Positions 1 through 64,000 of a stretch of 64,000 nucleotides of DNA are shown here, piece by piece. Each line of letters opens with the position of its first letter. Positions within the stretch are counted from its first letter, which is position 1. The stretch spans positions 1,302,001-1,366,000 of the forward strand of contig NZ_CP050497.1 in NCBI RefSeq assembly GCF_018336815.1, given 5' to 3'. The notes beneath the pieces were generated by a model. The model was not told where the DNA came from. It worked only from the letters and a program-made list of their open reading frames with translations, and did not search any database. A program made the position numbers and the translations under genes. This DNA is from Treponema vincentii. Lineage in GTDB: Bacteria; Spirochaetota; Spirochaetia; Treponematales; Treponemataceae.

Positions 1-2
1 TT

Positions 3-146
3 ATTTCCGGAAGCGATAAGAGATATCTGTTAGTCTTTATTTACAATGAAGATAAGGAAATATCTAAGATGCGTCAAGTCAATCTCTTCTGCAAGCCGCA
101 TGGAATAGATATAATCGCTTTATGGAAAAACACGATGAACTGCTAA
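3..146 (+). CDS. C-terminal tail of an unidentified gene cut by the window edge
   Basis: The frame starting at base 3 is open from the window edge to a TAA at 144-146 and reads like real protein (hydrophobic YLLVFIYNEDKE stretch, then a mixed tail ending NTMNC). It overlaps the start of recQ by 25 bases, as closely packed bacterial genes often do. Only about 47 residues are visible and I recognise no family. It could also be a chance open frame. Confidence 0.35.
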   Translation: MSGSDKRYLLVFIYNEDKEISKMRQVNLFCKPHGIDIIALWKNTMNC

Positions 147-2089
147 AACACGCTCATACTGTGCTTAAAACAACATTCGGTTACAATGAGTTCCGTCCTA
201 TGCAAAAGGAAGTGATTGCCTCCGTGCTGTCGGGGCGTGATACGCTTGCTGTTATGCCGACCGGCGGCGGAAAATCGTTGTGCTATCAAATCCCTGCGCT
301 TTTGTTCGGCGGTATTACGCTTGTTGTTTCTCCGCTCATTTCACTCATGCAGGATCAAGTTGCTTCCCTCGTAGAAAACGGTGTGAGTGCAGTTTTTTTG
401 AATAGCTCGCTTGAATGGGGCGAGTATCTCGATGCGGTGCAGCGTATTAAATCGGGGAGTATTAAACTGGTATACCTTTCTCCGGAAGCGCTTACGGCGG
501 AGCGCACGCAGTCTATACTGCATGATGCAAGCCTACCGGTTAGCTGCATTACCATTGACGAAGCTCATTGCATTAGCGAGTGGGGGCACGACTTCCGCCC
601 CGGCTATTTGGAGATTGCAAATGTTCGTGTGCAGTTTAGAGATGCGGTTTGTCTTGCGCTTACGGCAACTGCAACAGCACAGGTGCAGGAAGATATTGCG
701 TCAAATCTCCGTATGAAAACGCCGGAAGTTTTTGTCGCCGGTTTTAACCGCGCAAATATTTTTCTTGAAGTGCGTCCCAAGCGAAATGCGCTACGCGAGG
801 TTATAGACTGCCTTGAACAACACAGCGGTGAAAGCGGAATCATTTATTGTTTTTCGCGCAAGCAAGTTGATACGCTCACCGAACAGCTGACGGCTTCCGG
901 CTACTCGGCGCTCAATTATCACGCAGGGCTTTCCGACGAAGAGCGAAGAAATCATCAACAGCAATTTATCCGCGACAAGGTACGGATTATGGTTGCAACG
1001 GTTGCATTCGGTATGGGAATTGATAAACCGAACGTCCGCTTTGTTATCCATTATGATTTACCGAAATCGCTCGAAGAATATTATCAGGAGATTGGACGTG
1101 CTGGGCGCGACGGACTTGCCTCCCACGCCCTGCTTTTATATAGCGCAGGCGATGCTCGGAAGATACGTTTATTCTTTGAAGAGGCTGCGGATAGCGCTCA
1201 CTCCGAACGGCTCTTGCAGGCAATGCTCAACTTTGCCTCGGCGCGGACATGCCGCCGTCATTTCCTGTTGTCGTATTTTGGAGAGCGGTTTGTTCCGGCG
1301 GCAGCTAACGGGAAACCCGAAAACCCTGACGTAGAACCGGAACACATCGGAGGTGAATCCGAAAACGTTGGCGGACAGACTGGTTCTTTTCCATGCTGCG
1401 ATGTGTGTTCCGCGCCGCCGTCTCCGCTGACAGATGTTACCATTCCAGCGCAAAAATTTATGAGCTGCATTTACCGCACGCAATCGCGGTTCGGGCTTTT
1501 GTATATTGTCGATGTGCTGCTCGGCTCAAAGCAAAAGCGGATTCTCGAAAACGGACATGATAAACTGTCAACATGGGGAATCGGGCGGGAGCTTTCAAAA
1601 GAGGATTGGTTTGCGCTGTCCGATGCGCTCATCTATGCGGGACTTATCGAAAAAACCGGTGATTACAATGTGCTCATCATAACCGAGAACGGTAAACGGA
1701 CGCTTGCATCCCGCGCAAAAATCGAACTTCCGGTCGATCTTATTGGGCAGAGTGGGATGAATCAGGCAGAATCTAAAAAGGCCGGCATTGACTCTAAAAA
1801 GAACGGTATCGCACATAAAAAAGGAGAATATAAACGAGGCGAATTTTTGCGCAACTTGAGTGCTGATGATGCAGGCTTGTATGAAGCGATAAAAGACTGG
1901 CGCAGACATGCCGCCGAAGAAGAAAATGTTCCACCCTACGTTATATTCGGCGATAGAACAATCGAAGACCTCATCCTCAAAAAGCCGCGCACGGTACGTG
2001 AATTGCTAAACGTATTCGGTATCGGCGAAATAAAAGCAGAAAAATTCGGCTCGGCGCTTTTGCGTCTTGTGGAAAATACGGGGAGGTAA
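122..2089 (+). CDS. recQ: ATP-dependent DNA helicase RecQ
   Basis: A 3'-5' superfamily 2 helicase acting in recombination and stalled-fork repair. Visible in order: motif I MPTGGGKS (about residues 45-52), motif II DEAH (about 146-149) followed by the RecQ signature CISEWGHDFRPGY, motif III LALTATAT, the motif V/VI block FGMGIDKPNVRFVIHYDLP and YYQEIGRAGRDG. A zinc-binding region follows (CRRHFLLSYFGE and CCDVC near residue 430), then an RQC winged helix, and a C-terminal HRDC domain (about 575-650). At 655 residues it is slightly longer than the E. coli enzyme; the extra length is a linker before CCDVC and a Lys-rich linker before HRDC. No strong Shine-Dalgarno is visible before the ATG. Confidence 0.97.
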   Translation: MEKHDELLKHAHTVLKTTFGYNEFRPMQKEVIASVLSGRDTLAVMPTGGGKSLCYQIPALLFGGITLVVSPLISLMQDQVASLVENGVSAVFLNSSLEWGEYLDAVQRIKSGSIKLVYLSPEALTAERTQSILHDASLPVSCITIDEAHCISEWGHDFRPGYLEIANVRVQFRDAVCLALTATATAQVQEDIASNLRMKTPEVFVAGFNRANIFLEVRPKRNALREVIDCLEQHSGESGIIYCFSRKQVDTLTEQLTASGYSALNYHAGLSDEERRNHQQQFIRDKVRIMVATVAFGMGIDKPNVRFVIHYDLPKSLEEYYQEIGRAGRDGLASHALLLYSAGDARKIRLFFEEAADSAHSERLLQAMLNFASARTCRRHFLLSYFGERFVPAAANGKPENPDVEPEHIGGESENVGGQTGSFPCCDVCSAPPSPLTDVTIPAQKFMSCIYRTQSRFGLLYIVDVLLGSKQKRILENGHDKLSTWGIGRELSKEDWFALSDALIYAGLIEKTGDYNVLIITENGKRTLASRAKIELPVDLIGQSGMNQAESKKAGIDSKKNGIAHKKGEYKRGEFLRNLSADDAGLYEAIKDWRRHAAEEENVPPYVIFGDRTIEDLILKKPRTVRELLNVFGIGEIKAEKFGSALLRLVENTGR

Positions 2090-2165
2090 CCGCATTACGA
2101 GGGATATGTTCTATTTTCTATTATCGATAAATAGTATATAGTTATGTTAAAGGAGACCGGCAATT

Positions 2166-2375
2166 ATGACTATTACGTTAAAAAATGCAGATGAGCGTTT
2201 TTTGCAGGTATTAGAGAGCCTCTTACCGTTTAAAAAAGATATTGAAATCTTTACCGACTATGACGAAATTCCCAATGAGCAAACTGCACAGATATTAAAA
2301 GAATCTCAAGAGGGAAAAAACTTAAGCCCTCTCTATATATCTACCCAAGAATTGATGGATGCTTTAAATGCGTAA
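2166..2375 (+). CDS. Antitoxin of a YafQ-type toxin-antitoxin pair (RelB/DinJ-like position)
   Basis: A 69-residue acidic protein whose stop overlaps the next start by 8 bases, the usual arrangement of type II antitoxin then toxin. An AAAGGAG Shine-Dalgarno sits about 8 bases upstream of the ATG. The N-terminus ([19 protein letters not shown]) fits a short DNA-binding or dimerisation region; the C-terminal half would wrap the toxin. The protein is not one I recognise by sequence, so the assignment rests on the linked toxin. Confidence 0.75.
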
Positions 2376-2646
2376 TGTCCGATATACAGCTCAATTTAAA
2401 AAAGATTATAAGCTTGCCGTTAAGCGAGGCTATAATCCAAAAGAGCTTGAAAAAGTAATCGACTTGTTAAAAACGGGAGAACCGTTGCCTCGGATATACA
2501 AAGATCACTCGCTTTCCGGTGAGTGGAGAAATTACTGCGACTGTCATATCCGTCCTGATTGGATATTGATTTATAGAATAATCGAAGATTCGCTCATTCT
2601 TGAGTTAACGAGAACCGGCACTCACAGCGATTTATTTAAAAAATAA
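2368..2646 (+). CDS. YafQ-family type II toxin (RelE superfamily mRNA interferase)
   Basis: A 92-residue RelE/ParE-fold toxin. The C-terminal half carries the YafQ signature: [27 protein letters not shown], then [12 protein letters not shown], matching the E. coli YafQ layout in which a conserved His near the C-terminus and the HI-PDW segment line the ribosome-dependent mRNA cleavage site. It begins inside the antitoxin stop region, so the two are co-transcribed and probably translationally coupled. The catalytic His and the RTGTHSDLF tail look intact, so the toxin is probably functional. Confidence 0.88.
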
Positions 2647-2669
2647 CTGTTTTATACCTTATTCCCTCA

Positions 2670-3878
2670 TTACAATTTACGATGAAATCTCCCTACAAGG
2701 CGCACCGTAATCGGGATGGTGCAGATAAGCCCGATGCTTCCGGCAACTGCGCGCAGTACCTCAGAGGCTAAAAGTTCGAGGTTGATAATTTCGGTAAATC
2801 CGTTGGAGAATAGAATAAACAGCAGCAGTACCGGAATGGAGGTGCTGACGTACGCTAAAATCAGTGTGTTCGACATTGAGCCGATAATGTCTCGGCCGAT
2901 ATTCATACCGGATTTTATCAGTTGCTTTTTTGATATGTCGGGGCTTACGGAAATAATCTCCCACATTGCCGATGAGATGGACATTGCCACATCCATCACC
3001 GCGCCGAGCGCACCGATCATAATACCTGCAAACAACAACCCCTGATAGTCAATCCTACGGTGCTGCGGTATAAAGGCAAGCATTTGCGCGTCCTCGTTTC
3101 CAAGCCCTGTCAGCATAAGTATCTTACCGGCAATAAATGCGAATATCCCTGCGATGATAACCCCGCCGATTGTACCTATGATAGCCGTATATGTTTTTTT
3201 ATTGTTGCCGCTGATGATCAGCAGCGTGATAACCGTTGCGGAACTGCATACGGCAAGCGCCAATAAGATCGGATTAAAACCCCGTATAATGCACGGGAGA
3301 AAAATACCGAAAATAAGGCCTACGGTAATGCCGAGCGTAATCAATGCTTTGAGACCGTTTTTTTTGCCGACGATAATAAGCGCCGCTGCAAAGAGTACGA
3401 TGAGTGCATAGACTTTTGTGTCCCGTGCACGCTCATAGATTTTTAAGTTTATTATCTTTCCGGTTTCTTCATCTTCGTCCACCTGCAGTATCATTTTTTC
3501 ATGGAGCCGGAAGATAAGCCGGTACGGAATTGCCAGTTCAATAGTGTTTCGAACGGTATACACTTCGCCCTTATGCTTGCCGGTTAAAATTTCTATTTTT
3601 AAATGCTGATACCGGAAGTCGGATTCAATCGGAACATCCGGCCTACTTTCCGCAAGGTCATCATAGACAATCTCGATAACCCGCGCTTTTACTACCTGAT
3701 TCTTCGGCAGGTTAAGTTGCGTATCGTAATACTCCGCCAAGCCCTTATCTTTCGCATCCGTTTCGGCGCTTGCATTTTTTGTAGTATCTTGCGCATAAAG
3801 CTGAATACATACGGATAGGCAGGCAAGCGCCAGAAGTAAGATTTTTTTAGCCTTTAAGTAAATATTCGTTTTCCTCAT
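2670..3878 (-). CDS. YibE/F family membrane protein
   Basis: A 402-residue protein with a signal peptide (LLLALACLSVCIQLYAQ), a roughly 120-residue extracytoplasmic domain containing KARVIEI and LTGKHKGEVYTVRN, and a C-terminal block of about seven membrane helices beginning KVYALIVLFAAALIIVGKKNGLK. That layout, including the GALGAVMDVAMSISSAM segment, is typical of YibE/F proteins, whose function is unknown although transport has been suggested. It lies convergent to the upstream TA pair with only 23 bases between stops. The start ATG has no obvious Shine-Dalgarno. Confidence 0.85.
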   Translation of the reverse strand: MRKTNIYLKAKKILLLALACLSVCIQLYAQDTTKNASAETDAKDKGLAEYYDTQLNLPKNQVVKARVIEIVYDDLAESRPDVPIESDFRYQHLKIEILTGKHKGEVYTVRNTIELAIPYRLIFRLHEKMILQVDEDEETGKIINLKIYERARDTKVYALIVLFAAALIIVGKKNGLKALITLGITVGLIFGIFLPCIIRGFNPILLALAVCSSATVITLLIISGNNKKTYTAIIGTIGGVIIAGIFAFIAGKILMLTGLGNEDAQMLAFIPQHRRIDYQGLLFAGIMIGALGAVMDVAMSISSAMWEIISVSPDISKKQLIKSGMNIGRDIIGSMSNTLILAYVSTSIPVLLLFILFSNGFTEIINLELLASEVLRAVAGSIGLICTIPITVRLVGRFHRKL

Positions 3879-3952
3879 AATGTTGGGATAATCGCTCTAC
3901 AAAATATAATGCCGGTTATAGCAATTGTATACTATAATCGGCTGATTACCTA

Positions 3953-4312
3953 TTAGTTAAGTGATTCTACTTCGGCGAGGGAGAGTCCGGCAATTTTGCA
4001 AATATCACTGAGCGGATAGCCCATAGTAAGCATCGTTTTTGCCGTTTCGAGTGCTTTTTGATGAGCGCCGTGTGCTTCGCCTTCAGCTCTACCTCGTTCA
4101 AGACCTTTCCGTTCAGATTCGCTTATCATTGATAGCCGGTCGCTCTCATATTCCCACGCTGCCTCATACCGCTTACGTTCTTGCTCATCCAGATAAAAGA
4201 TATCCATCACTCGATTTGCCTTCGTCATTACCGGATTTCCCTGTGCTAGCATTTGCCTTACCTCCTTATCGTCTGTTTTGATAAACATAAGCCATTTCTC
4301 TAAGCTTGTCAA
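3953..4312 (-). pseudogene. Rpn-family recombination-promoting nuclease, C-terminal fragment
   Basis: The 119 residues match the C-terminal third of the intact Rpn protein at 22692-23576: both contain a W-L-FI-TDDKEVR-ML segment, an E-ERK-YE segment, HQKALETAK and a closing helix LSLAEVESLN. The N-terminal PD-(D/E)XK nuclease core is missing and the 120 bases upstream contain no trace of it. Rpn proteins promote recA-independent recombination through a DNase domain. This copy lacks that domain, so it is a remnant. Confidence 0.75.
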
Positions 4313-4437
4313 ATTATTTTTGTTTCGGAATATGTGAAAACCAAAAGTGGCGAATTATAAAAAACTATAGTAGTATGTATCTATGGGATTTCGAAAATTT
4401 TAGTTGACTTGTAGAGATGCCCATAATAGGAGGAACC

Positions 4438-5874
4438 ATGAATACGATGGTATTGGTCATTGTCGTCGCCTATCTTTTATTGATGCTTTTTATCGGTTGG
4501 GTGTCTTCAAAAAAGATTAAAACGAACGAAGATTTTATGGTAGCCGGAAGGCGGCTCGGACCGATTTTAATGGCAGGAACATTGACTGCTACAGAAATTG
4601 GTGGAGGGAGCTCACTCGGTGTCGCCGAAAAGTCCTTCACCAACTGGGGCTTGAGTGCGTTTTGGTACGTTGCAACGATGGGTATTGCCTATATTGTGCT
4701 TGCAGTATTTGCACCCCGTTTGCGCCGGACAATGGTTAAAACCGTACCTGAATATTTTAGACGCCGGTACAGCGGTTCGGCTGGGCTGATTACAGCAATT
4801 ATTATGATTTTACCGCTGATCGGTTTAACGGCCTCACAGTTTATCGCTTCGGCAACAATCGTATCTTTTATGCTGAATATCAATTATCCCGTAGCGGTCA
4901 TTATCGTTGCCATTGTTGTTACCGCATATTCGATTATGGGCGGTCTATGGAGCGTTACCATTACTGACTTTGTGCAGGTGTTTTTGATTATTCTCGGTAT
5001 GGCGCTTGCACTGCCGTTCTCCCTGAATCTTGCAGGCGGTATGCAGGCGGTCGTAGCAAATGTTCCGCCCGACACATTCAATCCGTTTAAAGGTATCGGT
5101 ATCGGTGCAATTATTTCAATGATCGTTATGTATATTGCATCGTTTTCGGTTGGGCAAGAAGCGGTCTCGCGCTATTATGCTGCTCGTGATGAAAAAGCTG
5201 CCGTACAAGGGTCAATTATTTCTGCAATACTGAACTTTGTATATGCCTTTATTCCAACGCTTCTCGGTATCATTACGTTGGCGCTTATCAATATGAAAAA
5301 AATAGACGGAGATATCATACTGAGCCAAGGTCCAAAATACGCGCTGCCGCATTTAGCAATGGCGACAATGCCTGCATTGATTGTAGGACTTCTCTTTTCC
5401 GGTATTATTTCTGCAACGATGTCGAGCGCCGACTCAGACTTGCTAGGCGCCGGTTCCATATTCGGAAACGATATTTACAAAATTTATATTAAACCGAATG
5501 CGACAAACAAAGACGTTATGCGGGTTACGCAAATCACCATGCTGATAGTCGGTATATTCGGTATGCTTATCGCCCTGTTTAACACAGGCAGCATCATTAA
5601 ACTACTGCTGTTCTCGTTTACGCTACGAGCAGCGGGGGCTTTCTTCCCGTATGTTATGGGGCACTACTGGAAGCATGCCTCGAATATCGGCGCTATAGCT
5701 TCACTCATTGCCGGAAGCATTGTAGTTATTATTCTTGAACAAACGAAGACTTCGCTTTTCGGCCTTGATCCCATCATTCCGGGATTGGCGATTAGCTTTA
5801 TCTGCTTTATTATTTGCAGTAAAGTATTCAAACCGACGGTCGAAAGTCTTGAATTAGCGGAAGAGAAAGACTAG
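4438..5874 (+). CDS. Sodium:solute symporter family protein
   Basis: A polytopic inner-membrane protein of 478 residues from the start chosen here. I take the ATG at 4438 rather than 4417, because AGGAGG lies 5 bases before it. The family signature is visible: an N-terminal helix, then TNEDFMVAGRRLGPILMAGTL and TEIGGGSSLGVAEK in helices 1-2, SAFWYVATMGIAYIV, PEYFRRRYS and later GLLFSGIISATMSSADSDLLGAGSIFGNDIY. About 13 helices are expected. These carriers couple uptake of a small solute to sodium; the substrate cannot be read from the sequence. It is a single gene closed by the hairpin at 5894-5929. Confidence 0.9.
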   Translation: MNTMVLVIVVAYLLLMLFIGWVSSKKIKTNEDFMVAGRRLGPILMAGTLTATEIGGGSSLGVAEKSFTNWGLSAFWYVATMGIAYIVLAVFAPRLRRTMVKTVPEYFRRRYSGSAGLITAIIMILPLIGLTASQFIASATIVSFMLNINYPVAVIIVAIVVTAYSIMGGLWSVTITDFVQVFLIILGMALALPFSLNLAGGMQAVVANVPPDTFNPFKGIGIGAIISMIVMYIASFSVGQEAVSRYYAARDEKAAVQGSIISAILNFVYAFIPTLLGIITLALINMKKIDGDIILSQGPKYALPHLAMATMPALIVGLLFSGIISATMSSADSDLLGAGSIFGNDIYKIYIKPNATNKDVMRVTQITMLIVGIFGMLIALFNTGSIIKLLLFSFTLRAAGAFFPYVMGHYWKHASNIGAIASLIAGSIVVIILEQTKTSLFGLDPIIPGLAISFICFIICSKVFKPTVESLELAEEKD

Positions 5875-5893
5875 GGGAAAACCGCTAAAAAAT

Positions 5894-5929
5894 AAACCTG
5901 TTCGGAAACTTCCGTTTCTGAACAGGTTT
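5894..5929. terminator. Bidirectional terminator between convergent genes
   Basis: A 10-bp stem (AAACCTGTTC with GAACAGGTTT, plus further partial pairing of the inner bases) lies between the stops of the symporter and the minus-strand nucleotidase, preceded by A-rich and followed by T-rich sequence. It suits both directions. Confidence 0.75.
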
Positions 5930-5953
5930 AATATAAGCCGATTACAGCACCAT

Positions 5954-7567
5954 TTATTTGCTGATATCTTTGATGTAATCCGGAGCTTTCGGCGTAATGG
6001 TTTTTGCCGCTTTAATTTCATCGATTAAGCAGTCGCGGATCGGAACGTATGTTTCGACGACGTTCGTTGCCTTCGAGAAATCGTATTTATCGCCGCCGGT
6101 AAACATAAAGTCATTGACAACAACCTTATATGTTTTATCCATATCGAGCGGAGTACCGTCTGCCAATGCGATAGAAGTTACTCTGCTTTCAAAAGGCTTG
6201 GTACCGTCGTATTCAACCTTTAATCCTGCAAACTGTCCGTCGGTGATATTCGGGTTCATAATACCGTGATCAATTGCCTTTTTGATTTCAGAACCGGGGA
6301 GATCGAATACTACCAAGTAGTTGTCAAACGGCATGATTTCGTACAGATCGCCAACGGTGATCTTTCCCGCCGCAAGCGTTCTGCGTAATCCTCCACCGTT
6401 TTGAATACAGACGTCTGCTTTTGCGACTTTCCGCTGAGCTTCGGAAGCCCATACGCCAAGCAAGGTGTTGCTGCCCTTATCCTTTCTTTCGTGCGTAAAC
6501 TCGGCAGCAGCAGTACCGATAACTTCGCCTAAAATCGGTTTTAAGTCGGCATCGTATCTCGCAAACACGGTTTTACCTTCCTCATCTTCAACGATAGTAT
6601 CCTTATGCTTCCAAATTTCATCCAGTGCAGGGGTAATCGAAGCGATGTTTTTATTTTCATCAAAGGTGATGCTGAGTTTCCCGACTGCACGTCCGTAGCA
6701 GTAAGCCTGCATAATCGGCATACCTTCTACAACGCCCTGTACCGGACGATGGCTGTGCGCTGACAATATCGCGTTTAATCCCTTAATTTGAGCAAGCGCG
6801 ACTGCCTTTCCGGTAATTTCTTCCCCCTTCTGATCGGAATCGATGTGGGTTAATGCGATGATGGCATCCGGTTTTCCTTCTTTTGCCTTTCCTGCCAACA
6901 GGTAGTCAACCCATTGCTGTCCGGCGCTCACAGGATCGGTAAATTCCAAACCGCTTACGTGTTCAGCCTTTGTGAGGGTTACCGTATCGGGATGAGCTAG
7001 ACCGACAAACGCAATTTTATAACCGCCTTTGGTAATAATCGCGTACGGCTTTGCCCACGAGACAGGCTTTTTGGTGTTTTTGTCGACGATATTCGCTGCC
7101 AAGAAGGTAAAATTGCCGTCTTTCTGCCATTCCTTCATGTGCGTTACGCCCCAGTCAAACTCGTGATTGCCGACTGCACAAACAGCTACGCCCATCGCCT
7201 TCATCATTGCGGAAACCGGTGCACCGTAGGTCAAATTGGAAATCGCGGTACCTTGGTAGTTATCGCCGCCCGCTACGACAATCGTATTCGGGTTTTCCCT
7301 TTGTGCGGTGTGCACATAGCCGAGCAGCTTTGCCATACCGGCATTTTTTCCTTTACCGGGGCGGGCATCTTCCGCGACGTTACCGTGGAAGTCGTTGAAT
7401 AACAGCACATCCACCTGATTAGCAGGCGCTGTTGCTTCAATAGCGCTGTATTGCATCGGTACGGGCGCTGGAACGTGTTCTGTCTCGGTTGTTTTACACG
7501 ATACGAACAGCATAAATACTGCCGCCAATGCAACAAATAATGTTTTAAAAACTTTCTTCTGCGTCAT
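5954..7567 (-). CDS. 5'-nucleotidase / UshA-like metallophosphatase, lipoprotein
   Basis: A 537-residue exported enzyme hydrolysing nucleotides or related phosphoesters. The start at 7567 is chosen because AAGGAG lies 7 bases upstream. A lipoprotein signal ends LFVSC, so it is probably anchored in a membrane. The metal-binding blocks of the family are present: DVLLFNDFHGNV, VVAGGDNYQG, VGNHEFDWG, and ILSAHSHRP. The C-terminal nucleotidase domain (from about residue 350) contains QNGGGLRRTL and GGDKYDF. Length and domain order are those of UshA/NT5E proteins. It is probably a purine salvage enzyme at the cell surface or in the periplasm, useful to an organism dependent on host nucleotides (inference). 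Confidence 0.9.
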   Translation of the reverse strand: MTQKKVFKTLFVALAAVFMLFVSCKTTETEHVPAPVPMQYSAIEATAPANQVDVLLFNDFHGNVAEDARPGKGKNAGMAKLLGYVHTAQRENPNTIVVAGGDNYQGTAISNLTYGAPVSAMMKAMGVAVCAVGNHEFDWGVTHMKEWQKDGNFTFLAANIVDKNTKKPVSWAKPYAIITKGGYKIAFVGLAHPDTVTLTKAEHVSGLEFTDPVSAGQQWVDYLLAGKAKEGKPDAIIALTHIDSDQKGEEITGKAVALAQIKGLNAILSAHSHRPVQGVVEGMPIMQAYCYGRAVGKLSITFDENKNIASITPALDEIWKHKDTIVEDEEGKTVFARYDADLKPILGEVIGTAAAEFTHERKDKGSNTLLGVWASEAQRKVAKADVCIQNGGGLRRTLAAGKITVGDLYEIMPFDNYLVVFDLPGSEIKKAIDHGIMNPNITDGQFAGLKVEYDGTKPFESRVTSIALADGTPLDMDKTYKVVVNDFMFTGGDKYDFSKATNVVETYVPIRDCLIDEIKAAKTITPKAPDYIKDISK

Positions 7568-7721
7568 TTGCATACTCCTTGTACCTTGTAGTGTAAAACG
7601 GATAGGCAAAAAATGCAAGGAAAAAAAGAGATATAATCAGGGTAAACGCATTAGGGCATTTTTTTTAACAACCCCGCAGAAAAATTGATACTATTCGACC
7701 GGTTGTCCTAGAGTTATAATG

Positions 7722-9645
7722 TTAATCGGCGAATAAAGTATCGATTTGTTTACTATATAAAGTAGTGATCTTATAGCGCATTACGTCCTGCTTTGCCGAA
7801 AGTTCCACGCCCGCCTCAAAAGGTTTTGCAAGGAGTGTAAAACGGTTAATCCGTTCAAACAGCTTAAAACCGTTTTCATGGTTTATCAGCGAGGCAATTT
7901 GCTGCTCAAAAAGCTTTTTGATTTCAGGTTTTGCCAGCAGTTCTTCAAATGAGGCCGCCAGTATCCCTTGCTCTGCCGCATAGCTTTTAACCTCGGTTTC
8001 GTCTGCAACAATGAGCGCTCCTAAAAAGCGCTGATCCTGCCCGAGGACTACGGCTTGCGCGATAAATGGAGATTCTTGCAGCTTCATTTCTATCGGTACC
8101 GGTTCAATGTTTTCGCCGCCGCGCAGTACAATCGTATCCTTTTTTTCTGCCGCGCAGGATAAGCTCGCCGTCAAGTGTTTTAAGGCCGAGATCGCCGCTG
8201 TCGAACCAGCCATCCTTGTCGATGACCGCATCGGTTAAATCCTGCCGCTTGTAATAGCCCTTCATAATGCTGGTGCCGCGGATCATTACCGTGCCGAGCT
8301 GCCCGACCGGGAGCTCGTTCCCGTCATCATCGACAATCTTTACCGTTGTACACGACAGCGGCTTCCCGATAGTGCCGAACACGGGGCGTCCGAGCGGGCG
8401 CACCGACACAACCGGCGCCGTTTCGGTTAAACCATAGCCTTCGGTAACGCTTACGCCGATAGCCCAGAAAAAAGCGTCGATATTCGGTGGCAGCGCCCCT
8501 CCGCCTGAAACCCCTTGCCGGAAGCCGGTGCCGAGTTTAGTGCGAATCTTTTTAAACACAAGCGCATTGCCCAGCGCATAGAGCGGCAGAGAGAAAAGAT
8601 ACGGTATAAAGGAAACAATCGGACGGGTAATTTTTGTATAAAAGACAAAATGAGGATTAAGCCCTTTAACATTCCGCGCGTGGTGCGCATGGAACAAGCC
8701 TACCGCGACAAAGAAGTTAAACAGTTTTTGCTTAATGCCGCCTGCTTGCTTCATCGCCTTAAAAACACCGGTATAGACGGACTCCCATATCCGCGGCACC
8801 GATGGGAACAGCGCGGGGTTGGTTTTTGCAATGTCCGCAAGCAAGATGCTTCCCACCGGTTTTGAGTACACCATCCCCGCTGCGGAAGCCAAAATAACGT
8901 ATTCGCAGAGCCGCTCAAAACTGTGCCATACCGGCAGAACCACGATCGCTTTTTCACCGGGATAGAGGATAACCCGTGTTTTAAGGTCATCCAACTGCAC
9001 AATAAAGTTCTTATGCGTCAGCATAACGCCCTTAGGTTCGCCTGTCGTACCGGAGGTAAAAATGATCGTAGCGATTTCGGTATCGCTGCCGTTTTCCAGC
9101 TCCTGTTCAACCGTATTGGGGTGTGCTTTCCGATATGCCATACCTCGTTCGATAATCTCGTCATAACAGTAAATGTCGAAGTGCGAAATATCGCCCTTTG
9201 TTTTAAGCTCTTCATCGTGAATATCAAAAGGATTAAGAATGATGAGCGTTTTAAGCAGCGGGAACTGCGGCTGATTTTTAAGAATTTTTATACATTGATC
9301 CCGATTTTCTATGACCGCCGCCGTACATTCAGCAAAGGATAAAATACGTACTAAATCTTGCTCGGTTGCATCACAGCCGCGCGGAACATCGGCAGCTCCG
9401 ATCGCCATAATCCCCATACTGGCATGATACCATTCCTTCCGGTTATCGGCGATAAGGCCGACTCTGTCCCCTCGTGCGATTCCGAGGGATAAAAGACCGC
9501 CTGCAAAACTCAATACCCGATCAAAAACATCGGAGTAGGAGAGGGGGATAAAATCGCCGTACTCATTCTTTGAATATTGAGCTGCAATATTCGGATATTT
9601 TTTTGTAATTTGTTGCAACAATTGCGGCATTGTGATGTCGTTCAT
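7722..9645 (-). pseudogene. Long-chain acyl-CoA synthetase (AMP-forming), frameshifted at an A7 tract
   Basis: N-terminal part (8104-9645): the P-loop TIIFTSGTTGEPKGVMLTHKN, then EGYGLTETAPVVS and DGWFDSGDLG, all adenylate-forming enzyme motifs. That frame runs to LRGRKKGYDC and stops. The next frame (7722-8231) continues DTIVLRGGENIEPVPIE and ends in the expected C-terminal domain (MRYKITTLYSKQIDTLF). The break is at seven A residues (plus-strand T 8140-8146); six would join the parts into one 640-residue protein, the normal size. It activates fatty acids with ATP and CoA. The cause may be a true mutation, slippage or a base-calling error. Confidence 0.88.
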
Positions 9646-9683
9646 GCAAAAACGCTAACACAAAAGAAAAAATCAGTCAAGTA

Positions 9684-9828
9684 AAAGGTAACCTCATCAG
9701 ACGGTCTTCGGATATTCCCGCAAAATAAAGAGGCTGCTCAACCAGAGTTGAACCTCTTCGCGGTTCAAATGGTCTCACAGCCTCTTTATTTTGCGATTTT
9801 GTTCTATTTGTCTGATGAGGTTACCTTT
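9684..9828. repeat. Family A foldback element, complete copy
   Basis: Perfect 19-bp outer inverted repeat (9684-9702 with 9810-9828, arm AAAGGTAACCTCATCAGAC), a second perfect 18-bp inner repeat (9719-9736 with 9778-9795), and a central hairpin TTGAACC/GGTTCAA. The centre is shared with copies near 29140 and 41175. It fills the gap between the acyl-CoA synthetase and HIT genes and could fold as one long stem. Confidence 0.9.
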
Positions 9829-9842
9829 CTGGTAAAATAAAA

Positions 9843-10005
9843 TGTGTGAAATTTTTGACAAAATTTCACACAGAAGGAGAGCAACTTCATCAGACGGTTT
9901 CCGGATATTCCCGCAAAATAAAGAGGCTTTGATTGTTAAAAATAAGCTTGCCGTAAGCCTTTTGAAAATAGACGATGCAGTAGATGTGTCGTCTATTTTC
10001 AAAAG
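9843..10005. repeat. Hairpin, half A element and short C element
   Basis: Three palindromic units in a row upstream of the HIT gene. A perfect 13-bp hairpin is at 9843-9872 (TGTGTGAAATTTT arm). A left half of an A element is at about 9886-9927 and lacks its right half. A perfect 17-bp stem is at 9959-9975 with 9989-10005 (CTTTTGAAAATAGACGA arm), which is a C element lacking its interior. No gene is seen here. Confidence 0.8.
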
Positions 10006-10062
10006 ACGTATGATTGACGGCAAAGAGGTTTCCTTTTAAAATGGAAAGAAAAGGAGATAGCG

Positions 10063-10464
10063 ATGGATGACTGTATTTTTTGTAAGATTATTAAAGGTGA
10101 AATTCCGTGTATGAAAATCTATGAAGATGAACATACGATTGTCTTTATGGATATTGCAAAAGATGTCGACGGACACATGCTCGTTGTACCAAAGAAGCAT
10201 GTTACAAATATCTTGGATGCGGACGAAGAAACGCTCCATCACGTAATGGATACGGTAAAAAAAGTTGCCAATCACTGCGTAACTGACTGCGGGTATGAGG
10301 GCATCAATATGCTGAATGCAAATAACCAATGCGCAGGGCAGACCGTTTTCCATCTGCATGTACACCTTGTCCCGCGGAAGTCAGGCGATGCCGTGCCGAG
10401 CTTTCCGAAATTCGGCGGCGCAGTGCACCCGCTCGAAGAAACGTATAAAAAACTCAAAATCTAA
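10063..10464 (+). CDS. HIT family protein (histidine-triad nucleotide hydrolase)
   Basis: A 133-residue cytosolic protein with the histidine triad FHLHVHLVP (His 97, 99, 101), the catalytic motif of HIT purine-nucleoside phosphoramidases, and the N-terminal CIFCKIIKGEIP block whose C4 and C7 often bind zinc in Hint-type proteins. The family hydrolyses AMP conjugates such as adenosine phosphoramidates. AAGGAG lies 6 bases before the ATG. Length is normal. It sits alone between repeat-filled gaps. Confidence 0.95.
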   Translation: MDDCIFCKIIKGEIPCMKIYEDEHTIVFMDIAKDVDGHMLVVPKKHVTNILDADEETLHHVMDTVKKVANHCVTDCGYEGINMLNANNQCAGQTVFHLHVHLVPRKSGDAVPSFPKFGGAVHPLEETYKKLKI

Positions 10465-10475
10465 GAGTATCAGTG

Positions 10476-10840
10476 CAACCGCATTAAAAATATTTTTAGC
10501 GGTTGCCTTCCTTCTGTTCGAAATTTTACTTAAAATTTCGAACGGTTTGTTTTAGAAGAAGGTTTATTTTCAGCGGTACAAATGGTACCGCTGAAAAACA
10601 CGTCGAGTTTGCTTACGCAAACATCGCGTATTGACGTATGCGCGTTCCGCGCACAAATGCAACAGTTTCCAAAGTTGAAACTTTGTTCAACTGTTGCATT
10701 TTAAAGAAGGCTTATTTTAGACAATGCAGTTGGCATTGTCTAAAAACGCTGCGAGTTTGCGTAAGCGCAAACGTCGCCTATTGACTGCACTTTTTCATTT
10801 CGTTGCAAAAGTGCAGCAATTCGCCAATCCTCGCCTTTTG
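10476..10840. repeat. Family F hairpin array, two tandem modules
   Basis: At least nine hairpins in 365 bases. Examples: 10517-10528/10531-10542 (12 bp); 10567-10579/10585-10597 (13 bp, loop AAATG); 10604-10626 (CGAGTTTGC type); 10639-10653 (TGCGCG/CGCGCA); 10655-10667/10689-10701 (13 bp); 10715-10727/10733-10745 (13 bp, loop AGTTG). The order long hairpin, AAAAACRC linker, CGAGTTTGC hairpin, TATTGAC linker, next hairpin occurs twice with unrelated arm sequences. It fills most of the 625-base gap between the HIT gene and ispE; I see no gene. Confidence 0.8.
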
Positions 10841-10936
10841 ATAAAGACTGCGGTTGTCGAATTTATAGGAAGGGCAAACTGCATCAGACAATATAGATCA
10901 AAATCGTAAAATAAAGAGGTTAGGTAGAACAAATGC

Positions 10937-11059
10937 TTTTTGAAAATAGACGGTACAGATACGAGGCGCGAGTACAAATTAACCGCAGACGTATCTTTGA
11001 TACGTTGAGGATTAATTTGTGTGCAGCAACGAAGTAGATGCACCGTATATTTTCAAAAA
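10937..11059. repeat. Family C nested palindrome, copy 1
   Basis: Outer arms of 18 bp with one mismatch (10937-10954 with 11042-11059), a middle stem ACAAATTAA/TTAATTTGT (10974-10982 with 11012-11020) and an apical 7-bp hairpin ACGTATC-TTT-GATACGT. The same three-level plan with different middle-stem sequence is found at 41669, 53029 and 62498. Confidence 0.88.
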
Positions 11060-11070
11060 AATTTGCAGTA

Positions 11071-11098
11071 TTGACAAAACTCGTATTATATGAATAAT
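11071..11098 (+). promoter_or_regulatory. Possible sigma-70 promoter overlapping the ispE start
   Basis: TTGACA (11071-11076) and AATAAT (11093-11098) with a 16-base spacer. If real, transcription would begin downstream of the ATG at 11090 and the ATG at 11108 or later would be used. Confidence 0.35.
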
Positions 11099-11974
11099 GC
11101 TTCAAGCATGAGTGCCGATGCAATTAGTCTTTGTGCATATTCAAAGATTAATATTCATCTAAAGGTTCTGGCAAAAAGAAAAGACGGGTTTCATAACCTC
11201 GAAAGTATTTTTCAGCGTATTTCAATAGCGGATTATCTTTCTCTAGAAAAGTCGAGCGATTTACACGGTTGTACGGTCGAATCCCCGTTATTGCCTTTGC
11301 CTGCTGAAAACACATTGACTAAAGCATGGGAAGTATTTAAAGGTGCAACAGGAATCAATGGCGGCATAAAGGTTCGGTTAATAAAAAATCTTCCTGTAGG
11401 AAGCGGGTTGGGGGCAGGTTCTTCCGATGCAGCTGCTTTGCTGAAGGTCGTGAATAAGCTTTTTGCAATGCCGTTGAGCGATTCCGAGCTTACAACACTT
11501 GCCTTGCAGGTTGGGAGCGATGTGCCGTTTTTCCTAAAGGATCCGGCAGGGGTTGTTACGGGGCGTGGAGAGGTTTTTGAGCCGATACAAGCTCGTACTG
11601 ACTGTTTCGGTATACTGATTTGGCCGGATGTGCAGAGTTCAACGAAAGAAGCCTATTCGCTTTTGGATAAACAAAGGGAAGTGCTTTCAGGTGAATATGA
11701 AGCATGGGGATACGAAAAGCTGGTTGCGCAGTACCGTGCGCCGTTTAAAACATGGCGTTTTGTAAATGATTTTCAACCGGTGCTTGAGCAACGTTATCCT
11801 GTTATTGCTCAGGTGCGTAAGGAACTCCATGAACAGGGTGCGGAATTTGCGCAGATGAGCGGTTCGGGTTCAGCCGTATTTGGATTGTTTAGTTCTAAAA
11901 ATCTTATGGCTTCTGCCTTTCAATGCTTGGCAAAAAGATGGAGCTGGTGTCAACCGTTTCTTTTACTTGCCTAA
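11090..11974 (+). CDS. ispE: 4-diphosphocytidyl-2-C-methyl-D-erythritol kinase
   Basis: A GHMP-family kinase that phosphorylates CDP-ME in the MEP isoprenoid pathway. The N-terminal block AYSKINIHLKVLAKRKDGFHNLESIFQ carries the catalytic lysine region, LPVGSGLGAGSSDAAALL is the ATP-binding glycine-rich loop, and GSDVPFFL and MSGSGSAVFGLF are the later family motifs. Length is 294 residues from 11090 or 288 from the alternative ATG at 11108, which better matches homologues and the possible promoter. It is followed closely by spoVG, a pairing also seen in Gram-positive genomes. Confidence 0.96.
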   Translation: MNNASSMSADAISLCAYSKINIHLKVLAKRKDGFHNLESIFQRISIADYLSLEKSSDLHGCTVESPLLPLPAENTLTKAWEVFKGATGINGGIKVRLIKNLPVGSGLGAGSSDAAALLKVVNKLFAMPLSDSELTTLALQVGSDVPFFLKDPAGVVTGRGEVFEPIQARTDCFGILIWPDVQSSTKEAYSLLDKQREVLSGEYEAWGYEKLVAQYRAPFKTWRFVNDFQPVLEQRYPVIAQVRKELHEQGAEFAQMSGSGSAVFGLFSSKNLMASAFQCLAKRWSWCQPFLLLA

Positions 11975-12021
11975 GAATACTTTGCGGTGTATAATGAGTC
12001 TACCGTAAGGAGGGGCATAGT

Positions 12022-12282
12022 ATGACGATCACTGATGTCCAAATTCGGAAGACTGTAGCTGAAGGCAAGTTAAAGGCCTATGCAACCGTTACCTTTGATG
12101 ATTGCTTCGTATTGCATAATGTGAAGCTGATTGAGGGAGAGAAGGGTGTTTTTGTTGCGATGCCGAGCCGCAGAACTAAGACCGGCGCATATAAAGATAT
12201 TGCGCATCCGATAACGCCTGAATTCCGATCGGTACTGCAAGAAAAAATACTTTCCGCATACGAGGCTTGTGCAGAAAGCTAG
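12022..12282 (+). CDS. spoVG: Septation/RNA-binding regulator SpoVG
   Basis: 86 residues containing the SpoVG signature [62 protein letters not shown], present here in the same order. SpoVG proteins are nucleic-acid binding regulators in Firmicutes and in Borrelia. A strong Shine-Dalgarno AAGGAGGGG (12007-12015) lies 6 bases upstream. It follows ispE by 47 bases and may share its transcript. Confidence 0.97.
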
Positions 12283-12352
12283 AACCGACGGTATGCAGAT
12301 CGGTTTGTAAAAACATGGAAATTACTGTGCGTGAATGTACGGTTTTTTATAA

Positions 12353-12425
12353 TGGGACGTCGGCAAGTGGTAAGCCAACGGCTTTTGGTGCCGTCATTCC
12401 GTAGGTTCGAATCCTACCGTCCCAG
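12353..12425 (+). tRNA. tRNA-Gln (anticodon UUG)
   Basis: A 73-base cloverleaf. Acceptor arm TGGGACG (12353-12359) pairs with CGTCCCA (12418-12424) with discriminator G. The anticodon stem ACGGC/GCCGT encloses the loop TTTTGGT, giving UUG. The T arm contains GTAGGTTCGAATCCTAC. The 3' CCA is not encoded. Confidence 0.96.
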
Positions 12426-12467
12426 TCTGAAGGAGATATGGATTGTTTTGTTGCAAAATAATCCGTA

Positions 12468-12494
12468 TTGACTTTATATGAATGTAAATATAAA
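12468..12494 (+). promoter_or_regulatory. Possible promoter for rplY
   Basis: TTGACT (12468-12473) and TATAAA (12489-12494) separated by 15 bases, a little short. It lies between the tRNA and the rplY Shine-Dalgarno. Confidence 0.4.
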
Positions 12495-12556
12495 AAAGGG
12501 GCTTTTCATATAGAAGGAGCCTCTTGTTTGCTTTATATGCAAAGGAGTTCCTGATT

Positions 12557-13186
12557 ATGGAAGAGAGAGTTTTGACTGCCTGCCGCCGAACAGGTTTTGG
12601 AAAAGCCGCTGCTGCGCAGTGCCGCAGGGCTAATCGTTTGCCTGCAGTTATTTATGATAATGCAGGTCGTTCAACAGCTATTGATGTCCCCTATCGCGAT
12701 TTTGAAAAATTATTCAAAACAGTTACCGAAAGTACGCTTATTACCATTAAAGTTGATGAAAAAGATGAATTTGAAGTTTTCATCAAAGATTATCAATATG
12801 ATATCGTAAACGATAAAGTTTTCCACGCAGACTTCTATGCCGTTGAACGCGGTCAACTGTTGCGGACTAAAATTCAGATTCGGCTTTCAGGATCTCCCGA
12901 AGCATGTCGTCAAGGTGCTGTTCTGGAAACCGGTATTGCAGAACTTGAAGTTGAATGTTTGCCGCGTGATTTGCCTGAGCGCATCGTTGTCGATGTTGAA
13001 AAACTCGGCGCTAACGAAGCGATTCACGTTCGAGATATTAAAGTTCCCGAAGGCGTTAAGGTTTTGACGGATGCAGATTTAGCGGTTGCAATGGTTAAAT
13101 TCGCCAAAGAGGAAGCCCCTGCTGCTACGGATGAAACAGCAGATGCCGCCCCCGCGGATGCCGCTACTCCGGAAGCAAAAGAGTAA
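12557..13186 (+). CDS. rplY: 50S ribosomal protein L25/general stress protein Ctc
   Basis: 209 residues from the ATG at 12557, which has AAGGAG 9 bases upstream; the upstream in-frame ATG at 12524 lacks this. The N-terminal L25 domain binds 5S rRNA (ACRRTGFGKAAAAQCRRANRLPAVIYD), and the C-terminal beta domain contains ETGIAELEVECLPRDLPE and HVRDIKVPEGVKVL, as in the TL5/Ctc long form. The tail is a low-complexity Ala/Asp/Glu stretch. It ends at a clear terminator hairpin. Confidence 0.96.
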   Translation: MEERVLTACRRTGFGKAAAAQCRRANRLPAVIYDNAGRSTAIDVPYRDFEKLFKTVTESTLITIKVDEKDEFEVFIKDYQYDIVNDKVFHADFYAVERGQLLRTKIQIRLSGSPEACRQGAVLETGIAELEVECLPRDLPERIVVDVEKLGANEAIHVRDIKVPEGVKVLTDADLAVAMVKFAKEEAPAATDETADAAPADAATPEAKE

Positions 13187-13196
13187 TCTCCTTATC

Positions 13197-13228
13197 AAAG
13201 TGCAGGTCTTATACCTGCACTTTTTTTC
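13197..13228 (+). terminator. Rho-independent terminator of rplY
   Basis: Perfect stem AAAGTGCAGGT / ACCTGCACTTT with loop CTTAT (13208-13212), followed by a T run. Confidence 0.93.
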
Positions 13229-13276
13229 TGTTCTGTTCTTGTATTTTCCTCAAAAACGTTTTATTCTCCTCATTGT

Positions 13277-14695
13277 ATGTGTTCCGATTCTCTCGTCGAT
13301 GCCGTATTTGATAATCTTAAACCGTTTTTAACACATATTCCTTGTCGGTTTCTCCTTGCCTGCTCAGGCGGTGCGGATTCTACGGCATTGCTGTTAGCCT
13401 TTCATCAATTACAGGTGCGGCTTCACTGCCGGTTAACCGTAATTACGGTTAACCATAATATCCGCAGTGCGGAAGAAAGCGCCGCCGATTTAACCTTTGT
13501 CGCCGAGTTGTGCAGCCATCTGGAGCCGCCGGTACCCTGTGTTGCTGCGGAAATCCCTGCAGGAGAAGTTGCGCGTTATGCAAAAGAGCGTAACAGGGGA
13601 ATCGAAGATGCCGCACGTGCGCTGCGATACCGGCTTTTTGAAGAAACCGCCGCTTCCGTTGGCGCCGACTATATCGTAACAGCGCATAACCGTAGTGATG
13701 TATACGAAACGGTGTTGATGAGGCTCTTTCAAGGAGGCAGTACGGTGAGTTTATCCGTAATGCCGGTGCAGCGCGGACGGTATTTACGCCCGCTTATCAC
13801 AGTAGAACGGAGCGATATAGAAGCATTTTTACGGAAGCGGGGTATTGAATGGCGTGAGGATTCCACCAATACGGAAGATACGTATCTGCGTAACCGAATC
13901 CGGCATCATTTGGTGCCGGCATTGGCTGCGGCCTTCGGCGGATGGCGCACCGGGCTGGATAAAACGCTGCAGCGGGTTAGTTTGGATCGCTCATTTTGCG
14001 AAGAAGCGCTGGCTGCGGCGCGTGCGAACTTTACCGGTACGGACGGCGCGGCGGATTGGGAGCACTGCAAACACGGTGCGCTTACAATCGCGGCGGATTT
14101 CTTCGATTCGCTCCATCCCGCGCTGCGGCTCAGGGCGCTTGAGCAGGGGTGCCGCCGACTCGGGATCGGGACACGGGTTCCGCTGGGAATACTCCTCAGG
14201 CTTTCGTCCGCACACACGGCAGCGCCGGAAATTCGCTCACAAGTTTCTGCTGCCGGTGTGCTTCGGTTGGAACGCCGCGGGGAGCGTATCCTGCTGTTTG
14301 ACAGCGCTGCCTATCGTAGGCTTTATAATCAAAAGACATACGTTCTGACTATTCCGCAATGCGGCGAGTATGCGTATCCTTTGGGGCAGTTGGAAGTGTA
14401 TCACACTGCGAAGGGTATCTTTGTGCGGGATAGCGAGGATACAAGCGGCGGGATAGGCCCGTTTACGCTTCCCATTTCCATTAGGTCACGGCGCGGCGGC
14501 GATCGGATTCAAATGAAATCCGGAAATGTAAAAAAAGAAGTAAAAAAAATTTTAAATGAATGGCAGGTTGATTCACTTGCTCGCGAACTTTTGCCGATTA
14601 TCATAGAGGATACTTGTATTCGGAGGCGTACTCGCATACGCGCCCTGTATGGTAGCTTCCTTGGATATAGAAACTGGTTTGTGGAGGAACAATAG
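13277..14695 (+). CDS. tilS: tRNA(Ile)-lysidine synthetase
   Basis: It modifies C34 of tRNA-Ile(CAU) to lysidine so that AUA is read as isoleucine. The PP-loop SGGADS is at residues 30-35, followed by TVNHNIR and GIEDAARALRYRLFEE, and the DSTN and RNRIRHHLVP motifs of TilS. A C-terminal substrate-binding domain extends to residue 472, the full long form. An A8 run near the 3' end (14532-14539) is in frame, which matters when judging the A7 frameshifts elsewhere. The stop is 1 base upstream of the next ATG. Confidence 0.95.
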   Translation: MCSDSLVDAVFDNLKPFLTHIPCRFLLACSGGADSTALLLAFHQLQVRLHCRLTVITVNHNIRSAEESAADLTFVAELCSHLEPPVPCVAAEIPAGEVARYAKERNRGIEDAARALRYRLFEETAASVGADYIVTAHNRSDVYETVLMRLFQGGSTVSLSVMPVQRGRYLRPLITVERSDIEAFLRKRGIEWREDSTNTEDTYLRNRIRHHLVPALAAAFGGWRTGLDKTLQRVSLDRSFCEEALAAARANFTGTDGAADWEHCKHGALTIAADFFDSLHPALRLRALEQGCRRLGIGTRVPLGILLRLSSAHTAAPEIRSQVSAAGVLRLERRGERILLFDSAAYRRLYNQKTYVLTIPQCGEYAYPLGQLEVYHTAKGIFVRDSEDTSGGIGPFTLPISIRSRRGGDRIQMKSGNVKKEVKKILNEWQVDSLARELLPIIIEDTCIRRRTRIRALYGSFLGYRNWFVEEQ

Positions 14696-14696
14696 A

Positions 14697-16607
14697 ATGC
14701 TCAAAACTATAAAACGGAGAATCCTTTTAATCGAAGCGCTGCTGGTATGTTTACTGCCTGTTACCGCAGCATATTCGCAAACGATAAACCGTGAACTGCA
14801 GCAAATGAATACCTCGTATGCGCTGCAATATTTGCAAAAAGCAGCGGAGTTCTATACCGATGCAAACTATGCGGAAGCGCTTGAATATGTCGAAAAAGGT
14901 ATGACGTTTGACGATTCCTTTGCAGATTTCTTCTATTTAAAAGCTCAATGCCTTATTCAATTAGACGGTACCCGCGCACAATGCCTTGATGCTGCGGAAA
15001 CGGCTCTGACTTCGGGGCTAAAGTTGCGTATCTATAACCGCGACAATCTCGTTTTATTGCTCGCCCGTCTTTATACTGAAACGGAACACTACAGTGAAGC
15101 GATTCAAGTGTTGGACTCGCTTGCGTTTGATTCCGCCGACCGTGACTTTTACCGTGCTGCTGCACTCTACGGTTTAGGGCGTGACGGGCAGGCGCGGGAT
15201 GTAATCGAAATCGCGTTGAGCCGCTGGAGTTTTGATGTTCGCTTCCCACGGCTGTTCTTTTTACAGGAGCGGGATAAAGCGATGACCCGCGCAGGGAAAA
15301 AACTTGCCGACGCTCTTTTGCAGCAACTCTATGTCTGGATTGAACAAGAGCCGTCACTGGCAGTGTATGCCGCTCCCTTTGATCCTAACCCTAAGGAAAA
15401 CAGCCGCCGTTTAAAAGTTTACCGTAGTATGTATGAGGCGGATAACCGGAATCTTGATGCACGGACACAGCTTGCTGCGGTTTTAGCTGAACTACGGTAT
15501 GGCGTTATTGATGAAAAGACCGCCATTAAAGAGTTTTTTGCCGTAACCGTTGCCGCTCATCTGCCGCAAAGGACAAATGGTAAAGCGCCCACATCCGCTT
15601 TGTATTCCGATCAGCTGATTGAGTTGTGCCGACTGACCGGTACGAATGCTATGAGAAAAGAAATCGGTAATCGTCTTAAAACATTTAGCGGCGTGCTTTT
15701 AGAGGATGATAACCGCGACGGCATCTCCGATACAGTTGTTTTCTTTGAACAAGGACGCCCCGTATCGGCCTATTTTGATCTGAATCAGGATGAAGTGTAT
15801 GAATATCAGGTGCAGTGTAATTTCGGCGCCCCTGATCTCATCTTTACGCCGAAAAACGGTTATGCCGTTCAATATGATAGCTATCCCGCAGTACATTCGA
15901 TTGTGCAGAAGGCGGAAAGACGGGAATATATCATGCGTCCGCTTGCACTCCGATGGGAACCGGTCTCTCAGACTGAACTTGATTTGAGGCTGCGCGATAC
16001 CGATGCGGAAGCTCCTGCTTTCTTTACGCTGCGGTTACGCAATAATGCCCGCCTGCTGCAAGAACACGATTTTATCTTTTCGGTGTTGTACAGTGAAGAA
16101 CCTGCGCCGTCGGATAACAATGCGCTTATGCGGATGCACTTTGAAGACGGCCGGATTATTTCGGCTGAAATAAAGACGGGAACGAAAACGCTTGCGCTTG
16201 CTCGGTACCGGAACGGCGTGCTTGCTCAAAAAGAGTATGACTATGACGGAGACGGATTTTTTGAAGTGCTGGAGCAATATGGCAAGCAGGGAAAGCTCGA
16301 AAAAATTTCGGTTGATATCAATAAAAATAAGTTGTTTGAATATTATGAAATGTATAAGACGGATGGTACTATCATAAAAAATTGGGATAAAAATGAAGAC
16401 GGAATACCGGAAATTCAGTATACGCAGTTTCCGTCGGGAAATGCGCAGACGGTGTGGAAGCATCGGTATTCGGGGCTTCCGGTATCGGTTTACTATAAAA
16501 AAGGAACGCCGGAACGGTTGACTATCGGAAAAACGAGCGTGCCGCTGATAAAAGATCCTACGCAGAATATATACTGGCTCGAAATGCGTCCCTCTTTTTT
16601 CGGATAA
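14697..16607 (+). CDS. Exported TPR protein with Ca-binding-like DxDxDG motifs
   Basis: The start at 14697 is chosen because GGAGG (14683-14687) lies 9 bases upstream; the earlier ATG lies within tilS. A signal peptide ends PVTAAYSQ. The N-terminal half is helical with TPR-like pairs (YALQYLQKAAEFYTDANYAEALEYVEKG). From about residue 340 four short acidic loops resemble dockerin/EF-hand calcium sites: DNRDGISD, DYDGDGFFE, DINKNKLFE and DKNEDGIPE. About 636 residues. The protein is probably periplasmic or surface-exposed. I recognise no named family. It is probably co-transcribed with tilS upstream and the two ORFs downstream. Confidence 0.85.
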   Translation: MLKTIKRRILLIEALLVCLLPVTAAYSQTINRELQQMNTSYALQYLQKAAEFYTDANYAEALEYVEKGMTFDDSFADFFYLKAQCLIQLDGTRAQCLDAAETALTSGLKLRIYNRDNLVLLLARLYTETEHYSEAIQVLDSLAFDSADRDFYRAAALYGLGRDGQARDVIEIALSRWSFDVRFPRLFFLQERDKAMTRAGKKLADALLQQLYVWIEQEPSLAVYAAPFDPNPKENSRRLKVYRSMYEADNRNLDARTQLAAVLAELRYGVIDEKTAIKEFFAVTVAAHLPQRTNGKAPTSALYSDQLIELCRLTGTNAMRKEIGNRLKTFSGVLLEDDNRDGISDTVVFFEQGRPVSAYFDLNQDEVYEYQVQCNFGAPDLIFTPKNGYAVQYDSYPAVHSIVQKAERREYIMRPLALRWEPVSQTELDLRLRDTDAEAPAFFTLRLRNNARLLQEHDFIFSVLYSEEPAPSDNNALMRMHFEDGRIISAEIKTGTKTLALARYRNGVLAQKEYDYDGDGFFEVLEQYGKQGKLEKISVDINKNKLFEYYEMYKTDGTIIKNWDKNEDGIPEIQYTQFPSGNAQTVWKHRYSGLPVSVYYKKGTPERLTIGKTSVPLIKDPTQNIYWLEMRPSFFG

Positions 16608-16608
16608 A

Positions 16609-16782
16609 GTGGCTGAAAAATTGGCAGAGTTGTTCAAGGATACTAATTCCTATATGGAAGCGCGGACGGTGATAATCGGAAGTTATGAGCTCTATGCCGT
16701 CCGTTCCGAAGGCGCCGTGTTCGTTCAAATGTTGCGCGTTCCCGAGCGGGCAGTTCCTGTTAAGGTCGAGGGGCGAAAGTGA
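16609..16782 (+). CDS. Small conserved-looking ORF, 57 residues, GTG start
   Basis: A GTG one base after the preceding stop opens a 57-codon frame (beginning VAEKLAELFKDTNSYMEAR, ending VPVKVEGRK) whose TGA overlaps the GTG start of the next gene as GTGA. The packing on both sides with no gap supports translation. The sequence looks like a small alpha/beta protein (VIIGSYELYAVRSEGAVFVQMLRVPER); I recognise no family. It may be coupled to the upstream TPR protein. Confidence 0.6.
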   Translation: MAEKLAELFKDTNSYMEARTVIIGSYELYAVRSEGAVFVQMLRVPERAVPVKVEGRK

Positions 16783-18671
16783 GATTGAGCCGGTTTTCAT
16801 TTAACATATACGCACTGATTGTACTTGTGGTTACTTTCGACGCCTGTACATCAGTTACTCCTTCTTTTTCTCAAAGTGTCGATTACACGGATGGCCGCAG
16901 CGTAACACGGGAGATTGAAGCTGTCCGTGCCCTTATCGCAGAAAAACCGCTCGATGCTCTCCTACGGGCAAAGCGTTTAACGCTGTATACCGAAAGTACC
17001 GGTGAAACAAACACGTTGTATCAAGAGTCCAAGAGTGCTGTTGAAGCACTATTTTTTAAGGATGTAGAGAACGGCGAATGGGAAGATGCGCTCAAACTAT
17101 TCCGCTCGCTTACTGCGTTAGGAGAAGCGCCGGTGCAGTGGACTGAGCAAAAACTCGTGTCGGCGCAGCGGAATAAATGGAAGGAAAAAAAATTCGATGC
17201 ACTGATTCAGGCTACCGCCCGCTTATCCGACGGGGGACATGATGCGCCGTCGTTGGAAACGGTTCGAAAAATGATGAAAGGAACCGTAACAGTGTGGGTT
17301 GACCGCGGTATGACGATTAAAAAAGGTTTAGGGATGGCCGACCGAATGATCGGTTCGGGCTTTTTTATCGACGCTAACGGCTACCTAATTACAAACTATC
17401 ATGTTATTCAAAGCGAAGTTGATCCCGAATACGAAGGATTTTCCCGTGTGTACATTAAGCGTGCGGAAAATCCTACGGTGCGGATACCGGCAAAGGTAGT
17501 CGGCTGGGATACAATCTTTGACCTTGCGCTTCTTAAAACGGAGATTAATCCCGAAGTTTATTTTCAGCTCGGTTCTTCGGAAGACTTAAATATCGGCAGC
17601 AGAATCTATGCGATCGGCTCGCCCGCCGGATTGGAACAGACGCTTACTTCCGGTATCGTGTCAGCGCAAAACCGGCGACTGCTGTCTTTGGGAAGCGTAT
17701 TGCAGATTGATGCACCCGTTAATCACGGCAGCTCAGGCGGGCCGATTATCGATGAGGCGGGTAGGGTGCAGGCAATTGTGTTTGCCGGGCTTGAACGCAA
17801 CGAAGGCTTAAACTTTGCAATACCGGTTGAACTGCTGCGCCTGATTCTCCCTCAGCTCTACGCAGGCGGCGAAACTGTCCACGCATGGATGTCCTGCTAT
17901 GGAGTTTCCGTAAAGGAATCGCCGCAGCAGGAGGCCGGTACGGAGCTGGTCTATGCAGTGCCGGGATCCTCCGCATCTGTTATTCCCGCCGGCGCTGTTA
18001 TTACTCATCTGAATGGACGGGCGGTTCCCAGCTTGGAAGCGCTGCAGACTGAGCTGATGCGGTTGGCTACCGGTACGATTGTTAAGATTTCAGGCTATGC
18101 TCCCCTGCATACTTCTGCCGCGAGCGGTGTTCTTTCCCACGGCACTGGCACCGATGCGGCAGGCAGTACCGGTAATAGAGCAGACAGTACCGCCCCCGAT
18201 GCAATCGGCAACTCGGGTAATAGCGAGGCTGGTATTGCACATATCAGTACCGGTGATACGGTGGGCACTACAAGTGAGGCCGCCGGCAATATGGGCGGGG
18301 CGGAACAGCGCGAACACCGTTGGGAAAAAACACGGCAGGATTGGTATGTACAGCTGGAAGCCCGTCCTAAACAGCCTGCCGAACAGGTGTATCGTAAGGA
18401 TAGCCGCGCGCGGGCTATGCTGCCGGTGTACGGTATTTACCTTGAAAGCGCCGGCGGAAAAAAGTCTTTTCGGATAACGGAAGTTATTCCCGGCAGCTAC
18501 GCCGATGAAACAGGCTTTTCCGCCGGCGATTATCTTGAGATTCACAAGATGGAAGTGCAAAAAGCCGAGGAAGCGCTTTTCACCCGGATTTATACCAAAC
18601 GTCGGAAATCCGCCTATCTCGATACTTTTATGGACATCTGGGCATACTTAGATAATCCGTCATACTTTTAG
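16779..18671 (+). CDS. HtrA/DegP-like serine protease with PDZ domains
   Basis: A 630-residue exported trypsin-like protease. GTG start with GAGGGG just upstream. The N-terminal hydrophobic signal ends TFDAC, a loose spirochaetal lipobox, so it may be a lipoprotein. Catalytic triad: His in GYLITNYHVI, Asp in DTIFDLALLKT, Ser in NHGSSGGPI. A PDZ-like domain follows (ASVIPAGAVITHLNGRAVPSLE). A low-complexity Gly/Ala/Ser/Thr segment of about 60 residues separates it from a second PDZ-like region (IPGSYADETGFSAGDYLEI). It is probably an envelope protein quality-control protease. The linker is longer than usual. Confidence 0.9.
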   Translation: MRLSRFSFNIYALIVLVVTFDACTSVTPSFSQSVDYTDGRSVTREIEAVRALIAEKPLDALLRAKRLTLYTESTGETNTLYQESKSAVEALFFKDVENGEWEDALKLFRSLTALGEAPVQWTEQKLVSAQRNKWKEKKFDALIQATARLSDGGHDAPSLETVRKMMKGTVTVWVDRGMTIKKGLGMADRMIGSGFFIDANGYLITNYHVIQSEVDPEYEGFSRVYIKRAENPTVRIPAKVVGWDTIFDLALLKTEINPEVYFQLGSSEDLNIGSRIYAIGSPAGLEQTLTSGIVSAQNRRLLSLGSVLQIDAPVNHGSSGGPIIDEAGRVQAIVFAGLERNEGLNFAIPVELLRLILPQLYAGGETVHAWMSCYGVSVKESPQQEAGTELVYAVPGSSASVIPAGAVITHLNGRAVPSLEALQTELMRLATGTIVKISGYAPLHTSAASGVLSHGTGTDAAGSTGNRADSTAPDAIGNSGNSEAGIAHISTGDTVGTTSEAAGNMGGAEQREHRWEKTRQDWYVQLEARPKQPAEQVYRKDSRARAMLPVYGIYLESAGGKKSFRITEVIPGSYADETGFSAGDYLEIHKMEVQKAEEALFTRIYTKRRKSAYLDTFMDIWAYLDNPSYF

Positions 18672-18959
18672 GGATAAGGGAAAGACTCTTACCGAACCTT
18701 TGCGGACGGCTGAGAAAATACGGATTTGATGATTGGATCAGATGCCAAATGAACGGCGTTTTATCAATAAACAGCCATCCCTGAGGAGTTTTTCAAAGCT
18801 TTGTATGCCGACTAGCCGCTTTCGTGGAAAGTTCATCCTCAGCTTAGCTTGCCACCACCGCCACCTTGTTACTCCGTATTTCTATTTTTCATTAAAAACA
18901 AAGGGGATTTGCTTAGCCATTTTGCTCTAAAAGTCGTATAAGGACTATAGGAGGTGTGA
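18672..18959. other. Gap without a recognised gene before the Rpn cluster
   Basis: 288 bases with no convincing ORF. The last 90 bases (about 18870-18955, with a CCGTATTTCYAT motif and TTAGCCATTTT) resemble the sequence before the Rpn gene at 20938, so the Rpn genes appear to carry related upstream regions. A strong GGAGG precedes the next ATG. Confidence 0.5.
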
Positions 18960-19334
18960 ATGACACAAAAACCTTTTGAAGACCTCACCATTGCAGATGA
19001 TTTCATGTTCTGTAAGGTTATGGAGTATGAACCTATCTGTAAAGAATTTCTTGAGATGCTTTTTAATGCTAAAATCGAAAAAATCACGTATCTATCGTCC
19101 CAAAATACCGTTACCGCTAATTCCGGAGCCAAAACCGTCCGGCTTGACGTATTAGTAAAAGACGGATCGGGTACATCCTACGATATTGAGATGTCGTTCT
19201 CCGATAGACATCCGTGTCTATCGGAAAACACGAGTTTTGCCATTCGGCAAAACATCGCTGCTGCTAGAACCAGCGGCATCCGTGCCGCTTCTGAAATACC
19301 TTTTGCAAAGAGGAGCTTAAACACCTTATTTTGA
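18960..19334 (+). pseudogene. Rpn-family nuclease, N-terminal fragment interrupted by a B cassette
   Basis: The first 80 residues are a good PD-(D/E)XK Rpn N-terminus: LTIADDFMFCKVME, CKEFLEMLF, then KTVRLDVLVKDGSGTSYDIEM. The expected next residue is the Gln of the catalytic ExQ motif. Instead the frame runs into the hairpin cassette at 19201-19289 and ends in unrelated sequence (SFSDRHPC and onward). The C-terminal two thirds are absent. GGAGG lies before the ATG. Confidence 0.85.
19201..19289 (+). repeat. B cassette copy 1, inside an Rpn gene
   Basis: Hairpin 1: CCGATAGACA-TCCG-TGTCTATCGG (19201-19224, perfect 10 bp). Hairpin 2: CGAGTTTTGC ... GCAAAACATCG (19231-19257) with a single bulged base near its foot. 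Linker CTAGAACC. Hairpin 3: AGCGGCA-TCCG-TGCCGCT (19272-19289). The TTCTGAAATACC end follows. Confidence 0.93.
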
Positions 19335-19408
19335 TTCAGATTTTATAATGCGGTATCTCTGACTCCGATGACCTTACACTATCGAGCTTTGTATGCTATA
19401 CTACTATC

Positions 19409-20344
19409 ATGTTAGAAACCGTACCGGATAACCGTAACTATAAGGACTCTGTTTTTGTCGATCTATTCAGCACCGATGAAAAAGCAAAAGAGCGGTTTTT
19501 GTCTCTATACAATGCTTTGCACGGTACTCAGGTGCATGATGTTGCCTTACTAGAAAATATCAAGCTTGAACAAGTGATGTATATGAGCTTTGCCAATGAT
19601 GTCTCGTATCTTGTCGAAAACAAAATTATTGTCCTTGCCGAACATCAATCGACTATCAACCCTAATATGCCATTGCGCTGCCTTGAGTATGTCAGCCGTC
19701 TGTATGAAAAACTCTTTGAATCAAAGGAAAAGTATAGCCGTAAACTGCTCACTATCCCGACACCGGAATTTTATGTTTTTTATAACGGTAAAGAAGTTTA
19801 TACTCGAGAAGCGACGCTTAAACTATCCCACGCATTTAAGGAACAGACGGAACAACCAAACTTGGAATTAATTGTCAAAGTGGTAAACATAAACCGGCAC
19901 AATGAACATCCGCTCTTGGAGCTGTGTAAACCCATCAATGAATATAGCATTTTTGTCCAAACAGTGAGAAAATGGAAAGAGCTTGATCCGGTATATGGTT
20001 TTCAAAAAGCCATTGAGGAGTGTATAGCAAATAATATTTTGCGAGAATATCTCGAACGGAAGACGAAGGAGGTAATAAACATGTTGCTGGCCGAATATAA
20101 TTATGAAGAAGATATTGCCGTACAACGTGCAGAAGAACGTGAAATAGCCTTTGCTGAAGGCATAGAACAAGGTATAGAGCAGGGTATAGAACAAGGTATA
20201 GAACAAGGTATAGAACAGGGTATAGAACAGGGTGCTCATAACAAAGCTGTTGAAAGTGCAAGAATTTTAAAGCAGCTCCATTCTGATACTGCAATGATTA
20301 TGCAAGTAACCGGTTTAAGTGCTGAAGAAATAGCAAGGCTATAG
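19409..20344 (+). CDS. Rpn-family PD-(D/E)XK nuclease / putative transposase, copy 1
   Basis: 311 residues. The nuclease core shows YKDSVFVDLFS, ALHGTQV, then FANDVSYLVENKIIVLAEHQST, where D and E-H-Q fit the D...ExQ active site of this family. A helical middle follows, then a hydrophilic tail with six tandem GIEQ repeats and a closing helix LSAEEIARL. Family members cut DNA and promote recombination; whether they move themselves is unclear. The paralogue at 21379 differs only in having four GIEQ repeats. A TATACT box lies just before the ATG. Confidence 0.88.
   Translation: MLETVPDNRNYKDSVFVDLFSTDEKAKERFLSLYNALHGTQVHDVALLENIKLEQVMYMSFANDVSYLVENKIIVLAEHQSTINPNMPLRCLEYVSRLYEKLFESKEKYSRKLLTIPTPEFYVFYNGKEVYTREATLKLSHAFKEQTEQPNLELIVKVVNINRHNEHPLLELCKPINEYSIFVQTVRKWKELDPVYGFQKAIEECIANNILREYLERKTKEVINMLLAEYNYEEDIAVQRAEEREIAFAEGIEQGIEQGIEQGIEQGIEQGIEQGAHNKAVESARILKQLHSDTAMIMQVTGLSAEEIARL
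20159..20230 (+). repeat. 12-bp coding tandem repeat, 6 units (GIEQ)
   Basis: Six 12-bp units of GGTATAGAACAA type with third-base variation. The paralogue has four units, so length is variable in steps that keep the frame. Confidence 0.95.
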
Positions 20345-20477
20345 GGGAAGGAGCGATCAATTCTTAATTGGTAAGGGGAGGAAAGACACTTTTTTCGGAT
20401 AAAAGTTTCTTTCCTCCCCTTCAACCCTTCCTATCTTCAAAATAACCGCTTAGGGTTATCACCCTAAGAACCCGCCT

Positions 20478-20681
20478 TTATCCCAAGAGCTTTGCATAAA
20501 AGTCTGCCTTGCTTTGTCCTTGCTGGGCTTCTTTAATGTTTGCCCCGATGCTCGTTCCGCTTTTTAAAAGCTGTTTTGACATAACAAACTCACGGTTCGT
20601 ATCACAGAGCTTTTTGTACAAGGCGATGACCTTCAACGCAAACGCCTTAGATTTATCAACAATCACATTATCAGGTTTCAT
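20478..20681 (-). pseudogene. Four-helix-bundle protein (23S rRNA IVS family), truncated
   Basis: 67 residues from the ATG at 20681: KSKAFALKVIALYKKLCDTNREFVMSKQLLKSGTSIGANIKEA, then QGQSKADFYAKLLG and a stop. This is the first half of the four-helix proteins of the S23/IVP family, normally about 115-125 residues. The missing half begins exactly where helix 3 should continue. It lies downstream of and antisense to the Rpn gene. Confidence 0.75.
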
Positions 20682-20937
20682 TTCTTTTAATTTGTAATGT
20701 GTAATCAATTTGTAATTCATAATTACCAATTACCAATTGCCCCCCTTAGTTTTGCTCCTGACGCGGATTGGTATTGTTGTTGAAAGCAGAGGCTGGTTCC
20801 ACTGCAACTGCATCATCGGAGTCCGTATTTCCATTTAGTAATTTTTAATTAAAAATGATGAATTATCCCCATTTTGTTAGCCATTTCTTCATCCGTGCTC
20901 TATAAGTAGTTATATATGCCTTATGGAGGAACCTACT

Positions 20938-21201
20938 ATGAAGAAGCATAATCGCCGATACAAAGATTCTGTCTTTGTCGACTTTTTCAGCGAAGACAGG
21001 ACTGCAAAAGCTAACTTTTTAGCGCTCTATAACGCGCTGCACGGTACTGATTACCAATCTACTGCTATTCTAAAGAACATACGGCTGAAACAGGTACTCT
21101 ATATGAGTTTCGCTAACGATGTATCGTATCTCGTTGACAATAAGATTATCGTGCTGGCAGAACACCCTCGCTCAAGAATGTACATCCGTGTACATTCTTG
21201 A
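20938..21201 (+). pseudogene. Rpn-family nuclease, N-terminal fragment interrupted by a B cassette
   Basis: The start is set at 20938 because GGAGGA lies 7 bases upstream. It encodes KKHNRRYKDSVFVDFFSED..., close to the intact copies, through FANDVSYLVDNKIIVLAEH. The next residue should be the Gln of ExQ; instead the frame enters the cassette at 21171 and stops at 21201. This is the second Rpn gene in the cluster broken at the same catalytic position by the same kind of cassette. Confidence 0.85.
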
Positions 21202-21259
21202 GCTGCAAGTTTGCAAGGCAAACTTGTTACTGCGTAGAACCAGCGGCATCCGTGCCGCT
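21171..21259 (+). repeat. B cassette copy 2, inside an Rpn gene
   Basis: Hairpin 1: perfect 14-bp arms CTCAAGAATGTACA / TGTACATTCTTGAG around TCCG (21171-21202). Hairpin 2: CAAGTTTGC-AAG-GCAAACTTG (21206-21226). Hairpin 3 (21242-21259) is identical to copy 1. Hairpins 1 and 2 have arms different from copy 1. Confidence 0.93.
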
Positions 21260-21378
21260 TCTGAAATACCTTTTGCAAAGAGGAGCTTAAACACCTTATT
21301 TTGATTCAGATTTTATAATGCGGTATCTCTGACTCCGATGACCTTACACTATCGAGCTTTGTATGCTATACTACTATC

Positions 21379-22290
21379 ATGTTAGAAACCGTACCGGATA
21401 ACCGTAACTATAAGGACTCTGTTTTTGTCGATCTATTCAGCACCGATGAAAAAGCAAAAGAGCGGTTTTTGTCTCTATACAATGCTTTGCACGGTACTCA
21501 GGTGCATGATGTTGCCTTACTAGAAAATATCAAGCTTGAACAAGTGATGTATATGAGCTTTGCCAATGATGTCTCGTATCTTGTCGAAAACAAAATTATT
21601 GTCCTTGCCGAACATCAATCGACTATCAACCCTAATATGCCATTGCGCTGCCTTGAGTATGTCAGCCGTCTGTATGAAAAACTCTTTGAATCAAAGGAAA
21701 AGTATAGCCGTAAACTGCTCACTATCCCGACACCGGAATTTTATGTTTTTTATAACGGTAAAGAAGTTTATACTCGAGAAGCGACGCTTAAACTATCCCA
21801 CGCATTTAAGGAACAGACGGAACAACCAAACTTGGAATTAATTGTCAAAGTGGTAAACATAAACCGGCACAATGAACATCCGCTCTTGGAGCTGTGTAAA
21901 CCCATCAATGAATATAGCATTTTTGTCCAAACAGTGAGAAAATGGAAAGAGCTTGATCCGGTATATGGTTTTCAAAAAGCCATTGAGGAGTGTATAGCAA
22001 ATAATATTTTGCGAGAATATCTCGAACGGAAGACGAAGGAGGTAATAAACATGTTGCTGGCCGAATATAATTATGAAGAAGATATTGCCGTACAACGTGC
22101 AGAAGAACGTGAAATAGCCTTTGCTGAAGGTATAGAACAAGGTATAGAACAGGGTATAGAACAAGGTATAGAACAAGGTGCTCATAACAAAGCTGTTGAA
22201 AGTGCAAGAATTTTAAAGCAGCTCCATTCTGATACTGCAATGATTATGCAAGTAACCGGTTTAAGTGCTGAAGAAATAGCAAGGCTATAG
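21379..22290 (+). CDS. Rpn-family PD-(D/E)XK nuclease / putative transposase, copy 2
   Basis: 303 residues, identical as far as I can see to the protein at 19409 except for four instead of six GIEQ repeats. The active-site residues (ND...LAEHQST) are intact. Near-perfect identity including silent sites implies very recent duplication or gene conversion. The upstream 140 bases, including the TATACT box, are duplicated too, so both copies should be expressed alike. Confidence 0.88.
   Translation: MLETVPDNRNYKDSVFVDLFSTDEKAKERFLSLYNALHGTQVHDVALLENIKLEQVMYMSFANDVSYLVENKIIVLAEHQSTINPNMPLRCLEYVSRLYEKLFESKEKYSRKLLTIPTPEFYVFYNGKEVYTREATLKLSHAFKEQTEQPNLELIVKVVNINRHNEHPLLELCKPINEYSIFVQTVRKWKELDPVYGFQKAIEECIANNILREYLERKTKEVINMLLAEYNYEEDIAVQRAEEREIAFAEGIEQGIEQGIEQGIEQGAHNKAVESARILKQLHSDTAMIMQVTGLSAEEIARL
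22129..22176 (+). repeat. 12-bp coding tandem repeat, 4 units (GIEQ)
   Basis: Four GGTATAGAACAA-type units, the shorter allele of the tract at 20159-20230. Confidence 0.95.
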
Positions 22291-22429
22291 GGGAAGGAGC
22301 GATCAATTCTTAATTGGTAAGGGGAGGAAAGACACTTTTTTCGGATAAAAGTTTCTTTCCTCCCCTTCAACCCTTCCTATCTTCAAAATAACCGCTTAGG
22401 GTTATCACCCTAAGAACCCACCTTTATCT

Positions 22430-22591
22430 CAAGAGCTTTGCATAAAAGTCTGCCTTGCTTTGTCCTTGCTAGGCTTCTTTAATATTTGCCCCGATGCTCG
22501 TGCCGCTTTTTAAAAGCTGTTTCGACATAACAAACTCACGGTTCGTATCGCAGAGCTTTTTGTACAAGGCAATGACCTTCAACGCAAACGC
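22430..22591 (-). pseudogene. Four-helix-bundle protein remnant, second copy
   Basis: A decayed copy of 20478-20681 carried in the duplication. The frame KSGTSIGANIKEA now meets TAG, and the N-terminal helix region is lost at the duplication edge. No product is expected. Confidence 0.6.
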
Positions 22592-22691
22592 TTTTGTCTA
22601 ATTTGTAATTTATAATTCATAATTATGAATTTTTCGTATTTTTCAAGCCATTTTTACATCCGTGCTTTATATAAAGGGTATGGAGGCAAAA

Positions 22692-23576
22692 ATGGAAGAC
22701 ACCTATAGATTAACACTTAAAAACGATTATTTATTTAAGCTCTTGCTCGGCTCGGAAGAGAATAAAGCCTGCTTGCAGGACTTTCTTGAATGCGTACTGG
22801 ATATGCCGAGTGGTATGATTGCAGAGCTTGAACTACTGGACAAAGAGCTTACCAAAAATGAACTCACCGATAAAACGGGAATTCTTGATGTCAAGCTTCG
22901 TTTAACCGATGGAACAATTATCGACATTGAAATACAAAACTCTTGGTCTGCCGAATTTATTCCTCGAACACTGTTCTATTGGTCTAAAATGTACATTGAA
23001 GGCTTTAAAGAAGGAGAACCGTATACCAGTCTTACAAGATGCATTGCTATTAATCTGATCTCACAAGGTTTTAAGCTCAATAGTGAAATACATTCTACCT
23101 ATAGTATACTGGAGCAAAAAACACAGCAGCCACTTACTGACTTACTGGAGATACATTTCCTCAACTTGTCGGCAGTAAAAGGACCTGAAATACGGCAAAC
23201 TATCACTACCAAAAAGCAAGAAAAGCTGCTAAACTGGTTACGGTTTATAGAAACGGATGACAAGGAGGTAAGAACTATGTTAGCAACAACTTCACCGGTA
23301 TTGCAGATGTTGAATGAGAAAATCGATATACTCAGTTTGAATCCTGAAGAACGCAAGCTCTATGAATCGAGAATGAAGCTAAAAAGCGACATAGCAACTA
23401 TTTCTGAAGTGCAATTCAAGGCAGGGATCGAACGCGGTAAATCGCTCGGCCTTGCAGAAGGTTCCCACCAAAAAGCGCTCGAAACGGCAAAAAATCTCCT
23501 GCAATTTGGGCTTTCTCGGGAAAAGATAGCGCAAGCGACCGGCCTTACCCAAGCAGAGGTCGAAGCGATAAAATAA
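22692..23576 (+). CDS. Rpn-family recombination-promoting nuclease, full length
   Basis: 294 residues from the ATG at 22692, which has GGAGG 5 bases upstream; the two earlier in-frame ATGs lack it. It belongs to a different Rpn subgroup from its neighbours: LKNDYLFKLLLGSEENKACLQDFLE, then GILDVKLRLTDGTIIDIEIQ with the catalytic D and ExQ, then PRTLFYWSKMYIE. The C-terminal helices end in HQKALETAKNLL and GLTQAEVEAIK. The remnant at 3953-4312 is a fragment of this subgroup. It looks intact. Confidence 0.9.
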   Translation: MEDTYRLTLKNDYLFKLLLGSEENKACLQDFLECVLDMPSGMIAELELLDKELTKNELTDKTGILDVKLRLTDGTIIDIEIQNSWSAEFIPRTLFYWSKMYIEGFKEGEPYTSLTRCIAINLISQGFKLNSEIHSTYSILEQKTQQPLTDLLEIHFLNLSAVKGPEIRQTITTKKQEKLLNWLRFIETDDKEVRTMLATTSPVLQMLNEKIDILSLNPEERKLYESRMKLKSDIATISEVQFKAGIERGKSLGLAEGSHQKALETAKNLLQFGLSREKIAQATGLTQAEVEAIK

Positions 23577-23626
23577 ATCTTAATCATGAATTTATAATTA
23601 AGATTTAGCCCCACACACACATTATC

Positions 23627-23884
23627 TCATCGATACACTGTTGACCGGTGATCGATTTCGATGACGGTGATAACCAATTTATCATCATGGATACGGCACA
23701 AAATGCGGTAATCGCCCACGCGGTAGCGCCATAGACCAGCAAGGTTTGAACTAAGCGCTTTTCCGCGGGAGCGCGGATTACCGAGCGCGGCAATTTCGCT
23801 CATATACCTTTTAATGCGGTTTTGTATTGGCTTATCAAGACTTGAAAACTGTTTACCTGCTTTCGGAGCGTATTCAATTTTCAT
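23627..23884 (-). CDS. RelE/ParE-superfamily toxin
   Basis: 85 residues with the RelE fold signature: KQFSSLDKPIQNRIKRYMSEI, then LWRYRVGDYRILCRIHDDKLVITVIEIDHRSTVYR. The Arg residues in YRVGDYRI and the C-terminal HR match the mRNA-cleaving RelE pattern. It follows its antitoxin with a 5-base gap. Confidence 0.92.
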   Translation of the reverse strand: MKIEYAPKAGKQFSSLDKPIQNRIKRYMSEIAALGNPRSRGKALSSNLAGLWRYRVGDYRILCRIHDDKLVITVIEIDHRSTVYR

Positions 23885-23889
23885 TTTAA

Positions 23890-24120
23890 TTATAGTCCAA
23901 GCTCTTTGTACAGAACTTCAGCAGGGATTGCAGGTTCCCCGCTTTTTTCAAAGTCAAACCACGCCTTTTCGGCGAGTGCAGCATCTTCAGCATCTTCTTG
24001 CAATTCGGCAAGGTAGCGGCTTAGGGCATTTTCCAAAACCGTATCTTTGGTTGCTCCGCTCATTTGCGCAGCCTGCTCCAATTCCCGATATGCTTTATGT
24101 GTCATAGTCATTGTAGGCAT
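23890..24120 (-). CDS. Antitoxin of the RelE-type pair
   Basis: 76 residues: an N-terminal strand and helix pair (TMTMTHKAYRELEQAAQMSGATKDTVLENAL) resembling ribbon-helix-helix antitoxins, then an acidic tail (EDAEDAALAEKAWFDFEKSGEP) typical of toxin-wrapping regions. GAGGAG precedes the ATG and a TATAAT box lies about 20 bases further upstream, so the pair has its own promoter and is probably autoregulated (family knowledge). Confidence 0.82.
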   Translation of the reverse strand: MPTMTMTHKAYRELEQAAQMSGATKDTVLENALSRYLAELQEDAEDAALAEKAWFDFEKSGEPAIPAEVLYKELGL

Positions 24121-24151
24121 AGTAAGTCTCCTCGTCTTTTATTATACCATA

Positions 24152-24470
24152 GGTCATCTCTAAAAACTCGGTTAGCTTTTAGAGATGACCGACGAGTTTA
24201 AACTTAAGCCTTTATACAATAATGACTTAAGTTTAAACGTCGCAAATTAAATCTAAGGAAAACCTCTAAAAACTGAGGTTTTTAGAGGTTCCCCATAGTT
24301 CCCTTGAAATCTTAATTAAAAATTATCCCCCTCCCTTGCCGTAGAGAACCGCCTCGGATGACGGAAAAGCGTTAAGTAATCGATGTTTTGGCAGGCGTAA
24401 GCCTGCCAAAACTCGTGTTGAAAATTGTACTTAGGAAGTATGCGCAAAGTCCGCAATGCGGACTTTGCGC
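24152..24470. repeat. Intergenic hairpin cluster with D and B-like stems
   Basis: Fills the gap between the antitoxin and the large lipoprotein gene. Perfect stems: 24152-24165/24177-24190 (14 bp, D type, GGTCATCTCTAAAA), 24196-24208/24226-24238 (13 bp, GTTTAAACTTAAG), 24261-24273/24278-24290 (13 bp, D type), 24385-24396/24401-24412 (12 bp, flanked by CGAT and TCG as in B hairpin 2) and 24442-24454/24458-24470 (13 bp). No gene is seen. Confidence 0.85.
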
Positions 24471-24489
24471 CGTTGTCAAATCCCCCCCC

Positions 24490-27400
24490 TTAGCTTTCCG
24501 TATTACCGGAAGTGTTGTGCAAATAGTAATAAGTATTACCTCCAATTACCGAGCCGGAGCCTAAGTTGTCCTTTATCTCGCCGGCTTCCCAGTAAAAGTG
24601 ATGATCAAGCATTACCGCCTTGCCGTCGTTGGTTGCTGTATTCTTGGTAATTGTTCCGCCAGTTCCGCCGTCTTCCTTACCCATCGTAAAAATTCCATGT
24701 GTAAATACGCCGCCGCCTTTGTCGGCTGTGTTTCCTTCTATTTTTCCGCCTGTCATCGTAAACTTCCCGTACATGTTGTAATAACCGTCCGCGTTCACAT
24801 ATACGCCGCCGCCGTGTTCGGTTGCTATGTTTCCTTTAATTGTTCCGCCGGTCATCGTAAAGATTCTGTGGGCGGCATGTATATATACGCCGCCTCCGTT
24901 TTTAGCTTTGTTGCCGCTAATTTCTCCTCCTGACATGGTAAGGTTTCCGTCTGAAACCACAGGACCTATGTTGCCATTTTTAAAGCCGGTAATTGTTACG
25001 CCGCCTTTGATTTCCGCCTTGCCTCCTCTTTCTACAAAAAGCGCGTATTGACTATTACTGCCGTAATCAGCTCCTTGCAGCGTTATCGGCCCTTTTAATA
25101 TTAACGACGCATTTTCTTGTACCTGTAAGTGTTTATAATCGTTCCCCTTGCTAGGACATGTTAAGGTTACTTCTCTATCAGCCTTGAGCATAATCTTTCT
25201 ATAACCCCATATTTCAACCGTTTTAAGGTCGCTGATATTCCCCAGCTTTATAATAGTATTGTTGGGGCTACCATCAATTACCGTTTTCAACATGTCAGGA
25301 TCCTCGACTTCTGCTTTCAAGTTACCGTTGTCAGCAATATACCAAAATACATTCCAGTTCTCCGAGTCCTCCGTAACTTTCTCCGGCGGAACGATGAACT
25401 TCTTGCGGTTTTCCGGTGAGCCGCCTGTTATATTGCCCGTAAGCACCGTCGTCGCCCTGTAGCTTTCCGGTGTAATGCGCGCGGCGTGCGCGTGTGACAA
25501 AATGCCGTCAACGGTTATCGTCTTTCCGGTCTTCAAATACACGTCGTTTTTCCCCTTATCATTCGCCTCTGATCCGGTAGAGGGCGTAACGATTGCGGAT
25601 CCGCTCATCTTAAAGGTTCCGTCCTGTACATAAACGCCGCCGCCTGTGGTTGCCGTGTTGTCCTTAATCTGTACGCCGTTGTTAAGCGTTACGATGCTGC
25701 TGCCTCCGGTGATATAGATGCCGCCGCCTGTGGTTGCCGTGTTGCCCGTAAGGGTGCAGCCATCCATGGTAACCTTTGCGCCCCCCTCGACCAGCAGGCC
25801 GCCAGCCCTCACGTTTCCCTTGTTGCTCTTAAGGGTACAGCTTTGCATGCTGACGGTTGCCCCGTGGACATACACCCCGCCGCAGCCGTTTGACGCGTCG
25901 CCGTGTGTCGATTCATTGCCCTCAAAGGTGCAGCTGTTCATGGTAACGGTTGACTTGTTTGCACGCACACCGCCACCCCTCGCGGCCTTGTTGCCCTTAA
26001 CCGTTACGTTGCCTTTAAGCGTCAATTCACAGCCATCGTTGATATAGATGCCGCCGCCGAAGCCATAGTCGTCGGTTACCGTGTTGCCGTTGATGGAACC
26101 GCCGCTGATTGTTACGTGCGCAGCATTATCGTCGCGTTTTGTTGCATACACTGCGCCGCCATTCTTGTTCGCCGTGTTGTCCGTAAGGGTGCAGCCTGTT
26201 ATTTTGACACTTGCACCATGTACGTAAATTGCACCTCCGTCGCCGGGTCCATCGGATCCCTCAGCCATACCATTTTTAAGCGTCAGGTTTTCCAGCGTGA
26301 GCGTTTTGTTGCTTTCCACTTTGAAGATGCGGTGCTTCGGTTTGCCGCCGGTGCTGTTGTTTGCGTCGATCACGGCGGATGATGCGCCGGTCGCCCTTTT
26401 AATCGTCAGGTTTTTGTTGATAACGATTTCGCCGTTGTTGCCGGTATCGCTCGTCGCCTTTATTTCGCCGTCTATGGTAAGGGTAGCGTTATCGGGTGCG
26501 CTTTTAACCGCACGCGCAAGGTCTTTCCACGTTGCCGGATTTTTTATGTGCGACTGGTAAAACTTCACCGTTACGGTTGTATCTGCGGTTACGTTGGAAA
26601 GTGTATAGGTTGAGTTTGTTCCGTTTACTACGATATTGCCCTTTTTCCATTCCGCAACTTCCCAGTCTGTATTGGTGGGATCCGCGGTAAAGCCTACACT
26701 TCCGCCGTCTTCAACTGATGTGCTGCCGTTTTCTACAAAGCTACCTGAATCGGCTTTAATCTTTCCTCCCGCTTTGTCGTCTACGATTTCTACGCGGTAG
26801 GTTACGTTGTAGCGAGCCTTCTTCCACTTTGCATAGAGCGTTACTATCGCGTCTTGAGCCGTCGCAAGATTGGTTACCTGTGCTTCATCAGCATAGAATG
26901 TAGAACCGTCTGCACTTGTTGCCCAGCCGTCAAAGGTATGACCGCTTTTAATAAATTTGTTTTTAGTAAGCGCCTTAGTCGTATCATCATACGTAAACAG
27001 CTGGTCGGCCATAGTTCCGGTGGCAGCGTTGTCATTCTTGTCAAAGTGCACTTTGTAGGTATTTGCCGTCCACTGCGCCGTGTACGTTGCATCCGCTGCA
27101 GGGAACGTCAAAGTCAGCGCCGGTGCGCTACCTTCCGGCTTCCAGCTGTTAAAAGTATAGCCGGTTTTTTGCGCAGTAGGAGCCGTAAGCGTTGCGCCGT
27201 ATTTACCTGATACCGTCTTATTATCTGTGCTGCCGTCGATTTTTCCACCGTTTGGATTAAACGTCAAATGAACGGTCTTGCGCTTGTAGTATACTTTTAC
27301 TACTGTTGAACCGTCAGCAGCGATGGTCGGGGAGGCCGGTTCAAGTTTATCGAACTCAAAGCCGGGATAGCTTTTTAGCGTTACGGCAGCATTCGCGCCG

Positions 27401-28947
27401 GTTGTACCCGTTGCATTATCATCCGTATCGGTAGGCTCGGCAGGATAATTATTATCATTAACATTCTGTTGGTAGTGTTTTACCTTATAGGGCGTATCTG
27501 CACCTGCCGTCCACTGCGCATAGAGCGTCATATCACCGGTTACCATGTCCGTTGCAAAGTTCCACGCTTGCCCTGCAGAACAGGCTTTATCTTTATACCA
27601 GCCGGTTACTCCGAACCCTTGTTTTTTCGGCCGCGGGTCGGGTGCTGAAACTGTAGCGCCGTGCAGCGCAATCTTAGAAACTGCGGTAGTACCGTCCGGA
27701 TAGACTCCTCCGTTTGCATCAAAGCTTACCGTGTGTCCTTGCACAACCTTATAATAGACAGTCCGCACCGGCGTTGCCGCAAAGTCAGTGCCGTCCGTGT
27801 AATACTCCAGCTTATACTTCTTTTCACCGGCGCCGTTTAACGGAAGCGGTACGGTAACGGGATTGCCGTCATACTTTATCGGCGTTGAACTGCCGGTATC
27901 GGTCAGCGTACAGTGCACCGTCGTGTTTGCCGTCGGCGAAGACGCGGTCAGTTCAGCTCCGGCGCTGCCGGTACCGATGATAATAGGATCGGCTTCGCTG
28001 CCGCTTCCGGAAATTTTCGTTCCTTTCGTGATGGTAATATTCTCTGCTTCCGCCTTATTCGGTTTTGTACTTGCGTTCAGTATGTCGGAAGCTAAGCCTC
28101 TTTCGTCTATAAGTTTAATCGTATAGTCTTTTTTTGCAGCGCCGTCTTTCACTTCAACATCGGTTTTATAGTACAGTACCCAGCTGCTGTCGGCGGGAAC
28201 ATCATCGGCGTCCGGCTCATTCAGCTTTTCTGCATCGGAATGCGTAATAAAGACATCAGCTTCCGGTTTGGTAAATGCGGTTTGCGCTTCATTAGCCGAA
28301 AACGTATAGGGTGTTCCGTTGACCTCAATACGGGCAAGATCTTTATGCAAAAGCCCGCCCGGCACCCTCTTATCCATATCCGGCACCTTGATGCACAGCA
28401 CATAATAAGCAGGCGAACCGGTTGTCTTTGCAACGGTGAAACTCGGATTCTGAGGGGGTGTATTCGCTTTTAGCTTTAGAGTGTAGGTTTGTTTAAAGAG
28501 GCGGCCGTCTGCGGCATACAAGGAGAGGGTGGAAGAAAGGTCTTGCGCACCCCATTCATGCGCTTTTAAAAAAGAAGCCTTATACGTAAGGGTCAGACTT
28601 TGTCGGTCTTCGGATTGTGTGAGCGTATAATCCGTACCCGCTACCGGAGCCTGTGTTAAATGCTCAAACACAACCACCTTTTTTGCCGGGGCTGCCGCCG
28701 GAGGTAAATCGAGCGAAAAAGATTTAGGATTTTTCAGCTTAAACGTGACGGAAACATCTTCAGCCGAGGGGACACTCGGTATGCTGTTGAGGTCGTTTTG
28801 TAATACCGCCTTTATGCTTGAATCGGTAATATACGCTTCCGATGCCCAATAGCTGAGATAGTCGTCTATATTTGCGGTAAACTGATTACAGGATGCAAAC
28901 AAAAGAGTAAACAATATTCCGGTTAAAATGGCATAAAATTTCCGCAT
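24490..28947 (-). CDS. Surface lipoprotein with InlB B-repeats and beta-helix (adhesin-like)
   Basis: 1485 residues. The signal ends LLFASC with Cys20 as lipidation site. Residues to about 330 form a treponemal N-terminal domain shared with the protein at 46721. Then come Listeria/Bacteroides-type repeats (HTVSFDANGG...TLYAQW, HLTFNPNGG...YTAQW, KVHFDKNDN...TLYAKW). From about residue 840 a parallel beta-helix carries many GGAIYV, GGGIYI and GGGVYV rungs, resembling polymorphic outer membrane proteins. Probably surface-exposed and host-interacting (inference). No frameshift is seen in this copy, unlike its paralogue. No clear Shine-Dalgarno. Confidence 0.88.
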   Translation of the reverse strand: MRKFYAILTGILFTLLFASCNQFTANIDDYLSYWASEAYITDSSIKAVLQNDLNSIPSVPSAEDVSVTFKLKNPKSFSLDLPPAAAPAKKVVVFEHLTQAPVAGTDYTLTQSEDRQSLTLTYKASFLKAHEWGAQDLSSTLSLYAADGRLFKQTYTLKLKANTPPQNPSFTVAKTTGSPAYYVLCIKVPDMDKRVPGGLLHKDLARIEVNGTPYTFSANEAQTAFTKPEADVFITHSDAEKLNEPDADDVPADSSWVLYYKTDVEVKDGAAKKDYTIKLIDERGLASDILNASTKPNKAEAENITITKGTKISGSGSEADPIIIGTGSAGAELTASSPTANTTVHCTLTDTGSSTPIKYDGNPVTVPLPLNGAGEKKYKLEYYTDGTDFAATPVRTVYYKVVQGHTVSFDANGGVYPDGTTAVSKIALHGATVSAPDPRPKKQGFGVTGWYKDKACSAGQAWNFATDMVTGDMTLYAQWTAGADTPYKVKHYQQNVNDNNYPAEPTDTDDNATGTTGANAAVTLKSYPGFEFDKLEPASPTIAADGSTVVKVYYKRKTVHLTFNPNGGKIDGSTDNKTVSGKYGATLTAPTAQKTGYTFNSWKPEGSAPALTLTFPAADATYTAQWTANTYKVHFDKNDNAATGTMADQLFTYDDTTKALTKNKFIKSGHTFDGWATSADGSTFYADEAQVTNLATAQDAIVTLYAKWKKARYNVTYRVEIVDDKAGGKIKADSGSFVENGSTSVEDGGSVGFTADPTNTDWEVAEWKKGNIVVNGTNSTYTLSNVTADTTVTVKFYQSHIKNPATWKDLARAVKSAPDNATLTIDGEIKATSDTGNNGEIVINKNLTIKRATGASSAVIDANNSTGGKPKHRIFKVESNKTLTLENLTLKNGMAEGSDGPGDGGAIYVHGASVKITGCTLTDNTANKNGGAVYATKRDDNAAHVTISGGSINGNTVTDDYGFGGGIYINDGCELTLKGNVTVKGNKAARGGGVRANKSTVTMNSCTFEGNESTHGDASNGCGGVYVHGATVSMQSCTLKSNKGNVRAGGLLVEGGAKVTMDGCTLTGNTATTGGGIYITGGSSIVTLNNGVQIKDNTATTGGGVYVQDGTFKMSGSAIVTPSTGSEANDKGKNDVYLKTGKTITVDGILSHAHAARITPESYRATTVLTGNITGGSPENRKKFIVPPEKVTEDSENWNVFWYIADNGNLKAEVEDPDMLKTVIDGSPNNTIIKLGNISDLKTVEIWGYRKIMLKADREVTLTCPSKGNDYKHLQVQENASLILKGPITLQGADYGSNSQYALFVERGGKAEIKGGVTITGFKNGNIGPVVSDGNLTMSGGEISGNKAKNGGGVYIHAAHRIFTMTGGTIKGNIATEHGGGVYVNADGYYNMYGKFTMTGGKIEGNTADKGGGVFTHGIFTMGKEDGGTGGTITKNTATNDGKAVMLDHHFYWEAGEIKDNLGSGSVIGGNTYYYLHNTSGNTES

Positions 28948-29117
28948 AGAACAACTACCTATATCTTATATATTGAAAAGAAATCTAAATATATTAACAG
29001 AAATCTTCCATATAAGATACGTTTTTAGCGCAAAAATAACCGCGGTTGCTTAAAAAGAACCATGGTTACAGGGAAAGCAGCTCAGGTAATCGCATCAAAA
29101 GTGTTGTTTGGTAAGCC

Positions 29118-29196
29118 CGCAGAATAATGAAGACCGTTCAACCAGAGTTGAACCTCTTCGCGGTTCAAATGGTCTCGCGGTCTTAATTATTCTGCG
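29118..29196. repeat. Family A element, core only
   Basis: Inner stem of 19 bp with one mismatch (29118-29136 with 29178-29196) around the shared centre (TTGAACC/GGTTCAA). The outer arms have diverged. It accounts for most of the 341-base gap 28948-29288; the rest shows nothing recognisable. Confidence 0.85.
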
Positions 29197-29288
29197 ATTT
29201 TTATCTACTCTGCCTGATACAATTGCCCCTCTGCTAGAAAAAAGAGGGAAGACAATCGCAAGTCTAGAATTGTTGCATTATTTTTGAT

Positions 29289-30062
29289 ATGGTACTGCCG
29301 ATTATGAGTAAAAAACTAAGCCCTGATCGTCTGTTATATATTTTAAATGCCGGTATGATGACCCTTGCAATGATAATGAATATTAAAGTTGCTATTCCAT
29401 ACGTATCTGTTATACCGTATATGAATTTGATCAAAGCTGCGCTGAATGCTTTCTGCGTGTGTCTTTCCATTATCCTTATCGTTCATCCCGAAAAAAAGCT
29501 CTTAACCTATATCGTCTTTTTTGTCGAAGCAGGAAATGCCGTCCTTGTCGGCTTTATGGGAATCGGAACTTCGATGTTCTGTATCGGTATTATCATCTGT
29601 TTTGTTAATGGAGAATTTGCCATTAATCGGAAAAAAAAGGTGATATTGCTTGGTGGTTACTGGTTGCTGGTTACTATCACAATCTATCCCGTCCTCGGAT
29701 TTGCATTCGTTATATTTGAAATCTTAGGAACCCTCTTCGGGCTTACCGTCTGCGTTGTACTGTATCAAAAACTCGAAGGAAAGCTTTCGTATCTTTTGCT
29801 GCCGGACGAAACGATAACGACTGCCATTACCCTGCCACCGAAAGGTTCAACCTTAAAATTATCGGATTATGAACTTTCGGAACGGCAAATTGCATTCATC
29901 CTCGGTTCGATTAAACAAGGGGAAACCTACGAAGCGCTGGGAAATCGCTATCATGTCAGCACCTCAGTGGTCAAAAAAGATATGGCTGCAGCCTGTAAAT
30001 ATTTCGGCGTCGCCAACCGAGAAGCGCTGCGGATTTTATTGTTGCAATATAAGCTTGAGTAA
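29289..30062 (+). CDS. Membrane-anchored LuxR-type transcriptional regulator
   Basis: About 257 residues with roughly six hydrophobic helices in the first 165, then a cytoplasmic linker and a C-terminal helix-turn-helix: LSERQIAFILGSIKQGETYEALGNRYHVSTSVVKKDMAAACKYFGVANREALRILL. That block follows the LuxR/GerE pattern of a helix-turn-helix with a conserved E at its start, although the core is divergent. It probably senses a membrane or envelope signal. An in-frame ATG at 29304 is an alternative start; neither has a clear Shine-Dalgarno. I cannot name the targets. Confidence 0.72.
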   Translation: MVLPIMSKKLSPDRLLYILNAGMMTLAMIMNIKVAIPYVSVIPYMNLIKAALNAFCVCLSIILIVHPEKKLLTYIVFFVEAGNAVLVGFMGIGTSMFCIGIIICFVNGEFAINRKKKVILLGGYWLLVTITIYPVLGFAFVIFEILGTLFGLTVCVVLYQKLEGKLSYLLLPDETITTAITLPPKGSTLKLSDYELSERQIAFILGSIKQGETYEALGNRYHVSTSVVKKDMAAACKYFGVANREALRILLLQYKLE

Positions 30063-30095
30063 CCGGCGATTATTATATAAAACTATCAGGATCGA

Positions 30096-30368
30096 TTAAT
30101 AATCACCGGTAGTAATAGCTTTCCTTAAAATACTATTTATTTTTGTTTGATAGCCTTTACCTCCGGATTGAAGTGCCGCAAGAATATCCGCATCGATCTT
30201 TATAGAAATTGTTTTTTTAACGGGCGTTACATTCCAATATGCTTCATGCGCCGGTCTGAGTCTGGCTATTTGTGCCTTTGTCAGTTTGGGGCTATCCTCA
30301 TCATACGATATAGGGTGATTTTTTATTTCTTCCAATCTTTCAGCCGTTAATTTTGTTGAAATAATCAT
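30096..30368 (-). CDS. brnA: BrnA-family antitoxin
   Basis: 90 residues. The C-terminal part (KKTISIKIDADILAALQSGGKGYQTKINSILRKAI) is the ribbon-helix-helix DNA-binding domain of BrnA/CopG type, with the GKGYQTKIN signature. The start overlaps the end of brnT by 29 bases. It would neutralise BrnT and repress the shared promoter (family knowledge). Confidence 0.9.
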   Translation of the reverse strand: MIISTKLTAERLEEIKNHPISYDEDSPKLTKAQIARLRPAHEAYWNVTPVKKTISIKIDADILAALQSGGKGYQTKINSILRKAITTGDY

Positions 30369-30657
30369 AATATTCCTCCCTCAAGTCTTTCTCTGCTTGC
30401 CGTGCGGATATTAACCGTATTCTGTCTTTCTTTTCAGTAAAAAAGACCAATACTATCAATATTCCATTCAAATTACCAATTCCGTAGTATCTATCTTCTG
30501 TTTCAGAATGCTCAAAATCATATCCGATTAAAAATGCAGGATCATCAAATACTTCCAATATTTCTTCGAAAGCGATTCCATGTTTTTCAATATTAGCACG
30601 ATTTTTGTCTTCGTCCCACTCAAAACGATTATCGTTGCTTATAATTGTTTTTCCCAT
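30340..30657 (-). CDS. brnT: BrnT-family ribonuclease toxin
   Basis: 105 residues with the BrnT signature: FEWDEDKNRANIEKHGIAFEEILEVFDDP, HSETEDRYYGIGNLNGILIVLVFF, and IRLISARQAEKDLREEYYDY. BrnT is a RelE-fold ribonuclease. The toxin is encoded first, then the antitoxin, the normal order for brnTA. The promoter and a palindrome lie just upstream. Confidence 0.93.
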   Translation of the reverse strand: MGKTIISNDNRFEWDEDKNRANIEKHGIAFEEILEVFDDPAFLIGYDFEHSETEDRYYGIGNLNGILIVLVFFTEKKDRIRLISARQAEKDLREEYYDYFNKING

Positions 30658-30663
30658 AGGGAA

Positions 30664-30716
30664 AATATATACTGATGAGGATATATCGTCAAGTATATTT
30701 ATCGTTGGACAACGAT
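30664..30716 (-). promoter_or_regulatory. brnTA promoter with upstream palindrome
   Basis: On the minus strand TTGACG (30692-30687) and TATATT (30669-30664) are separated by exactly 17 bases, close before the brnT start. A perfect palindrome ATCGTTG-GA-CAACGAT (30701-30716) lies just upstream of the -35 box and could bind the BrnA repressor (inference). Confidence 0.7.
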
Positions 30717-30762
30717 AATGACTCCAAGGTATAACTTCGGCGGCTACAATAGTTAAAACTGT

Positions 30763-30968
30763 GCAAAAAGCCGCCCAAATATTGACATAATGACGTAAAA
30801 AATTGAAACTACACAGATAAATAGACGGGCATCTCTAAACACTCAGGTATAGTTTTTAGAGGTTCTCATATTTGCGTTTTAGTGAAAGAGGGGCATTTCT
30901 AAAGATTAAAGTTTTAGGGGTTCCCGATAACGCCTTTTATAGACAAGGAGTATGAGGTATGTATACAC
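30763..30968 (+). repeat. Duplicated ileS leader, left copy
   Basis: Matches 31926-32088. The first 28 bases (30763-30790) are identical to 31926-31953 and the last 43 bases (30926-30968), including AAGGAG and the first codons ATG TAT ACA, are identical to 32046-32088. The middle is diverged and 40-odd bases longer. The start codon opens only an 18-residue frame (MYTRPLRYLKS...). The PIN/AbrB module lies between the two copies. Confidence 0.92.
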
Positions 30969-30983
30969 GACCCTTGCGCTATC

Positions 30984-31382
30984 TTAAATCAATTCAAAAT
31001 ACGCTGCCGGTGTAAAGATGAGTGGTTTATCAATTTTTATATCTTCAAAATCCTTATCACCTGTGATTAAAATATCCGAATCGGATAAAATTGCAGATAC
31101 AAGAACCGGTAAATCTTTTATATCTCGAATTTCCGGATATTTCTTTTCATCGATTTTTTCGGGAGTCTTAAATTCTTCAAACCTGATTCCATTAAAAAAA
31201 ATATTCAACTGTTCTTTTTTTAATGGAAATTTCTTTTCAAAAACTTCTTTACATTCGTCCTTTATGTATGAAGCAATTATTACCGTGTGCTTTTCAATTA
31301 AATGAGAAAAAACCTTAGCAACTTTAGCATTGGGAAAAAGTATCGCAGAAATAATGATATTGGTATCTACGAAAACTCTCAA
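30984..31382 (-). CDS. PIN-domain toxin (putative TA system toxin, PIN family)
   Basis: 132 residues with a PIN nuclease fold: MRVFVDTNIIISAIL with the first catalytic Asp, a central Glu (KDECKEVFE), then DLPVLVSAILSDSDILITGDKDF with the acidic pair. PIN toxins cleave RNA. The start overlaps the AbrB antitoxin stop by 4 bases. The catalytic acidic residues look intact. Confidence 0.92.
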   Translation of the reverse strand: MRVFVDTNIIISAILFPNAKVAKVFSHLIEKHTVIIASYIKDECKEVFEKKFPLKKEQLNIFFNGIRFEEFKTPEKIDEKKYPEIRDIKDLPVLVSAILSDSDILITGDKDFEDIKIDKPLIFTPAAYFELI

Positions 31383-31627
31383 CGTGTTTTCCTTAATTCT
31401 TTGATGTATGCAACAACATCATCTTCCGTTTGAAAGCCTTCTTTTTCTGCCTCTCCTCGCATTTGAGTTTGAATATTTGACAAAGTTATTTGAGAAGCAT
31501 TTGCAATATACACTTTTCCTTTGCTTTCTTCAAAAAAAACTTTATCACCGCTTTTTAACCCAAGCATATCTCGTATTACAAGAGGAATAGTGATCTGCCC
31601 TTTCGATGTTACTTTTGCCAGTTCCAT
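31379..31627 (-). CDS. AbrB/MazE-type antitoxin
   Basis: 82 residues. The N-terminal swapped-hairpin DNA-binding domain reads VTSKGQITIPLVIRDMLGLKSGDKVFFEESKGKVYIANA, the classical AbrB/SpoVT signature. The acidic C-terminus would bind the PIN toxin. AAGGAG lies before the ATG and a TATAGT-like box just upstream. Confidence 0.93.
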   Translation of the reverse strand: MELAKVTSKGQITIPLVIRDMLGLKSGDKVFFEESKGKVYIANASQITLSNIQTQMRGEAEKEGFQTEDDVVAYIKELRKTR

Positions 31628-31723
31628 AAAACATCTCCTTACTTTCCTTACTTGTACTATATACTAACGGAGGAAATGCCGTCAAGGGACTGTTCAGCGG
31701 AAGGGCGGAGGCGGATATCCCCT

Positions 31724-31817
31724 ATCAGGTGCTATACATCCGTGTACAGCACCTGATAACGAGTTTGACGAAATGTCAAACTCGTTGCTGAGCAGAACCA
31801 CGTCCATCCGTGGACGT
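31724..31817 (+). repeat. B cassette copy 3
   Basis: Hairpin 1: 15-bp arms with one G-T type mismatch around TCCG (31724-31757). Hairpin 2: ACGAGTTTGAC ... GTCAAACTCGT. Linker AGCAGAACC. Hairpin 3: ACGTCCA-TCCG-TGGACGT (31800-31817). It occupies most of the gap between the AbrB gene and the ileS leader; I see no gene there. Confidence 0.92.
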
Positions 31818-31925
31818 TTTGCAGAAAAAGAACAGCAGGAAGGCTTTGCAGTGAAGCGGAAAAACCTGCCTCCGATGATGCAGGAACGGAAAAAAGATTG
31901 GAGCCGGAGACCGGTTTTTGCGTAA

Positions 31926-32088
31926 GCAAAAAGCCGCCCAAATATTGACATAACAACACAAAAAATTGAAACTAGTAAGAATAAATAGATGTGCGTTTTA
32001 GTGAAAGAGGGACATTGCTAAGGCTTGAGGTTTTTAGAGGTTCCGGATAACGCCTTTTATAGACAAGGAGTATGAGGTATGTATACAC
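31926..32088 (+). repeat. ileS leader, right copy of the direct repeat
   Basis: The functional copy, running into the ileS coding start. See the left copy at 30763-30968. It contains TTGACA at 31946-31951 as a possible -35 box, but I see no convincing -10 at the right distance. No T-box features are visible. Confidence 0.9.
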
Positions 32089-35000
32089 CGGTTGATCCTA
32101 AGGTGGATTTTCCGAAACAGGAAGAAGCGGTTTTGCGCTTTTGGGAAGACCACGATGTTTTTAAGAAGTCTGTTGCACAGCGTGAGGGGGCTGATGAGTA
32201 CGTGTTTTTTGACGGCCCGCCCTTTGCAACGGGGCTGCCGCATTTTGGGCATTTTGTGCCGAGCACGATTAAGGATATTATTCCGCGTTATCAGACGATG
32301 AAGGGGAAGAAGGTTGAGCGGCGGTTTGGATGGGACTGTCATGGGCTGCCGGTAGAAAACTTGATCGAAAAAGAGCTGGGGCTGAACTCGAAGACCGACA
32401 TTGAAAAGTACGGTATTGCCAAGTTTAATGAGGCGTGCAGGGCGAGTGTGCTGCGCTATGTGAAGGAGTGGCGGCATACGATTAATCGGCTGGGACGCTG
32501 GGTTGATTTTGATAACGATTATAAGACGATGGAACCGGCGTATATGGAGTCGATTTGGTGGGTGATGAAGCAGCTGTGGGAGAAGGGGCTGTTGTATGAG
32601 GGGCATTATATTTTGCCGTATTGCCCGCGCTGTTCCACGGTACTTTCCAATCATGAGCTGAATCTTGGCGGGTATAAGGATGTACACGATCCTGCGATTA
32701 CCATCCGCTTTAAGGCGCGGTATACGGTTGCGGGTACCCCTGCGGCGAAAACCTTTGCTGCGGAGCCGCTTCCGCCGAATACCTATCTTTTGGCGTGGAC
32801 AACCACCCCGTGGACGCTGCCGAGCAACCTTGGGCTTGCGCTCGGCGCCGATATAGACTATGTGTTGATAGCTGATGAGGGTGAGCACTATATTCTTGCC
32901 GAATCCCGCTTAGCGGCGTACTACCGCGAACCGGAAAAATGCACCGTTATATGGAAGAAAAAGGGCGCAGAGCTGCAAGGTATCTGCTATGAGCCGCTTT
33001 TCCCGTATTTTGCGAATTTGACCGTAAAAGAGGACGGCAGTTCCGATGATGCAGGACGGGGTGCGTTCCAAACTTTAATCGGCGACTTTGTTTCTACGGA
33101 AGACGGTACCGGTATTGTTCATACGGCGCCGGGATTTGGTGAAGAGGATAGCACGTTATTTAAAGGCAGCGGAATACCGATGATCTGCCCGGTAGATGCT
33201 GAATGTAAGTTTACGGCGGAGGTTCCGGACTATCAGGGACGCTTTGTAAAAGATACTGATAAAGATATTATGGAGCGGTTGAAGGCTGAGCGGAAACTGG
33301 TGAAACGGGATCAAATTCTGCACGCCTATCCGCACTGCTGGCGCTGTTCCAGCCCGCTCATTTACCGTGCCGTCAGCAGCTGGTTTGTTTCGGTGGAAAA
33401 GGTAAAGGACGCGATGCTGCGGGCGAATAGCAAAATCAACTGGCAGCCTGCTCATATCAAAGAGGGACGCTTTGGAAAGTGGCTTGAAGGCGCCCGCGAC
33501 TGGGCAATCAGCCGGAACCGGTACTGGGGAAATCCGCTGCCGATCTGGAAGTGTTCCAATCCCGACTGCGGACACTCCCTCTGTGTGGGAAGCCGCGATG
33601 AGCTGAAAGCATTGAGCGGTGTTTATCCGGAAGACTTGCACAAGCACTTTGTTGACAAGATTACCATACCGTGTAAGCAGTGCGGCAAAACGATGTACCG
33701 TGTTCCGGAAGTGCTGGACTGCTGGTTTGAGTCCGGTTCGATGCCGTATGCGCAAGTGCACTATCCCTTTGAAAATAAAAAATACTTTGAAGAGCACTTC
33801 CCCGCTCATTTTATTTCCGAAGGACTGGATCAAACCCGCGGCTGGTTCTATACGCTGACTGTCTTGGCGGCTGCGCTGTTTGACCGCCCCGCGTTTGAAA
33901 ACTGTATTGTCAATGGGCTGGTGTTGGCAACCGACGGGAAAAAGATGTCTAAGTCGCTGCGGAACTATACCGATCCCAATGAGGTTGTCCGGCAGTTCGG
34001 GGCGGATGCGCTGCGCTTGTTCCTGATGCACTCAAACGTGGTTAAGGCGGAGGATTTGAAATACTCCGATGACGGTGTACGCGATATTCTGAAAGGTATT
34101 TTGATTCCGCTGTGGAACAGCTACAGCTTCTACGTGACGTATGCGAACATCGATGGTATTACACCGCCTGCCCATGCGAAACTCGACGGCACGGATGCGC
34201 ACATCGCTGCCTTTGTGAAAGAGCTGAACAATCCGCTTGACCGCTGGATTCTCTCCGTAACTGAAAAGCTTGTGTTTGATGTAACGGCGGCGTTGGACGA
34301 TTACGACCTTACGAAGGCGATTGACCCGATTGTTGCATATATCGATCAGCTGAACAACTGGTATATCCGCCGCTCTCGCCGCCGCTTCTGGAAGAGCGAA
34401 AACGACGGCGATAAGGCGCAAGCCTACGAGACCTTGTACCGTGCGCTCAAGAAGTTTGCACTGGTCGCGGCTCCGGTTGTACCGTTTATTACCGAATCGA
34501 TTTGGCAAAACTTGAGAACAGCGGATGATCCTCTTTCCGTACACTTGGCGGATTACCCCGTCTATGCGGAAGCGGCGCGGGATACCGAGCTTGAGTTTAA
34601 GATGGAGACGGTACAAAAAGCCGTGTCGATGGGACGGGCGCTCCGGTATCAGTTCAATTTGAAAATCCGCCAGCCGCTCAAAGCGGTGGAAATTGTTACG
34701 AAGAACCAGCAGGAGAAGTCGGTCTTACGTGAAATGGAAAGCAGCATTATGGAAGAGCTGAACGTGAAAGAGGTGATTTTCCACGACAAAGAAGATGAGC
34801 TGGTTGAGTATTCCGCCAAGGCGAATTTTAAGGTGCTGGGAAAAGAGCTCGGCGCAAAGATGAAAACCGCAGCGGCTCAAATTGAAAAACTCTCTTCCGC
34901 GGAGATTGAAAGCCTCTTTGACGGCGCAACCTTGAGCATTGATGTTGAGGGGCAAGCCGTTGAGCTGACTTCCGACAAGGTGATTCTGAACCGCATTGAA

Positions 35001-35360
35001 AAGGCGAACCTCAAGGTGCTGAACGAAGGGACGCTGACGGTTGCGCTTAACACGCAGGTAACCGAGGAGCTGCTGCTGGAAGGCTATATCCGTGACCTTG
35101 TCCGCGCGGTGCAGAACTTGCGGAAGGAGTCCGGGCTTGAAGTAACCGACCGGATTACGCTTTCCGTTTCCGGCACTGATACGGACGGGAAGCACCTCTT
35201 GCAAAAAGCGTTCGAGGCAAACAAGGACTACCTGATGAATGAGACCTTGGCTGTCGAGGCGGTCTTTGGGGGCGAGCTGCCTGCAGGAAAGCCTGCCGCC
35301 GAGCTTGACATGGGCGATGGGCTTTGCTGGCACATCGCGCTGGAGAAGGCGGGAGTGTAG
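32079..35360 (+). CDS. ileS: Isoleucyl-tRNA synthetase, type 2 (eukaryote-like)
   Basis: 1093 residues; charges tRNA-Ile. It begins DFPKQEEAVLRFWEDHDVFKKS, then the HIGH equivalent PFATGLPHFGHF, WDCHGLPVE, the editing domain (WTTTPWTLPSNLGLAL, GTGIVHTAPGFGEED), GLDQTRGWFYTL and KMSKSLRNYTDP. Length and motif spelling are those of the IleRS type 2 group found in eukaryotes and some bacteria, which lacks the C-terminal zinc-binding domain typical of type 1 and is usually insensitive to mupirocin. AAGGAG lies 8 bases before the ATG. The leader is duplicated upstream. Confidence 0.97.
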   Translation: MYTPVDPKVDFPKQEEAVLRFWEDHDVFKKSVAQREGADEYVFFDGPPFATGLPHFGHFVPSTIKDIIPRYQTMKGKKVERRFGWDCHGLPVENLIEKELGLNSKTDIEKYGIAKFNEACRASVLRYVKEWRHTINRLGRWVDFDNDYKTMEPAYMESIWWVMKQLWEKGLLYEGHYILPYCPRCSTVLSNHELNLGGYKDVHDPAITIRFKARYTVAGTPAAKTFAAEPLPPNTYLLAWTTTPWTLPSNLGLALGADIDYVLIADEGEHYILAESRLAAYYREPEKCTVIWKKKGAELQGICYEPLFPYFANLTVKEDGSSDDAGRGAFQTLIGDFVSTEDGTGIVHTAPGFGEEDSTLFKGSGIPMICPVDAECKFTAEVPDYQGRFVKDTDKDIMERLKAERKLVKRDQILHAYPHCWRCSSPLIYRAVSSWFVSVEKVKDAMLRANSKINWQPAHIKEGRFGKWLEGARDWAISRNRYWGNPLPIWKCSNPDCGHSLCVGSRDELKALSGVYPEDLHKHFVDKITIPCKQCGKTMYRVPEVLDCWFESGSMPYAQVHYPFENKKYFEEHFPAHFISEGLDQTRGWFYTLTVLAAALFDRPAFENCIVNGLVLATDGKKMSKSLRNYTDPNEVVRQFGADALRLFLMHSNVVKAEDLKYSDDGVRDILKGILIPLWNSYSFYVTYANIDGITPPAHAKLDGTDAHIAAFVKELNNPLDRWILSVTEKLVFDVTAALDDYDLTKAIDPIVAYIDQLNNWYIRRSRRRFWKSENDGDKAQAYETLYRALKKFALVAAPVVPFITESIWQNLRTADDPLSVHLADYPVYAEAARDTELEFKMETVQKAVSMGRALRYQFNLKIRQPLKAVEIVTKNQQEKSVLREMESSIMEELNVKEVIFHDKEDELVEYSAKANFKVLGKELGAKMKTAAAQIEKLSSAEIESLFDGATLSIDVEGQAVELTSDKVILNRIEKANLKVLNEGTLTVALNTQVTEELLLEGYIRDLVRAVQNLRKESGLEVTDRITLSVSGTDTDGKHLLQKAFEANKDYLMNETLAVEAVFGGELPAGKPAAELDMGDGLCWHIALEKAGV

Positions 35361-35410
35361 GGGCGTGGTGTAATACCGAGAGCACCGAGTACTGAATACC
35401 CGCCGTGCAG

Positions 35411-35454
35411 AAAAGGGCAGCCGTTTGAAATAGTGCAAGCGGCTGCCCTTTTTT
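35411..35454. terminator. Terminator between ileS and the Na/Pi cotransporter gene
   Basis: Perfect 13-bp stem AAAAGGGCAGCCG / CGGCTGCCCTTTT followed by T residues, between the convergent stops of ileS and the minus-strand gene. It may serve both directions. Confidence 0.92.
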
Positions 35455-35468
35455 GATGTTCCCAATTG

Positions 35469-37133
35469 TTACATCGTTTTGCTGAGCGTTTCGGAAATAC
35501 TGAACGCGCAGTCTCCGACCTTTTCAATTGTCCGCACCATATCGATATACAAAAGTTCCGCCTTAACATTGCCGCCTTCTTCCAGACGGTTCCGCGCAAG
35601 TTTTTTGAGGTTGCTGCGCATTGCATCGATAGTTTGTTCCATTTCATCGGCAAGCGCCAATTGATCCTGTGCCAACGGTTTATTCAAGTGATCGTGTACA
35701 AAATGAATAAATTGATTAACGACGCCGAGATAGGGCAAAAGCTTATCCATATCTTCTTTCGGAATATTGAGCTTTTTCTTTTTGCTCTTTTCGATGTGTA
35801 GTCCTAATTCATAGATATGATCGGTCATGTTTTCGAGATTATCGACGATAGTCAACATCAGCCGTACATTGTGCTCCGCTTTAACACTGAGCGACAGACG
35901 GGAGGTTGCAATCAAGAAGCGGGATAACTCTTCCTGCATTTGATCTGCATAGTCTTCTTGCTGTACGAGCTGTTCAATGACGGCTTCAACGGAGCCTTTG
36001 TGATCGTCTTCCAGCAGGGGGCGGATTGTGTCAAACATCTTTCGTACAACCGTAGACATTACACTGATTTCGCGTTCGGCTTGCAGAATGTAAGCTTCAA
36101 TGTTCTCTTTAATTGCCGTTTCGTTCGGCATAACCAGTTGATACCGTTCCGGTGATTCGTCTCCTTTGTCTTTGACAAGCCATTCTACGAAGCGCGCAAT
36201 ATATGAAACAAAGGGGAGCGCAATCAAAGTATTCAGGATGTTGAACAGCGAGTGGAAGAGTGCAAGCCGGATGGTGATATCTGCAAGTCTGCTGCCTTCA
36301 GGCGTTAAACGATACAACAGTGCGAGTGATGGTTTAAAAAAGATTAAAAATAAAAGTGCGCCGCATACGTTAAACAGTACGTGCACCATAGCTGTTCTAC
36401 GCGCGTTGAGCTTGCTGCCGATTGCTGCGACAACTGCGTCGATTGTCGAACCGACGTTACTGCCGAGTACGCTTGCCGCAGCGAATTCCATACCGATAAC
36501 GTTGCCATAAGCCATGGTCAAAATAATAGCGGTGGTTGCCGACGAGGAGTGTAACACAACCGTTAAAACAAAACCTGCAACAAAACCGATTATAATGCTG
36601 TATATACTGCCATCGGCAGCTAACGATAAAAACGAAAGGTTATCGGCGGAAATATCCGGCATCAGGGAAGAAAGAATGCCGAGTCCCGTGAAGAGAAGCC
36701 CAAAGCCCATGATGCCTTCGCCTAAGCTTTCCTGACGGAACTTTTTGAAGAAGGTAAGAAAAAAGCCGATACCGAATGCCGGAATGGCAATTTCGGCAAG
36801 CTTGAGCTGGAAGCCGACCAACGCGACAATCCATGCGGTAACCGTAGTACCGATATTGGCGCCGAATATAACGCCGATTGCCTGTGTCAATGAGAGAAGC
36901 CCCGCATTGACGAAAGAGACGGTCATAACGGTGGTTGCGCCTGATGATTGAACAATAGCAGTAACTGCAAAACCGGTAATGACGGCAAGAACCCGATTAC
37001 CGGTCATCATATTGAGGATTCGGTGAAGGCTTCCTCCGGCACTTTTCTGAATACCTTCGCTCATCAGTTTCATGCCGTATAGAATGAAGCCGAGGCTCCC
37101 CAATGCTTGTAGCAATATTACAACTATTTTCAT
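35469..37133 (-). CDS. Na/Pi cotransporter family protein with C-terminal PhoU-like domain
   Basis: 554 residues from the ATG at 37133; the 27 residues upstream of it look non-coding. The membrane part has the inverted QSS repeats of this family: TAIVQSSGATTVMTVSFVNAGLL and LTVVLHSSSATTAIILTMAYGN, plus GANIGTT and GSNVGST. From about residue 340 a helical PhoU-like domain follows. It probably transports phosphate with sodium. No clear Shine-Dalgarno. Divergent from the hypothetical gene at 37258. Confidence 0.9.
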   Translation of the reverse strand: MKIVVILLQALGSLGFILYGMKLMSEGIQKSAGGSLHRILNMMTGNRVLAVITGFAVTAIVQSSGATTVMTVSFVNAGLLSLTQAIGVIFGANIGTTVTAWIVALVGFQLKLAEIAIPAFGIGFFLTFFKKFRQESLGEGIMGFGLLFTGLGILSSLMPDISADNLSFLSLAADGSIYSIIIGFVAGFVLTVVLHSSSATTAIILTMAYGNVIGMEFAAASVLGSNVGSTIDAVVAAIGSKLNARRTAMVHVLFNVCGALLFLIFFKPSLALLYRLTPEGSRLADITIRLALFHSLFNILNTLIALPFVSYIARFVEWLVKDKGDESPERYQLVMPNETAIKENIEAYILQAEREISVMSTVVRKMFDTIRPLLEDDHKGSVEAVIEQLVQQEDYADQMQEELSRFLIATSRLSLSVKAEHNVRLMLTIVDNLENMTDHIYELGLHIEKSKKKKLNIPKEDMDKLLPYLGVVNQFIHFVHDHLNKPLAQDQLALADEMEQTIDAMRSNLKKLARNRLEEGGNVKAELLYIDMVRTIEKVGDCAFSISETLSKTM

Positions 37134-37257
37134 GCCGACAGCATAACAAAAGGTAATGTCTTTTGCAATGACACAAGCAGTTGATTTTAGGAGAAGATTT
37201 TTGGACACCCTCATCTCTCTCTTGTGCGAGTTAAAAAAAAACTGCTATAGTGTCGAT

Positions 37258-37497
37258 ATGACGCTCTATGAATATTATATGATATTTCCCGATGGCGATA
37301 CACAGGAAGTTTCCGATGAGCTTATGGTCGGATCTCTGTACGACATCAACGGTAGGCGATTAATACCGCCGCTCCCGACAAATAAAATGATTGTGTATCA
37401 GGTATGCGGAAAACGCACCCGTGAAGAAAGGGGTATTGTTACAATTTATTACATATTGGAACAGTTGGATGCGGTTGAATTACGTGCATACCTCTAA
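37258..37497 (+). CDS. Hypothetical protein, 79 residues
   Basis: I take the ATG at 37258; the upstream in-frame extension is in the divergent promoter region. Sequence MTLYEYYMIFPDGDTQEVSDELMVGSLYDINGRRLIPPLPTNKMIVYQV... looks like a small beta-rich cytoplasmic protein. No signal or membrane segment. The next gene starts 4 bases after its stop, so the two form an operon. Function unknown. Confidence 0.6.
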   Translation: MTLYEYYMIFPDGDTQEVSDELMVGSLYDINGRRLIPPLPTNKMIVYQVCGKRTREERGIVTIYYILEQLDAVELRAYL

Positions 37498-37500
37498 CGA

Positions 37501-38172
37501 ATGATTAACACTTATAATGAAACACACCTGCACCGTACCCTAAAAGACTTGTATAGCAGTACCGGTGCCGTGCAGGAAACCTCGTTGCAGGGATTTATCT
37601 GTGATATTTACGATGCAGGGCGGATAATAGAAATACAAACCTCTAAACTTTCCGCACTGCGGGCTAAATTGGAAAAGCTTTTGCCGCTGTATCCTATTCA
37701 GATTGTCTATCCCATCATCAAAAATGCATATATACTGATGCTCAATGCAGACGGCTCTAAGCGCAGCTGCCGTAAAAGTCCTAAGCACGGCAATTTCTAT
37801 CAGATTTTCAGAGAGCTGTTAGGGATTGTTCACTGTCTTGATAATCCAAATCTTACGATACAAATCTTGTATATCGATTGTGAAGTTATCAAAATAGATG
37901 ATAAGAAGGGGCGAAGCAGATATAAAAGGCCGCGTATTATTGATAAAAAGCTGTTAAAGATACATCGAGAAGAGGAATTTCACGGTATCAATAGCTTGAT
38001 CGCGCCGTTTATGGCAAAGCTGCCCGATGCATTTATCAGTACCGATGTAAGAAAATTAGGCGCCGGAGTCTATGCATCATATATCCTATCGTTTTTAAAA
38101 AAATGTCAAAAAATAGTCTTTTATACAAAGGCAGGGCGCTATCATGTGTATAAAAAAACCGGTATCGAATAG
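37501..38172 (+). CDS. Hypothetical protein, possible PD-(D/E)XK nuclease with winged-helix tail
   Basis: 223 residues. The segment GFICDIYDAGRIIEIQTSKLSALRAKLEKLL has the D...ExQ spacing of PD-(D/E)XK enzymes and is followed by a basic region (RSRYKRPRII). The last 60 residues (DAFISTDVRKLGAGVYASYILSFLKKCQKIVFYTKAGRYHVYKK) resemble a winged helix. The enzymatic reading is inference from one motif; I do not recognise the family. It is co-transcribed with the 79-residue gene. Its stop codon is inside the terminator loop. Confidence 0.65.
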   Translation: MINTYNETHLHRTLKDLYSSTGAVQETSLQGFICDIYDAGRIIEIQTSKLSALRAKLEKLLPLYPIQIVYPIIKNAYILMLNADGSKRSCRKSPKHGNFYQIFRELLGIVHCLDNPNLTIQILYIDCEVIKIDDKKGRSRYKRPRIIDKKLLKIHREEEFHGINSLIAPFMAKLPDAFISTDVRKLGAGVYASYILSFLKKCQKIVFYTKAGRYHVYKKTGIE

Positions 38173-38183
38173 ATACCGGTTTT
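38156..38183. terminator. Bidirectional terminator overlapping a gene end
   Basis: Perfect 11-bp stem AAACCGGTATC / GATACCGGTTT with loop GAATA. It overlaps the stop of the preceding gene (38170-38172) and faces the end of flaA on the other strand. Confidence 0.9.
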
Positions 38184-38213
38184 CAATCGATTGATACGAG
38201 TTAGAACAACGGT

Positions 38214-38954
38214 TTACCAGCTGTCTTTCATATCGTCATCATCGCGCATATCGACTTCATAAAGGTCGGTAACGGCACGGAGATCATCGAAGTAGATGTA
38301 GTAATTTCCATAAGCTTCCCACGGATTGCATTCAATGCGGAAACCTACAATCTTTAAGCCCATGCTGGTGCCGTAGTGATAATCTTTTTGTACAATTCCC
38401 GTTCCTGCTGCATTCTGGGGAGGAACTGCAACGGTCATTAGCTTCCATCCTGCATGGTTCAGCTTCCCTACATAGAGTTCAAAGCGCTGTCCCATATAGT
38501 CTTCAAGGATGAGCTTTAAAACGTGCGGATAGCTTCTTCCGACAACCCAAACGCTGACGGTTTTCGTAATGCCTTCGACCGGAATCGGTTTGACAGCACG
38601 GACTTCAAAGCTATTATAACCGCGGCGATAGAAAGACACCTTTGTACCATAAACTTTGCTATCGGGTAAATTAAGGTTCTCTTCTTCCGGAATCGGCTTC
38701 TTTTGCTTGGGAGCGCCATCAAATAAACGTCCTTGAATAACACCCTCATCCGAGGACATGGAACACGTCCAAGAACCTTCATTTTCAAACTTATCGACCG
38801 ATACTTCTTTTAAACGCTGTTCTGCAGATTCAACACCGATACGAGAAGGATCTGCTTGATCCAAGGATGATGCATCGCGTGTGTTCTCTTGGGCAAATGC
38901 AAACAACGATAGCGCTGATAATAATGCTAAGATGGTAACATATTTTTTTGTCAT
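38214..38954 (-). CDS. flaA: Flagellar filament outer layer protein FlaA (second in operon)
   Basis: 246 residues with a signal peptide (LLSALSLFAFAQ). FlaA forms the sheath of periplasmic flagella. Family features: GTKVSFYRRGYNSFEVRAVKPIPVEGITKTVSVWVVGRSYPH, a YVGKLNHAGWK segment, and YYIYFDDLRAVTD near the C-terminus, ending in an acidic DDDDMKD tail. Its ATG overlaps the stop of the upstream flaA by one base (TAATG), indicating translational coupling. Confidence 0.92.
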   Translation of the reverse strand: MTKKYVTILALLSALSLFAFAQENTRDASSLDQADPSRIGVESAEQRLKEVSVDKFENEGSWTCSMSSDEGVIQGRLFDGAPKQKKPIPEEENLNLPDSKVYGTKVSFYRRGYNSFEVRAVKPIPVEGITKTVSVWVVGRSYPHVLKLILEDYMGQRFELYVGKLNHAGWKLMTVAVPPQNAAGTGIVQKDYHYGTSMGLKIVGFRIECNPWEAYGNYYIYFDDLRAVTDLYEVDMRDDDDMKDSW

Positions 38955-39691
38955 TATTTTCCGCCCTCCTTATTTGAATCGGCATCTCCAAACTGAGCCT
39001 TTTCTAACTCATATCCGTCATAAGAAGGTATACGAGTATTGGTTAATGCCTTGAATTCATCAAAGAAAACATAAAAGTCATCAACGTTCTCTGTAGGCTG
39101 AGTGCGGATTCTAAATGCGACAAAGCTCATATATTTAAGCTGTGATAAATAGCGTGACCGCTGTTGAATATTCGTGGGAACGGTAACCGCTAAATTTCTC
39201 CATCCATGGTAATTTAATGTTCCGACCGGTAATGTATGTATCCGTCCGTTGCAATCGCGTACCAGAATTTCGAGGTCATACGCATAGCCTGCACCCCAGA
39301 CCCAAAGATCGAATCTCTGAACAATCCCTTTTAAGGGAATTTCATAAGGAGCGGCATCATCGCCGGAACCTTTCGTCGGATAAACATCGACCCAGTTATC
39401 GCCCTGGCGGTTAAATTTAAACTGCATTCCTAAAAATTTGTATTCTTTATCGGAATCGGATTGCATAACCCGCAGAGCATTCGGCATTCCGTCAAAATAC
39501 TTTAAGATAGGATAACCTTCAGTGATAAATTTACTTCCAATACCATTCCATGCTATCTCTGATGATTCGGGGGAGTCAAAAGTCTCCACCATATACGTTT
39601 GATAATTAACACCGCTATCCTGCGCTGCCAATGGAGTACAAACGACTGCAAACATCAGAACAAAGACCGTAATAACAACGCCTTGTTTCAT
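38954..39691 (-). CDS. flaA: Flagellar filament outer layer protein FlaA (first in operon)
   Basis: 245 residues with a signal peptide ending PLAAQ. Shares with its neighbour GSGDDAAPYEIPLKGIVQRFDLWVWGAGYAYDLEILVRD, LPVGTLNYHGWRNLAVTVP and DDFYVFFDEFKALTN. AAGGAG lies 6 bases upstream of the ATG and a consensus promoter about 50 bases further. Two paralogous flaA genes in one operon occur in other treponemes too. Confidence 0.92.
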   Translation of the reverse strand: MKQGVVITVFVLMFAVVCTPLAAQDSGVNYQTYMVETFDSPESSEIAWNGIGSKFITEGYPILKYFDGMPNALRVMQSDSDKEYKFLGMQFKFNRQGDNWVDVYPTKGSGDDAAPYEIPLKGIVQRFDLWVWGAGYAYDLEILVRDCNGRIHTLPVGTLNYHGWRNLAVTVPTNIQQRSRYLSQLKYMSFVAFRIRTQPTENVDDFYVFFDEFKALTNTRIPSYDGYELEKAQFGDADSNKEGGK

Positions 39692-39736
39692 TCACAACTC
39701 CTTTTATTTCCGCCGATATTCTAAGAAATCATACCC

Positions 39737-39765
39737 ATTATAGTCTGAAAAGAAAACTTTGTCAA
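39737..39765 (-). promoter_or_regulatory. Consensus sigma-70 promoter of the flaA operon
   Basis: TTGACA (39765-39760) and TATAAT (39742-39737) with exactly 17 bases between: a perfect match to consensus. Transcription would begin near 39730, about 40 bases before the flaA start. Confidence 0.92.
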
Positions 39766-39900
39766 ACAACTCGGTAATCCTCAAACCTGAAATAATGGAG
39801 CATCAATTCCGCAGCGGATGAAGAACTCTGCCTACAGTATCGGCAGAGTAGGTAAAATATACAAGGGGTAGACGCTTTTTTTGCATTTTTTGTCCGCTTG

Positions 39901-40524
39901 TTAACCGGCGTTTCCCTTTCGGTATAGTATAAAGTGGAGTACCGTACCGATTAAAGCAAGCCCTGCTAAAATCGAACCGTAGATTATTGGGTCCCCTTTA
40001 AAATAATAAAGCCCCAGCGCAAAAGTGCCCAACATAAGGATCCCCATAAATAGAAGGAAGCAGAGTGTACAAGCAACGGCATAGTAGAAAGTAATTTCGG
40101 CGCAAAAATGTAAGAGTGCATCCAGAATAAAAAGAGCGCTTGTATACAGAATGATGCAAAGTACGATGGGCATAATGCGGAGATGCGTACTTGCAAGAAA
40201 TAATTGCTGATATATTTTTACGGTAAATAGACCAAACAGCGCTGCCGGAATCGGCAAAACGTTAAAACCGGAAAAGATCAGCGCAATCAATAGTACAATG
40301 CAAAAGGGAATAAAGGTATCCACAAAAAAGGAGTAAAAAAAATAACTTCCTAACGAACCGATATAGCGATCCGTTTTTGCAGAAAAAAAAGACACAATCA
40401 GTAAGAACAGCGTTGTCGCTGCAATACCGACAAAAAACATAAAGATATGCTTATTTTTTTCTTCTAATTGAAAGGCATAAGAGAAAAAAATGAGCGGAAT
40501 ACAAAATAATAGTAAAACAGCCAT
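39901..40524 (-). CDS. Hypothetical membrane protein
   Basis: 207 residues, very hydrophobic, with about six predicted helices (first VLLLFCIPLIFFSYAF, last IIYGSILAGLALIGTVLHFILY). No conserved motif that I recognise; the short loops and many Phe residues are typical of small spirochaetal membrane proteins. It lies alone between flaA and the zinc-ribbon gene, with about 170 bases of plain sequence after it. Confidence 0.7.
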   Translation of the reverse strand: MAVLLLFCIPLIFFSYAFQLEEKNKHIFMFFVGIAATTLFLLIVSFFSAKTDRYIGSLGSYFFYSFFVDTFIPFCIVLLIALIFSGFNVLPIPAALFGLFTVKIYQQLFLASTHLRIMPIVLCIILYTSALFILDALLHFCAEITFYYAVACTLCFLLFMGILMLGTFALGLYYFKGDPIIYGSILAGLALIGTVLHFILYRKGNAG

Positions 40525-40701
40525 ATTCAGTTAGAATATCATAAAATGATACGATAGACAACGCTCATTTTTAACACAAACCTAGGGGCGACGGAATACT
40601 AGAGGCTTTCCTCTAGAACAGGGAACCATCCAAAATATCCTATAACTCGAACAATCCCCTATTCATTTTTTCGGTAATATAATGTTACACCACCGCTTCT
40701 T

Positions 40702-40926
40702 TTACGGATGGCGTGCAGCGACTCCTTTTTCGATCAATGATATAAACTGATCTTCATACCAATCTTGGGAATAAGGTACATGTTGGCGGACAATCGGCCG
40801 AATTTTTGCTTCGATGGTGTCCTTGCAGGCTTCGCAAATATCATATTCGCGGATATGCCAATAGGTTCTTCCGGCTATAGGATTAACCAATTCTTTTTTG
40901 CAAATGTCGCAATGTAAAGTTTTCAT
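40702..40926 (-). CDS. Small zinc-ribbon-like protein, 74 residues
   Basis: Two Cys pairs (CDICKKEL and CEACKD) spaced about 25 residues apart, as in a zinc ribbon or treble clef, around YWHIREYDI. The C-terminal half is helical. AGGAGA lies before the ATG. Probably nucleic-acid or protein binding (inference); no family recognised. Confidence 0.7.
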   Translation of the reverse strand: MKTLHCDICKKELVNPIAGRTYWHIREYDICEACKDTIEAKIRPIVRQHVPYSQDWYEDQFISLIEKGVAARHP

Positions 40927-41006
40927 AACGATGCTCTCCTAATAATAAAGCTTGTATGTAAAAGCATACCGTATATTTGTTTTTTTGTCGAGATAATCGA
41001 GCAAAT

Positions 41007-41246
41007 GCATCAGATGATTTTCTAACTATTCTCGCAGAATCAACAACCCCGACGCTTGCGTCGGGGTATGTTGTTCTCATAAAGTGGTTGCAGTCGGCTT
41101 TAATACCCTTTGTTACGACGCAGAGCGTCGGGGTATTAAATCCTCCGCACGAATAAAGAAACTATTCGGCCGGAGTTGAACCTCTTCGCGGTTCAAATGG
41201 CCTCATAGTCCCTTTATTCTGCGATTTTGATTTATCTATCTGATGC
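41007..41246. repeat. Family A element with inserted hairpins
   Basis: Outer arms GCATCAGAT (41007-41015) and ATCTGATGC (41238-41246). The right part holds the shared A centre (TTGAACC/GGTTCAA near 41180) and CTTTATTCTGCG. In the left part two extra stems occur (CCCCGACGC/GCGTCGGGG near 41050, and a second CGTCGGGGTATTAAA unit near 41125). It belongs to an 866-base gap (40927-41792) that is repeat sequence almost throughout. Confidence 0.8.
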
Positions 41247-41296
41247 GTTTACCCTTCGTATAAAAGAAACTTTCCGTAAGCCTTTTGAAATAGCCT

Positions 41297-41388
41297 GTCC
41301 GGAAGTGTACATCCGTGTACACTTCCGGACGCGAGTTTTTGCATCGCAAAAACATCGCTGTTGCGTGAAACCACCGCCCTCCATGGCG
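41297..41388 (+). repeat. B cassette copy 4
   Basis: Hairpin 1: perfect 15-bp arms GTCCGGAAGTGTACA / TGTACACTTCCGGAC around TCCG (41297-41330). Hairpin 2: GCGAGTTTTTGC with GCAAAAACATCGC (41331-41358), with the bulged base. Linker TGAAACCAC. Hairpin 3 is short: CGCC-CTCCAT-GGCG. Hairpin 1 is nearly identical to the inverted copy at 63047-63080. Confidence 0.9.
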
Positions 41389-41390
41389 CT

Positions 41391-41486
41391 GTTGAGCAGT
41401 GTACTTCCGTGTGCACTGCTCAACGACGAGATTTGACCGGAGCTCAAATCTCGCTACTGCGTGGAACCACGCCCGTCCTTGGGCGT
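41391..41486 (+). repeat. B cassette copy 5, in tandem with copy 4
   Basis: Hairpin 1: about 15-bp arms (GTTGAGCAGTG...) with two mismatches around TCCG. Hairpin 2: CGAGATTTGA ... TCAAATCTCG. Linker CGTGGAACC. Hairpin 3: ACGCCC-GTCCTT-GGGCGT (41469-41486). Starts two bases after copy 4. Confidence 0.9.
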
Positions 41487-41510
41487 TCTGATATGTTGAG
41501 CATTTTCATA

Positions 41511-41602
41511 AGCGGCACGGATGCCGCTGGTTTAAACAGAAGCGATATTTCGGCAAAGCCGAAATTCGCCATTAAAAGTGTACACGGATGTACACTTTTA
41601 AT
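41511..41602 (-). repeat. B cassette copy 6, inverted
   Basis: Read from the minus strand: hairpin 1 with perfect 14-bp arms ATTAAAAGTGTACA / TGTACACTTTTAAT (41571-41602), hairpin 2 (41542-41569), hairpin 3 AGCGGCA/TGCCGCT (41511-41528), the last identical to copies 1 and 2. It faces copies 4 and 5. Confidence 0.92.
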
Positions 41603-41668
41603 GATGCGACGCAGTAGATATGCCGTATATTTGCAAAAGGGCGCTTTCGAAAAAAAAACTTCCGTAAG

Positions 41669-41791
41669 CTTTTGCAAAGAGACGGTGCAGATACAAGGCG
41701 CGAGCAAAAATAAAGCGGAGACGTACTTGCTGTACGTTGAGCATTTATTTTTGCGCAGTAACGCAGTAGATGCGCCGTATATTTGCAAAAG
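41669..41791. repeat. Family C nested palindrome, copy 2
   Basis: Outer arms 41669-41685 with 41775-41791 (CTTTTGCAAA type, two mismatches), a perfect 11-bp middle stem GCAAAAATAAA / TTTATTTTTGC (41704-41714 with 41744-41754) and apex ACGTAC-TTGCT-GTACGT. It ends one base before the helicase stop codon. Confidence 0.88.
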
Positions 41792-41792
41792 A

Positions 41793-44390
41793 CTAGTCGA
41801 CCCGAAAAAGTTGAGATCTTTGATACGCAGGGAAAAAGCGTTTTTGGCTGCCGGTTTCGAACTGTACGGTGATAACCAACTCGCTGCCGCTTTGCCGCGA
41901 CTGTACGATATAGCCGTAGCCGTAGTCATCATGATAGAGCCGCTGTCCGCACTTCCACAATGTGGCTTCCTCATCGGCAGGGGTACTTGAGCCGGATATG
42001 GACTGTCCTATCACGTCGATAAGGTTGCTGTCGATTTCCGCTAAAAAGCGGCTCGGTTCCATAAATGAAAGCTTCCCGTACATCCGCCGTGCCGCGCAGC
42101 TGGTCATATACAGCGCATCCTGTGCACGGGTACAGGCAACATACATCAGCCGCCGTTCCTCTTCCATATCTTCGGCGCTTTCGTCATTGCGTGGAAAAAT
42201 ACCGTTTTCAAGACCGGTGATAATTACATTGCGGAACTCAAGTCCTTTTGTGTTGTGCATGGTGATAAGCTGCACGGCATCGGCTCCTGCTTCGGTTTCC
42301 GCAAGGCTGCGATCCAGTTCGATATGCTCTAAAAAGGAAGTCAGTCCGGCAGTTGAGCAGGGGTATAGCGAGGCGGTATTGGCAAGTTCCTGCAGGTTCG
42401 CTGTTTTCTGCGTGCCCATCACCTCGTCTTGATTCCGGTGAAAGACGCCTAAACCTGTTTGCTCGATAACTGCCAACACAAAGGCCGCGAGCCGCTCTCC
42501 CTGCTGCCGCTGATTTTGCATAAGCGCCTGTTCAGCGGTGTTGGTGTTTCTGGTGCTGCCGGTTGGGACATCAGACCGCAGGCTGTTAGCGTGTGCGTCG
42601 GTATCCACTGCCGTGTCAAACGCCGCAGTGCCGGTGGCATTCGCAGTATCAAAGACGGTATCGGGATTCGCAGAATCGTATTCGGCAAGGAGGTTTCGGA
42701 GCGCATGCAATGTGTTTAAGAACTCTTGCAGTGCGGTACCTGCTTTCTTAGATATCGGGAGCTTTGCTCCTGCGCCGAGCAGCACGGTAATATAGTCGGC
42801 TCCTTGTTGCGGCTGCTGTTGCGGTGCCCCTTCAGCCGGTTGCTGCGAGGGCAGGGGAGTGGGCACTTGCAGTTGGGACAGCTCCGGCTGTACTTGTTTC
42901 TGCAGAGGCTGGGCAGCGGTATCTTGTAATTGGGCAAACTCCGGTTGCAGCAATTGCGCGGAGCTGTTTTGCAGTTGAGTGAACTCCTGTTGTGCATCTT
43001 CGTTATCTTGTTCCGGTGAATTGCCGAGTGCCGATGAACCTGTCGTTGCAGCTTCTTCCGCGTTTGCAAGTGAACCTGTATGTGCGGATAAGCGTGCAAA
43101 TGCTGCGCGGGCATACGCGACCAGTTTATTCTGTGTGGTTTCGCCGATTCCCCGTGCGGGTTTATTCACCATGCGGCGGAAAGCAATTTCGTCGCGGCCG
43201 TTTGCGATAAGCGCTAAAAGGGCAAGCGCATCCTTAATTTCCTCGCGTTCGTAGAACTTGAGCGTACCGACTACCTTGTGCGGAATTTTTTCGTGTAAGA
43301 ATGAAGTTTCAAAGTTGAGCGACTGCGCATTGGTGCGGTACAAAATTGCCCAGTCTGAGTACGAGCCGCCCGCCCGCACCGCCTTTTTGATGAGCTGCAC
43401 ACAGAGTTCCGCCTCCGCATCTTGAGACGGTAGGTAATAAAGGCTCGGCTTTTGTCCGCCGGTTCCGCGCGCTGCAATCAGCGTTTTACCGAGCCGCCCC
43501 TCATTGCGGGACACAATAGAACCGGCAACTTGCAGGATAGGTTCATACGAACGGTAGTTCCGCACCAGCCGGATAATCTTTGTGTGCGGAAATTGACGGT
43601 CAAAGGTGAGGATGTTCTGCACTTCAGCGCCGCGGAATCGGTAAATGGACTGATCATCATCACCGACAACACAGACATACGTATCTTCGCCGGTTAATTC
43701 CCGCAGCAGCCGGAATTGTGCATCATTTGAATCCTGATACTCATCCACAAGAATCACTGTAAAACGTCTATGCAGCTGCTGCGCAATAGCGGTATGATCT
43801 TGTAGCAACTGGACCGGCAGCATAATCAGGTCGCCGAAGTCGGCATTCCCCGTTTCGCGGAGCCGCTGTTGATACGCACGGTAGATTTCCGCAAACTCCG
43901 GTGCGGGGTCGATTGCGGCAAGTTGCGGGCTATCGGGTAGAAGGCAATAATCTTTTGCACGGGAGATTTTCCGTATAAAGCGCTGCGCCTCCTGCTTATT
44001 CAGTTGAGGCAGCGCCTTCATCAACAGCGTTACCGAATCATCATCATCGTAAATCGTAAAATTGGGAGAAAGTCCCGCCCATTCGGCATACCGGCGCAGC
44101 ATCCACGCACCGAAAGAGTGAAAGGTGCGGATACTCGACCTGGCTGCGCGTTCATCCAGTACCCGTGCCCGTTCCGCCATTTCCCGCGCAGCTTTGTTGG
44201 TAAAAGTAACTGCCAAAATCGATTCAGGGCGCACACACTGTTCTGCAATAAGCCACGCAATTTTTGTGGTGATAACCCGTGTCTTCCCAGAACCCGCGCC
44301 TGCCAAAATCAACAGCGGCGAGCCGGTATGACACACCGCTTCAACTTGTTCAGGATTTAAAACCGATAAATAGTTACACGTTTCTTCCAT
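41793..44390 (-). CDS. UvrD/PcrA-type DNA helicase with Gln-rich insertion
   Basis: 865 residues from the ATG at 44390, chosen because NPEQVEAVCHTGSPLLILAGAGSGKT follows directly. Superfamily 1 motifs: Walker A GAGSGKT, TFTNKAAREM, DEYQDSND, GDDDQSIYRFRGA, LVRNYRS, LITMHNTKGLEF, and RRLMYVACTRA. These 3'-5' helicases act in nucleotide excision and mismatch repair. An insertion of about 170 residues in domain 2 (roughly residues 455-620) is Gln/Ala/Thr-rich with QLQ and SAQ repeats and is absent from typical PcrA. The C-terminus ends in a Tudor-like KCGQRLYHDDYGYGYIV segment. Confidence 0.93.
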   Translation of the reverse strand: MEETCNYLSVLNPEQVEAVCHTGSPLLILAGAGSGKTRVITTKIAWLIAEQCVRPESILAVTFTNKAAREMAERARVLDERAARSSIRTFHSFGAWMLRRYAEWAGLSPNFTIYDDDDSVTLLMKALPQLNKQEAQRFIRKISRAKDYCLLPDSPQLAAIDPAPEFAEIYRAYQQRLRETGNADFGDLIMLPVQLLQDHTAIAQQLHRRFTVILVDEYQDSNDAQFRLLRELTGEDTYVCVVGDDDQSIYRFRGAEVQNILTFDRQFPHTKIIRLVRNYRSYEPILQVAGSIVSRNEGRLGKTLIAARGTGGQKPSLYYLPSQDAEAELCVQLIKKAVRAGGSYSDWAILYRTNAQSLNFETSFLHEKIPHKVVGTLKFYEREEIKDALALLALIANGRDEIAFRRMVNKPARGIGETTQNKLVAYARAAFARLSAHTGSLANAEEAATTGSSALGNSPEQDNEDAQQEFTQLQNSSAQLLQPEFAQLQDTAAQPLQKQVQPELSQLQVPTPLPSQQPAEGAPQQQPQQGADYITVLLGAGAKLPISKKAGTALQEFLNTLHALRNLLAEYDSANPDTVFDTANATGTAAFDTAVDTDAHANSLRSDVPTGSTRNTNTAEQALMQNQRQQGERLAAFVLAVIEQTGLGVFHRNQDEVMGTQKTANLQELANTASLYPCSTAGLTSFLEHIELDRSLAETEAGADAVQLITMHNTKGLEFRNVIITGLENGIFPRNDESAEDMEEERRLMYVACTRAQDALYMTSCAARRMYGKLSFMEPSRFLAEIDSNLIDVIGQSISGSSTPADEEATLWKCGQRLYHDDYGYGYIVQSRQSGSELVITVQFETGSQKRFFPAYQRSQLFRVD

Positions 44391-44726
44391 ATATAATTTT
44401 ACCATAGAATACGCGCTCTTAATGATGGAAACCTTTAAAAACCGATTCGCAATCCGCACGAGCGGATACGATAAATCATTTCTTTACAGAACAAGCCGAT
44501 AGACTTGCGGTTTTTAGAAGATACCATGATATCTAAGAGCTATAGTTTTAAAGATAACTTATTGTATGAGTTTATCGAGGGCTTGGCTAGGGGAAAGAAA
44601 GGTATAATTTCGGCAGTCACAATCAACAGTTTCGATGCTCTGCGTCGAGACTGTTGATTTCTGCTACACAAAAACTGAAGATTGAGCTAAAATCAGCAAG
44701 ATGTTTTTTGCTTACAGGAGATAGCA
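44391..44726. other. Gap between helicase and murQ with a hairpin
   Basis: 336 bases without a convincing gene. A perfect 10-bp stem AATCAACAGT / ACTGTTGATT (44621-44630 with 44650-44659) with an inner CGA/TCG pairing lies 70 bases before murQ, and TATAAT at about 44602 could be a -10 box. A D-like GGTTTTTAGA fragment lies near 44500. Confidence 0.5.
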
Positions 44727-45638
44727 ATGAAAGAAATTCCCGTAACGGAGCAGCGCAATCCTGCTTCGTATCAAATTGACATAAAAAGTACGGCAGAAAT
44801 TTTAACGATTATCAATAATGAAGATAAAAAAGTTCCCGAGGCGGTCTCGCAGGCGATTCCGCAGTTGACGCGGCTGGTCGATTGCGCGGTTGAGGTGTTT
44901 AAAAAGGGCGGACGGCTGTTTTACCTCGGTGCGGGAACCTCCGGCCGTCTGGGGGTGTTGGATGCCTCAGAATGCCCGCCCACCTACGGCGTGTCTCCCG
45001 ATATGGTGCAGGGGTTTATCGCAGGCGGCGATGCTGCGCTCCGCCGTTCCATCGAAGGCGCCGAGGATGATGAAAACCACGGTATCGATCAGCTGCGCAG
45101 TGCCGGTTTTTCGGCAGCCGATATGTTGGTCGGTATTACCGCCTCCGGTTCCGCCCCTTATGTACTGGGGGCGCTCCGGTATGCCCGTTCGATCGGCAGC
45201 CCGACCGGTGCAATAAGCTGCAATAAAGATTCACGCACCTTCGAGCTTGCCGATTATCCCATTTATCTGCCGGTTGGACCCGAAATCGTTACCGGCTCCA
45301 CCCGAATGAAGTCGGGCACTGCGCAAAAGCTTGCGCTGAATATGATTACCACCACAGCGATGATTCGGCTGGGGAAGGTATATAATAACTTTATGATCGA
45401 TTTGATGCCGGTAAACGCAAAGCTGGTGGTACGGTCGAAGCGGCTGATTAACGAAATTACCGGATGCGGGGAAGCGCGTGCCGCACAGATATTTGAGGAT
45501 TCAGGGCGAAAGATACGGACGGCGGTGATTATGGCTTCGCTTGAGGTATCGAAAGAGGAAGCCGAAACGCTGCTTAAGCAGGGGAATGGCAATATCAACA
45601 ATGCGCTCGATGCGTATAAACACGGGCAGCGAAGGTAA
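44727..45638 (+). CDS. murQ: N-acetylmuramic acid 6-phosphate etherase
   Basis: 303 residues. It cleaves the lactyl ether of MurNAc-6-P to give GlcNAc-6-P in cell-wall recycling. SIS-domain signature: FYLGAGTSGRLGVLDASECPPTYG, then the active-site GAEDDEN region, GITASGSAPYVLGAL, and GSTRMKSGTAQKLALNM. The C-terminal helical cap ends GNINNALDAY. AGGAGA lies 6 bases before the ATG. The next gene is a sugar kinase, which supports the recycling role. Confidence 0.97.
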   Translation: MKEIPVTEQRNPASYQIDIKSTAEILTIINNEDKKVPEAVSQAIPQLTRLVDCAVEVFKKGGRLFYLGAGTSGRLGVLDASECPPTYGVSPDMVQGFIAGGDAALRRSIEGAEDDENHGIDQLRSAGFSAADMLVGITASGSAPYVLGALRYARSIGSPTGAISCNKDSRTFELADYPIYLPVGPEIVTGSTRMKSGTAQKLALNMITTTAMIRLGKVYNNFMIDLMPVNAKLVVRSKRLINEITGCGEARAAQIFEDSGRKIRTAVIMASLEVSKEEAETLLKQGNGNINNALDAYKHGQRR

Positions 45639-45683
45639 ACAGCCTATTGTGCGGCATATTAACAGCGAGGAGTTCGGTAAATA

Positions 45684-46601
45684 ATGAAGCGCTTATTTTT
45701 TGGAATCGATGGAGGGGGAACACAGTCTCGGCTCGGTATCTGTGATGGAACCGATCAGCTGCTTGCGCAGGTAAAGGGCGGCTCTACCAACCGGTACGCG
45801 GTAGGGTTCGACGCTGCCTGCAACAATATCCGCGAGTTGATTCAAAAATTAAAAACCGAAAGCGGTATCGATGTGCAGGACTGCGCCGCAGGCTGCTTTG
45901 CTTCCGCCGGTATGAGCACGGAGCAAGAAACCGAAGATTTCGGCCGTTTTTTTACCGGCGAAGGAATCCGGTGCCCCTTGTATCTCTGCAATGATGCGCT
46001 TGCGGCGCTTGCAGGCGGCACCGGAACAGCGGAAGGCATTATCGTGGTGAGCGGTACCGGCTCCATTGCCGCCGGATTGAACAAGACCGGTAAAACCGCC
46101 CGCGCCGGCGGACTTGGGCATTTAATTGGAGATGAAGGTTCCGGCTTTAAGATAGGATTGGACGGGATTAAAGCTGCCGCCGCCGCTTTGGAACGGCGCG
46201 GAGTGCGCACCATATTGGCGCCAATGCTGTTTGAACATTACGGCGTTAATACCATACGGGAATTGTTCCCCTTTTTGTACACAAACTTTGATAAATCGCG
46301 GGTGGCCTCTTTTTCGCCCTGTGTATTTCAGGCGGCGCAGCAATCGGATGCAGTTGCCGCACGTATTCTGGAAACTGCCGCTCAAGACCTCTCACTCCTT
46401 GCTCGCAGCGTATACGGCGCCCTCTTCGACGGAGCAGAGGCGAAACTGGTATTCTCCGGCGGCATTTTAGAGCATCAAGTCTCATTCGCAAAGCTGACCG
46501 CCGCCTATATCGCTGATGCTTTGCCGCAGGTGCGGATTATCCGCCGCCGGTTTGAGCCGGTAGTCGGCGCATGTATTCTTGCCCGTCTGGGCAGGCAGTG
46601 A
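45684..46601 (+). CDS. BadF/BadG/BcrA/BcrD-type ATPase, probable N-acetylglucosamine/MurNAc kinase
   Basis: 305 residues of the ASKHA kinase fold. PHOSPHATE 1 loop FGIDGGGTQSRLGI, CNDALAALAGG, then the PHOSPHATE 2 region VSGTGSIAAGLNKTGKTARAGGLGHLIGDEGSG, and the ADENOSINE motif LVFSGGIL. The GHLIGDEGSG segment is characteristic of the GlcNAc kinase (NAGK/MurK) branch. Placement 45 bases after murQ suggests that it phosphorylates amino sugars from peptidoglycan turnover; the exact sugar cannot be read. Confidence 0.88.
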   Translation: MKRLFFGIDGGGTQSRLGICDGTDQLLAQVKGGSTNRYAVGFDAACNNIRELIQKLKTESGIDVQDCAAGCFASAGMSTEQETEDFGRFFTGEGIRCPLYLCNDALAALAGGTGTAEGIIVVSGTGSIAAGLNKTGKTARAGGLGHLIGDEGSGFKIGLDGIKAAAAALERRGVRTILAPMLFEHYGVNTIRELFPFLYTNFDKSRVASFSPCVFQAAQQSDAVAARILETAAQDLSLLARSVYGALFDGAEAKLVFSGGILEHQVSFAKLTAAYIADALPQVRIIRRRFEPVVGACILARLGRQ

Positions 46602-46720
46602 ACTTTCGCGTCAAGCGCAGTGGAAACATTGTAAATATTTGCCTTTCTTTTTTGCTCAATATGATGTAAAATGCAAAAATAGTGCTTTTATCGCCGTTTT
46701 GAATTCTGTCGGGGTTTTAA

Positions 46721-49700
46721 ATGAAAAAAGTTATGCGAGGCGTTATTCTTTCAACTCTGGCTCTTTGCCTTTCCATTGCCTGTAAAAACTACACGGCAGA
46801 TATAGAGGAGTATTTAAGCTATTGGTCAACCGAAGCATCTATCGCAGGTTATAAGTTTGATACGGTAGCTCAAACCGATGCTGAAGGTACGCAATGCGTT
46901 CCCTCTAAGGCAGCTGTAACGGTTACATTTTCCCTGCGCAATCCTAAAAACTTTCATTTTAGGATGCCGGGAGATTCCGATGGCCCTGCCGATATTATCA
47001 CCTTTCCGCAAACTCAAAATACATCCGATAAAAGAGCTGCTGCACCTCAATCCGGCAAAGATTATCAGTTCGAGAAAATTTCAAATACCGAGCTGAAGCT
47101 TACCTATACTCCTGCCTTTTTACAAAAGTATGAATGGGGCAAGGGGAATATAACTCCTTCTATTAAGCTCTATACCACGGACGGCAGAGTATTCAAACAA
47201 ACCGTCCCGTTTAAGCTCAAAGTAAATACTCCTCCTCCGGCTATTGACAAATGTGTTATTGCACAGACAACAACCGCTTCGCCTTCCGAAACTTCTTATT
47301 ACGTCCTGTGCTTGCAACTGCCGAGTATCGAAATGGAAAAATTGTGCGGCAACAAACTTTTGCATGGAGATATTGTCGGCATTGAAATTGGCGGCTCACT
47401 GTATCCTCTTTCGGTTGACGGCGCTCAGAAACAGCTGAAAGTACAAGACGGCGGTCCGTTTATCGGTAAAGATAAAGTAACAAAATTAGCGCCCCCCCGA
47501 TGAGGAAGCTATTCCTGCTGATTGGGTGCTGTATTTTAAAACCGATGTTAAAGTAATGCCCGGTAGTGCAAAACAAGACTATACGATTAGATTGAAGGAC
47601 GAAAAAGGACTGTATTCAAAATCGGTTACGGCAAGGACTCAGTTAAATGAGCCGCAACAGGCGCAAGTTACTGTCATTACGGGGACAAAGATAGATTCTC
47701 TTTCGGGTGACGGAACTGCACAGAATCAGGCGATTGTCATAAAAGCTGCCGCTTTAGCGCCGGAAGCTCAAATTACGCTCAGTGTTTCCGCTACAGGCGT
47801 AAGGATTCATTATACGCTGACGGAGGTAGGGCAGGCACCGACACCTGAGCAGGCGGGAACTTCTCCCGTTACCGTAGATATGCCGTTACACGGAGCAAGC
47901 GAAAAACAGTATGCATTAACCTATCATACAGCCGGAGTAGGATTTAAGCCGAGCGCTTCTAAAACGGTGTACTATAAAGTCTTAAAGGAACATACGGTAA
48001 CCTTTAATTCCAAAGGCGGAGGCGAGGTTCCTGCTCAAATGGTACTCTATGGTTTTAAAATTTCGCCTGAACCTGCCGCACCGACTGCTCCGGCGGGATA
48101 TACGTTCCGCAACTGGTGCAAAGACGATGCCTGTACAACTGCATGGGATTTCGCTTCCGGTACGGTAACATCCGACATTACCCTCTATGCAAAATGGGAT
48201 CCAGAGGGAGGTGTATCGTACACGGTACAGCACTATCAGCAAAATATTGATGATGATGATTACACGATTGTTTTCGGTGATACTCAAACATTGCACGGTA
48301 CTACGGGGACACTGACAACGGCTACGGCAAATGGCTATGCCGGTTTTGAGCCGATCCCCATTGAGCAAAAAACGATTACCGGAGACGGAAATACGGTTGT
48401 TGAAGTCAAATATACGAGGAAAACAACCACCGTAACCTTTAAGCTCGCAGGCGGGAAAATCGGCAGTAGTACGGCTGATGTTCCTCTGTCCGGTAAATTC
48501 GGAGCAACGTTTACCGCGCCTGTACCGACCAGACAAGGCTATACCTTTAACGGCTGGAATCCTACACTGCCTGCATCGCTCGTATTCCCTGCAGCAAATG
48601 CGGAATACACGGCGCGGTGGACGCCAAAGACCTATATCGTAACATTTAAAGTAGACGGAGGACAGGGCGGAAAACTTATAGGTTTATATGACACCCAATA
48701 TGACACAGCAAGCGGCACGGAGCACAAACAATTTACCGATGTTCCCTACAATAGTGAGGTAAGATTTAACGCACAACCGGCTCTCGGCTATGAAGTAGAT
48801 AGCTGGACGGGTGCGGTTCCTGATTCCGGCAATAATAACAATGCTTCTCTAACGGTGCAGAATAACGTAACCGTTATCGTCAAGTTTAAGGCTGTTGGAG
48901 GTCAGAGTCCGGCAATAACCACGTGGGAAGCCTTACGGAAAGCAGTTCAAGAAGCTTCCGACGGTGCCGTTATCGAAATAGCAAACGATATTACGTATGA
49001 ATGGACCAGCACGGAATCTACAATAAAGGTAAAAGAGAATATCACCGTAAAATCAACCGAGGGCAATAGGTATACTTTGAATGCACATGGTACCGGAGCT
49101 GATGGAGGGACTGCTGGGACAAAGATTAAAGGTATTTTTGAGGTGGATAGCGGTAAGACCTTAACGCTTGAAAGCGTAATCCTAACCAAGACCGAAAAAT
49201 ATGCCGTCTATGTTGATGATAATAGTTCCCTTACAATGAAGAATGTAACGATTAAGGACTGTAAGACCCAATATAATGCAGCCGGTATTTACTTTAATAA
49301 AGGCAAAGATTTAATACTCGAAAACTGTAGAATAGAAAAGTGTAAAGGAAAAAGCAGCCTGTCATCCGGCGGTATCAATATTCAAGAGCCGAAAGGAACG
49401 GTGAGCATAAAAGATACGACTATTGAAAACTGTGAAGCAGAAGCTAACGGGGGAGGTATCAATCTGTATAACGGTAATAACGTCCAATGTAAGTTGGAAA
49501 ATGTAACTGTTAATAACTGTAGTGCACTGAGAGGAGGCGGTCTGCACGTTAAAGCGGGAACTCTTACTATATCGAGAGGTTCTTTTACAAAGAATTCAGC
49601 GAGCGGTGTAATTGCGAACGGCGGGGGTGGAGCTATTTATAACGGAGGTTCCACGATTACTATAACAGAATGTACCATCGGCGACGACGATACAAGCAAA

Positions 49701-50525
49701 GGGAACTATGCGGTACAGGGTGGTGGTATATTCGTCAATTCGGAGGCTAAATGTATCTTAAAAGCAGGTACAAAAATTAGCGGTAACACTGCTATGCAGA
49801 TAGGAGCAGACGTTGGTAACGGTGGCGGTATTTTTGTAGATAAAGATTCAGGCGATATTAAACTCGGTACATTAACTATCAATGAGGCTAGTGAGAAACC
49901 TGTTATCATCTCTAAAAATACGGCTGATTACGGCGGGGGCGTGTATAACCGTGGAACGGCAGCTATTAACCATGCTGAGATAAAGGATAACAACGTACAA
50001 TACTACGGTGGCGGAATGGTTAATGCAGGAACGTGTACGATGGACAGTGTTAGGATAGAGAATAATGAAGCTTCTAACCAGAATAGCAACGTTGGAAATG
50101 GAGGCGGTATCTATAGCGATAAAGAGCTTACGCTTAAAGATACTACCGTTATCGGCAACACTGCCAAAAGGGACGGAGGGGCTATATATATTGACGATTC
50201 GGTCTTCAATATGTCGGGTTCTACGGTTATTAATGTTGAACCAAGCGGAGGAGCCACTGGTCCAAGCAAGAATGACATATATTTGACGAATACTGCCTTT
50301 ATCACGCTGACCGCTGAGCTAACTGCTACGGAAAAAGTTGCACGTATTACGTTAAATAGTACGAACGGCGGCTATCAAAACAACCGAGAAATAGTGAAGG
50401 GCGATTCCAGTTTTACTATTCCATCAGGCTACGAAAATAAATTTACGATAACGGATAAAATAGGCAGCCAGCCCCATTGGAAGCTTATTTCTCAAAACCA
50501 TGTATTGAAGCTTAGGCTGAAATAG
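46721..50525 (+). pseudogene. InlB-repeat/beta-helix lipoprotein, out of frame at a C7 tract
   Basis: Two frames together encode one 1267-residue protein. The first (46721-47503) has a lipoprotein signal ending LSIAC and the N-terminal domain shared with 24490-28947, and stops just after KLAPPR. The second (47526-50525) resumes at the homologous point (WVLYFKTDVKVMPGSAKQDYTIRL, against WVLYYKTDVEVKDGAAKKDYTIKL in the paralogue), then the Listeria/Bacteroides repeats (HTVTFNSKGG...) and a beta-helix with GGGIY and GGGVY rungs. Seven C residues at 47492-47498 cause the break; six would restore the frame. A poly-C switch or sequence error are the two main readings. Confidence 0.9.
47492..47498 (+). 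repeat. C7 homopolymer at a frame-deciding position
   Basis: GCG then CCCCCCC then GATGAG. With six Cs the frame reads APPDEEAIPADWVLY, continuous with the downstream part. The tract is inside the coding region of a surface lipoprotein. Confidence 0.9.
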
Positions 50526-50559
50526 GCTTCTCTTGTATGTAATAGGTGATATTCACTAC

Positions 50560-50649
50560 TTCTTTGCATTTTCTTGCAATTCCGTGTATAGTATCCGCAA
50601 ATATGGTAGGGTAATCACATCGGGCCGTTTTCTTAGTAACCCCGCAGAA
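50560..50649 (+). repeat. 90-bp direct repeat, left copy
   Basis: Identical to 52916-53005 except for one base (G at 50622, A in the other). The two copies bracket the ATPase/TOPRIM pair at a spacing of 2356 bases. It includes the left arm of an A element. Confidence 0.93.
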
Positions 50650-50856
50650 ACGCCCACGAATGAACGTCCATGTCCATTCGTGGGCTACGAGTTTTTTGCA
50701 GAGCAAAAAACATCGTTGCTGCAAAGAACCACCGCCGTCCGTGGCGGTTCTGAAATGTTGCGGAGTGATTTTTGTGAAATAACGAAGTAGATGCCCGCAT
50801 ATTTCAAAAGGAAATATGCGGCGATTTTTATCTATGTCTGCCCGATGTGATTACCC
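50609..50856. repeat. Family A element carrying a B cassette
   Basis: Perfect 17-bp outer arms GGGTAATCACATCGGGC (50609-50625) and its complement (50840-50856). The centre holds B cassette copy 7 (50652-50748) and the right end of a C element (about 50770-50815). Confidence 0.92.
50652..50748 (+). repeat. B cassette copy 7, inside an A element
   Basis: Hairpin 1: GCCCACGAATG / CATTCGTGGGC around a GTCCAT loop region (50652-50685). Hairpin 2: ACGAGTTTTTTGC ... GCAAAAAACATCGT. Linker AAAGAACC. Hairpin 3: ACCGCC-GTCCGT-GGCGGT (50731-50748), followed by TCTGAAATG. Confidence 0.92.
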
Positions 50857-50871
50857 ATCTGCTAGAAAAAA

Positions 50872-51050
50872 TGTGCGAAATTTTGTTTCTCGAAAATGCA
50901 ACAGTTGAACGAAATATGAATTTTGGAAACTGTTGCATTGGTGCGCGGTAAGCGCACAAGTCAATATGCAAGTTTTCGAAAGAAAACTTGACGGTTAAGG
51001 TGAGCGACGTCATTTTAGACGCTCACCTTATACCTACGAAATTTCGCACA
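50872..51050. repeat. Family F multi-branched hairpin structure, closed form
   Basis: Outer stem TGTGCGAAATTTTGT-type (50872 onward) with ACGAAATTTCGCACA (to 51050) encloses four hairpins: AATGCAACAGTT/AACTGTTGCATT, GTGCGC/GCGCAC, CAAGTTTTC-GAAA-GAAAACTTG and AAGGTGAGCG/CGCTCACCTT. It is the reverse-complement counterpart of the first module at 10631-10701 (TATTGAC linker, GCGC hairpin, AATGCAACAGTTTCC arm conserved). Confidence 0.85.
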
Positions 51051-51114
51051 AATGGTAGGGTAATCACATCAGGCCGTTTTTTTACTAGCCACGCAGAATA
51101 ATTGAGGCTTACAA

Positions 51115-51143
51115 TTGACGTATAAAAAAATATATAGTATAGT
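51115..51143 (+). promoter_or_regulatory. Strong sigma-70-like promoter before the ATPase gene
   Basis: TTGACG (51115-51120), 17-base A/T-rich spacer, TATAGT (51138-51143). One mismatch to consensus in each box. Confidence 0.85.
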
Positions 51144-51144
51144 T

Positions 51145-51173
51145 TTATTAGTTCTGAAAAATGGAACTAATAA
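51145..51173 (+). promoter_or_regulatory. Inverted repeat at the transcription start, possible operator
   Basis: Perfect 10-bp inverted repeat TTATTAGTTC / GAACTAATAA with a 9-base centre, directly after the -10 box and before the Shine-Dalgarno. It could bind a repressor or form a 5' hairpin in the mRNA. Confidence 0.6.
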
Positions 51174-51191
51174 GACAGAAGGACTATTATT

Positions 51192-52275
51192 ATGGTTGTA
51201 ATGAACTTGGAGCTTAACAATCTCTTCGGGTTTCAAGATTTTAAAGTCAATTTTTCGTATCCCAAAAAATTAGTAAAATCCACTATCGAAAATGAATATT
51301 TGGAAACAAAGCCGAATTTTCGTTATAAAAAAAGTTAATATTCTTATGGGAGCGAACGCTTCCGGAAAAACATCTCTCGGTAAAGCGCTCGTTGATATTT
51401 TTAACTTTCTTTCAAAAAAAAATATAAAATCATTTGACGATAATTTTTTAGATGAAAAAAGCGAAGCATATTTTTCTATCGATTTTTTAGTCGATGATAA
51501 CGTTTTATACAGAGCTGTCTGCACATTTCTGCCCGAAAAAATAGTTTCACTTGATGTCTTTTCTTCCGAAATAGCAGTTAACGATTCGTATGAAACGTGT
51601 GTAAAAAAACTCCAAAAATTACACGGAGAAGATAATATTGAAAAATTAGAAAAGCTACCTCAGTTTGGGTGGCTATTTACATTTCCTAGAGATGAGAAAA
51701 GCTCATCCTTACTCAAGGATAATGCCAATATATTGGATTTGGATATTTTAAATGCGGTTTTGCAGACGCTTGATACCTCTATTACAAAGGTTTTAAAGAG
51801 TATGGAAGTTGATAAAAGCTATATTATAAAAAGTAAAACCGGCGATCTCTTTGTACAAAACGGGGAAGTTGTTGATAAGAATTTTTTATCAAGCGGAACG
51901 AAAGCCGGTTTGGATATAGCTTTTCTTATTAGCGCTTTATACGAAGGTACGCATGGCTTTTATTATTGTGATGAACAATTTTCATTTATACAAAGCGATA
52001 TTGAACAATCTGTTTTAAGCTTAATGATTTCTTTATTAAAACCGAATACGCAATTATTTTTTACGACACATAATGCAGATATTTTGGAAATGAATTTGCC
52101 TATACATTCGTTTATATTTCTAAGAAAAAATGACAAGATAGAAGTCGTTCACCCCGAAGAAAAAATAAAAAAAAATAACATATCTTTAAGAAATATTGTA
52201 AAAAATGATGTACTCGATATCTCTCCGGATATAAATAAAATTCTTTCAATCGAATATCTTAATGAGGATCGGTGA
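51192..52275 (+). pseudogene. AAA-family (ABC/SMC-like) ATPase, frameshifted at an A7 tract
   Basis: First frame from ATG 51192 (preceded by GAAGGA): MVVMNLELNNLFGFQDFKVNFSYP... to NFRYKKS and stop. The next frame continues VNILMGANASGKTSLGKALVD. Seven As at 51327-51333 separate them; six would give RYKKVNILMGANASGKTS and a 360-residue protein. It has Walker A GANASGKTS, an ABC-like signature LSSGTKAGLDIAFLI, Walker B HGFYYCDEQ and H-loop FFTTHNADILEM. This is the short overcoming-lysogenisation/RecF-like ATPase layout seen in several anti-phage systems. Its partner gene follows with an overlap. Confidence 0.85.
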
Positions 52276-52277
52276 TT

Positions 52278-52779
52278 ATGGCAGCCGGTACAGTGTGTTT
52301 TTATTTGGTTGAAGGTCAAATGGAAGAAAAAGCTGTAAAGATATTAAAAGGAAAATATATCTTATCGGGAAAAGTGAGCGTCTTACATCAACGGAAAATA
52401 AGTAATACACTTTTACGGCTTATACCTCGGGAGTCTAAAGTTATTATAGTTTTTGATACGGATGCCGCTGATACGGAGCATACACTTTATGAAAATCTGA
52501 ATATGCTTCAGCGGGAAAACATCGAGACGGTTTTAATTCCTCAAGTAAATAATTTTGAAGATGAAATCATATATGCAACTTCAATCAAAAATATAAAAGA
52601 ATTGCTCAACAGTAAATCAAACAGTGATTTTAAAAGCGATTTTTTTAAAGGAGAAAAATTGCTTAAAAAAACTGGAAGATAAAGATTTTGATATATATAA
52701 ATTCTGGTCGAGAACCGCCGACAAAAGCTCTTCTTTCAGTAAATATGAAAATAGGTCAAATAAAATAAAAAAATTGTAA
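52278..52779 (+). pseudogene. TOPRIM-like partner protein, frameshifted at an A7 tract
   Basis: ATG at 52278 with GAGGA 9 bases upstream, 3 bases after the ATPase stop. The first frame ends LLKKTGR at 52682; skipping one of seven As (52665-52671) continues LLKKLEDKDFDIYKFWSRTADKSSSF and stops at 52779, giving 166 residues. FYLVEGQMEEKAVKIL followed by KVIIVFDTDAAD shows the E and DxD pattern of TOPRIM nucleases; that reading is inference. Pairing with an AAA ATPase recalls OLD, PARIS and RloAB-type defence modules, without a precise match. Confidence 0.7.
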
Positions 52780-52915
52780 CTATTCAGCACTAAAAAATAA
52801 AATCATTTAAGGGGCACGGAAATCAATTTTTTCCCAACTGTATCTAAAAAGCGTAAAATACTACAGTTTCCGTATGAGGTTAGAAGAATAGGAAGGCGCA
52901 ACTTATCAGTGGTTT

Positions 52916-53005
52916 TTCTTTGCATTTTCTTGCAATTCCGTGTATAGTATCCGCAAATATGGTAGGGTAATCACATCAGGCCGTTTTCTTAGTAACCCCG
53001 CAGAA
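52916..53005 (+). repeat. 90-bp direct repeat, right copy, with A left arm
   Basis: Partner of 50560-50649 with one mismatch. Here the A element has no right half: it runs directly into the C element at 53029. The preceding stretch 52780-52915 shows nothing recognisable. Confidence 0.93.
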
Positions 53006-53028
53006 TAAAAAAGGTTGTTCAACCTTGT

Positions 53029-53148
53029 CTTTTGAAATATGCGGGCATCTTCTTCGTTGCTACGAAAAAATTAATCCTCAACGTATCAAAGATACGCCTG
53101 CGGTTAATTTTTTCTCGCGCCTCGAATCTGCTCCACCTATTTCAAAAG
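53029..53148. repeat. Family C nested palindrome, copy 3
   Basis: Outer CTTTTGAAATA / TATTTCAAAAG (53029-53039 with 53138-53148), perfect 11-bp middle stem GAAAAAATTAA / TTAATTTTTTC (53064-53074 with 53104-53114), apex CGTATC-AAA-GATACG. A lone B-type hairpin (GTTGTACA-CGGA-TGTATAAC) follows at about 53194-53213. Confidence 0.9.
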
Positions 53149-53255
53149 GCTGACGGAAGGGTTAGTCATAAAAACGGGGCATCTGCGTCATGAGTTGTAC
53201 ACGGATGTATAACTGCTTAACAGTCTATTTTCAAAAGGCTAACGGAAAGTTGATT

Positions 53256-54104
53256 ATGGAAACGTGTGAAGTATTATATCGTTTTTTTAGAACTGCATCG
53301 GAATATATTGAAGGATACCGCAGCGATGCGCCGTATCCCCAATCGTTTGCATTTGCTGCAGCATCGGAGCCGGTCGCTCGAAGTTCTGCGGATTTAACGG
53401 GTGGGGACTCATCCGGCGAGGCTGTTACGCTTGCGGCACATCCCGCGGGTATCGGCAATGAACGGAGCGGCTTTTTTGCCGATGAAGATTCTCCGGCAGA
53501 CAGTTCCGGCGCATCGTTCCGGTCGATGCAGGATATCTACGCTGCGGTTGCCCAGTGCTCCGCTTGCGTTTTGGGGCAAACCCGTACTCATCCGGTGGCG
53601 GGGGAAGGCCCCGAAGAGCTGTCCCGCCTGACCAACTCCGTTGAGGTGATGGTAATCGGCGAGGGGCCGGGCGCGGACGAAGACCGGCAGGGCAGACCCT
53701 TTGTCGGCAGGGCGGGGCAGCTTCTCGACAAGATGCTGGAGGCTATTCAGCTTTCGCGTAAGACCAACTGCTATATCACCAATGTGGTCAAATGCCGCCC
53801 GCCACAGAACCGCGACCCCGCGCCGGAGGAACGGAGTTGCTGCGCCGCCTTTTTGGATGCGCAAATACGGCTGCTCCGCCCTAAGATGATTCTGGTGATG
53901 GGGCGCATTGCCGCACAGCATTTGCTGCAAACCTCCGATGGTATCGGCAAGCTGCGGGGGCGTTTTTTCGACTATCAGGGGATACCGCTGATGCCGACCT
54001 ATCATCCGAGTGCCCTGCTTCGGGACGAAAGCCTTAAACGCCCCGCATGGGAAGACCTCAAGCGGTTCCGCGCCCGTCTGCACGAACTTCAGGCGCAGGG
54101 CTAG
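53256..54104 (+). CDS. Uracil-DNA glycosylase, family 4 (Fe-S type)
   Basis: 282 residues from the ATG at 53256; the upstream in-frame extension is repeat sequence. It removes uracil from DNA. The first 100 residues are a variable low-complexity region. The catalytic core has the first cluster cysteines CSACVLGQTRT, the motif GEGPGADEDRQGRPFVGRAGQLLD, ITNVVKCRPPQNRDP, then SCC and the C-terminal YHPSALLRD. These are the UDG family 4 signatures with a 4Fe-4S cluster. The stop is 4 bases before priA. Confidence 0.94.
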   Translation: METCEVLYRFFRTASEYIEGYRSDAPYPQSFAFAAASEPVARSSADLTGGDSSGEAVTLAAHPAGIGNERSGFFADEDSPADSSGASFRSMQDIYAAVAQCSACVLGQTRTHPVAGEGPEELSRLTNSVEVMVIGEGPGADEDRQGRPFVGRAGQLLDKMLEAIQLSRKTNCYITNVVKCRPPQNRDPAPEERSCCAAFLDAQIRLLRPKMILVMGRIAAQHLLQTSDGIGKLRGRFFDYQGIPLMPTYHPSALLRDESLKRPAWEDLKRFRARLHELQAQG

Positions 54105-54107
54105 TCT

Positions 54108-56109
54108 ATGGCGCAGTGGCTTGAGCTTGTCTTTAAACTTCCATTATATCAATCGTTCTTTTACCGGAATCCTGTTGCTGCGGATGGGCAACAATCGTTG
54201 GCCGGCAGACGTGCGGCGGTTCGATTCGGCTCGCGCAAGCTCGTCGGTTTTATCGTTGCGGAACATGAAACGCTGCCGAAAAGCTGTCCTTTTGCCGAAG
54301 CCGATATAAAGCCGATCGACCGCATCATCGATGCGGAACCGCTTTTTACCGATGAACAGGCGGCGCTCGCCCGTTGGATGTCCCGCTTTTATATCTGCGC
54401 CGAGGGGGTTGCGCTGTCTGCGATGCTGCCCTCCGGTAAACGAGAAGCGGGGGAGCTGAATACCGACGGGATTGAATTCGCCGGAACCGATTTTTCCGCT
54501 TCGGCACTCACGCTTTCGGATGAACAACGTTCCGCCGTAGAAGCGATTTCCGGCTGCACCGGCGGCGAGTTCTTCTATGTGTACGGCATCACCGGTTCCG
54601 GTAAAACCGAGGTCTTTTTGCAGGCCGCCTCGCGTGCGCTTGTTGCCGGAAAATCGGTTATCTACCTTGTGCCCGAAATCACGCTGAGCCATCAGGTTGC
54701 GGAAACCGTCAAAAAGCGTTTCGGCGACCGCTGTGCGGTGCTCCATTCGGGATTGACCGGCAGCAAGCGGCTTGCGGAATGGCGGCGTATTGCGCGGGGC
54801 GAGGCGCGAATTGTCGTCGGAGTGCGCAGCGCCATATTCGCCCCCGTCCGCGATTTGGGACTCATCATCATCGACGAGGAACACGACGGTTCGTATAAGT
54901 CAGGCTTTGCGCCCCGTTACCATGCACGGCAGGTTGCGATGTACCTCTGCAAAAAAACACGGCTGCCCGCTGGTGATGGGGTCGGCAACGCCGTCGGTAG
55001 AGGCTTGGCATTTGATGAAAACCGGCGCAATCCGTACTCTGCGGCTGAGCGAGCGGCTTTCCGGCGGGGCTCTGCCTCATATCCGCATCGAATCGCTGTT
55101 GCATACGGCCGGAGCCTTAAGCGCTGCGCTGATCGATGAAATGCGCCGCACCAAAACCCAAGGAAAACAGACCATTCTCTTTTTGAACCGCCGCGGGTTC
55201 TCTCATTTCTTTAAGTGTAAAAATTGCGGACACGAGCTTTTGTGTAAAAACTGTTCGGTGCCGCTCACCTTTCATAAAAGCGAGGGGTTGATGAAGTGCC
55301 ACTACTGCGGATGGACGGCAAAGCCGCCGAGCGCTTGCCCCGAATGCGGCTCCATCGAGGCGGGCTACACGAGCATCGGTACGGAATATATTGAAGAACA
55401 GGTGCGGAAAACCTTCCCCGATTGCACCGTTCAGCGTATCGATACCGATGTGCTGCAAAAAAACAAGCAGGCGGTTCACATCTTAAATAACTTTCGGGAC
55501 GGCGCCGTCGATATTTTGCTCGGCACGCAGATGATTGCCAAAGGGTTAAACTTTCCCGGCGTGCGGTTGGTCGGAATTGCACTTGCCGACACCGGTTTGC
55601 AGATGCCCGATTTTAGAGCTGCCGAGCGCACGTTTTCGCTCATCATGCAGGTAGCGGGTAGGGCAGGGCGATATGTTCCGGACGGGGAAGTTATCATTCA
55701 AACCTATAATCCCTATCACCCTGCAATTGTCTGTGCGCAGCACAATGATGTGGAAGGTTTTTATACACAGGAGCTAAAGCAGCGTCAGGCATTGGAATTT
55801 CCTCCCTTTGCCCGCCTTATCCGGCTGGTGTTCCGCAGCAAAGATCAACACAAAGCGGAAGAAGCCGCTTTCGGCGCGCGGGAGCTTTTACCGCAGCTGT
55901 TTCCGCCGGATGCTGCGGAAAGCATAGAAATACTCGGCCCGTCCGACTGTATGCTTTCGCTCGTAGCGGGCAATCACCGGATGCAGCTGCTGTTGCGCGC
56001 CGAAACGCTCGCACCGATGCAAAAAGCCGTGTACCGGTTTATCACCGAATACAAAGCGGCTGTTGGTGTGTATATCGAAACGGATGTCGATCCGGTCACT
56101 TTATTGTAA
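54108..56109 (+). pseudogene. priA: Primosomal helicase PriA, frameshifted at an A7 tract
   Basis: N-terminal part (54108-55139): VYGITGSGKTEVFLQAA (Walker A), LVPEITLSHQV, IIIDEEHDGSYKS (DEEH) and PRYHARQVAMYLCKK. C-terminal part (54772-56109 frame): CPLVMGSATPSVEAW, the zinc block CKNCGHELLCKNC...CHYCGW...CPECGS, and LLGTQMIAKGLNFPGV and QVAGRAGR. Seven As at 54951-54957 separate the two; six give KKHGCPLVMGSATPS and a 666-residue protein of normal length. PriA restarts stalled replication forks and is rarely lost, so a true null is unlikely. Confidence 0.92.
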
Positions 56110-56195
56110 GGTAGGCATCTCTAAAAACTTGGTTGGATTTGCTTCGCATCCTTCGGAATCAACAACCCCGACGAGATGCAGTTGAGGGGGATGAT

Positions 56196-57068
56196 ATGCA
56201 GCAGAATATAACGATGTTTAAAACACAGCCTTTTGTTTCCGAAAAGGTCTGGGGATATGAGCGGTGGATTGTCTCCGTTCATCCGGCGGGCAAGTCTCTT
56301 GTAGATGATGCGGCGGCGCAGATAGGCGGAACACTGCTTGACGCGATCGTCGGCGCTTCGTATCCGCTTTTGATTAAAATCATTCAGGCGAACGAAACGC
56401 TTTCGGTGCAGGTGCATCCCGACGATAACTATGCGCACCTCCATGAACACAGCGCCGGTAAAACAGAATGCTGGTATGTGCTCGATGCGGTTCCCGATGC
56501 AAAGATTATTTACGGATTGCAAAAGGATTACCGCCGCAGCGAGTTGGAAACGGCCATTCGGAATAATACGCTCGAGCGCTGTCTCCGATCCGTTCCCGTC
56601 TCGAAGGGGGACTTTATCTTTATCCCTGCCGGAACCGTTCACGCGATACAAGGCGGCTTGCGGCTTTTAGAGGTGCAGCAGTCAAGCGATATAACCTATC
56701 GGCTCTATGACTGGGGACGTCCCCGTGAGGTACATATACAAAAAGGACTTGATGTATTGCGGTATCTGCCTAAGTCTACACTGACGCCGGAACATCCGTT
56801 TAGCGGAAAAACGGTATGTCCGTATTTTCGGCTTGAAAAAAAAGATTTTCCCACTACGGAGACTATTTCGTTTTCGGCATTTGATACCCCTGCTGCAAAA
56901 ACGGGATGGTGCAGCCTCTTTATCATCTCCGGAAACGGTATGCTTGAAACTGCCGGAGTTCCCGCCTTGCAGGTAAAAACTGAGGACTGCATTGTGGTGC
57001 GGCGGGAAGCTGCTGTTTCCGTACTGCCTGATCGGGATTCGCTGCTTTCGGTTATGCTGATGGGGTAA
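56196..57068 (+). CDS. manA: Mannose-6-phosphate isomerase, class I
   Basis: 290 residues from the ATG at 56196, which has GAGGGGG 5 bases upstream. It interconverts mannose-6-P and fructose-6-P. Zinc-binding cupin motifs: VQVHPDDNYAHLHE with the His pair, KTECWYVLDA with Glu, and IPAGTVHAIQGGLRLLEVQQSSDITYRLYDWGR. It is the short bacterial form. The preceding gap holds a D-type CATCTCTAAAAAC hairpin half. Confidence 0.93.
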   Translation: MQQNITMFKTQPFVSEKVWGYERWIVSVHPAGKSLVDDAAAQIGGTLLDAIVGASYPLLIKIIQANETLSVQVHPDDNYAHLHEHSAGKTECWYVLDAVPDAKIIYGLQKDYRRSELETAIRNNTLERCLRSVPVSKGDFIFIPAGTVHAIQGGLRLLEVQQSSDITYRLYDWGRPREVHIQKGLDVLRYLPKSTLTPEHPFSGKTVCPYFRLEKKDFPTTETISFSAFDTPAAKTGWCSLFIISGNGMLETAGVPALQVKTEDCIVVRREAAVSVLPDRDSLLSVMLMG

Positions 57069-57150
57069 CCGCATTAAAAATATTTTCCGCGGGGTTACCT
57101 TCCTTCTGTCCGAAATTTTGCTTAAAATTTCGGACATTTTCCGATAAATG

Positions 57151-57377
57151 GGTAAATGCATCAGGTAGAACAGATAAAAACCGCGGAAAAATTGAGACTG
57201 TGAGACCATTTGAACCATCTTCAACGGTTGTACGTCCATGTACAACCGTTGAAGGCGAGTTTTGTGCGTGCACAAAACATCACTACTGTATGGAACCACT
57301 GCCATCCTTGGCAGTTCTGGTTGAATAGTATCAATTTTTCTGCGGGGTTACTAAGAAAACGGCCTGATGCATTTACC
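57151..57377. repeat. Family A element with a B cassette at its tip
   Basis: Perfect 15-bp outer arms GGTAAATGCATCAGG (57151-57165) and CCTGATGCATTTACC (57363-57377), inner arms CCGCGGAAAAATTGA / TCAATTTTTCTGCGG with a mismatch. In plain copies the centre is a TTGAACC/GGTTCAA hairpin; here that centre is interrupted by B copy 8. It fills most of the 434-base gap 57069-57502. Confidence 0.92.
57219..57315 (+). repeat. B cassette copy 8, at the tip of an A element
   Basis: Hairpin 1: perfect 15-bp arms CTTCAACGGTTGTAC / GTACAACCGTTGAAG around GTCCAT (57219-57254). Hairpin 2: GTTTTGTGC-GT-GCACAAAAC (57259-57278). Linker ATGGAACC. Hairpin 3: ACTGCCA-TCCT-TGGCAGT (57298-57315). Confidence 0.95.
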
Positions 57378-57391
57378 TCGATAAAACAATG

Positions 57392-57420
57392 TTGACAGAA
57401 TGAATATCAAAGCTGATAAT
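57392..57420 (+). promoter_or_regulatory. Promoter of the EEP-family gene
   Basis: TTGACA (57392-57397), 17 bases, GATAAT (57415-57420): consensus -35 and one mismatch in -10. Confidence 0.85.
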
Positions 57421-57502
57421 TATTGTTAAGAAAAAAAATAGGAGTTCACCGGTTAATCGATGTCGCGAAAGAACCGGCAGCTTTATGTAAAGGATGGTCT
57501 GA

Positions 57503-58606
57503 ATGAAAACGTTTTTGGTACGAATTATTTTTTTTGTGTTAAAAGTAATCGGCGTGATTGCAGCGGCTGCCGCTATAGCGTTCGGGATTCTGCTACTGTT
57601 TATTACGATAACGGAATATCGCCCCCAAGCTCAAGAGCCTGCTGAAATCATCGGAGAAACTGCTCTTACGGAAGAAACCGTTGCGCTTGCAAAGCCGATC
57701 GATATTATCAGTTGGAATATCGGCTATTGCGGTCTTGGCGCAAAGCATGATTTTTTTATGGACGGCGGTACTATGGTGCGCCCTTCGGATAAGAAAGAGG
57801 TCGAAGAAAACCTTGCAGGAGTTATCGAGACACTGAAACGGTATCCTTCCGATTTTTACTTTATTCAAGAAATGGATAAGTCCTCAAAGCGTTCCTATTA
57901 CATCGACCAAACGGCGGCGCTTACCGAGGCGCTTGGTACGGCGCTTACCTATACTTATAATTTTAAGGCGTCGTATGTACCGTATCCGATTCCCCCAATC
58001 GGAAAAGTGGCGAGCGGAGTCGGCCTTTTTACGCGATACCCCTTTACGGAGACCTATCGTTTTGCGTTGCCGGTACCGTTTAAGTGGCCGGTCAGTACGG
58101 TTAATTTAAAACGCTGTATGCTGATAACCCGTTTTCCCCTCGAATCGGGCAGAGAGTTGGTAACGGCCGTGCTACATTTGGAAGCTTATGATGAAGGGGA
58201 AGGAAAGATTGCGCAGACAAAGGCGGTCGCCGATTTTATTCGCGCTGAATATGAAGCGGGCAATTATGTGATAGCGGGCGGAGATTTTAATCAAACCTTT
58301 CCGGGAACACGGTCGTTGTATCCCCTCTATGATGAATTTTGGGCGCCCGGTATAATGGATGCAGGCTTACTCCCTGAAGGTTGGCACTTTGCCGTCGATG
58401 ACAGAGTTCCCTCGTGTCGCCTGAACAAAGCGCCGTATACGGCTGCGCTTACCGACGAAAATATTCGCAAAAAGTGGCCGTACTACGTTATTGACGGCTT
58501 TATTTTGTCTCCGAATATTTCTCTTTTATCGGTGGAGACACTCGATGAATCTTTCCGGTATACAGACCATAATCCGGTAAAACTGCGTGTTACGTTGAAT
58601 CCCTAA
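57503..58606 (+). CDS. Endonuclease/exonuclease/phosphatase (EEP) family protein, membrane-anchored
   Basis: 367 residues. An N-terminal hydrophobic helix (IIFFVLKVIGVIAAAAAIAFGILLLFITI) anchors the protein. The EEP catalytic set follows: IISWNIGYCG, FYFIQEMDKSS (Glu), HLEAYDEGEGKIAQ, GDFNQTFPG (Asp/Asn), and SFRYTDHNPVKLRV (Asp/His). The family covers nucleases, sphingomyelinases and phosphoinositide phosphatases; the substrate is unclear. A phospholipase-like surface role is possible (inference). Confidence 0.88.
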   Translation: MKTFLVRIIFFVLKVIGVIAAAAAIAFGILLLFITITEYRPQAQEPAEIIGETALTEETVALAKPIDIISWNIGYCGLGAKHDFFMDGGTMVRPSDKKEVEENLAGVIETLKRYPSDFYFIQEMDKSSKRSYYIDQTAALTEALGTALTYTYNFKASYVPYPIPPIGKVASGVGLFTRYPFTETYRFALPVPFKWPVSTVNLKRCMLITRFPLESGRELVTAVLHLEAYDEGEGKIAQTKAVADFIRAEYEAGNYVIAGGDFNQTFPGTRSLYPLYDEFWAPGIMDAGLLPEGWHFAVDDRVPSCRLNKAPYTAALTDENIRKKWPYYVIDGFILSPNISLLSVETLDESFRYTDHNPVKLRVTLNP

Positions 58607-58677
58607 AGATGCAGGAGAACGCGTATACTATAAATAAATGATGCTGCCTCTAATCTTTCCGGAAGAAGATATTCCTT

Positions 58678-58706
58678 TTGCAAAATTGTCCATTGTTGGG
58701 TATACT
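58678..58706 (+). promoter_or_regulatory. Promoter of the VOC-family gene
   Basis: TTGCAA (58678-58683), 17-base spacer, TATACT (58701-58706), about 50 bases before the ATG. Confidence 0.7.
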
Positions 58707-58754
58707 GTAAGTATCGCAGATACCGGAATACGGATATTTGCCAAGGAGTAAAAG

Positions 58755-59120
58755 ATGCAGATGAACAGTGTGGTTATTAGAACCGACAACATGGAAAAAT
58801 CATTGCAGTTTTATGAAAAGGTTCTCGGACTTACCTTTGAGTCTATGATGTCTGCTGCCCCGGGGAAGCAGATTGCCTTTTTGTACGATCCTAAGTCGAA
58901 TGGCCGGTTGGAACTGATCCATAATGATCGTTCAAAGGTGAAAAAGGAAAACTCTATTTCGTTGACTTTCAGTGTAAATCAGATTGGAGAGACGGAAAAA
59001 TATCTCCGCTCTAAAAATGTCCGTATTATTATGCAGCCGCGAACGGTAAAAGATGGTAAAAAGATATTAACAGCGGTCGATCCCAATGGAATAGAAATAG
59101 ATTTTATTGAAGCTAAATAA
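58755..59120 (+). CDS. VOC (glyoxalase/bleomycin resistance) family protein
   Basis: 121 residues, one vicinal-oxygen-chelate domain: MNSVVIRTDNMEKSLQFYEKVLGLTFES, RLELIHND with a metal-ligand Glu and His, and AVDPNGIEIDFIE with the second Glu. AAGGAG lies 7 bases before the ATG. Members isomerise, cleave or bind small molecules; which is not visible here. Confidence 0.88.
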   Translation: MQMNSVVIRTDNMEKSLQFYEKVLGLTFESMMSAAPGKQIAFLYDPKSNGRLELIHNDRSKVKKENSISLTFSVNQIGETEKYLRSKNVRIIMQPRTVKDGKKILTAVDPNGIEIDFIEAK

Positions 59121-59127
59121 ACAGAAC

Positions 59128-59162
59128 AGCATCTCTAACAAGAACCTCTTTTTAGAGATGCT
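59128..59162. repeat. D-type hairpin downstream of the VOC gene
   Basis: Perfect 11-bp stem AGCATCTCTAA / TTAGAGATGCT (59128-59138 with 59152-59162). D-type stems also occur at 24152, 24261 and 30827. No T run follows, so it is not an ordinary terminator. Confidence 0.8.
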
Positions 59163-59323
59163 CAGATATAAAATGTATTAGAAAAAATGCAACCACTGAC
59201 AAGTAAAGGCATGAAGGAAGATGTCCTATGAGCGCGATACAATAGCTTTTCGATTGCTCTCCCCTATACCCAATTTTGTGCTATACCCTTATTTTATTGT
59301 TGATATGCTTTGTCTGCACCTAC

Positions 59324-59352
59324 TTGTAAAATCGTCCTAAAACCCGTATAGT
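59324..59352 (+). promoter_or_regulatory. Possible promoter of rubredoxin
   Basis: TTGTAA (59324-59329), 17-base spacer, TATAGT (59347-59352), about 45 bases before the start. An alternative TTGACC lies at 59354. Confidence 0.55.
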
Positions 59353-59394
59353 GTTGACCTGCAAGTATTCTGTAAGGAATAGATGGAGTAGAGT

Positions 59395-59553
59395 ATGGAT
59401 AAATATGTATGCGATTTATGTGGTTATGAGTATGATCCTGAAACCGGCGATCCTGAAGGTAATATTAAGCCGGGTACTCGATTTGAAGATTTGCCCAAAA
59501 CGTGGGTATGTCCCCTCTGCGGCGTTTCGAAGGAAGGATTTAAAAAGGTTTAA
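59395..59553 (+). CDS. Rubredoxin
   Basis: 52 residues: [24 protein letters not shown]...[21 protein letters not shown]. The four iron-binding cysteines are C6, C9, C39 and C42 in CxxCG and CPLCG motifs, the standard rubredoxin fold. It carries one electron, often to reductases that detoxify superoxide or oxygen in anaerobes. GGAG lies upstream of the ATG. A 14-base gap separates it from the next gene. Confidence 0.96.
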
Positions 59554-59567
59554 GTGGAGAGTGTAAA

Positions 59568-59852
59568 ATGACAAAAAATGATTTTATCAGTGCAATCGGA
59601 TATGACGGTGCCGCTGCGGTAGTCGATAAAGAACGGCGTGCTAAAAATGGCGGAAAGAGCTTGACGGAATTGCTTGAGGCAGGCGCTTTCCGCAGCGCAG
59701 CTGCCTTTGCAGTCTACGATGATTCTCAAGAAGAACTGCAAACCGTTACGGATTATTACAATAACTTAGCCCATGCGGATTATACCACGGACAATATTTT
59801 GCGGGTATTCGGTATTACCAAAACCAACAGCAAAAAAGTAATCCTTCTATAA
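59568..59852 (+). CDS. Hypothetical protein downstream of rubredoxin
   Basis: 94 residues: MTKNDFISAIGYDGAAAVVDKERRAKNGGKSLTELLEAGAFRSAAAFAVYDDS..., then YYNNLAHADYTTDNILRVFGITK. Probably a small helical cytoplasmic protein. GGAGAG lies before the ATG. The closeness to rubredoxin suggests co-transcription; I recognise no family. Confidence 0.75.
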   Translation: MTKNDFISAIGYDGAAAVVDKERRAKNGGKSLTELLEAGAFRSAAAFAVYDDSQEELQTVTDYYNNLAHADYTTDNILRVFGITKTNSKKVILL

Positions 59853-59923
59853 TGAATAAATAAATGCTATTGCATTAAATCTAAGGAAAATTTCTAAAAT
59901 GTTTTACTCAAAGGAGTTGTATA

Positions 59924-62494
59924 ATGCCGTATCCTTTTGGCGATATTGAAAAAAAATGGCAAAAATATTGGAAAGATCATAAGACGTTTAAGGTAACCGA
60001 GGACGAAAATTATCCGCCGGAAAAACGGGCGTATGTATTGGATATGTTTCCGTATCCGTCGGGAGCAGGTTTGCACGTCGGGCATCCGGAAGGGTATACG
60101 GCAACCGATATTTATTGTCGGTATCTCCGTATGAACGGATATGCGGTACTGCACCCGATGGGATTTGATTCCTTCGGCTTGCCCGCGGAAAATTACGCCA
60201 TTAAGACCGGTACTCACCCGCGTATTACGACAAAAGAAAATATCGATACCTTCCGGAGGCAAATACAGGCGTTCGGTTTTTCTTACGACTGGGATCGCGA
60301 GCTTGCAACTTCCGATGTGGACTACTACCGTTGGACACAGTGGATATTTTTACAGCTGTATAAAAAAGGTTTGGCCTACGAAACGGAAGCGCCGATTAAC
60401 TGGTGTCCGAGCTGTTTAACCGGCCTTGCGAATGAGGAAGTAAAAGAAAGCTGCTGCGAGCGGTGCGGCACACAGGTTGTCCGCAAGAATGTCCGGCAGT
60501 GGATGCTCAAGATCACCGCGTATGCTGAGCGGCTCCTTGAAGACTTGGAAGAGCTGGATTGGCCTCAGTCCGTTAAGATGATGCAGCGGAATTGGATCGG
60601 CAAAAGCACCGGAGCAGAAATAGACTTTCACCTTGCCGCTCCGTATGAAAACGAAAAGATTACCGTGTATACTACTCGGCCGGATACTATTTTCGGGGCG
60701 ACCTACCTCGTGCTTGCTCCGGAACACCCGCTCGTCATGCACATTGTCAGCGGGGAGCAAAAAGACGCCGTGCAGCAGTATATTGACGAGACGGCAAAGA
60801 AAACCGATCTTGAACGGACTGAACTTGCAAAAAAGAAAACGGGCGTCTTTACCGGCGCATACGCGGTAAACCCGCTGACAAAAGAACCTATTCCGATTTG
60901 GATTTCCGATTATATTTTGGTTTCTTACGGAACCGGCGCCATTATGGCGGTTCCGGCGCATGATGAGCGCGACTGGGAGTTTGCTCAAGTTTTCTCACTG
61001 CCGGTTATTCAAACGGTTGCCTCAGAGGCTGAATGGAAGGAAAAGGGAGCGGCGGGCGATTACCGTGCAGTACCGCAAGCATGTACCGCAGCCGACGGTT
61101 ATGCGGTAAATTCAGGAGAATTTACCGGACTGCCGACACGGGAAGCAATAGAGCGTGTTACCGACTATGCTGCCGCCAACGGCTTCGGCAAAAAGGCCGT
61201 CAATTATAAGCTCCGCGACTGGGTATTCAGCAGACAGCGGTACTGGGGAGAGCCTATCCCGTTGGTGCATTGCCCGAAATGCGGCGTGGTTCCGCTGGAC
61301 GAAAAGGATTTACCGCTTGCCTTGCCTGAAACGGATAGCTACACCCCTTCCGACACGGGAGAAAGTCCGCTTGCCAAGATACCCGAATGGGTGAATACCG
61401 TGTGTCCGCACTGCGGAGCCCCCGCCCGCCGCGAAACAAACACCATGCCTCAATGGGCGGGTTCCTGCTGGTACTATCTCCGTTACCTCGATCCGCATAA
61501 TGCACACCGTTTTTGTGCCAAGGACAAAGAAGCGTATTGGATGCCTGTTAATCTCTACGTCGGCGGCGCGGAACATGCGGTACTCCATCTCCTCTATGCC
61601 CGCTTTTGGCACAAGGTACTGTACGATTTAGGCGTGGTGCATACCAAGGAACCGTTCATGCGGTTGGTGAATCAGGGGATGATTACCTCCTTTGCGTATC
61701 AGCGTTCAAACGGATCGCTCGTGCCGGTTGATGAGGTTGTGCAGACCGGCGATGATGCTTTTGAAGAAAAGAGCACCGGCGAAAAGTTGAAGCGGGTTAT
61801 CGCAAAGATGTCGAAAAGCCTAAAAAATGTCATCAATCCTGATGAGATGATCGCTCAATACGGCGCCGATTCGTGCCGTATGTATGAGATGTTCATGGGG
61901 CCGCTCGATATGTCCAAGCCGTGGAACACGCAAGGGCTGATCGGTATTTTCCGCTTCTTGGAGAAAATCTGGGCTATTTCCGAAAAAGAGCTGATTTCTT
62001 CTCCGGTGAACGACATGAGTACGCCGGAACATGCGGAAATTACCAAGATTCTCAATAAGACTATTAAAAAGATAACCGAAGATACTGCATCGCTCAACTT
62101 CAATACGGCAATCAGCCAGATGATGATTTTTGTCAATACACTTGGAAAATATCAAACTGTACCCCGCTTTGCATGGGAGGCATTTGTCAAGCTGCTTGCG
62201 CCCTACGCACCGCACCTTGCCGAAGAGCTGTGGGAGAAGTTAGGCCATACGGAAACAATTGCATATACGCAGTGGCCGATGTTTGTCGAAAAGTTTTGCA
62301 TCGATTCCGAATGTACGATTGTCGTGCAGATTAACGGAAAGGTACGCGATAAATTTCAAGCCGCCGTCGATTTGCCTAAGGAAGAGCTTGAAGCACTCGC
62401 TCTAAAAACAGATGGTGCGCAGCGCTTCCTCAGCGATAAACAGCCTAAAAAGGTTATCGTGGTTCAGAATAAGCTTGTAAATATCGTCGTCTAA
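59924..62494 (+). CDS. leuS: Leucyl-tRNA synthetase
   Basis: 856 residues; charges tRNA-Leu. HIGH region [23 protein letters not shown], then the CP1 editing domain ([39 protein letters not shown]), the zinc or Cys-rich segment [13 protein letters not shown], and the KMSKS loop [14 protein letters not shown]. The anticodon-binding and C-terminal domains end in [11 protein letters not shown]. Standard bacterial length. AAGGAG precedes the ATG. Confidence 0.97.
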
Positions 62495-62497
62495 TAA

Positions 62498-62711
62498 CCT
62501 TTTGAAATATACGGAGCATCTACTTCGTTGCTGCGCAAAAATAAATGCTCAACGTATCAGAACCGCCACGGATGGCGGGGGAGTAAATCAGTAACGCGTT
62601 TAGACGTAAGGCTAAACTCGTAGCCACAGAATGTACAGGACGTACATTCTGTGGCGTGTCTCCGCTTTATTTTTGCTCGCGCCTCGTATCTGCGCCGTCT
62701 ATTTCAAAAGG
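62498..62711. repeat. Family C element, copy 4, with a B cassette at its apex
   Basis: Outer CCTTTTGAAATATACGG with CCGTCTATTTCAAAAGG (62498-62514 with 62695-62711), middle stem GCAAAAATAAA / TTTATTTTTGC (62534-62544 with 62666-62676). The apical hairpin found in other copies is replaced by an inverted B cassette. It starts 3 bases after the leuS stop and opens an 826-base gene-free region (62495-63320). Confidence 0.93.
62563..62654 (-). repeat. B cassette copy 9, inside a C element
   Basis: Hairpin 3 CCGCCA-CGGA-TGGCGG (62563-62578), hairpin 2 near 62594-62619, hairpin 1 with perfect 13-bp arms CCACAGAATGTAC / GTACATTCTGTGG (62624-62654). The junction CAACGTATCAG just before it is also found at 62890 and, in the reverse complement, near 41490. 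Confidence 0.93.
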
Positions 62712-62735
62712 CTTACGGCAAATGGTGTTTCAGAA

Positions 62736-62830
62736 CCGACATGGACGTCGGTGGTTTTATACAGTAGCGAGATTTGGGCTATGCACAAATCTCGTCGTTA
62801 AAAAGCGTACAGGGACGTACGCTTTTTAAC
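62736..62830 (-). repeat. B cassette copy 10
   Basis: Hairpin 3 CCGAC-ATGGAC-GTCGG (62736-62751), hairpin 2 CGAGATTTG ... CAAATCTCG, hairpin 1 with perfect 14-bp arms GTTAAAAAGCGTAC / GTACGCTTTTTAAC (62797-62830). A C-type end CTATTTCAAAAGGCTAACGG follows. Confidence 0.92.
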
Positions 62831-62901
62831 AGTCTATTTCAAAAGGCTAACGGAAGGGGTGTATACCGCGTGCGGCTTCTGAAAATGCTCAACGTATCAG
62901 A

Positions 62902-62991
62902 ACGCCCAAGGACGGGCGTAGTTCCAAGCAGAAGCAAGTTTGCTCCTGCAAACTTGTAGCCTAAAAATGAACAAGGATGTTCATTTTTGGG
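62902..62991 (-). repeat. B cassette copy 11
   Basis: Hairpin 3 ACGCCC-AAGGAC-GGGCGT (62902-62919, reverse complement of that in copy 5), hairpin 2 CAAGTTTGC-TCCT-GCAAACTTG (about 62935-62956), hairpin 1 with 14-bp arms (one mismatch) around AGGA (to about 62991). Confidence 0.9.
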
Positions 62992-62995
62992 TGAG

Positions 62996-63080
62996 GATGT
63001 CCGTGGTTCCGTGCAGTAGCGACGTTTTTGCACAGCAAAAACTCGCGTCCAGAAGTGTACACGGATGTACACTTCCGGAC
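62996..63080 (-). repeat. B cassette copy 12
   Basis: Degenerate hairpin 3 near 62996-63008, linker GGTTCCGTGCAGTAGC, hairpin 2 GCGACGTTTTTGC with GCAAAAACTCGC, hairpin 1 with 15-bp arms (one mismatch) around CGGA (63047-63080). A further related stem CTCTACCGATG / CATCGGTAGAG lies at 63191-63226. No gene between 63081 and 63320. Confidence 0.85.
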
Positions 63081-63320
63081 AGGGTATTTTCAAAAGGCTA
63101 ACGGAAAGGCTGGGGATGTCTCAAAAGTTGATCACTTTTTCGCCATCCCCTTGCATCCCAATAATACACTTCCACGTACATTCGTGTGTTCTCTACCGAT
63201 GCACGTCCCCATGTACATCGGTAGAGGACAAGTTTTGCCCCAAAAGCGGCAAGGGGATGCTTCCATTATCTACTTTGTCTGATGTTTTTACTCATTTTCC
63301 GGAAAAATCATATTCATCTG

Positions 63321-64000
63321 CTATTCATTTTTTGTCGTGTAGCTGATGGTAATGGTGCCGCCTTCGGCATAATCGGAATCTACGCGGATCCAACACCTGT
63401 TACTACCCTTGTCGTCCTCAAAGGTTCTCTTCCCGATTTTCCACTCATCTACGATCTTGCCTACAGGAAGGTCTTTGGCTTCAATGCTGATTTGCGTTCT
63501 TTCTTTCACCTCTGCATCGTTAGAAAGCGTTTGTCCCTGTCCGTACTGCTGCCATATTCTCACCGTCATCTTTGCTTCATTAAAGCTCAGGGTAAACTTC
63601 TGCGTGGCCTTTGTCGTATAGCTGATGGTAATGACACCGCTTTCGGCATAATCAGGACTCACGCAGAACCAGTGCCGGTTTCCACCCCAATTACCCTCAT
63701 CCTCAAAGGTTCTCTTCCCGATTTCCCACGTATTTACGATCTGTCCTATCGGAAGGTCTTTTGCTTCAATGATGATACCGGTCATTTCTTCCACCTCTGT
63801 ACCTTTTGAAAGCGTTTGAGCCTGCCCGTGCTGCTGCGGTATTTCCACCGTCATCTTTGACTCGTCAAAGGTAAGGGTAAACTTCTTAGCGGCCTTTGTC
63901 GTGTAGCTGATGCTAATGGTGTCGCCCTCGGCATAGTTTGAACCTACGTGGAACCCCCACCGGTTTCCGTTCCATTCAGCCTTATCCTCAAATGTTCTCT
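63321..64000 (-). CDS. Tandem-repeat surface-type protein, 3' part (runs off the window)
   Basis: The frame is open from the right edge (64000) to its stop at 63321, at least 226 residues. It consists of repeats of about 95 residues: KFTLSFNEAKMTV-I-QQ-GQ-QTLS, then an IEAKDLP-G-IV--W-IGKRTFED block and YAE---ITISYTTK. Two full and one partial unit are visible. The repeat looks like an extracellular beta-domain; I cannot name the family. The ORF continues beyond the window, so the N-terminus and any signal peptide are not seen. Confidence 0.82.
   Translation of the reverse strand, partial: RTFEDKAEWNGNRWGFHVGSNYAEGDTISISYTTKAAKKFTLTFDESKMTVEIPQQHGQAQTLSKGTEVEEMTGIIIEAKDLPIGQIVNTWEIGKRTFEDEGNWGGNRHWFCVSPDYAESGVITISYTTKATQKFTLSFNEAKMTVRIWQQYGQGQTLSNDAEVKERTQISIEAKDLPVGKIVDEWKIGKRTFEDDKGSNRCWIRVDSDYAEGGTITISYTTKNE

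Follow-up and report, generated by a model that had tools for sequence, protein, structure and literature searches.

TD-2 elements of Treponema vincentii: gained-and-lost hairpin repeats whose loops resemble CsrA-binding sites

Cassettes of three hairpins with changing arms and constant loops raise the question of whether their fold is selected as RNA or copied as DNA. Within the window, a 64,000-nucleotide stretch of the Treponema vincentii genome (NZ_CP050497.1, positions 1,302,001 to 1,366,000), a sequence-only reading had reported twelve such cassettes on both strands and knew no named element like them. A cassette is indeed present at all 12 places, but the family already has a name. All 12 score above the gathering cut-off (48.7 bits) of the Rfam family TD-2 (RF03162), 11 of them in a cmscan of the window and the twelfth (62987-63084, 52.5 bits), which overlaps a neighboring copy, in a scan of the whole genome. 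The cassettes are TD-2 elements, a catalogued motif rather than a nameless family, and share with TD-2 RNA both the covariance model and the three hairpins. Weinberg et al. 2017 is said to be the paper defining TD-2. The family belongs to clan CL00124, together with TD-1, and is typed in Rfam as "Gene; sRNA"; we found no function recorded for it in Rfam or the literature, and a literature search of limited depth yielded no CsrA-binding mobile repeat and no miniature repeats of treponemes. Computation established to which family the cassettes belong and how many copies there are, which of them relatives lack, that the loops are conserved on one strand, and that P3 arms change on both sides; beyond the Rfam entry, our analysis contributes copy number, turnover, the likeness of the loops to CsrA sites, and the pattern seen in the stems.

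Read along the RNA strand, each copy is laid out as P1, P2, and P3, as in copy 1 (19192-19289, minus strand, 66.9 bits). Also on the minus strand lie copies 2 (21166-21259, 75.1 bits), 3 (31720-31817, 57.9 bits), 4 (41293-41390, 64.8 bits), and 5 (41387-41486, 54.7 bits), the last two head to tail, followed by copies 7 (50648-50748, 74.0 bits) and 8 (57216-57315, 66.2 bits). Copy 6 (41511-41607, 74.6 bits) is on the plus strand, 24 nt from copy 5, with their 5' ends facing. The remaining plus-strand copies are 9 (62562-62659, 59.4 bits), 10 (62735-62834, 73.9 bits), 11 (62902-62996, 57.4 bits), and 12 (62987-63084), which overlaps copy 11. PD-(D/E)XK genes adjoin copies 1 and 2, and another is found at 22662-23576; as candidate movers they were set aside. 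The genes at 44727, 45684, and 53190, each of about 304 aa, belong to unrelated families.

Free-energy folding gave the three hairpins proposed by the sequence-only reading in 11/12 copies, with z scores of -5.6 to -9.3 and 0/200 shuffles as stable; the exception is copy 12, which lacks a first hairpin of its own (z -3.5, 2/200 shuffles as stable). The reading's central observation, that arms vary between copies yet pair within them, was borne out far above chance across the genome: in 135 P3 hairpins, mostly of 14 to 16 bp, 97.9% of the positions form Watson-Crick pairs in register, compared with 25 to 29% when the arms are slid by 1 to 3 bases and a mean of 60.9% when arms are dealt among copies. 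The genome holds at least 148 TD-2 matches at E≤0.01, 136 of them over the cut-off, a lower bound given that 150 of 699 candidates were scored. Matches also occur in 99/195 genomes of the same taxonomic family and in 0/14 control genomes, which bears in part, for this one family and the controls, on whether hits are confined to related treponemes.

The TD-2 model strand is the opposite of the strand on which the cassettes were originally read, and the apical loops given as TCCG/TCCA/TCCT therefore read A-N-G-G-A-N as RNA. Their conservation was confirmed, whereas the list of loops was incomplete, because the two N positions vary; in addition, the P3 loop of copy 9 is one base shorter (62640). 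In full, the P1 and P3 loops read C-A-N-G-G-A-N-G. This motif, in which ANGGAN is closed by a C-G pair and GGA sits in a hairpin loop as in CsrA-binding RNA, is found in 131/139 P3 and 123/142 P1 hairpins that were located blind to the loop among the 148 matches, although the counts are biased upward because the covariance model that found all loci scores the loop itself. In P3, the fixed positions are conserved in 133 to 135 of 135 hairpins, positions 3 and 7 are free, and the commonest bases spell GUACANGGANGUAC. With six positions fixed and two free, the motif corresponds to the CsrA/RsmA site: PMC7652899 gives RUACARGGAUGU as the SELEX consensus of CsrA and CAGGA(U/A/C)G, located in hairpin loops, as the repeat of CsrB. 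Both motifs occur in 117/148 copies, with loops 57 to 65 nt apart, and may lie on one transcript. Loci of other genera differ in their stems but share the loop and its strand, and both motifs are found in 40/50 of one such set.

Several observations count against the CsrA reading, namely, relatives without GGA loops, random orientation to genes (see below), and long stems. Most SELEX hairpins had at most 4 contiguous pairs (PMC7652899), compared with the usual 14 to 16 bp of P3. In a second set from other genera, both motifs are present in 21/43 loci, and 17 of the 22 misses come from two genomes, G066 and G104. Relatives scoring below the cut-off in G066 (10/11) and G104 (6/6 and 3/3) share P2 and have a P3 without an ANGGAN hairpin; TATTTCA occupies the P3 loop in 11/19 of these elements, and variants of it occur in others. 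A conserved loop thus need not mean CsrA.

As described in PMC7652899 and PMC4333381, CsrB, CsrC, and RsmX/Y/Z resemble TD-2 in carrying GGA in hairpin loops, with paired sites for the CsrA dimer. They are sRNA genes with many sites each, whereas TD-2, known here from sequence, spreads its sites, two per element, over about 150 dispersed copies. Closer in form are the TwoAYGGAY and Bacillaceae-1 RNAs (RF01731 and RF01690), which have two GGA hairpins, a record without function, and a CsrA binding predicted by motif matching; they belong to other phyla, and the available text of PMC4333381 mentions neither mobility nor high copy number for them.

The copies turn over. Some are missing at the same place in species 7 to 15% diverged: the position corresponding to copy 8 has no such hairpin in 4/4 relatives (G001, G004, G005, and G006), G001 lacks the copy at 1092010, and at three places TD-2 stands in G001 but not at the aligned place of G000. 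MITEs have terminal inverted repeats and target-site duplications at their ends; here, one insertion shows a 7-base overlap between its two flanks, and larger inverted repeats surround some copies (see below). TD-2 has very probably been mobile recently in some form. Relative to the copies, the upstream gene lies on the same strand in 76 cases and on the opposite strand in 71, and the downstream gene in 66 and 81, as counted by simple ORF picking rather than a gene finder; in 34/148 copies, an ORF of ≥120 aa extends over more than half of the element. We rejected cis-regulation of neighbors for want of an orientation bias, and the random orientation would place about half of the copies antisense to read-through.

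How TD-2 moves was approached through known mobile repeats. BIMEs are palindromic repeats in mosaic arrays and in this resemble the TD-2 arrays, in which spacings such as -10, -4, and 24 nt recur. Integron attC sites, which we also considered, carry RYYYAAC/GTTRRRY boxes and are accompanied by an integrase. Mobilization of TD-2 as a REP/BIME-like repeat by a RAYT (Y1) transposase would account for the palindromes, mosaics, and regular spacings; nevertheless, PF01797 matches no Y1 transposase in 7 genus genomes while matching 5/14 controls, and TD-2 stems, unlike REP/BIME, differ from copy to copy. A resident, Pfam-recognizable Y1 enzyme was thereby ruled out as the mover, and we regard this explanation as extremely unlikely. 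Copying driven by reverse transcriptase was also rejected, since the enzyme is found in 3/7 genomes and in none of the TD-2-rich G003, G004, and G006. That the copies are fragments of one ordinary transposon is suggested by the larger inverted repeats around some of them (copy 8 and the copy at 1092010) and by the two PD-(D/E)XK genes next to copies 1 and 2. The carrier of copy 8 is a dispersed repeat of about 315 bp (57063-57377; inner arms CCGCGGAAAAATTGA ... TCAATTTTTCTGCGG in the alignment) that, among the matches listed, occurs at several places in each of 4/4 relatives. Against such an origin, a flanking inverted repeat of ≥10 bp accompanies only 9/69 isolated copies (0.13, versus 0.02 in shuffled pairings), copies are embedded in different repeats, one of which occurs in G005 without TD-2. 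We judge a transposon origin very unlikely, and hairpin apices were rejected as the general location of TD-2 on the same 9/69 count.

The stems speak to the choice, offered by the sequence-only reading, between selection on the fold and copying through it. Covariation around fixed loops is real. In 103 unique P3 hairpins (1,236 pairs), G.U mismatches (11) show no excess over A.C (10) or others (8), while P1 leans the opposite way (10 G.U versus 3 A.C), in small numbers. Among 46 matched couples (598 P3 pairs), drawn from 117 copies pre-selected for intact P1 and P3, we counted 104 two-sided Watson-Crick changes, 1 other two-sided change, and 19 one-sided changes. Two-sided changes amount to 9.8% when divergence in the remainder of the element is 4.7% and to 25.4% when it is 13.1%; in couples with at most 3 changed pairs, 16 are transversions and 13 are transitions. 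The lack of G.U excess, the rarity of one-sided changes, and the parity of transversions and transitions favor DNA-level correction. However, the 8 closest couples (≤3% difference elsewhere; 104 pairs) show 3 one-sided changes and 1 two-sided change, so the two sides may not change simultaneously, and some two-sided changes could instead reflect P3 modules exchanged as a whole. Since one-sided changes are commoner in these couples, we lowered our earlier estimate and retain a modest preference for P3 stems in which one arm is corrected from the other in DNA. The loops need a constraint separate from this correction. Hairpin creation and maintenance by template switching resembles TD-2 in its compensatory changes, perfect stems, and untouched loop; that study concerns rRNA history, its authors calling the evidence for maintenance circumstantial, whereas TD-2 is dispersed and offers many copies in parallel (PMC8794818).

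These patterns weigh on the view that TD-2 copies are ordinary trans-acting sRNA genes, maintained locus by locus through host selection, with covariation arising from selection on the RNA. The Rfam typing, the strong folding, and the small G.U lean of P1 fit it. The similar numbers of A.C and G.U mismatches and of transversions and transitions in P3 do not, nor do some 150 copies, several unshared at corresponding places, and we consider it improbable. A purely selfish DNA repeat, with some moving machinery recognizing the loops as single-stranded DNA or RNA and a coincidental likeness to CsrA sites, is in keeping with the presence/absence differences, the arrays with repeated spacings, the random orientation, the P3 stems without G.U excess, and the related class with a different recurrent loop. 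Yet two separate hairpins hold the same motif on one strand, free where CsrA is indifferent, also in other genera, and neither Y1 transposase nor reverse transcriptase provides candidate machinery; this explanation appears doubtful to us.

Our preferred explanation, to which we give an even chance, is that TD-2 is a gained-and-lost dispersed hairpin repeat whose RNA strand offers two CsrA/RsmA-type hairpins and whose arms are corrected in DNA. P1 and P3, with ANGGAN closed by C-G, flank a P2 resembling a TD-1 hairpin. On a transcript of the appropriate strand, P1 and P3 might be clamped by a single CsrA dimer, making the transcript a CsrA decoy or tether, and a mutation in one arm would soon be corrected from the other by template switching in the DNA hairpin. 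The loop motifs make it fairly probable that transcribed copies would bind CsrA. More tentatively, the mobile repeat may scatter pairs of CsrA-binding hairpins and so, through transposition, continually alter which transcripts CsrA regulates or how much of it is free, with arm correction in DNA keeping every copy foldable. An RNA family of no recorded function thereby gains a specific, cheaply testable partner; should the copies bind CsrA, a repeat with such turnover would be seeding targets of a global post-transcriptional regulator in these flagellated bacteria. Furthermore, about 150 parallel hairpins per genome form a natural system in which stem covariation may arise in DNA. Under arm correction in DNA, stem covariation alone is no proof of RNA function, a warning for covariation tests.

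The genome encodes the proposed partner, with one PF02599 (CsrA) match that keeps the RNA-binding residues L4 and R44. CsrA is present in 7/7 genus genomes, including G002, which lacks TD-2, and was called in 184/195 genomes of the family, a near universality that leaves a test of CsrA/TD-2 co-occurrence without power. Of the 11 genomes in which CsrA was not called, 8 have TD-2 matches. One of the 11, G104, might have passed for a case of "CsrA lost, loop lost" in view of its non-GGA elements; this was rejected, since its contig starts about 1.1 kb from the flgL-type match, while in G000 about 1.3 kb separate the equivalent match from csrA downstream of it. In G104, csrA would fall beyond the contig end, and an assembly gap probably accounts for the missing call. 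Flagellin genes are present in 11/11 of the genomes without a CsrA call.

All 12 three-hairpin cassettes that the sequence-only reading had placed in the window are real, but the element does have a name: they are copies of TD-2 RNA, already catalogued as RF03162 (Rfam 15). A covariance-model scan of the window with Rfam 15 placed 11 of the 12 above the gathering score, and the twelfth, which overlaps its neighbor, reached 52.5 bits as TD-2 in a whole-genome scan. The TD-2 model runs on the strand opposite to the one first read, with P1, P2, and P3 (the hairpins in RNA-strand order) corresponding to the former hairpins 3, 2, and 1. Upon folding, three hairpins form in 11 of the 12 cassettes (z-scores between -5.6 and -9.3); copy 12 (62987-63084, + strand), without a P1 of its own, gave -3.5. 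TD-2 was described from Treponema. As far as the literature searched shows, what is new is the interpretation of TD-2 as a mobile repeat that has loops of the type bound by the RNA-binding regulator CsrA and stems that would be kept perfect at the DNA level.

The T. vincentii genome (contig of 2,711,688 bp, on which the window spans 1302001-1366000) holds at least 148 TD-2 matches at E≤0.01 (77 on the + strand and 71 on the - strand), at least 136 of them over the cut-off; these are lower bounds, as 150 of 699 candidates were scored. With at most 150 candidates scored per genome, six of the seven genomes of the genus have at least 85 to 150 matches each; no match occurs in G002, a genome of 1.1 Mb. 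Across the taxonomic family, matches at E≤1e-4 occur in 99 of 195 genomes (63 over the cut-off, 12 of 20 genera); 14 control genomes gave none. Adjacent copies recur at repeated spacings, such as -10, -4, and 24 nt. Genes were identified on either side of 95 of 96 clusters, and their strands are ++ in 31 cases, -- in 22, convergent in 23, and divergent in 19. The upstream gene shares the strand of TD-2 in 76 copies and is on the other strand in 71; for the downstream gene, the counts are 66 and 81. No orientation preference relative to flanking genes was seen among own-genome copies.

Comparison with relatives whose identity to T. vincentii over a test stretch is 93% (G001), 90% (G004), 89% (G005), and 85% (G006), revealed turnover; the stretches were chosen by hand and provide examples, not a rate. 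Copy 8 (57216-57315, - strand) is carried by a dispersed repeat of about 315 bp with nested inverted repeats (57063-57377), and none of these four genomes has a GGA hairpin between the same flanks; G005 keeps the surrounding repeat, with a short hairpin replacing TD-2. The copy at genome position 1092010 is absent in G001, and G001 and G006, whose intervals at 1352648 are longer, showed no GGA hairpin there. Near 1343066, 2653088, and 1305878, G001 has TD-2-like sequence and T. vincentii has none at the aligned place. An array of six copies in T. vincentii corresponds to three P3 hairpins in G001, and at a further place the numbers are two and four, respectively. Copies at 1585999 and 230518, judging from the long G001 alignments that contain them, are probably common to both. 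At 2569497, a strict hairpin scan found none in G001, where alignment revealed a nearby TD-2-like copy with an imperfect P3; such a scan can therefore overlook copies. The match at 2090559 was left out because of weak anchors. The two flanks of one insertion overlap by 7 bases. Among 69 isolated copies, only 9 are flanked by an inverted repeat of at least 10 bp.

The pattern of change in P3 fits a DNA-level process in which one arm serves to correct the other, akin to the template switching that PMC8794818 proposes for RNA hairpins. Alternatively, it could arise from strong selection with quick compensation or from copies swapping entire P3 modules. Selection on RNA is expected to tolerate G.U and reject A.C, and P3 shows no such difference (103 unique hairpins of 12 pairs each: 1,207 Watson-Crick, 11 G.U, 10 A.C, and 8 other pairs); P1 leans the opposite way, with small numbers (10 G.U versus 3 A.C in 48 unique hairpins of 5 pairs). 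The 117 intact copies yielded 46 couples of closest similarity, whose 598 P3 pairs showed 104 Watson-Crick changes affecting both arms, 1 other two-sided change, and 19 one-sided changes. Couples differing by 4.7% elsewhere in the element had two-sided changes at 14 of 143 P3 pairs (9.8%) and one-sided changes at 4; at 13.1% difference, these were 89 of 351 (25.4%) and 12. Two-sided change in P3 is thus at least as frequent as single-site change in the rest of the element, itself constrained, and far exceeds the square of that frequency (0.2% and 1.7%); one-sided change remains close to 3%. In the eight closest couples (≤3% elsewhere) the order is reversed, with 3 one-sided changes and 1 two-sided change among 104 pairs, so that changes seem to start in one arm, the second following soon afterwards; simultaneous change is not implied. 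In couples where at most three pairs had changed, two-sided changes comprised 16 transversions and 13 transitions, so G.U intermediates are not the main route. Inverted loops occur at 0 of 148 P3 places and 3 of 148 P1 places.

We propose that TD-2 is most likely a non-autonomous hairpin repeat that moves and whose predicted transcripts could bind a CsrA dimer through P1 and P3. Its dispersal, presence/absence differences, loop conservation, and two-sided stem change are computed results; we infer that copies may be transcribed in the right sense, bind CsrA, and affect the host. Among the 148 copies, hairpins picked blind to loop sequence have a C-A-(N)-G-G-A-N-G loop in 131 of 139 P3 and 123 of 142 P1 cases, all loci having come from a model that scores the loop and so favors copies having it. 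Among the P3 hairpins, 135 have an even loop; in these, six loop positions are fixed in 133 to 135, with position 3 being C 71, A 48, T 10, or G 6 times and position 7 T 78, C 31, A 20, or G 6 times. By motif match, this pattern is that of a putative CsrA/RsmA site. In PMC7652899, the CsrA SELEX consensus is RUACARGGAUGU, in which ACA and GGA do not vary and the loop usually has six bases, and the repeat in CsrB reads CAGGA(U/A/C)G; the second pair of P3, A-U in 132 of 135, matches the ACA...GU of that consensus. The P1 and P3 loops lie 57 to 65 nt apart, with P2 in between (117 copies). A pair of GGA hairpins is also the ground on which two RNAs without assigned function, from other phyla, were proposed to bind CsrA (PMC4333381). 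CsrA is encoded in all seven genus genomes; that of T. vincentii keeps L4 and R44, two residues that a PMC7652899 figure legend names, and is encoded among flagellar genes, as described for T. denticola (PMC9481697).

In loci from other genera, the stems differ but the loop and strand are the same, with both motifs in 40 of 50 (16/16 loci from g16-type genomes, 13/18 from genomes without a CsrA call, and 11/16 from others). A further 43 lower-scoring loci have both in 21, and the family genomes G066 and G104 account for 17 of the 22 misses. Among perfect hairpins with 9 or more pairs in 420,827 bases of T. vincentii sequence surrounding TD-2, a GGA-type loop appears in 115 inside TD-2 and 16 outside it, and other loops in 41 and 66. 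This GGA loop also caps solitary hairpins with arms TCAGCGAAGTAC/GTACTTCGCTGA, which lie outside TD-2 matches at 429734, 645897, 1689510, 2555353, 2621496, and 2662013.

The main rival to the CsrA reading is a loop that functions in moving the element itself, the likeness to CsrA sites being coincidental. It is favored by below-cut-off relatives in G066 (10 of 11 loci) and G104 (9 of 9), in which P2 is shared with TD-2 and P3 lacks an ANGGAN hairpin: the P3 loop is TATTTCA in 11 of the 19 and a variant thereof in most others, so a loop can recur for another reason, for instance, recognition by the moving machinery. This class, also of three hairpins and with P2 as in TD-2 (L181, L189, L199, and L203-L208 in G104; L233-L241 in G066) often has GTGCGC...GCGCAC as its first hairpin and was seen only among matches below or near the TD-2 cut-off; G066 has GGA-type copies too, such as L182. 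The random orientation to genes and P3 stems far longer than those favored in SELEX also speak against the CsrA reading, and the co-occurrence of CsrA and TD-2 across genomes was uninformative.

The window also holds TD-1 RNA, of the same Rfam clan as TD-2, at 10595-10705 and 10743-10868 (over the cut-off) and at 50890-50999 (just under it). From our reading of the alignments, P2 of TD-2 appears to resemble the first hairpin of TD-1. The third TD-1 lies inside a dispersed repeat of about 240 bp (50821-51059) with several match places in relatives, as has a short dispersed repeat at 53029-53164. By eye, a 291-bp G001 insertion at T. vincentii position 1585692 looks TD-1 bearing, with inverted ends. 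Two PD-(D/E)XK-like (Transposase_31) genes, at 19265-20344 and 21235-22290, appear to be duplicates on inspection, their common sequence starting within the adjoining TD-2 copies; these copies look similar in P1 and the downstream part and different in P2 and P3.
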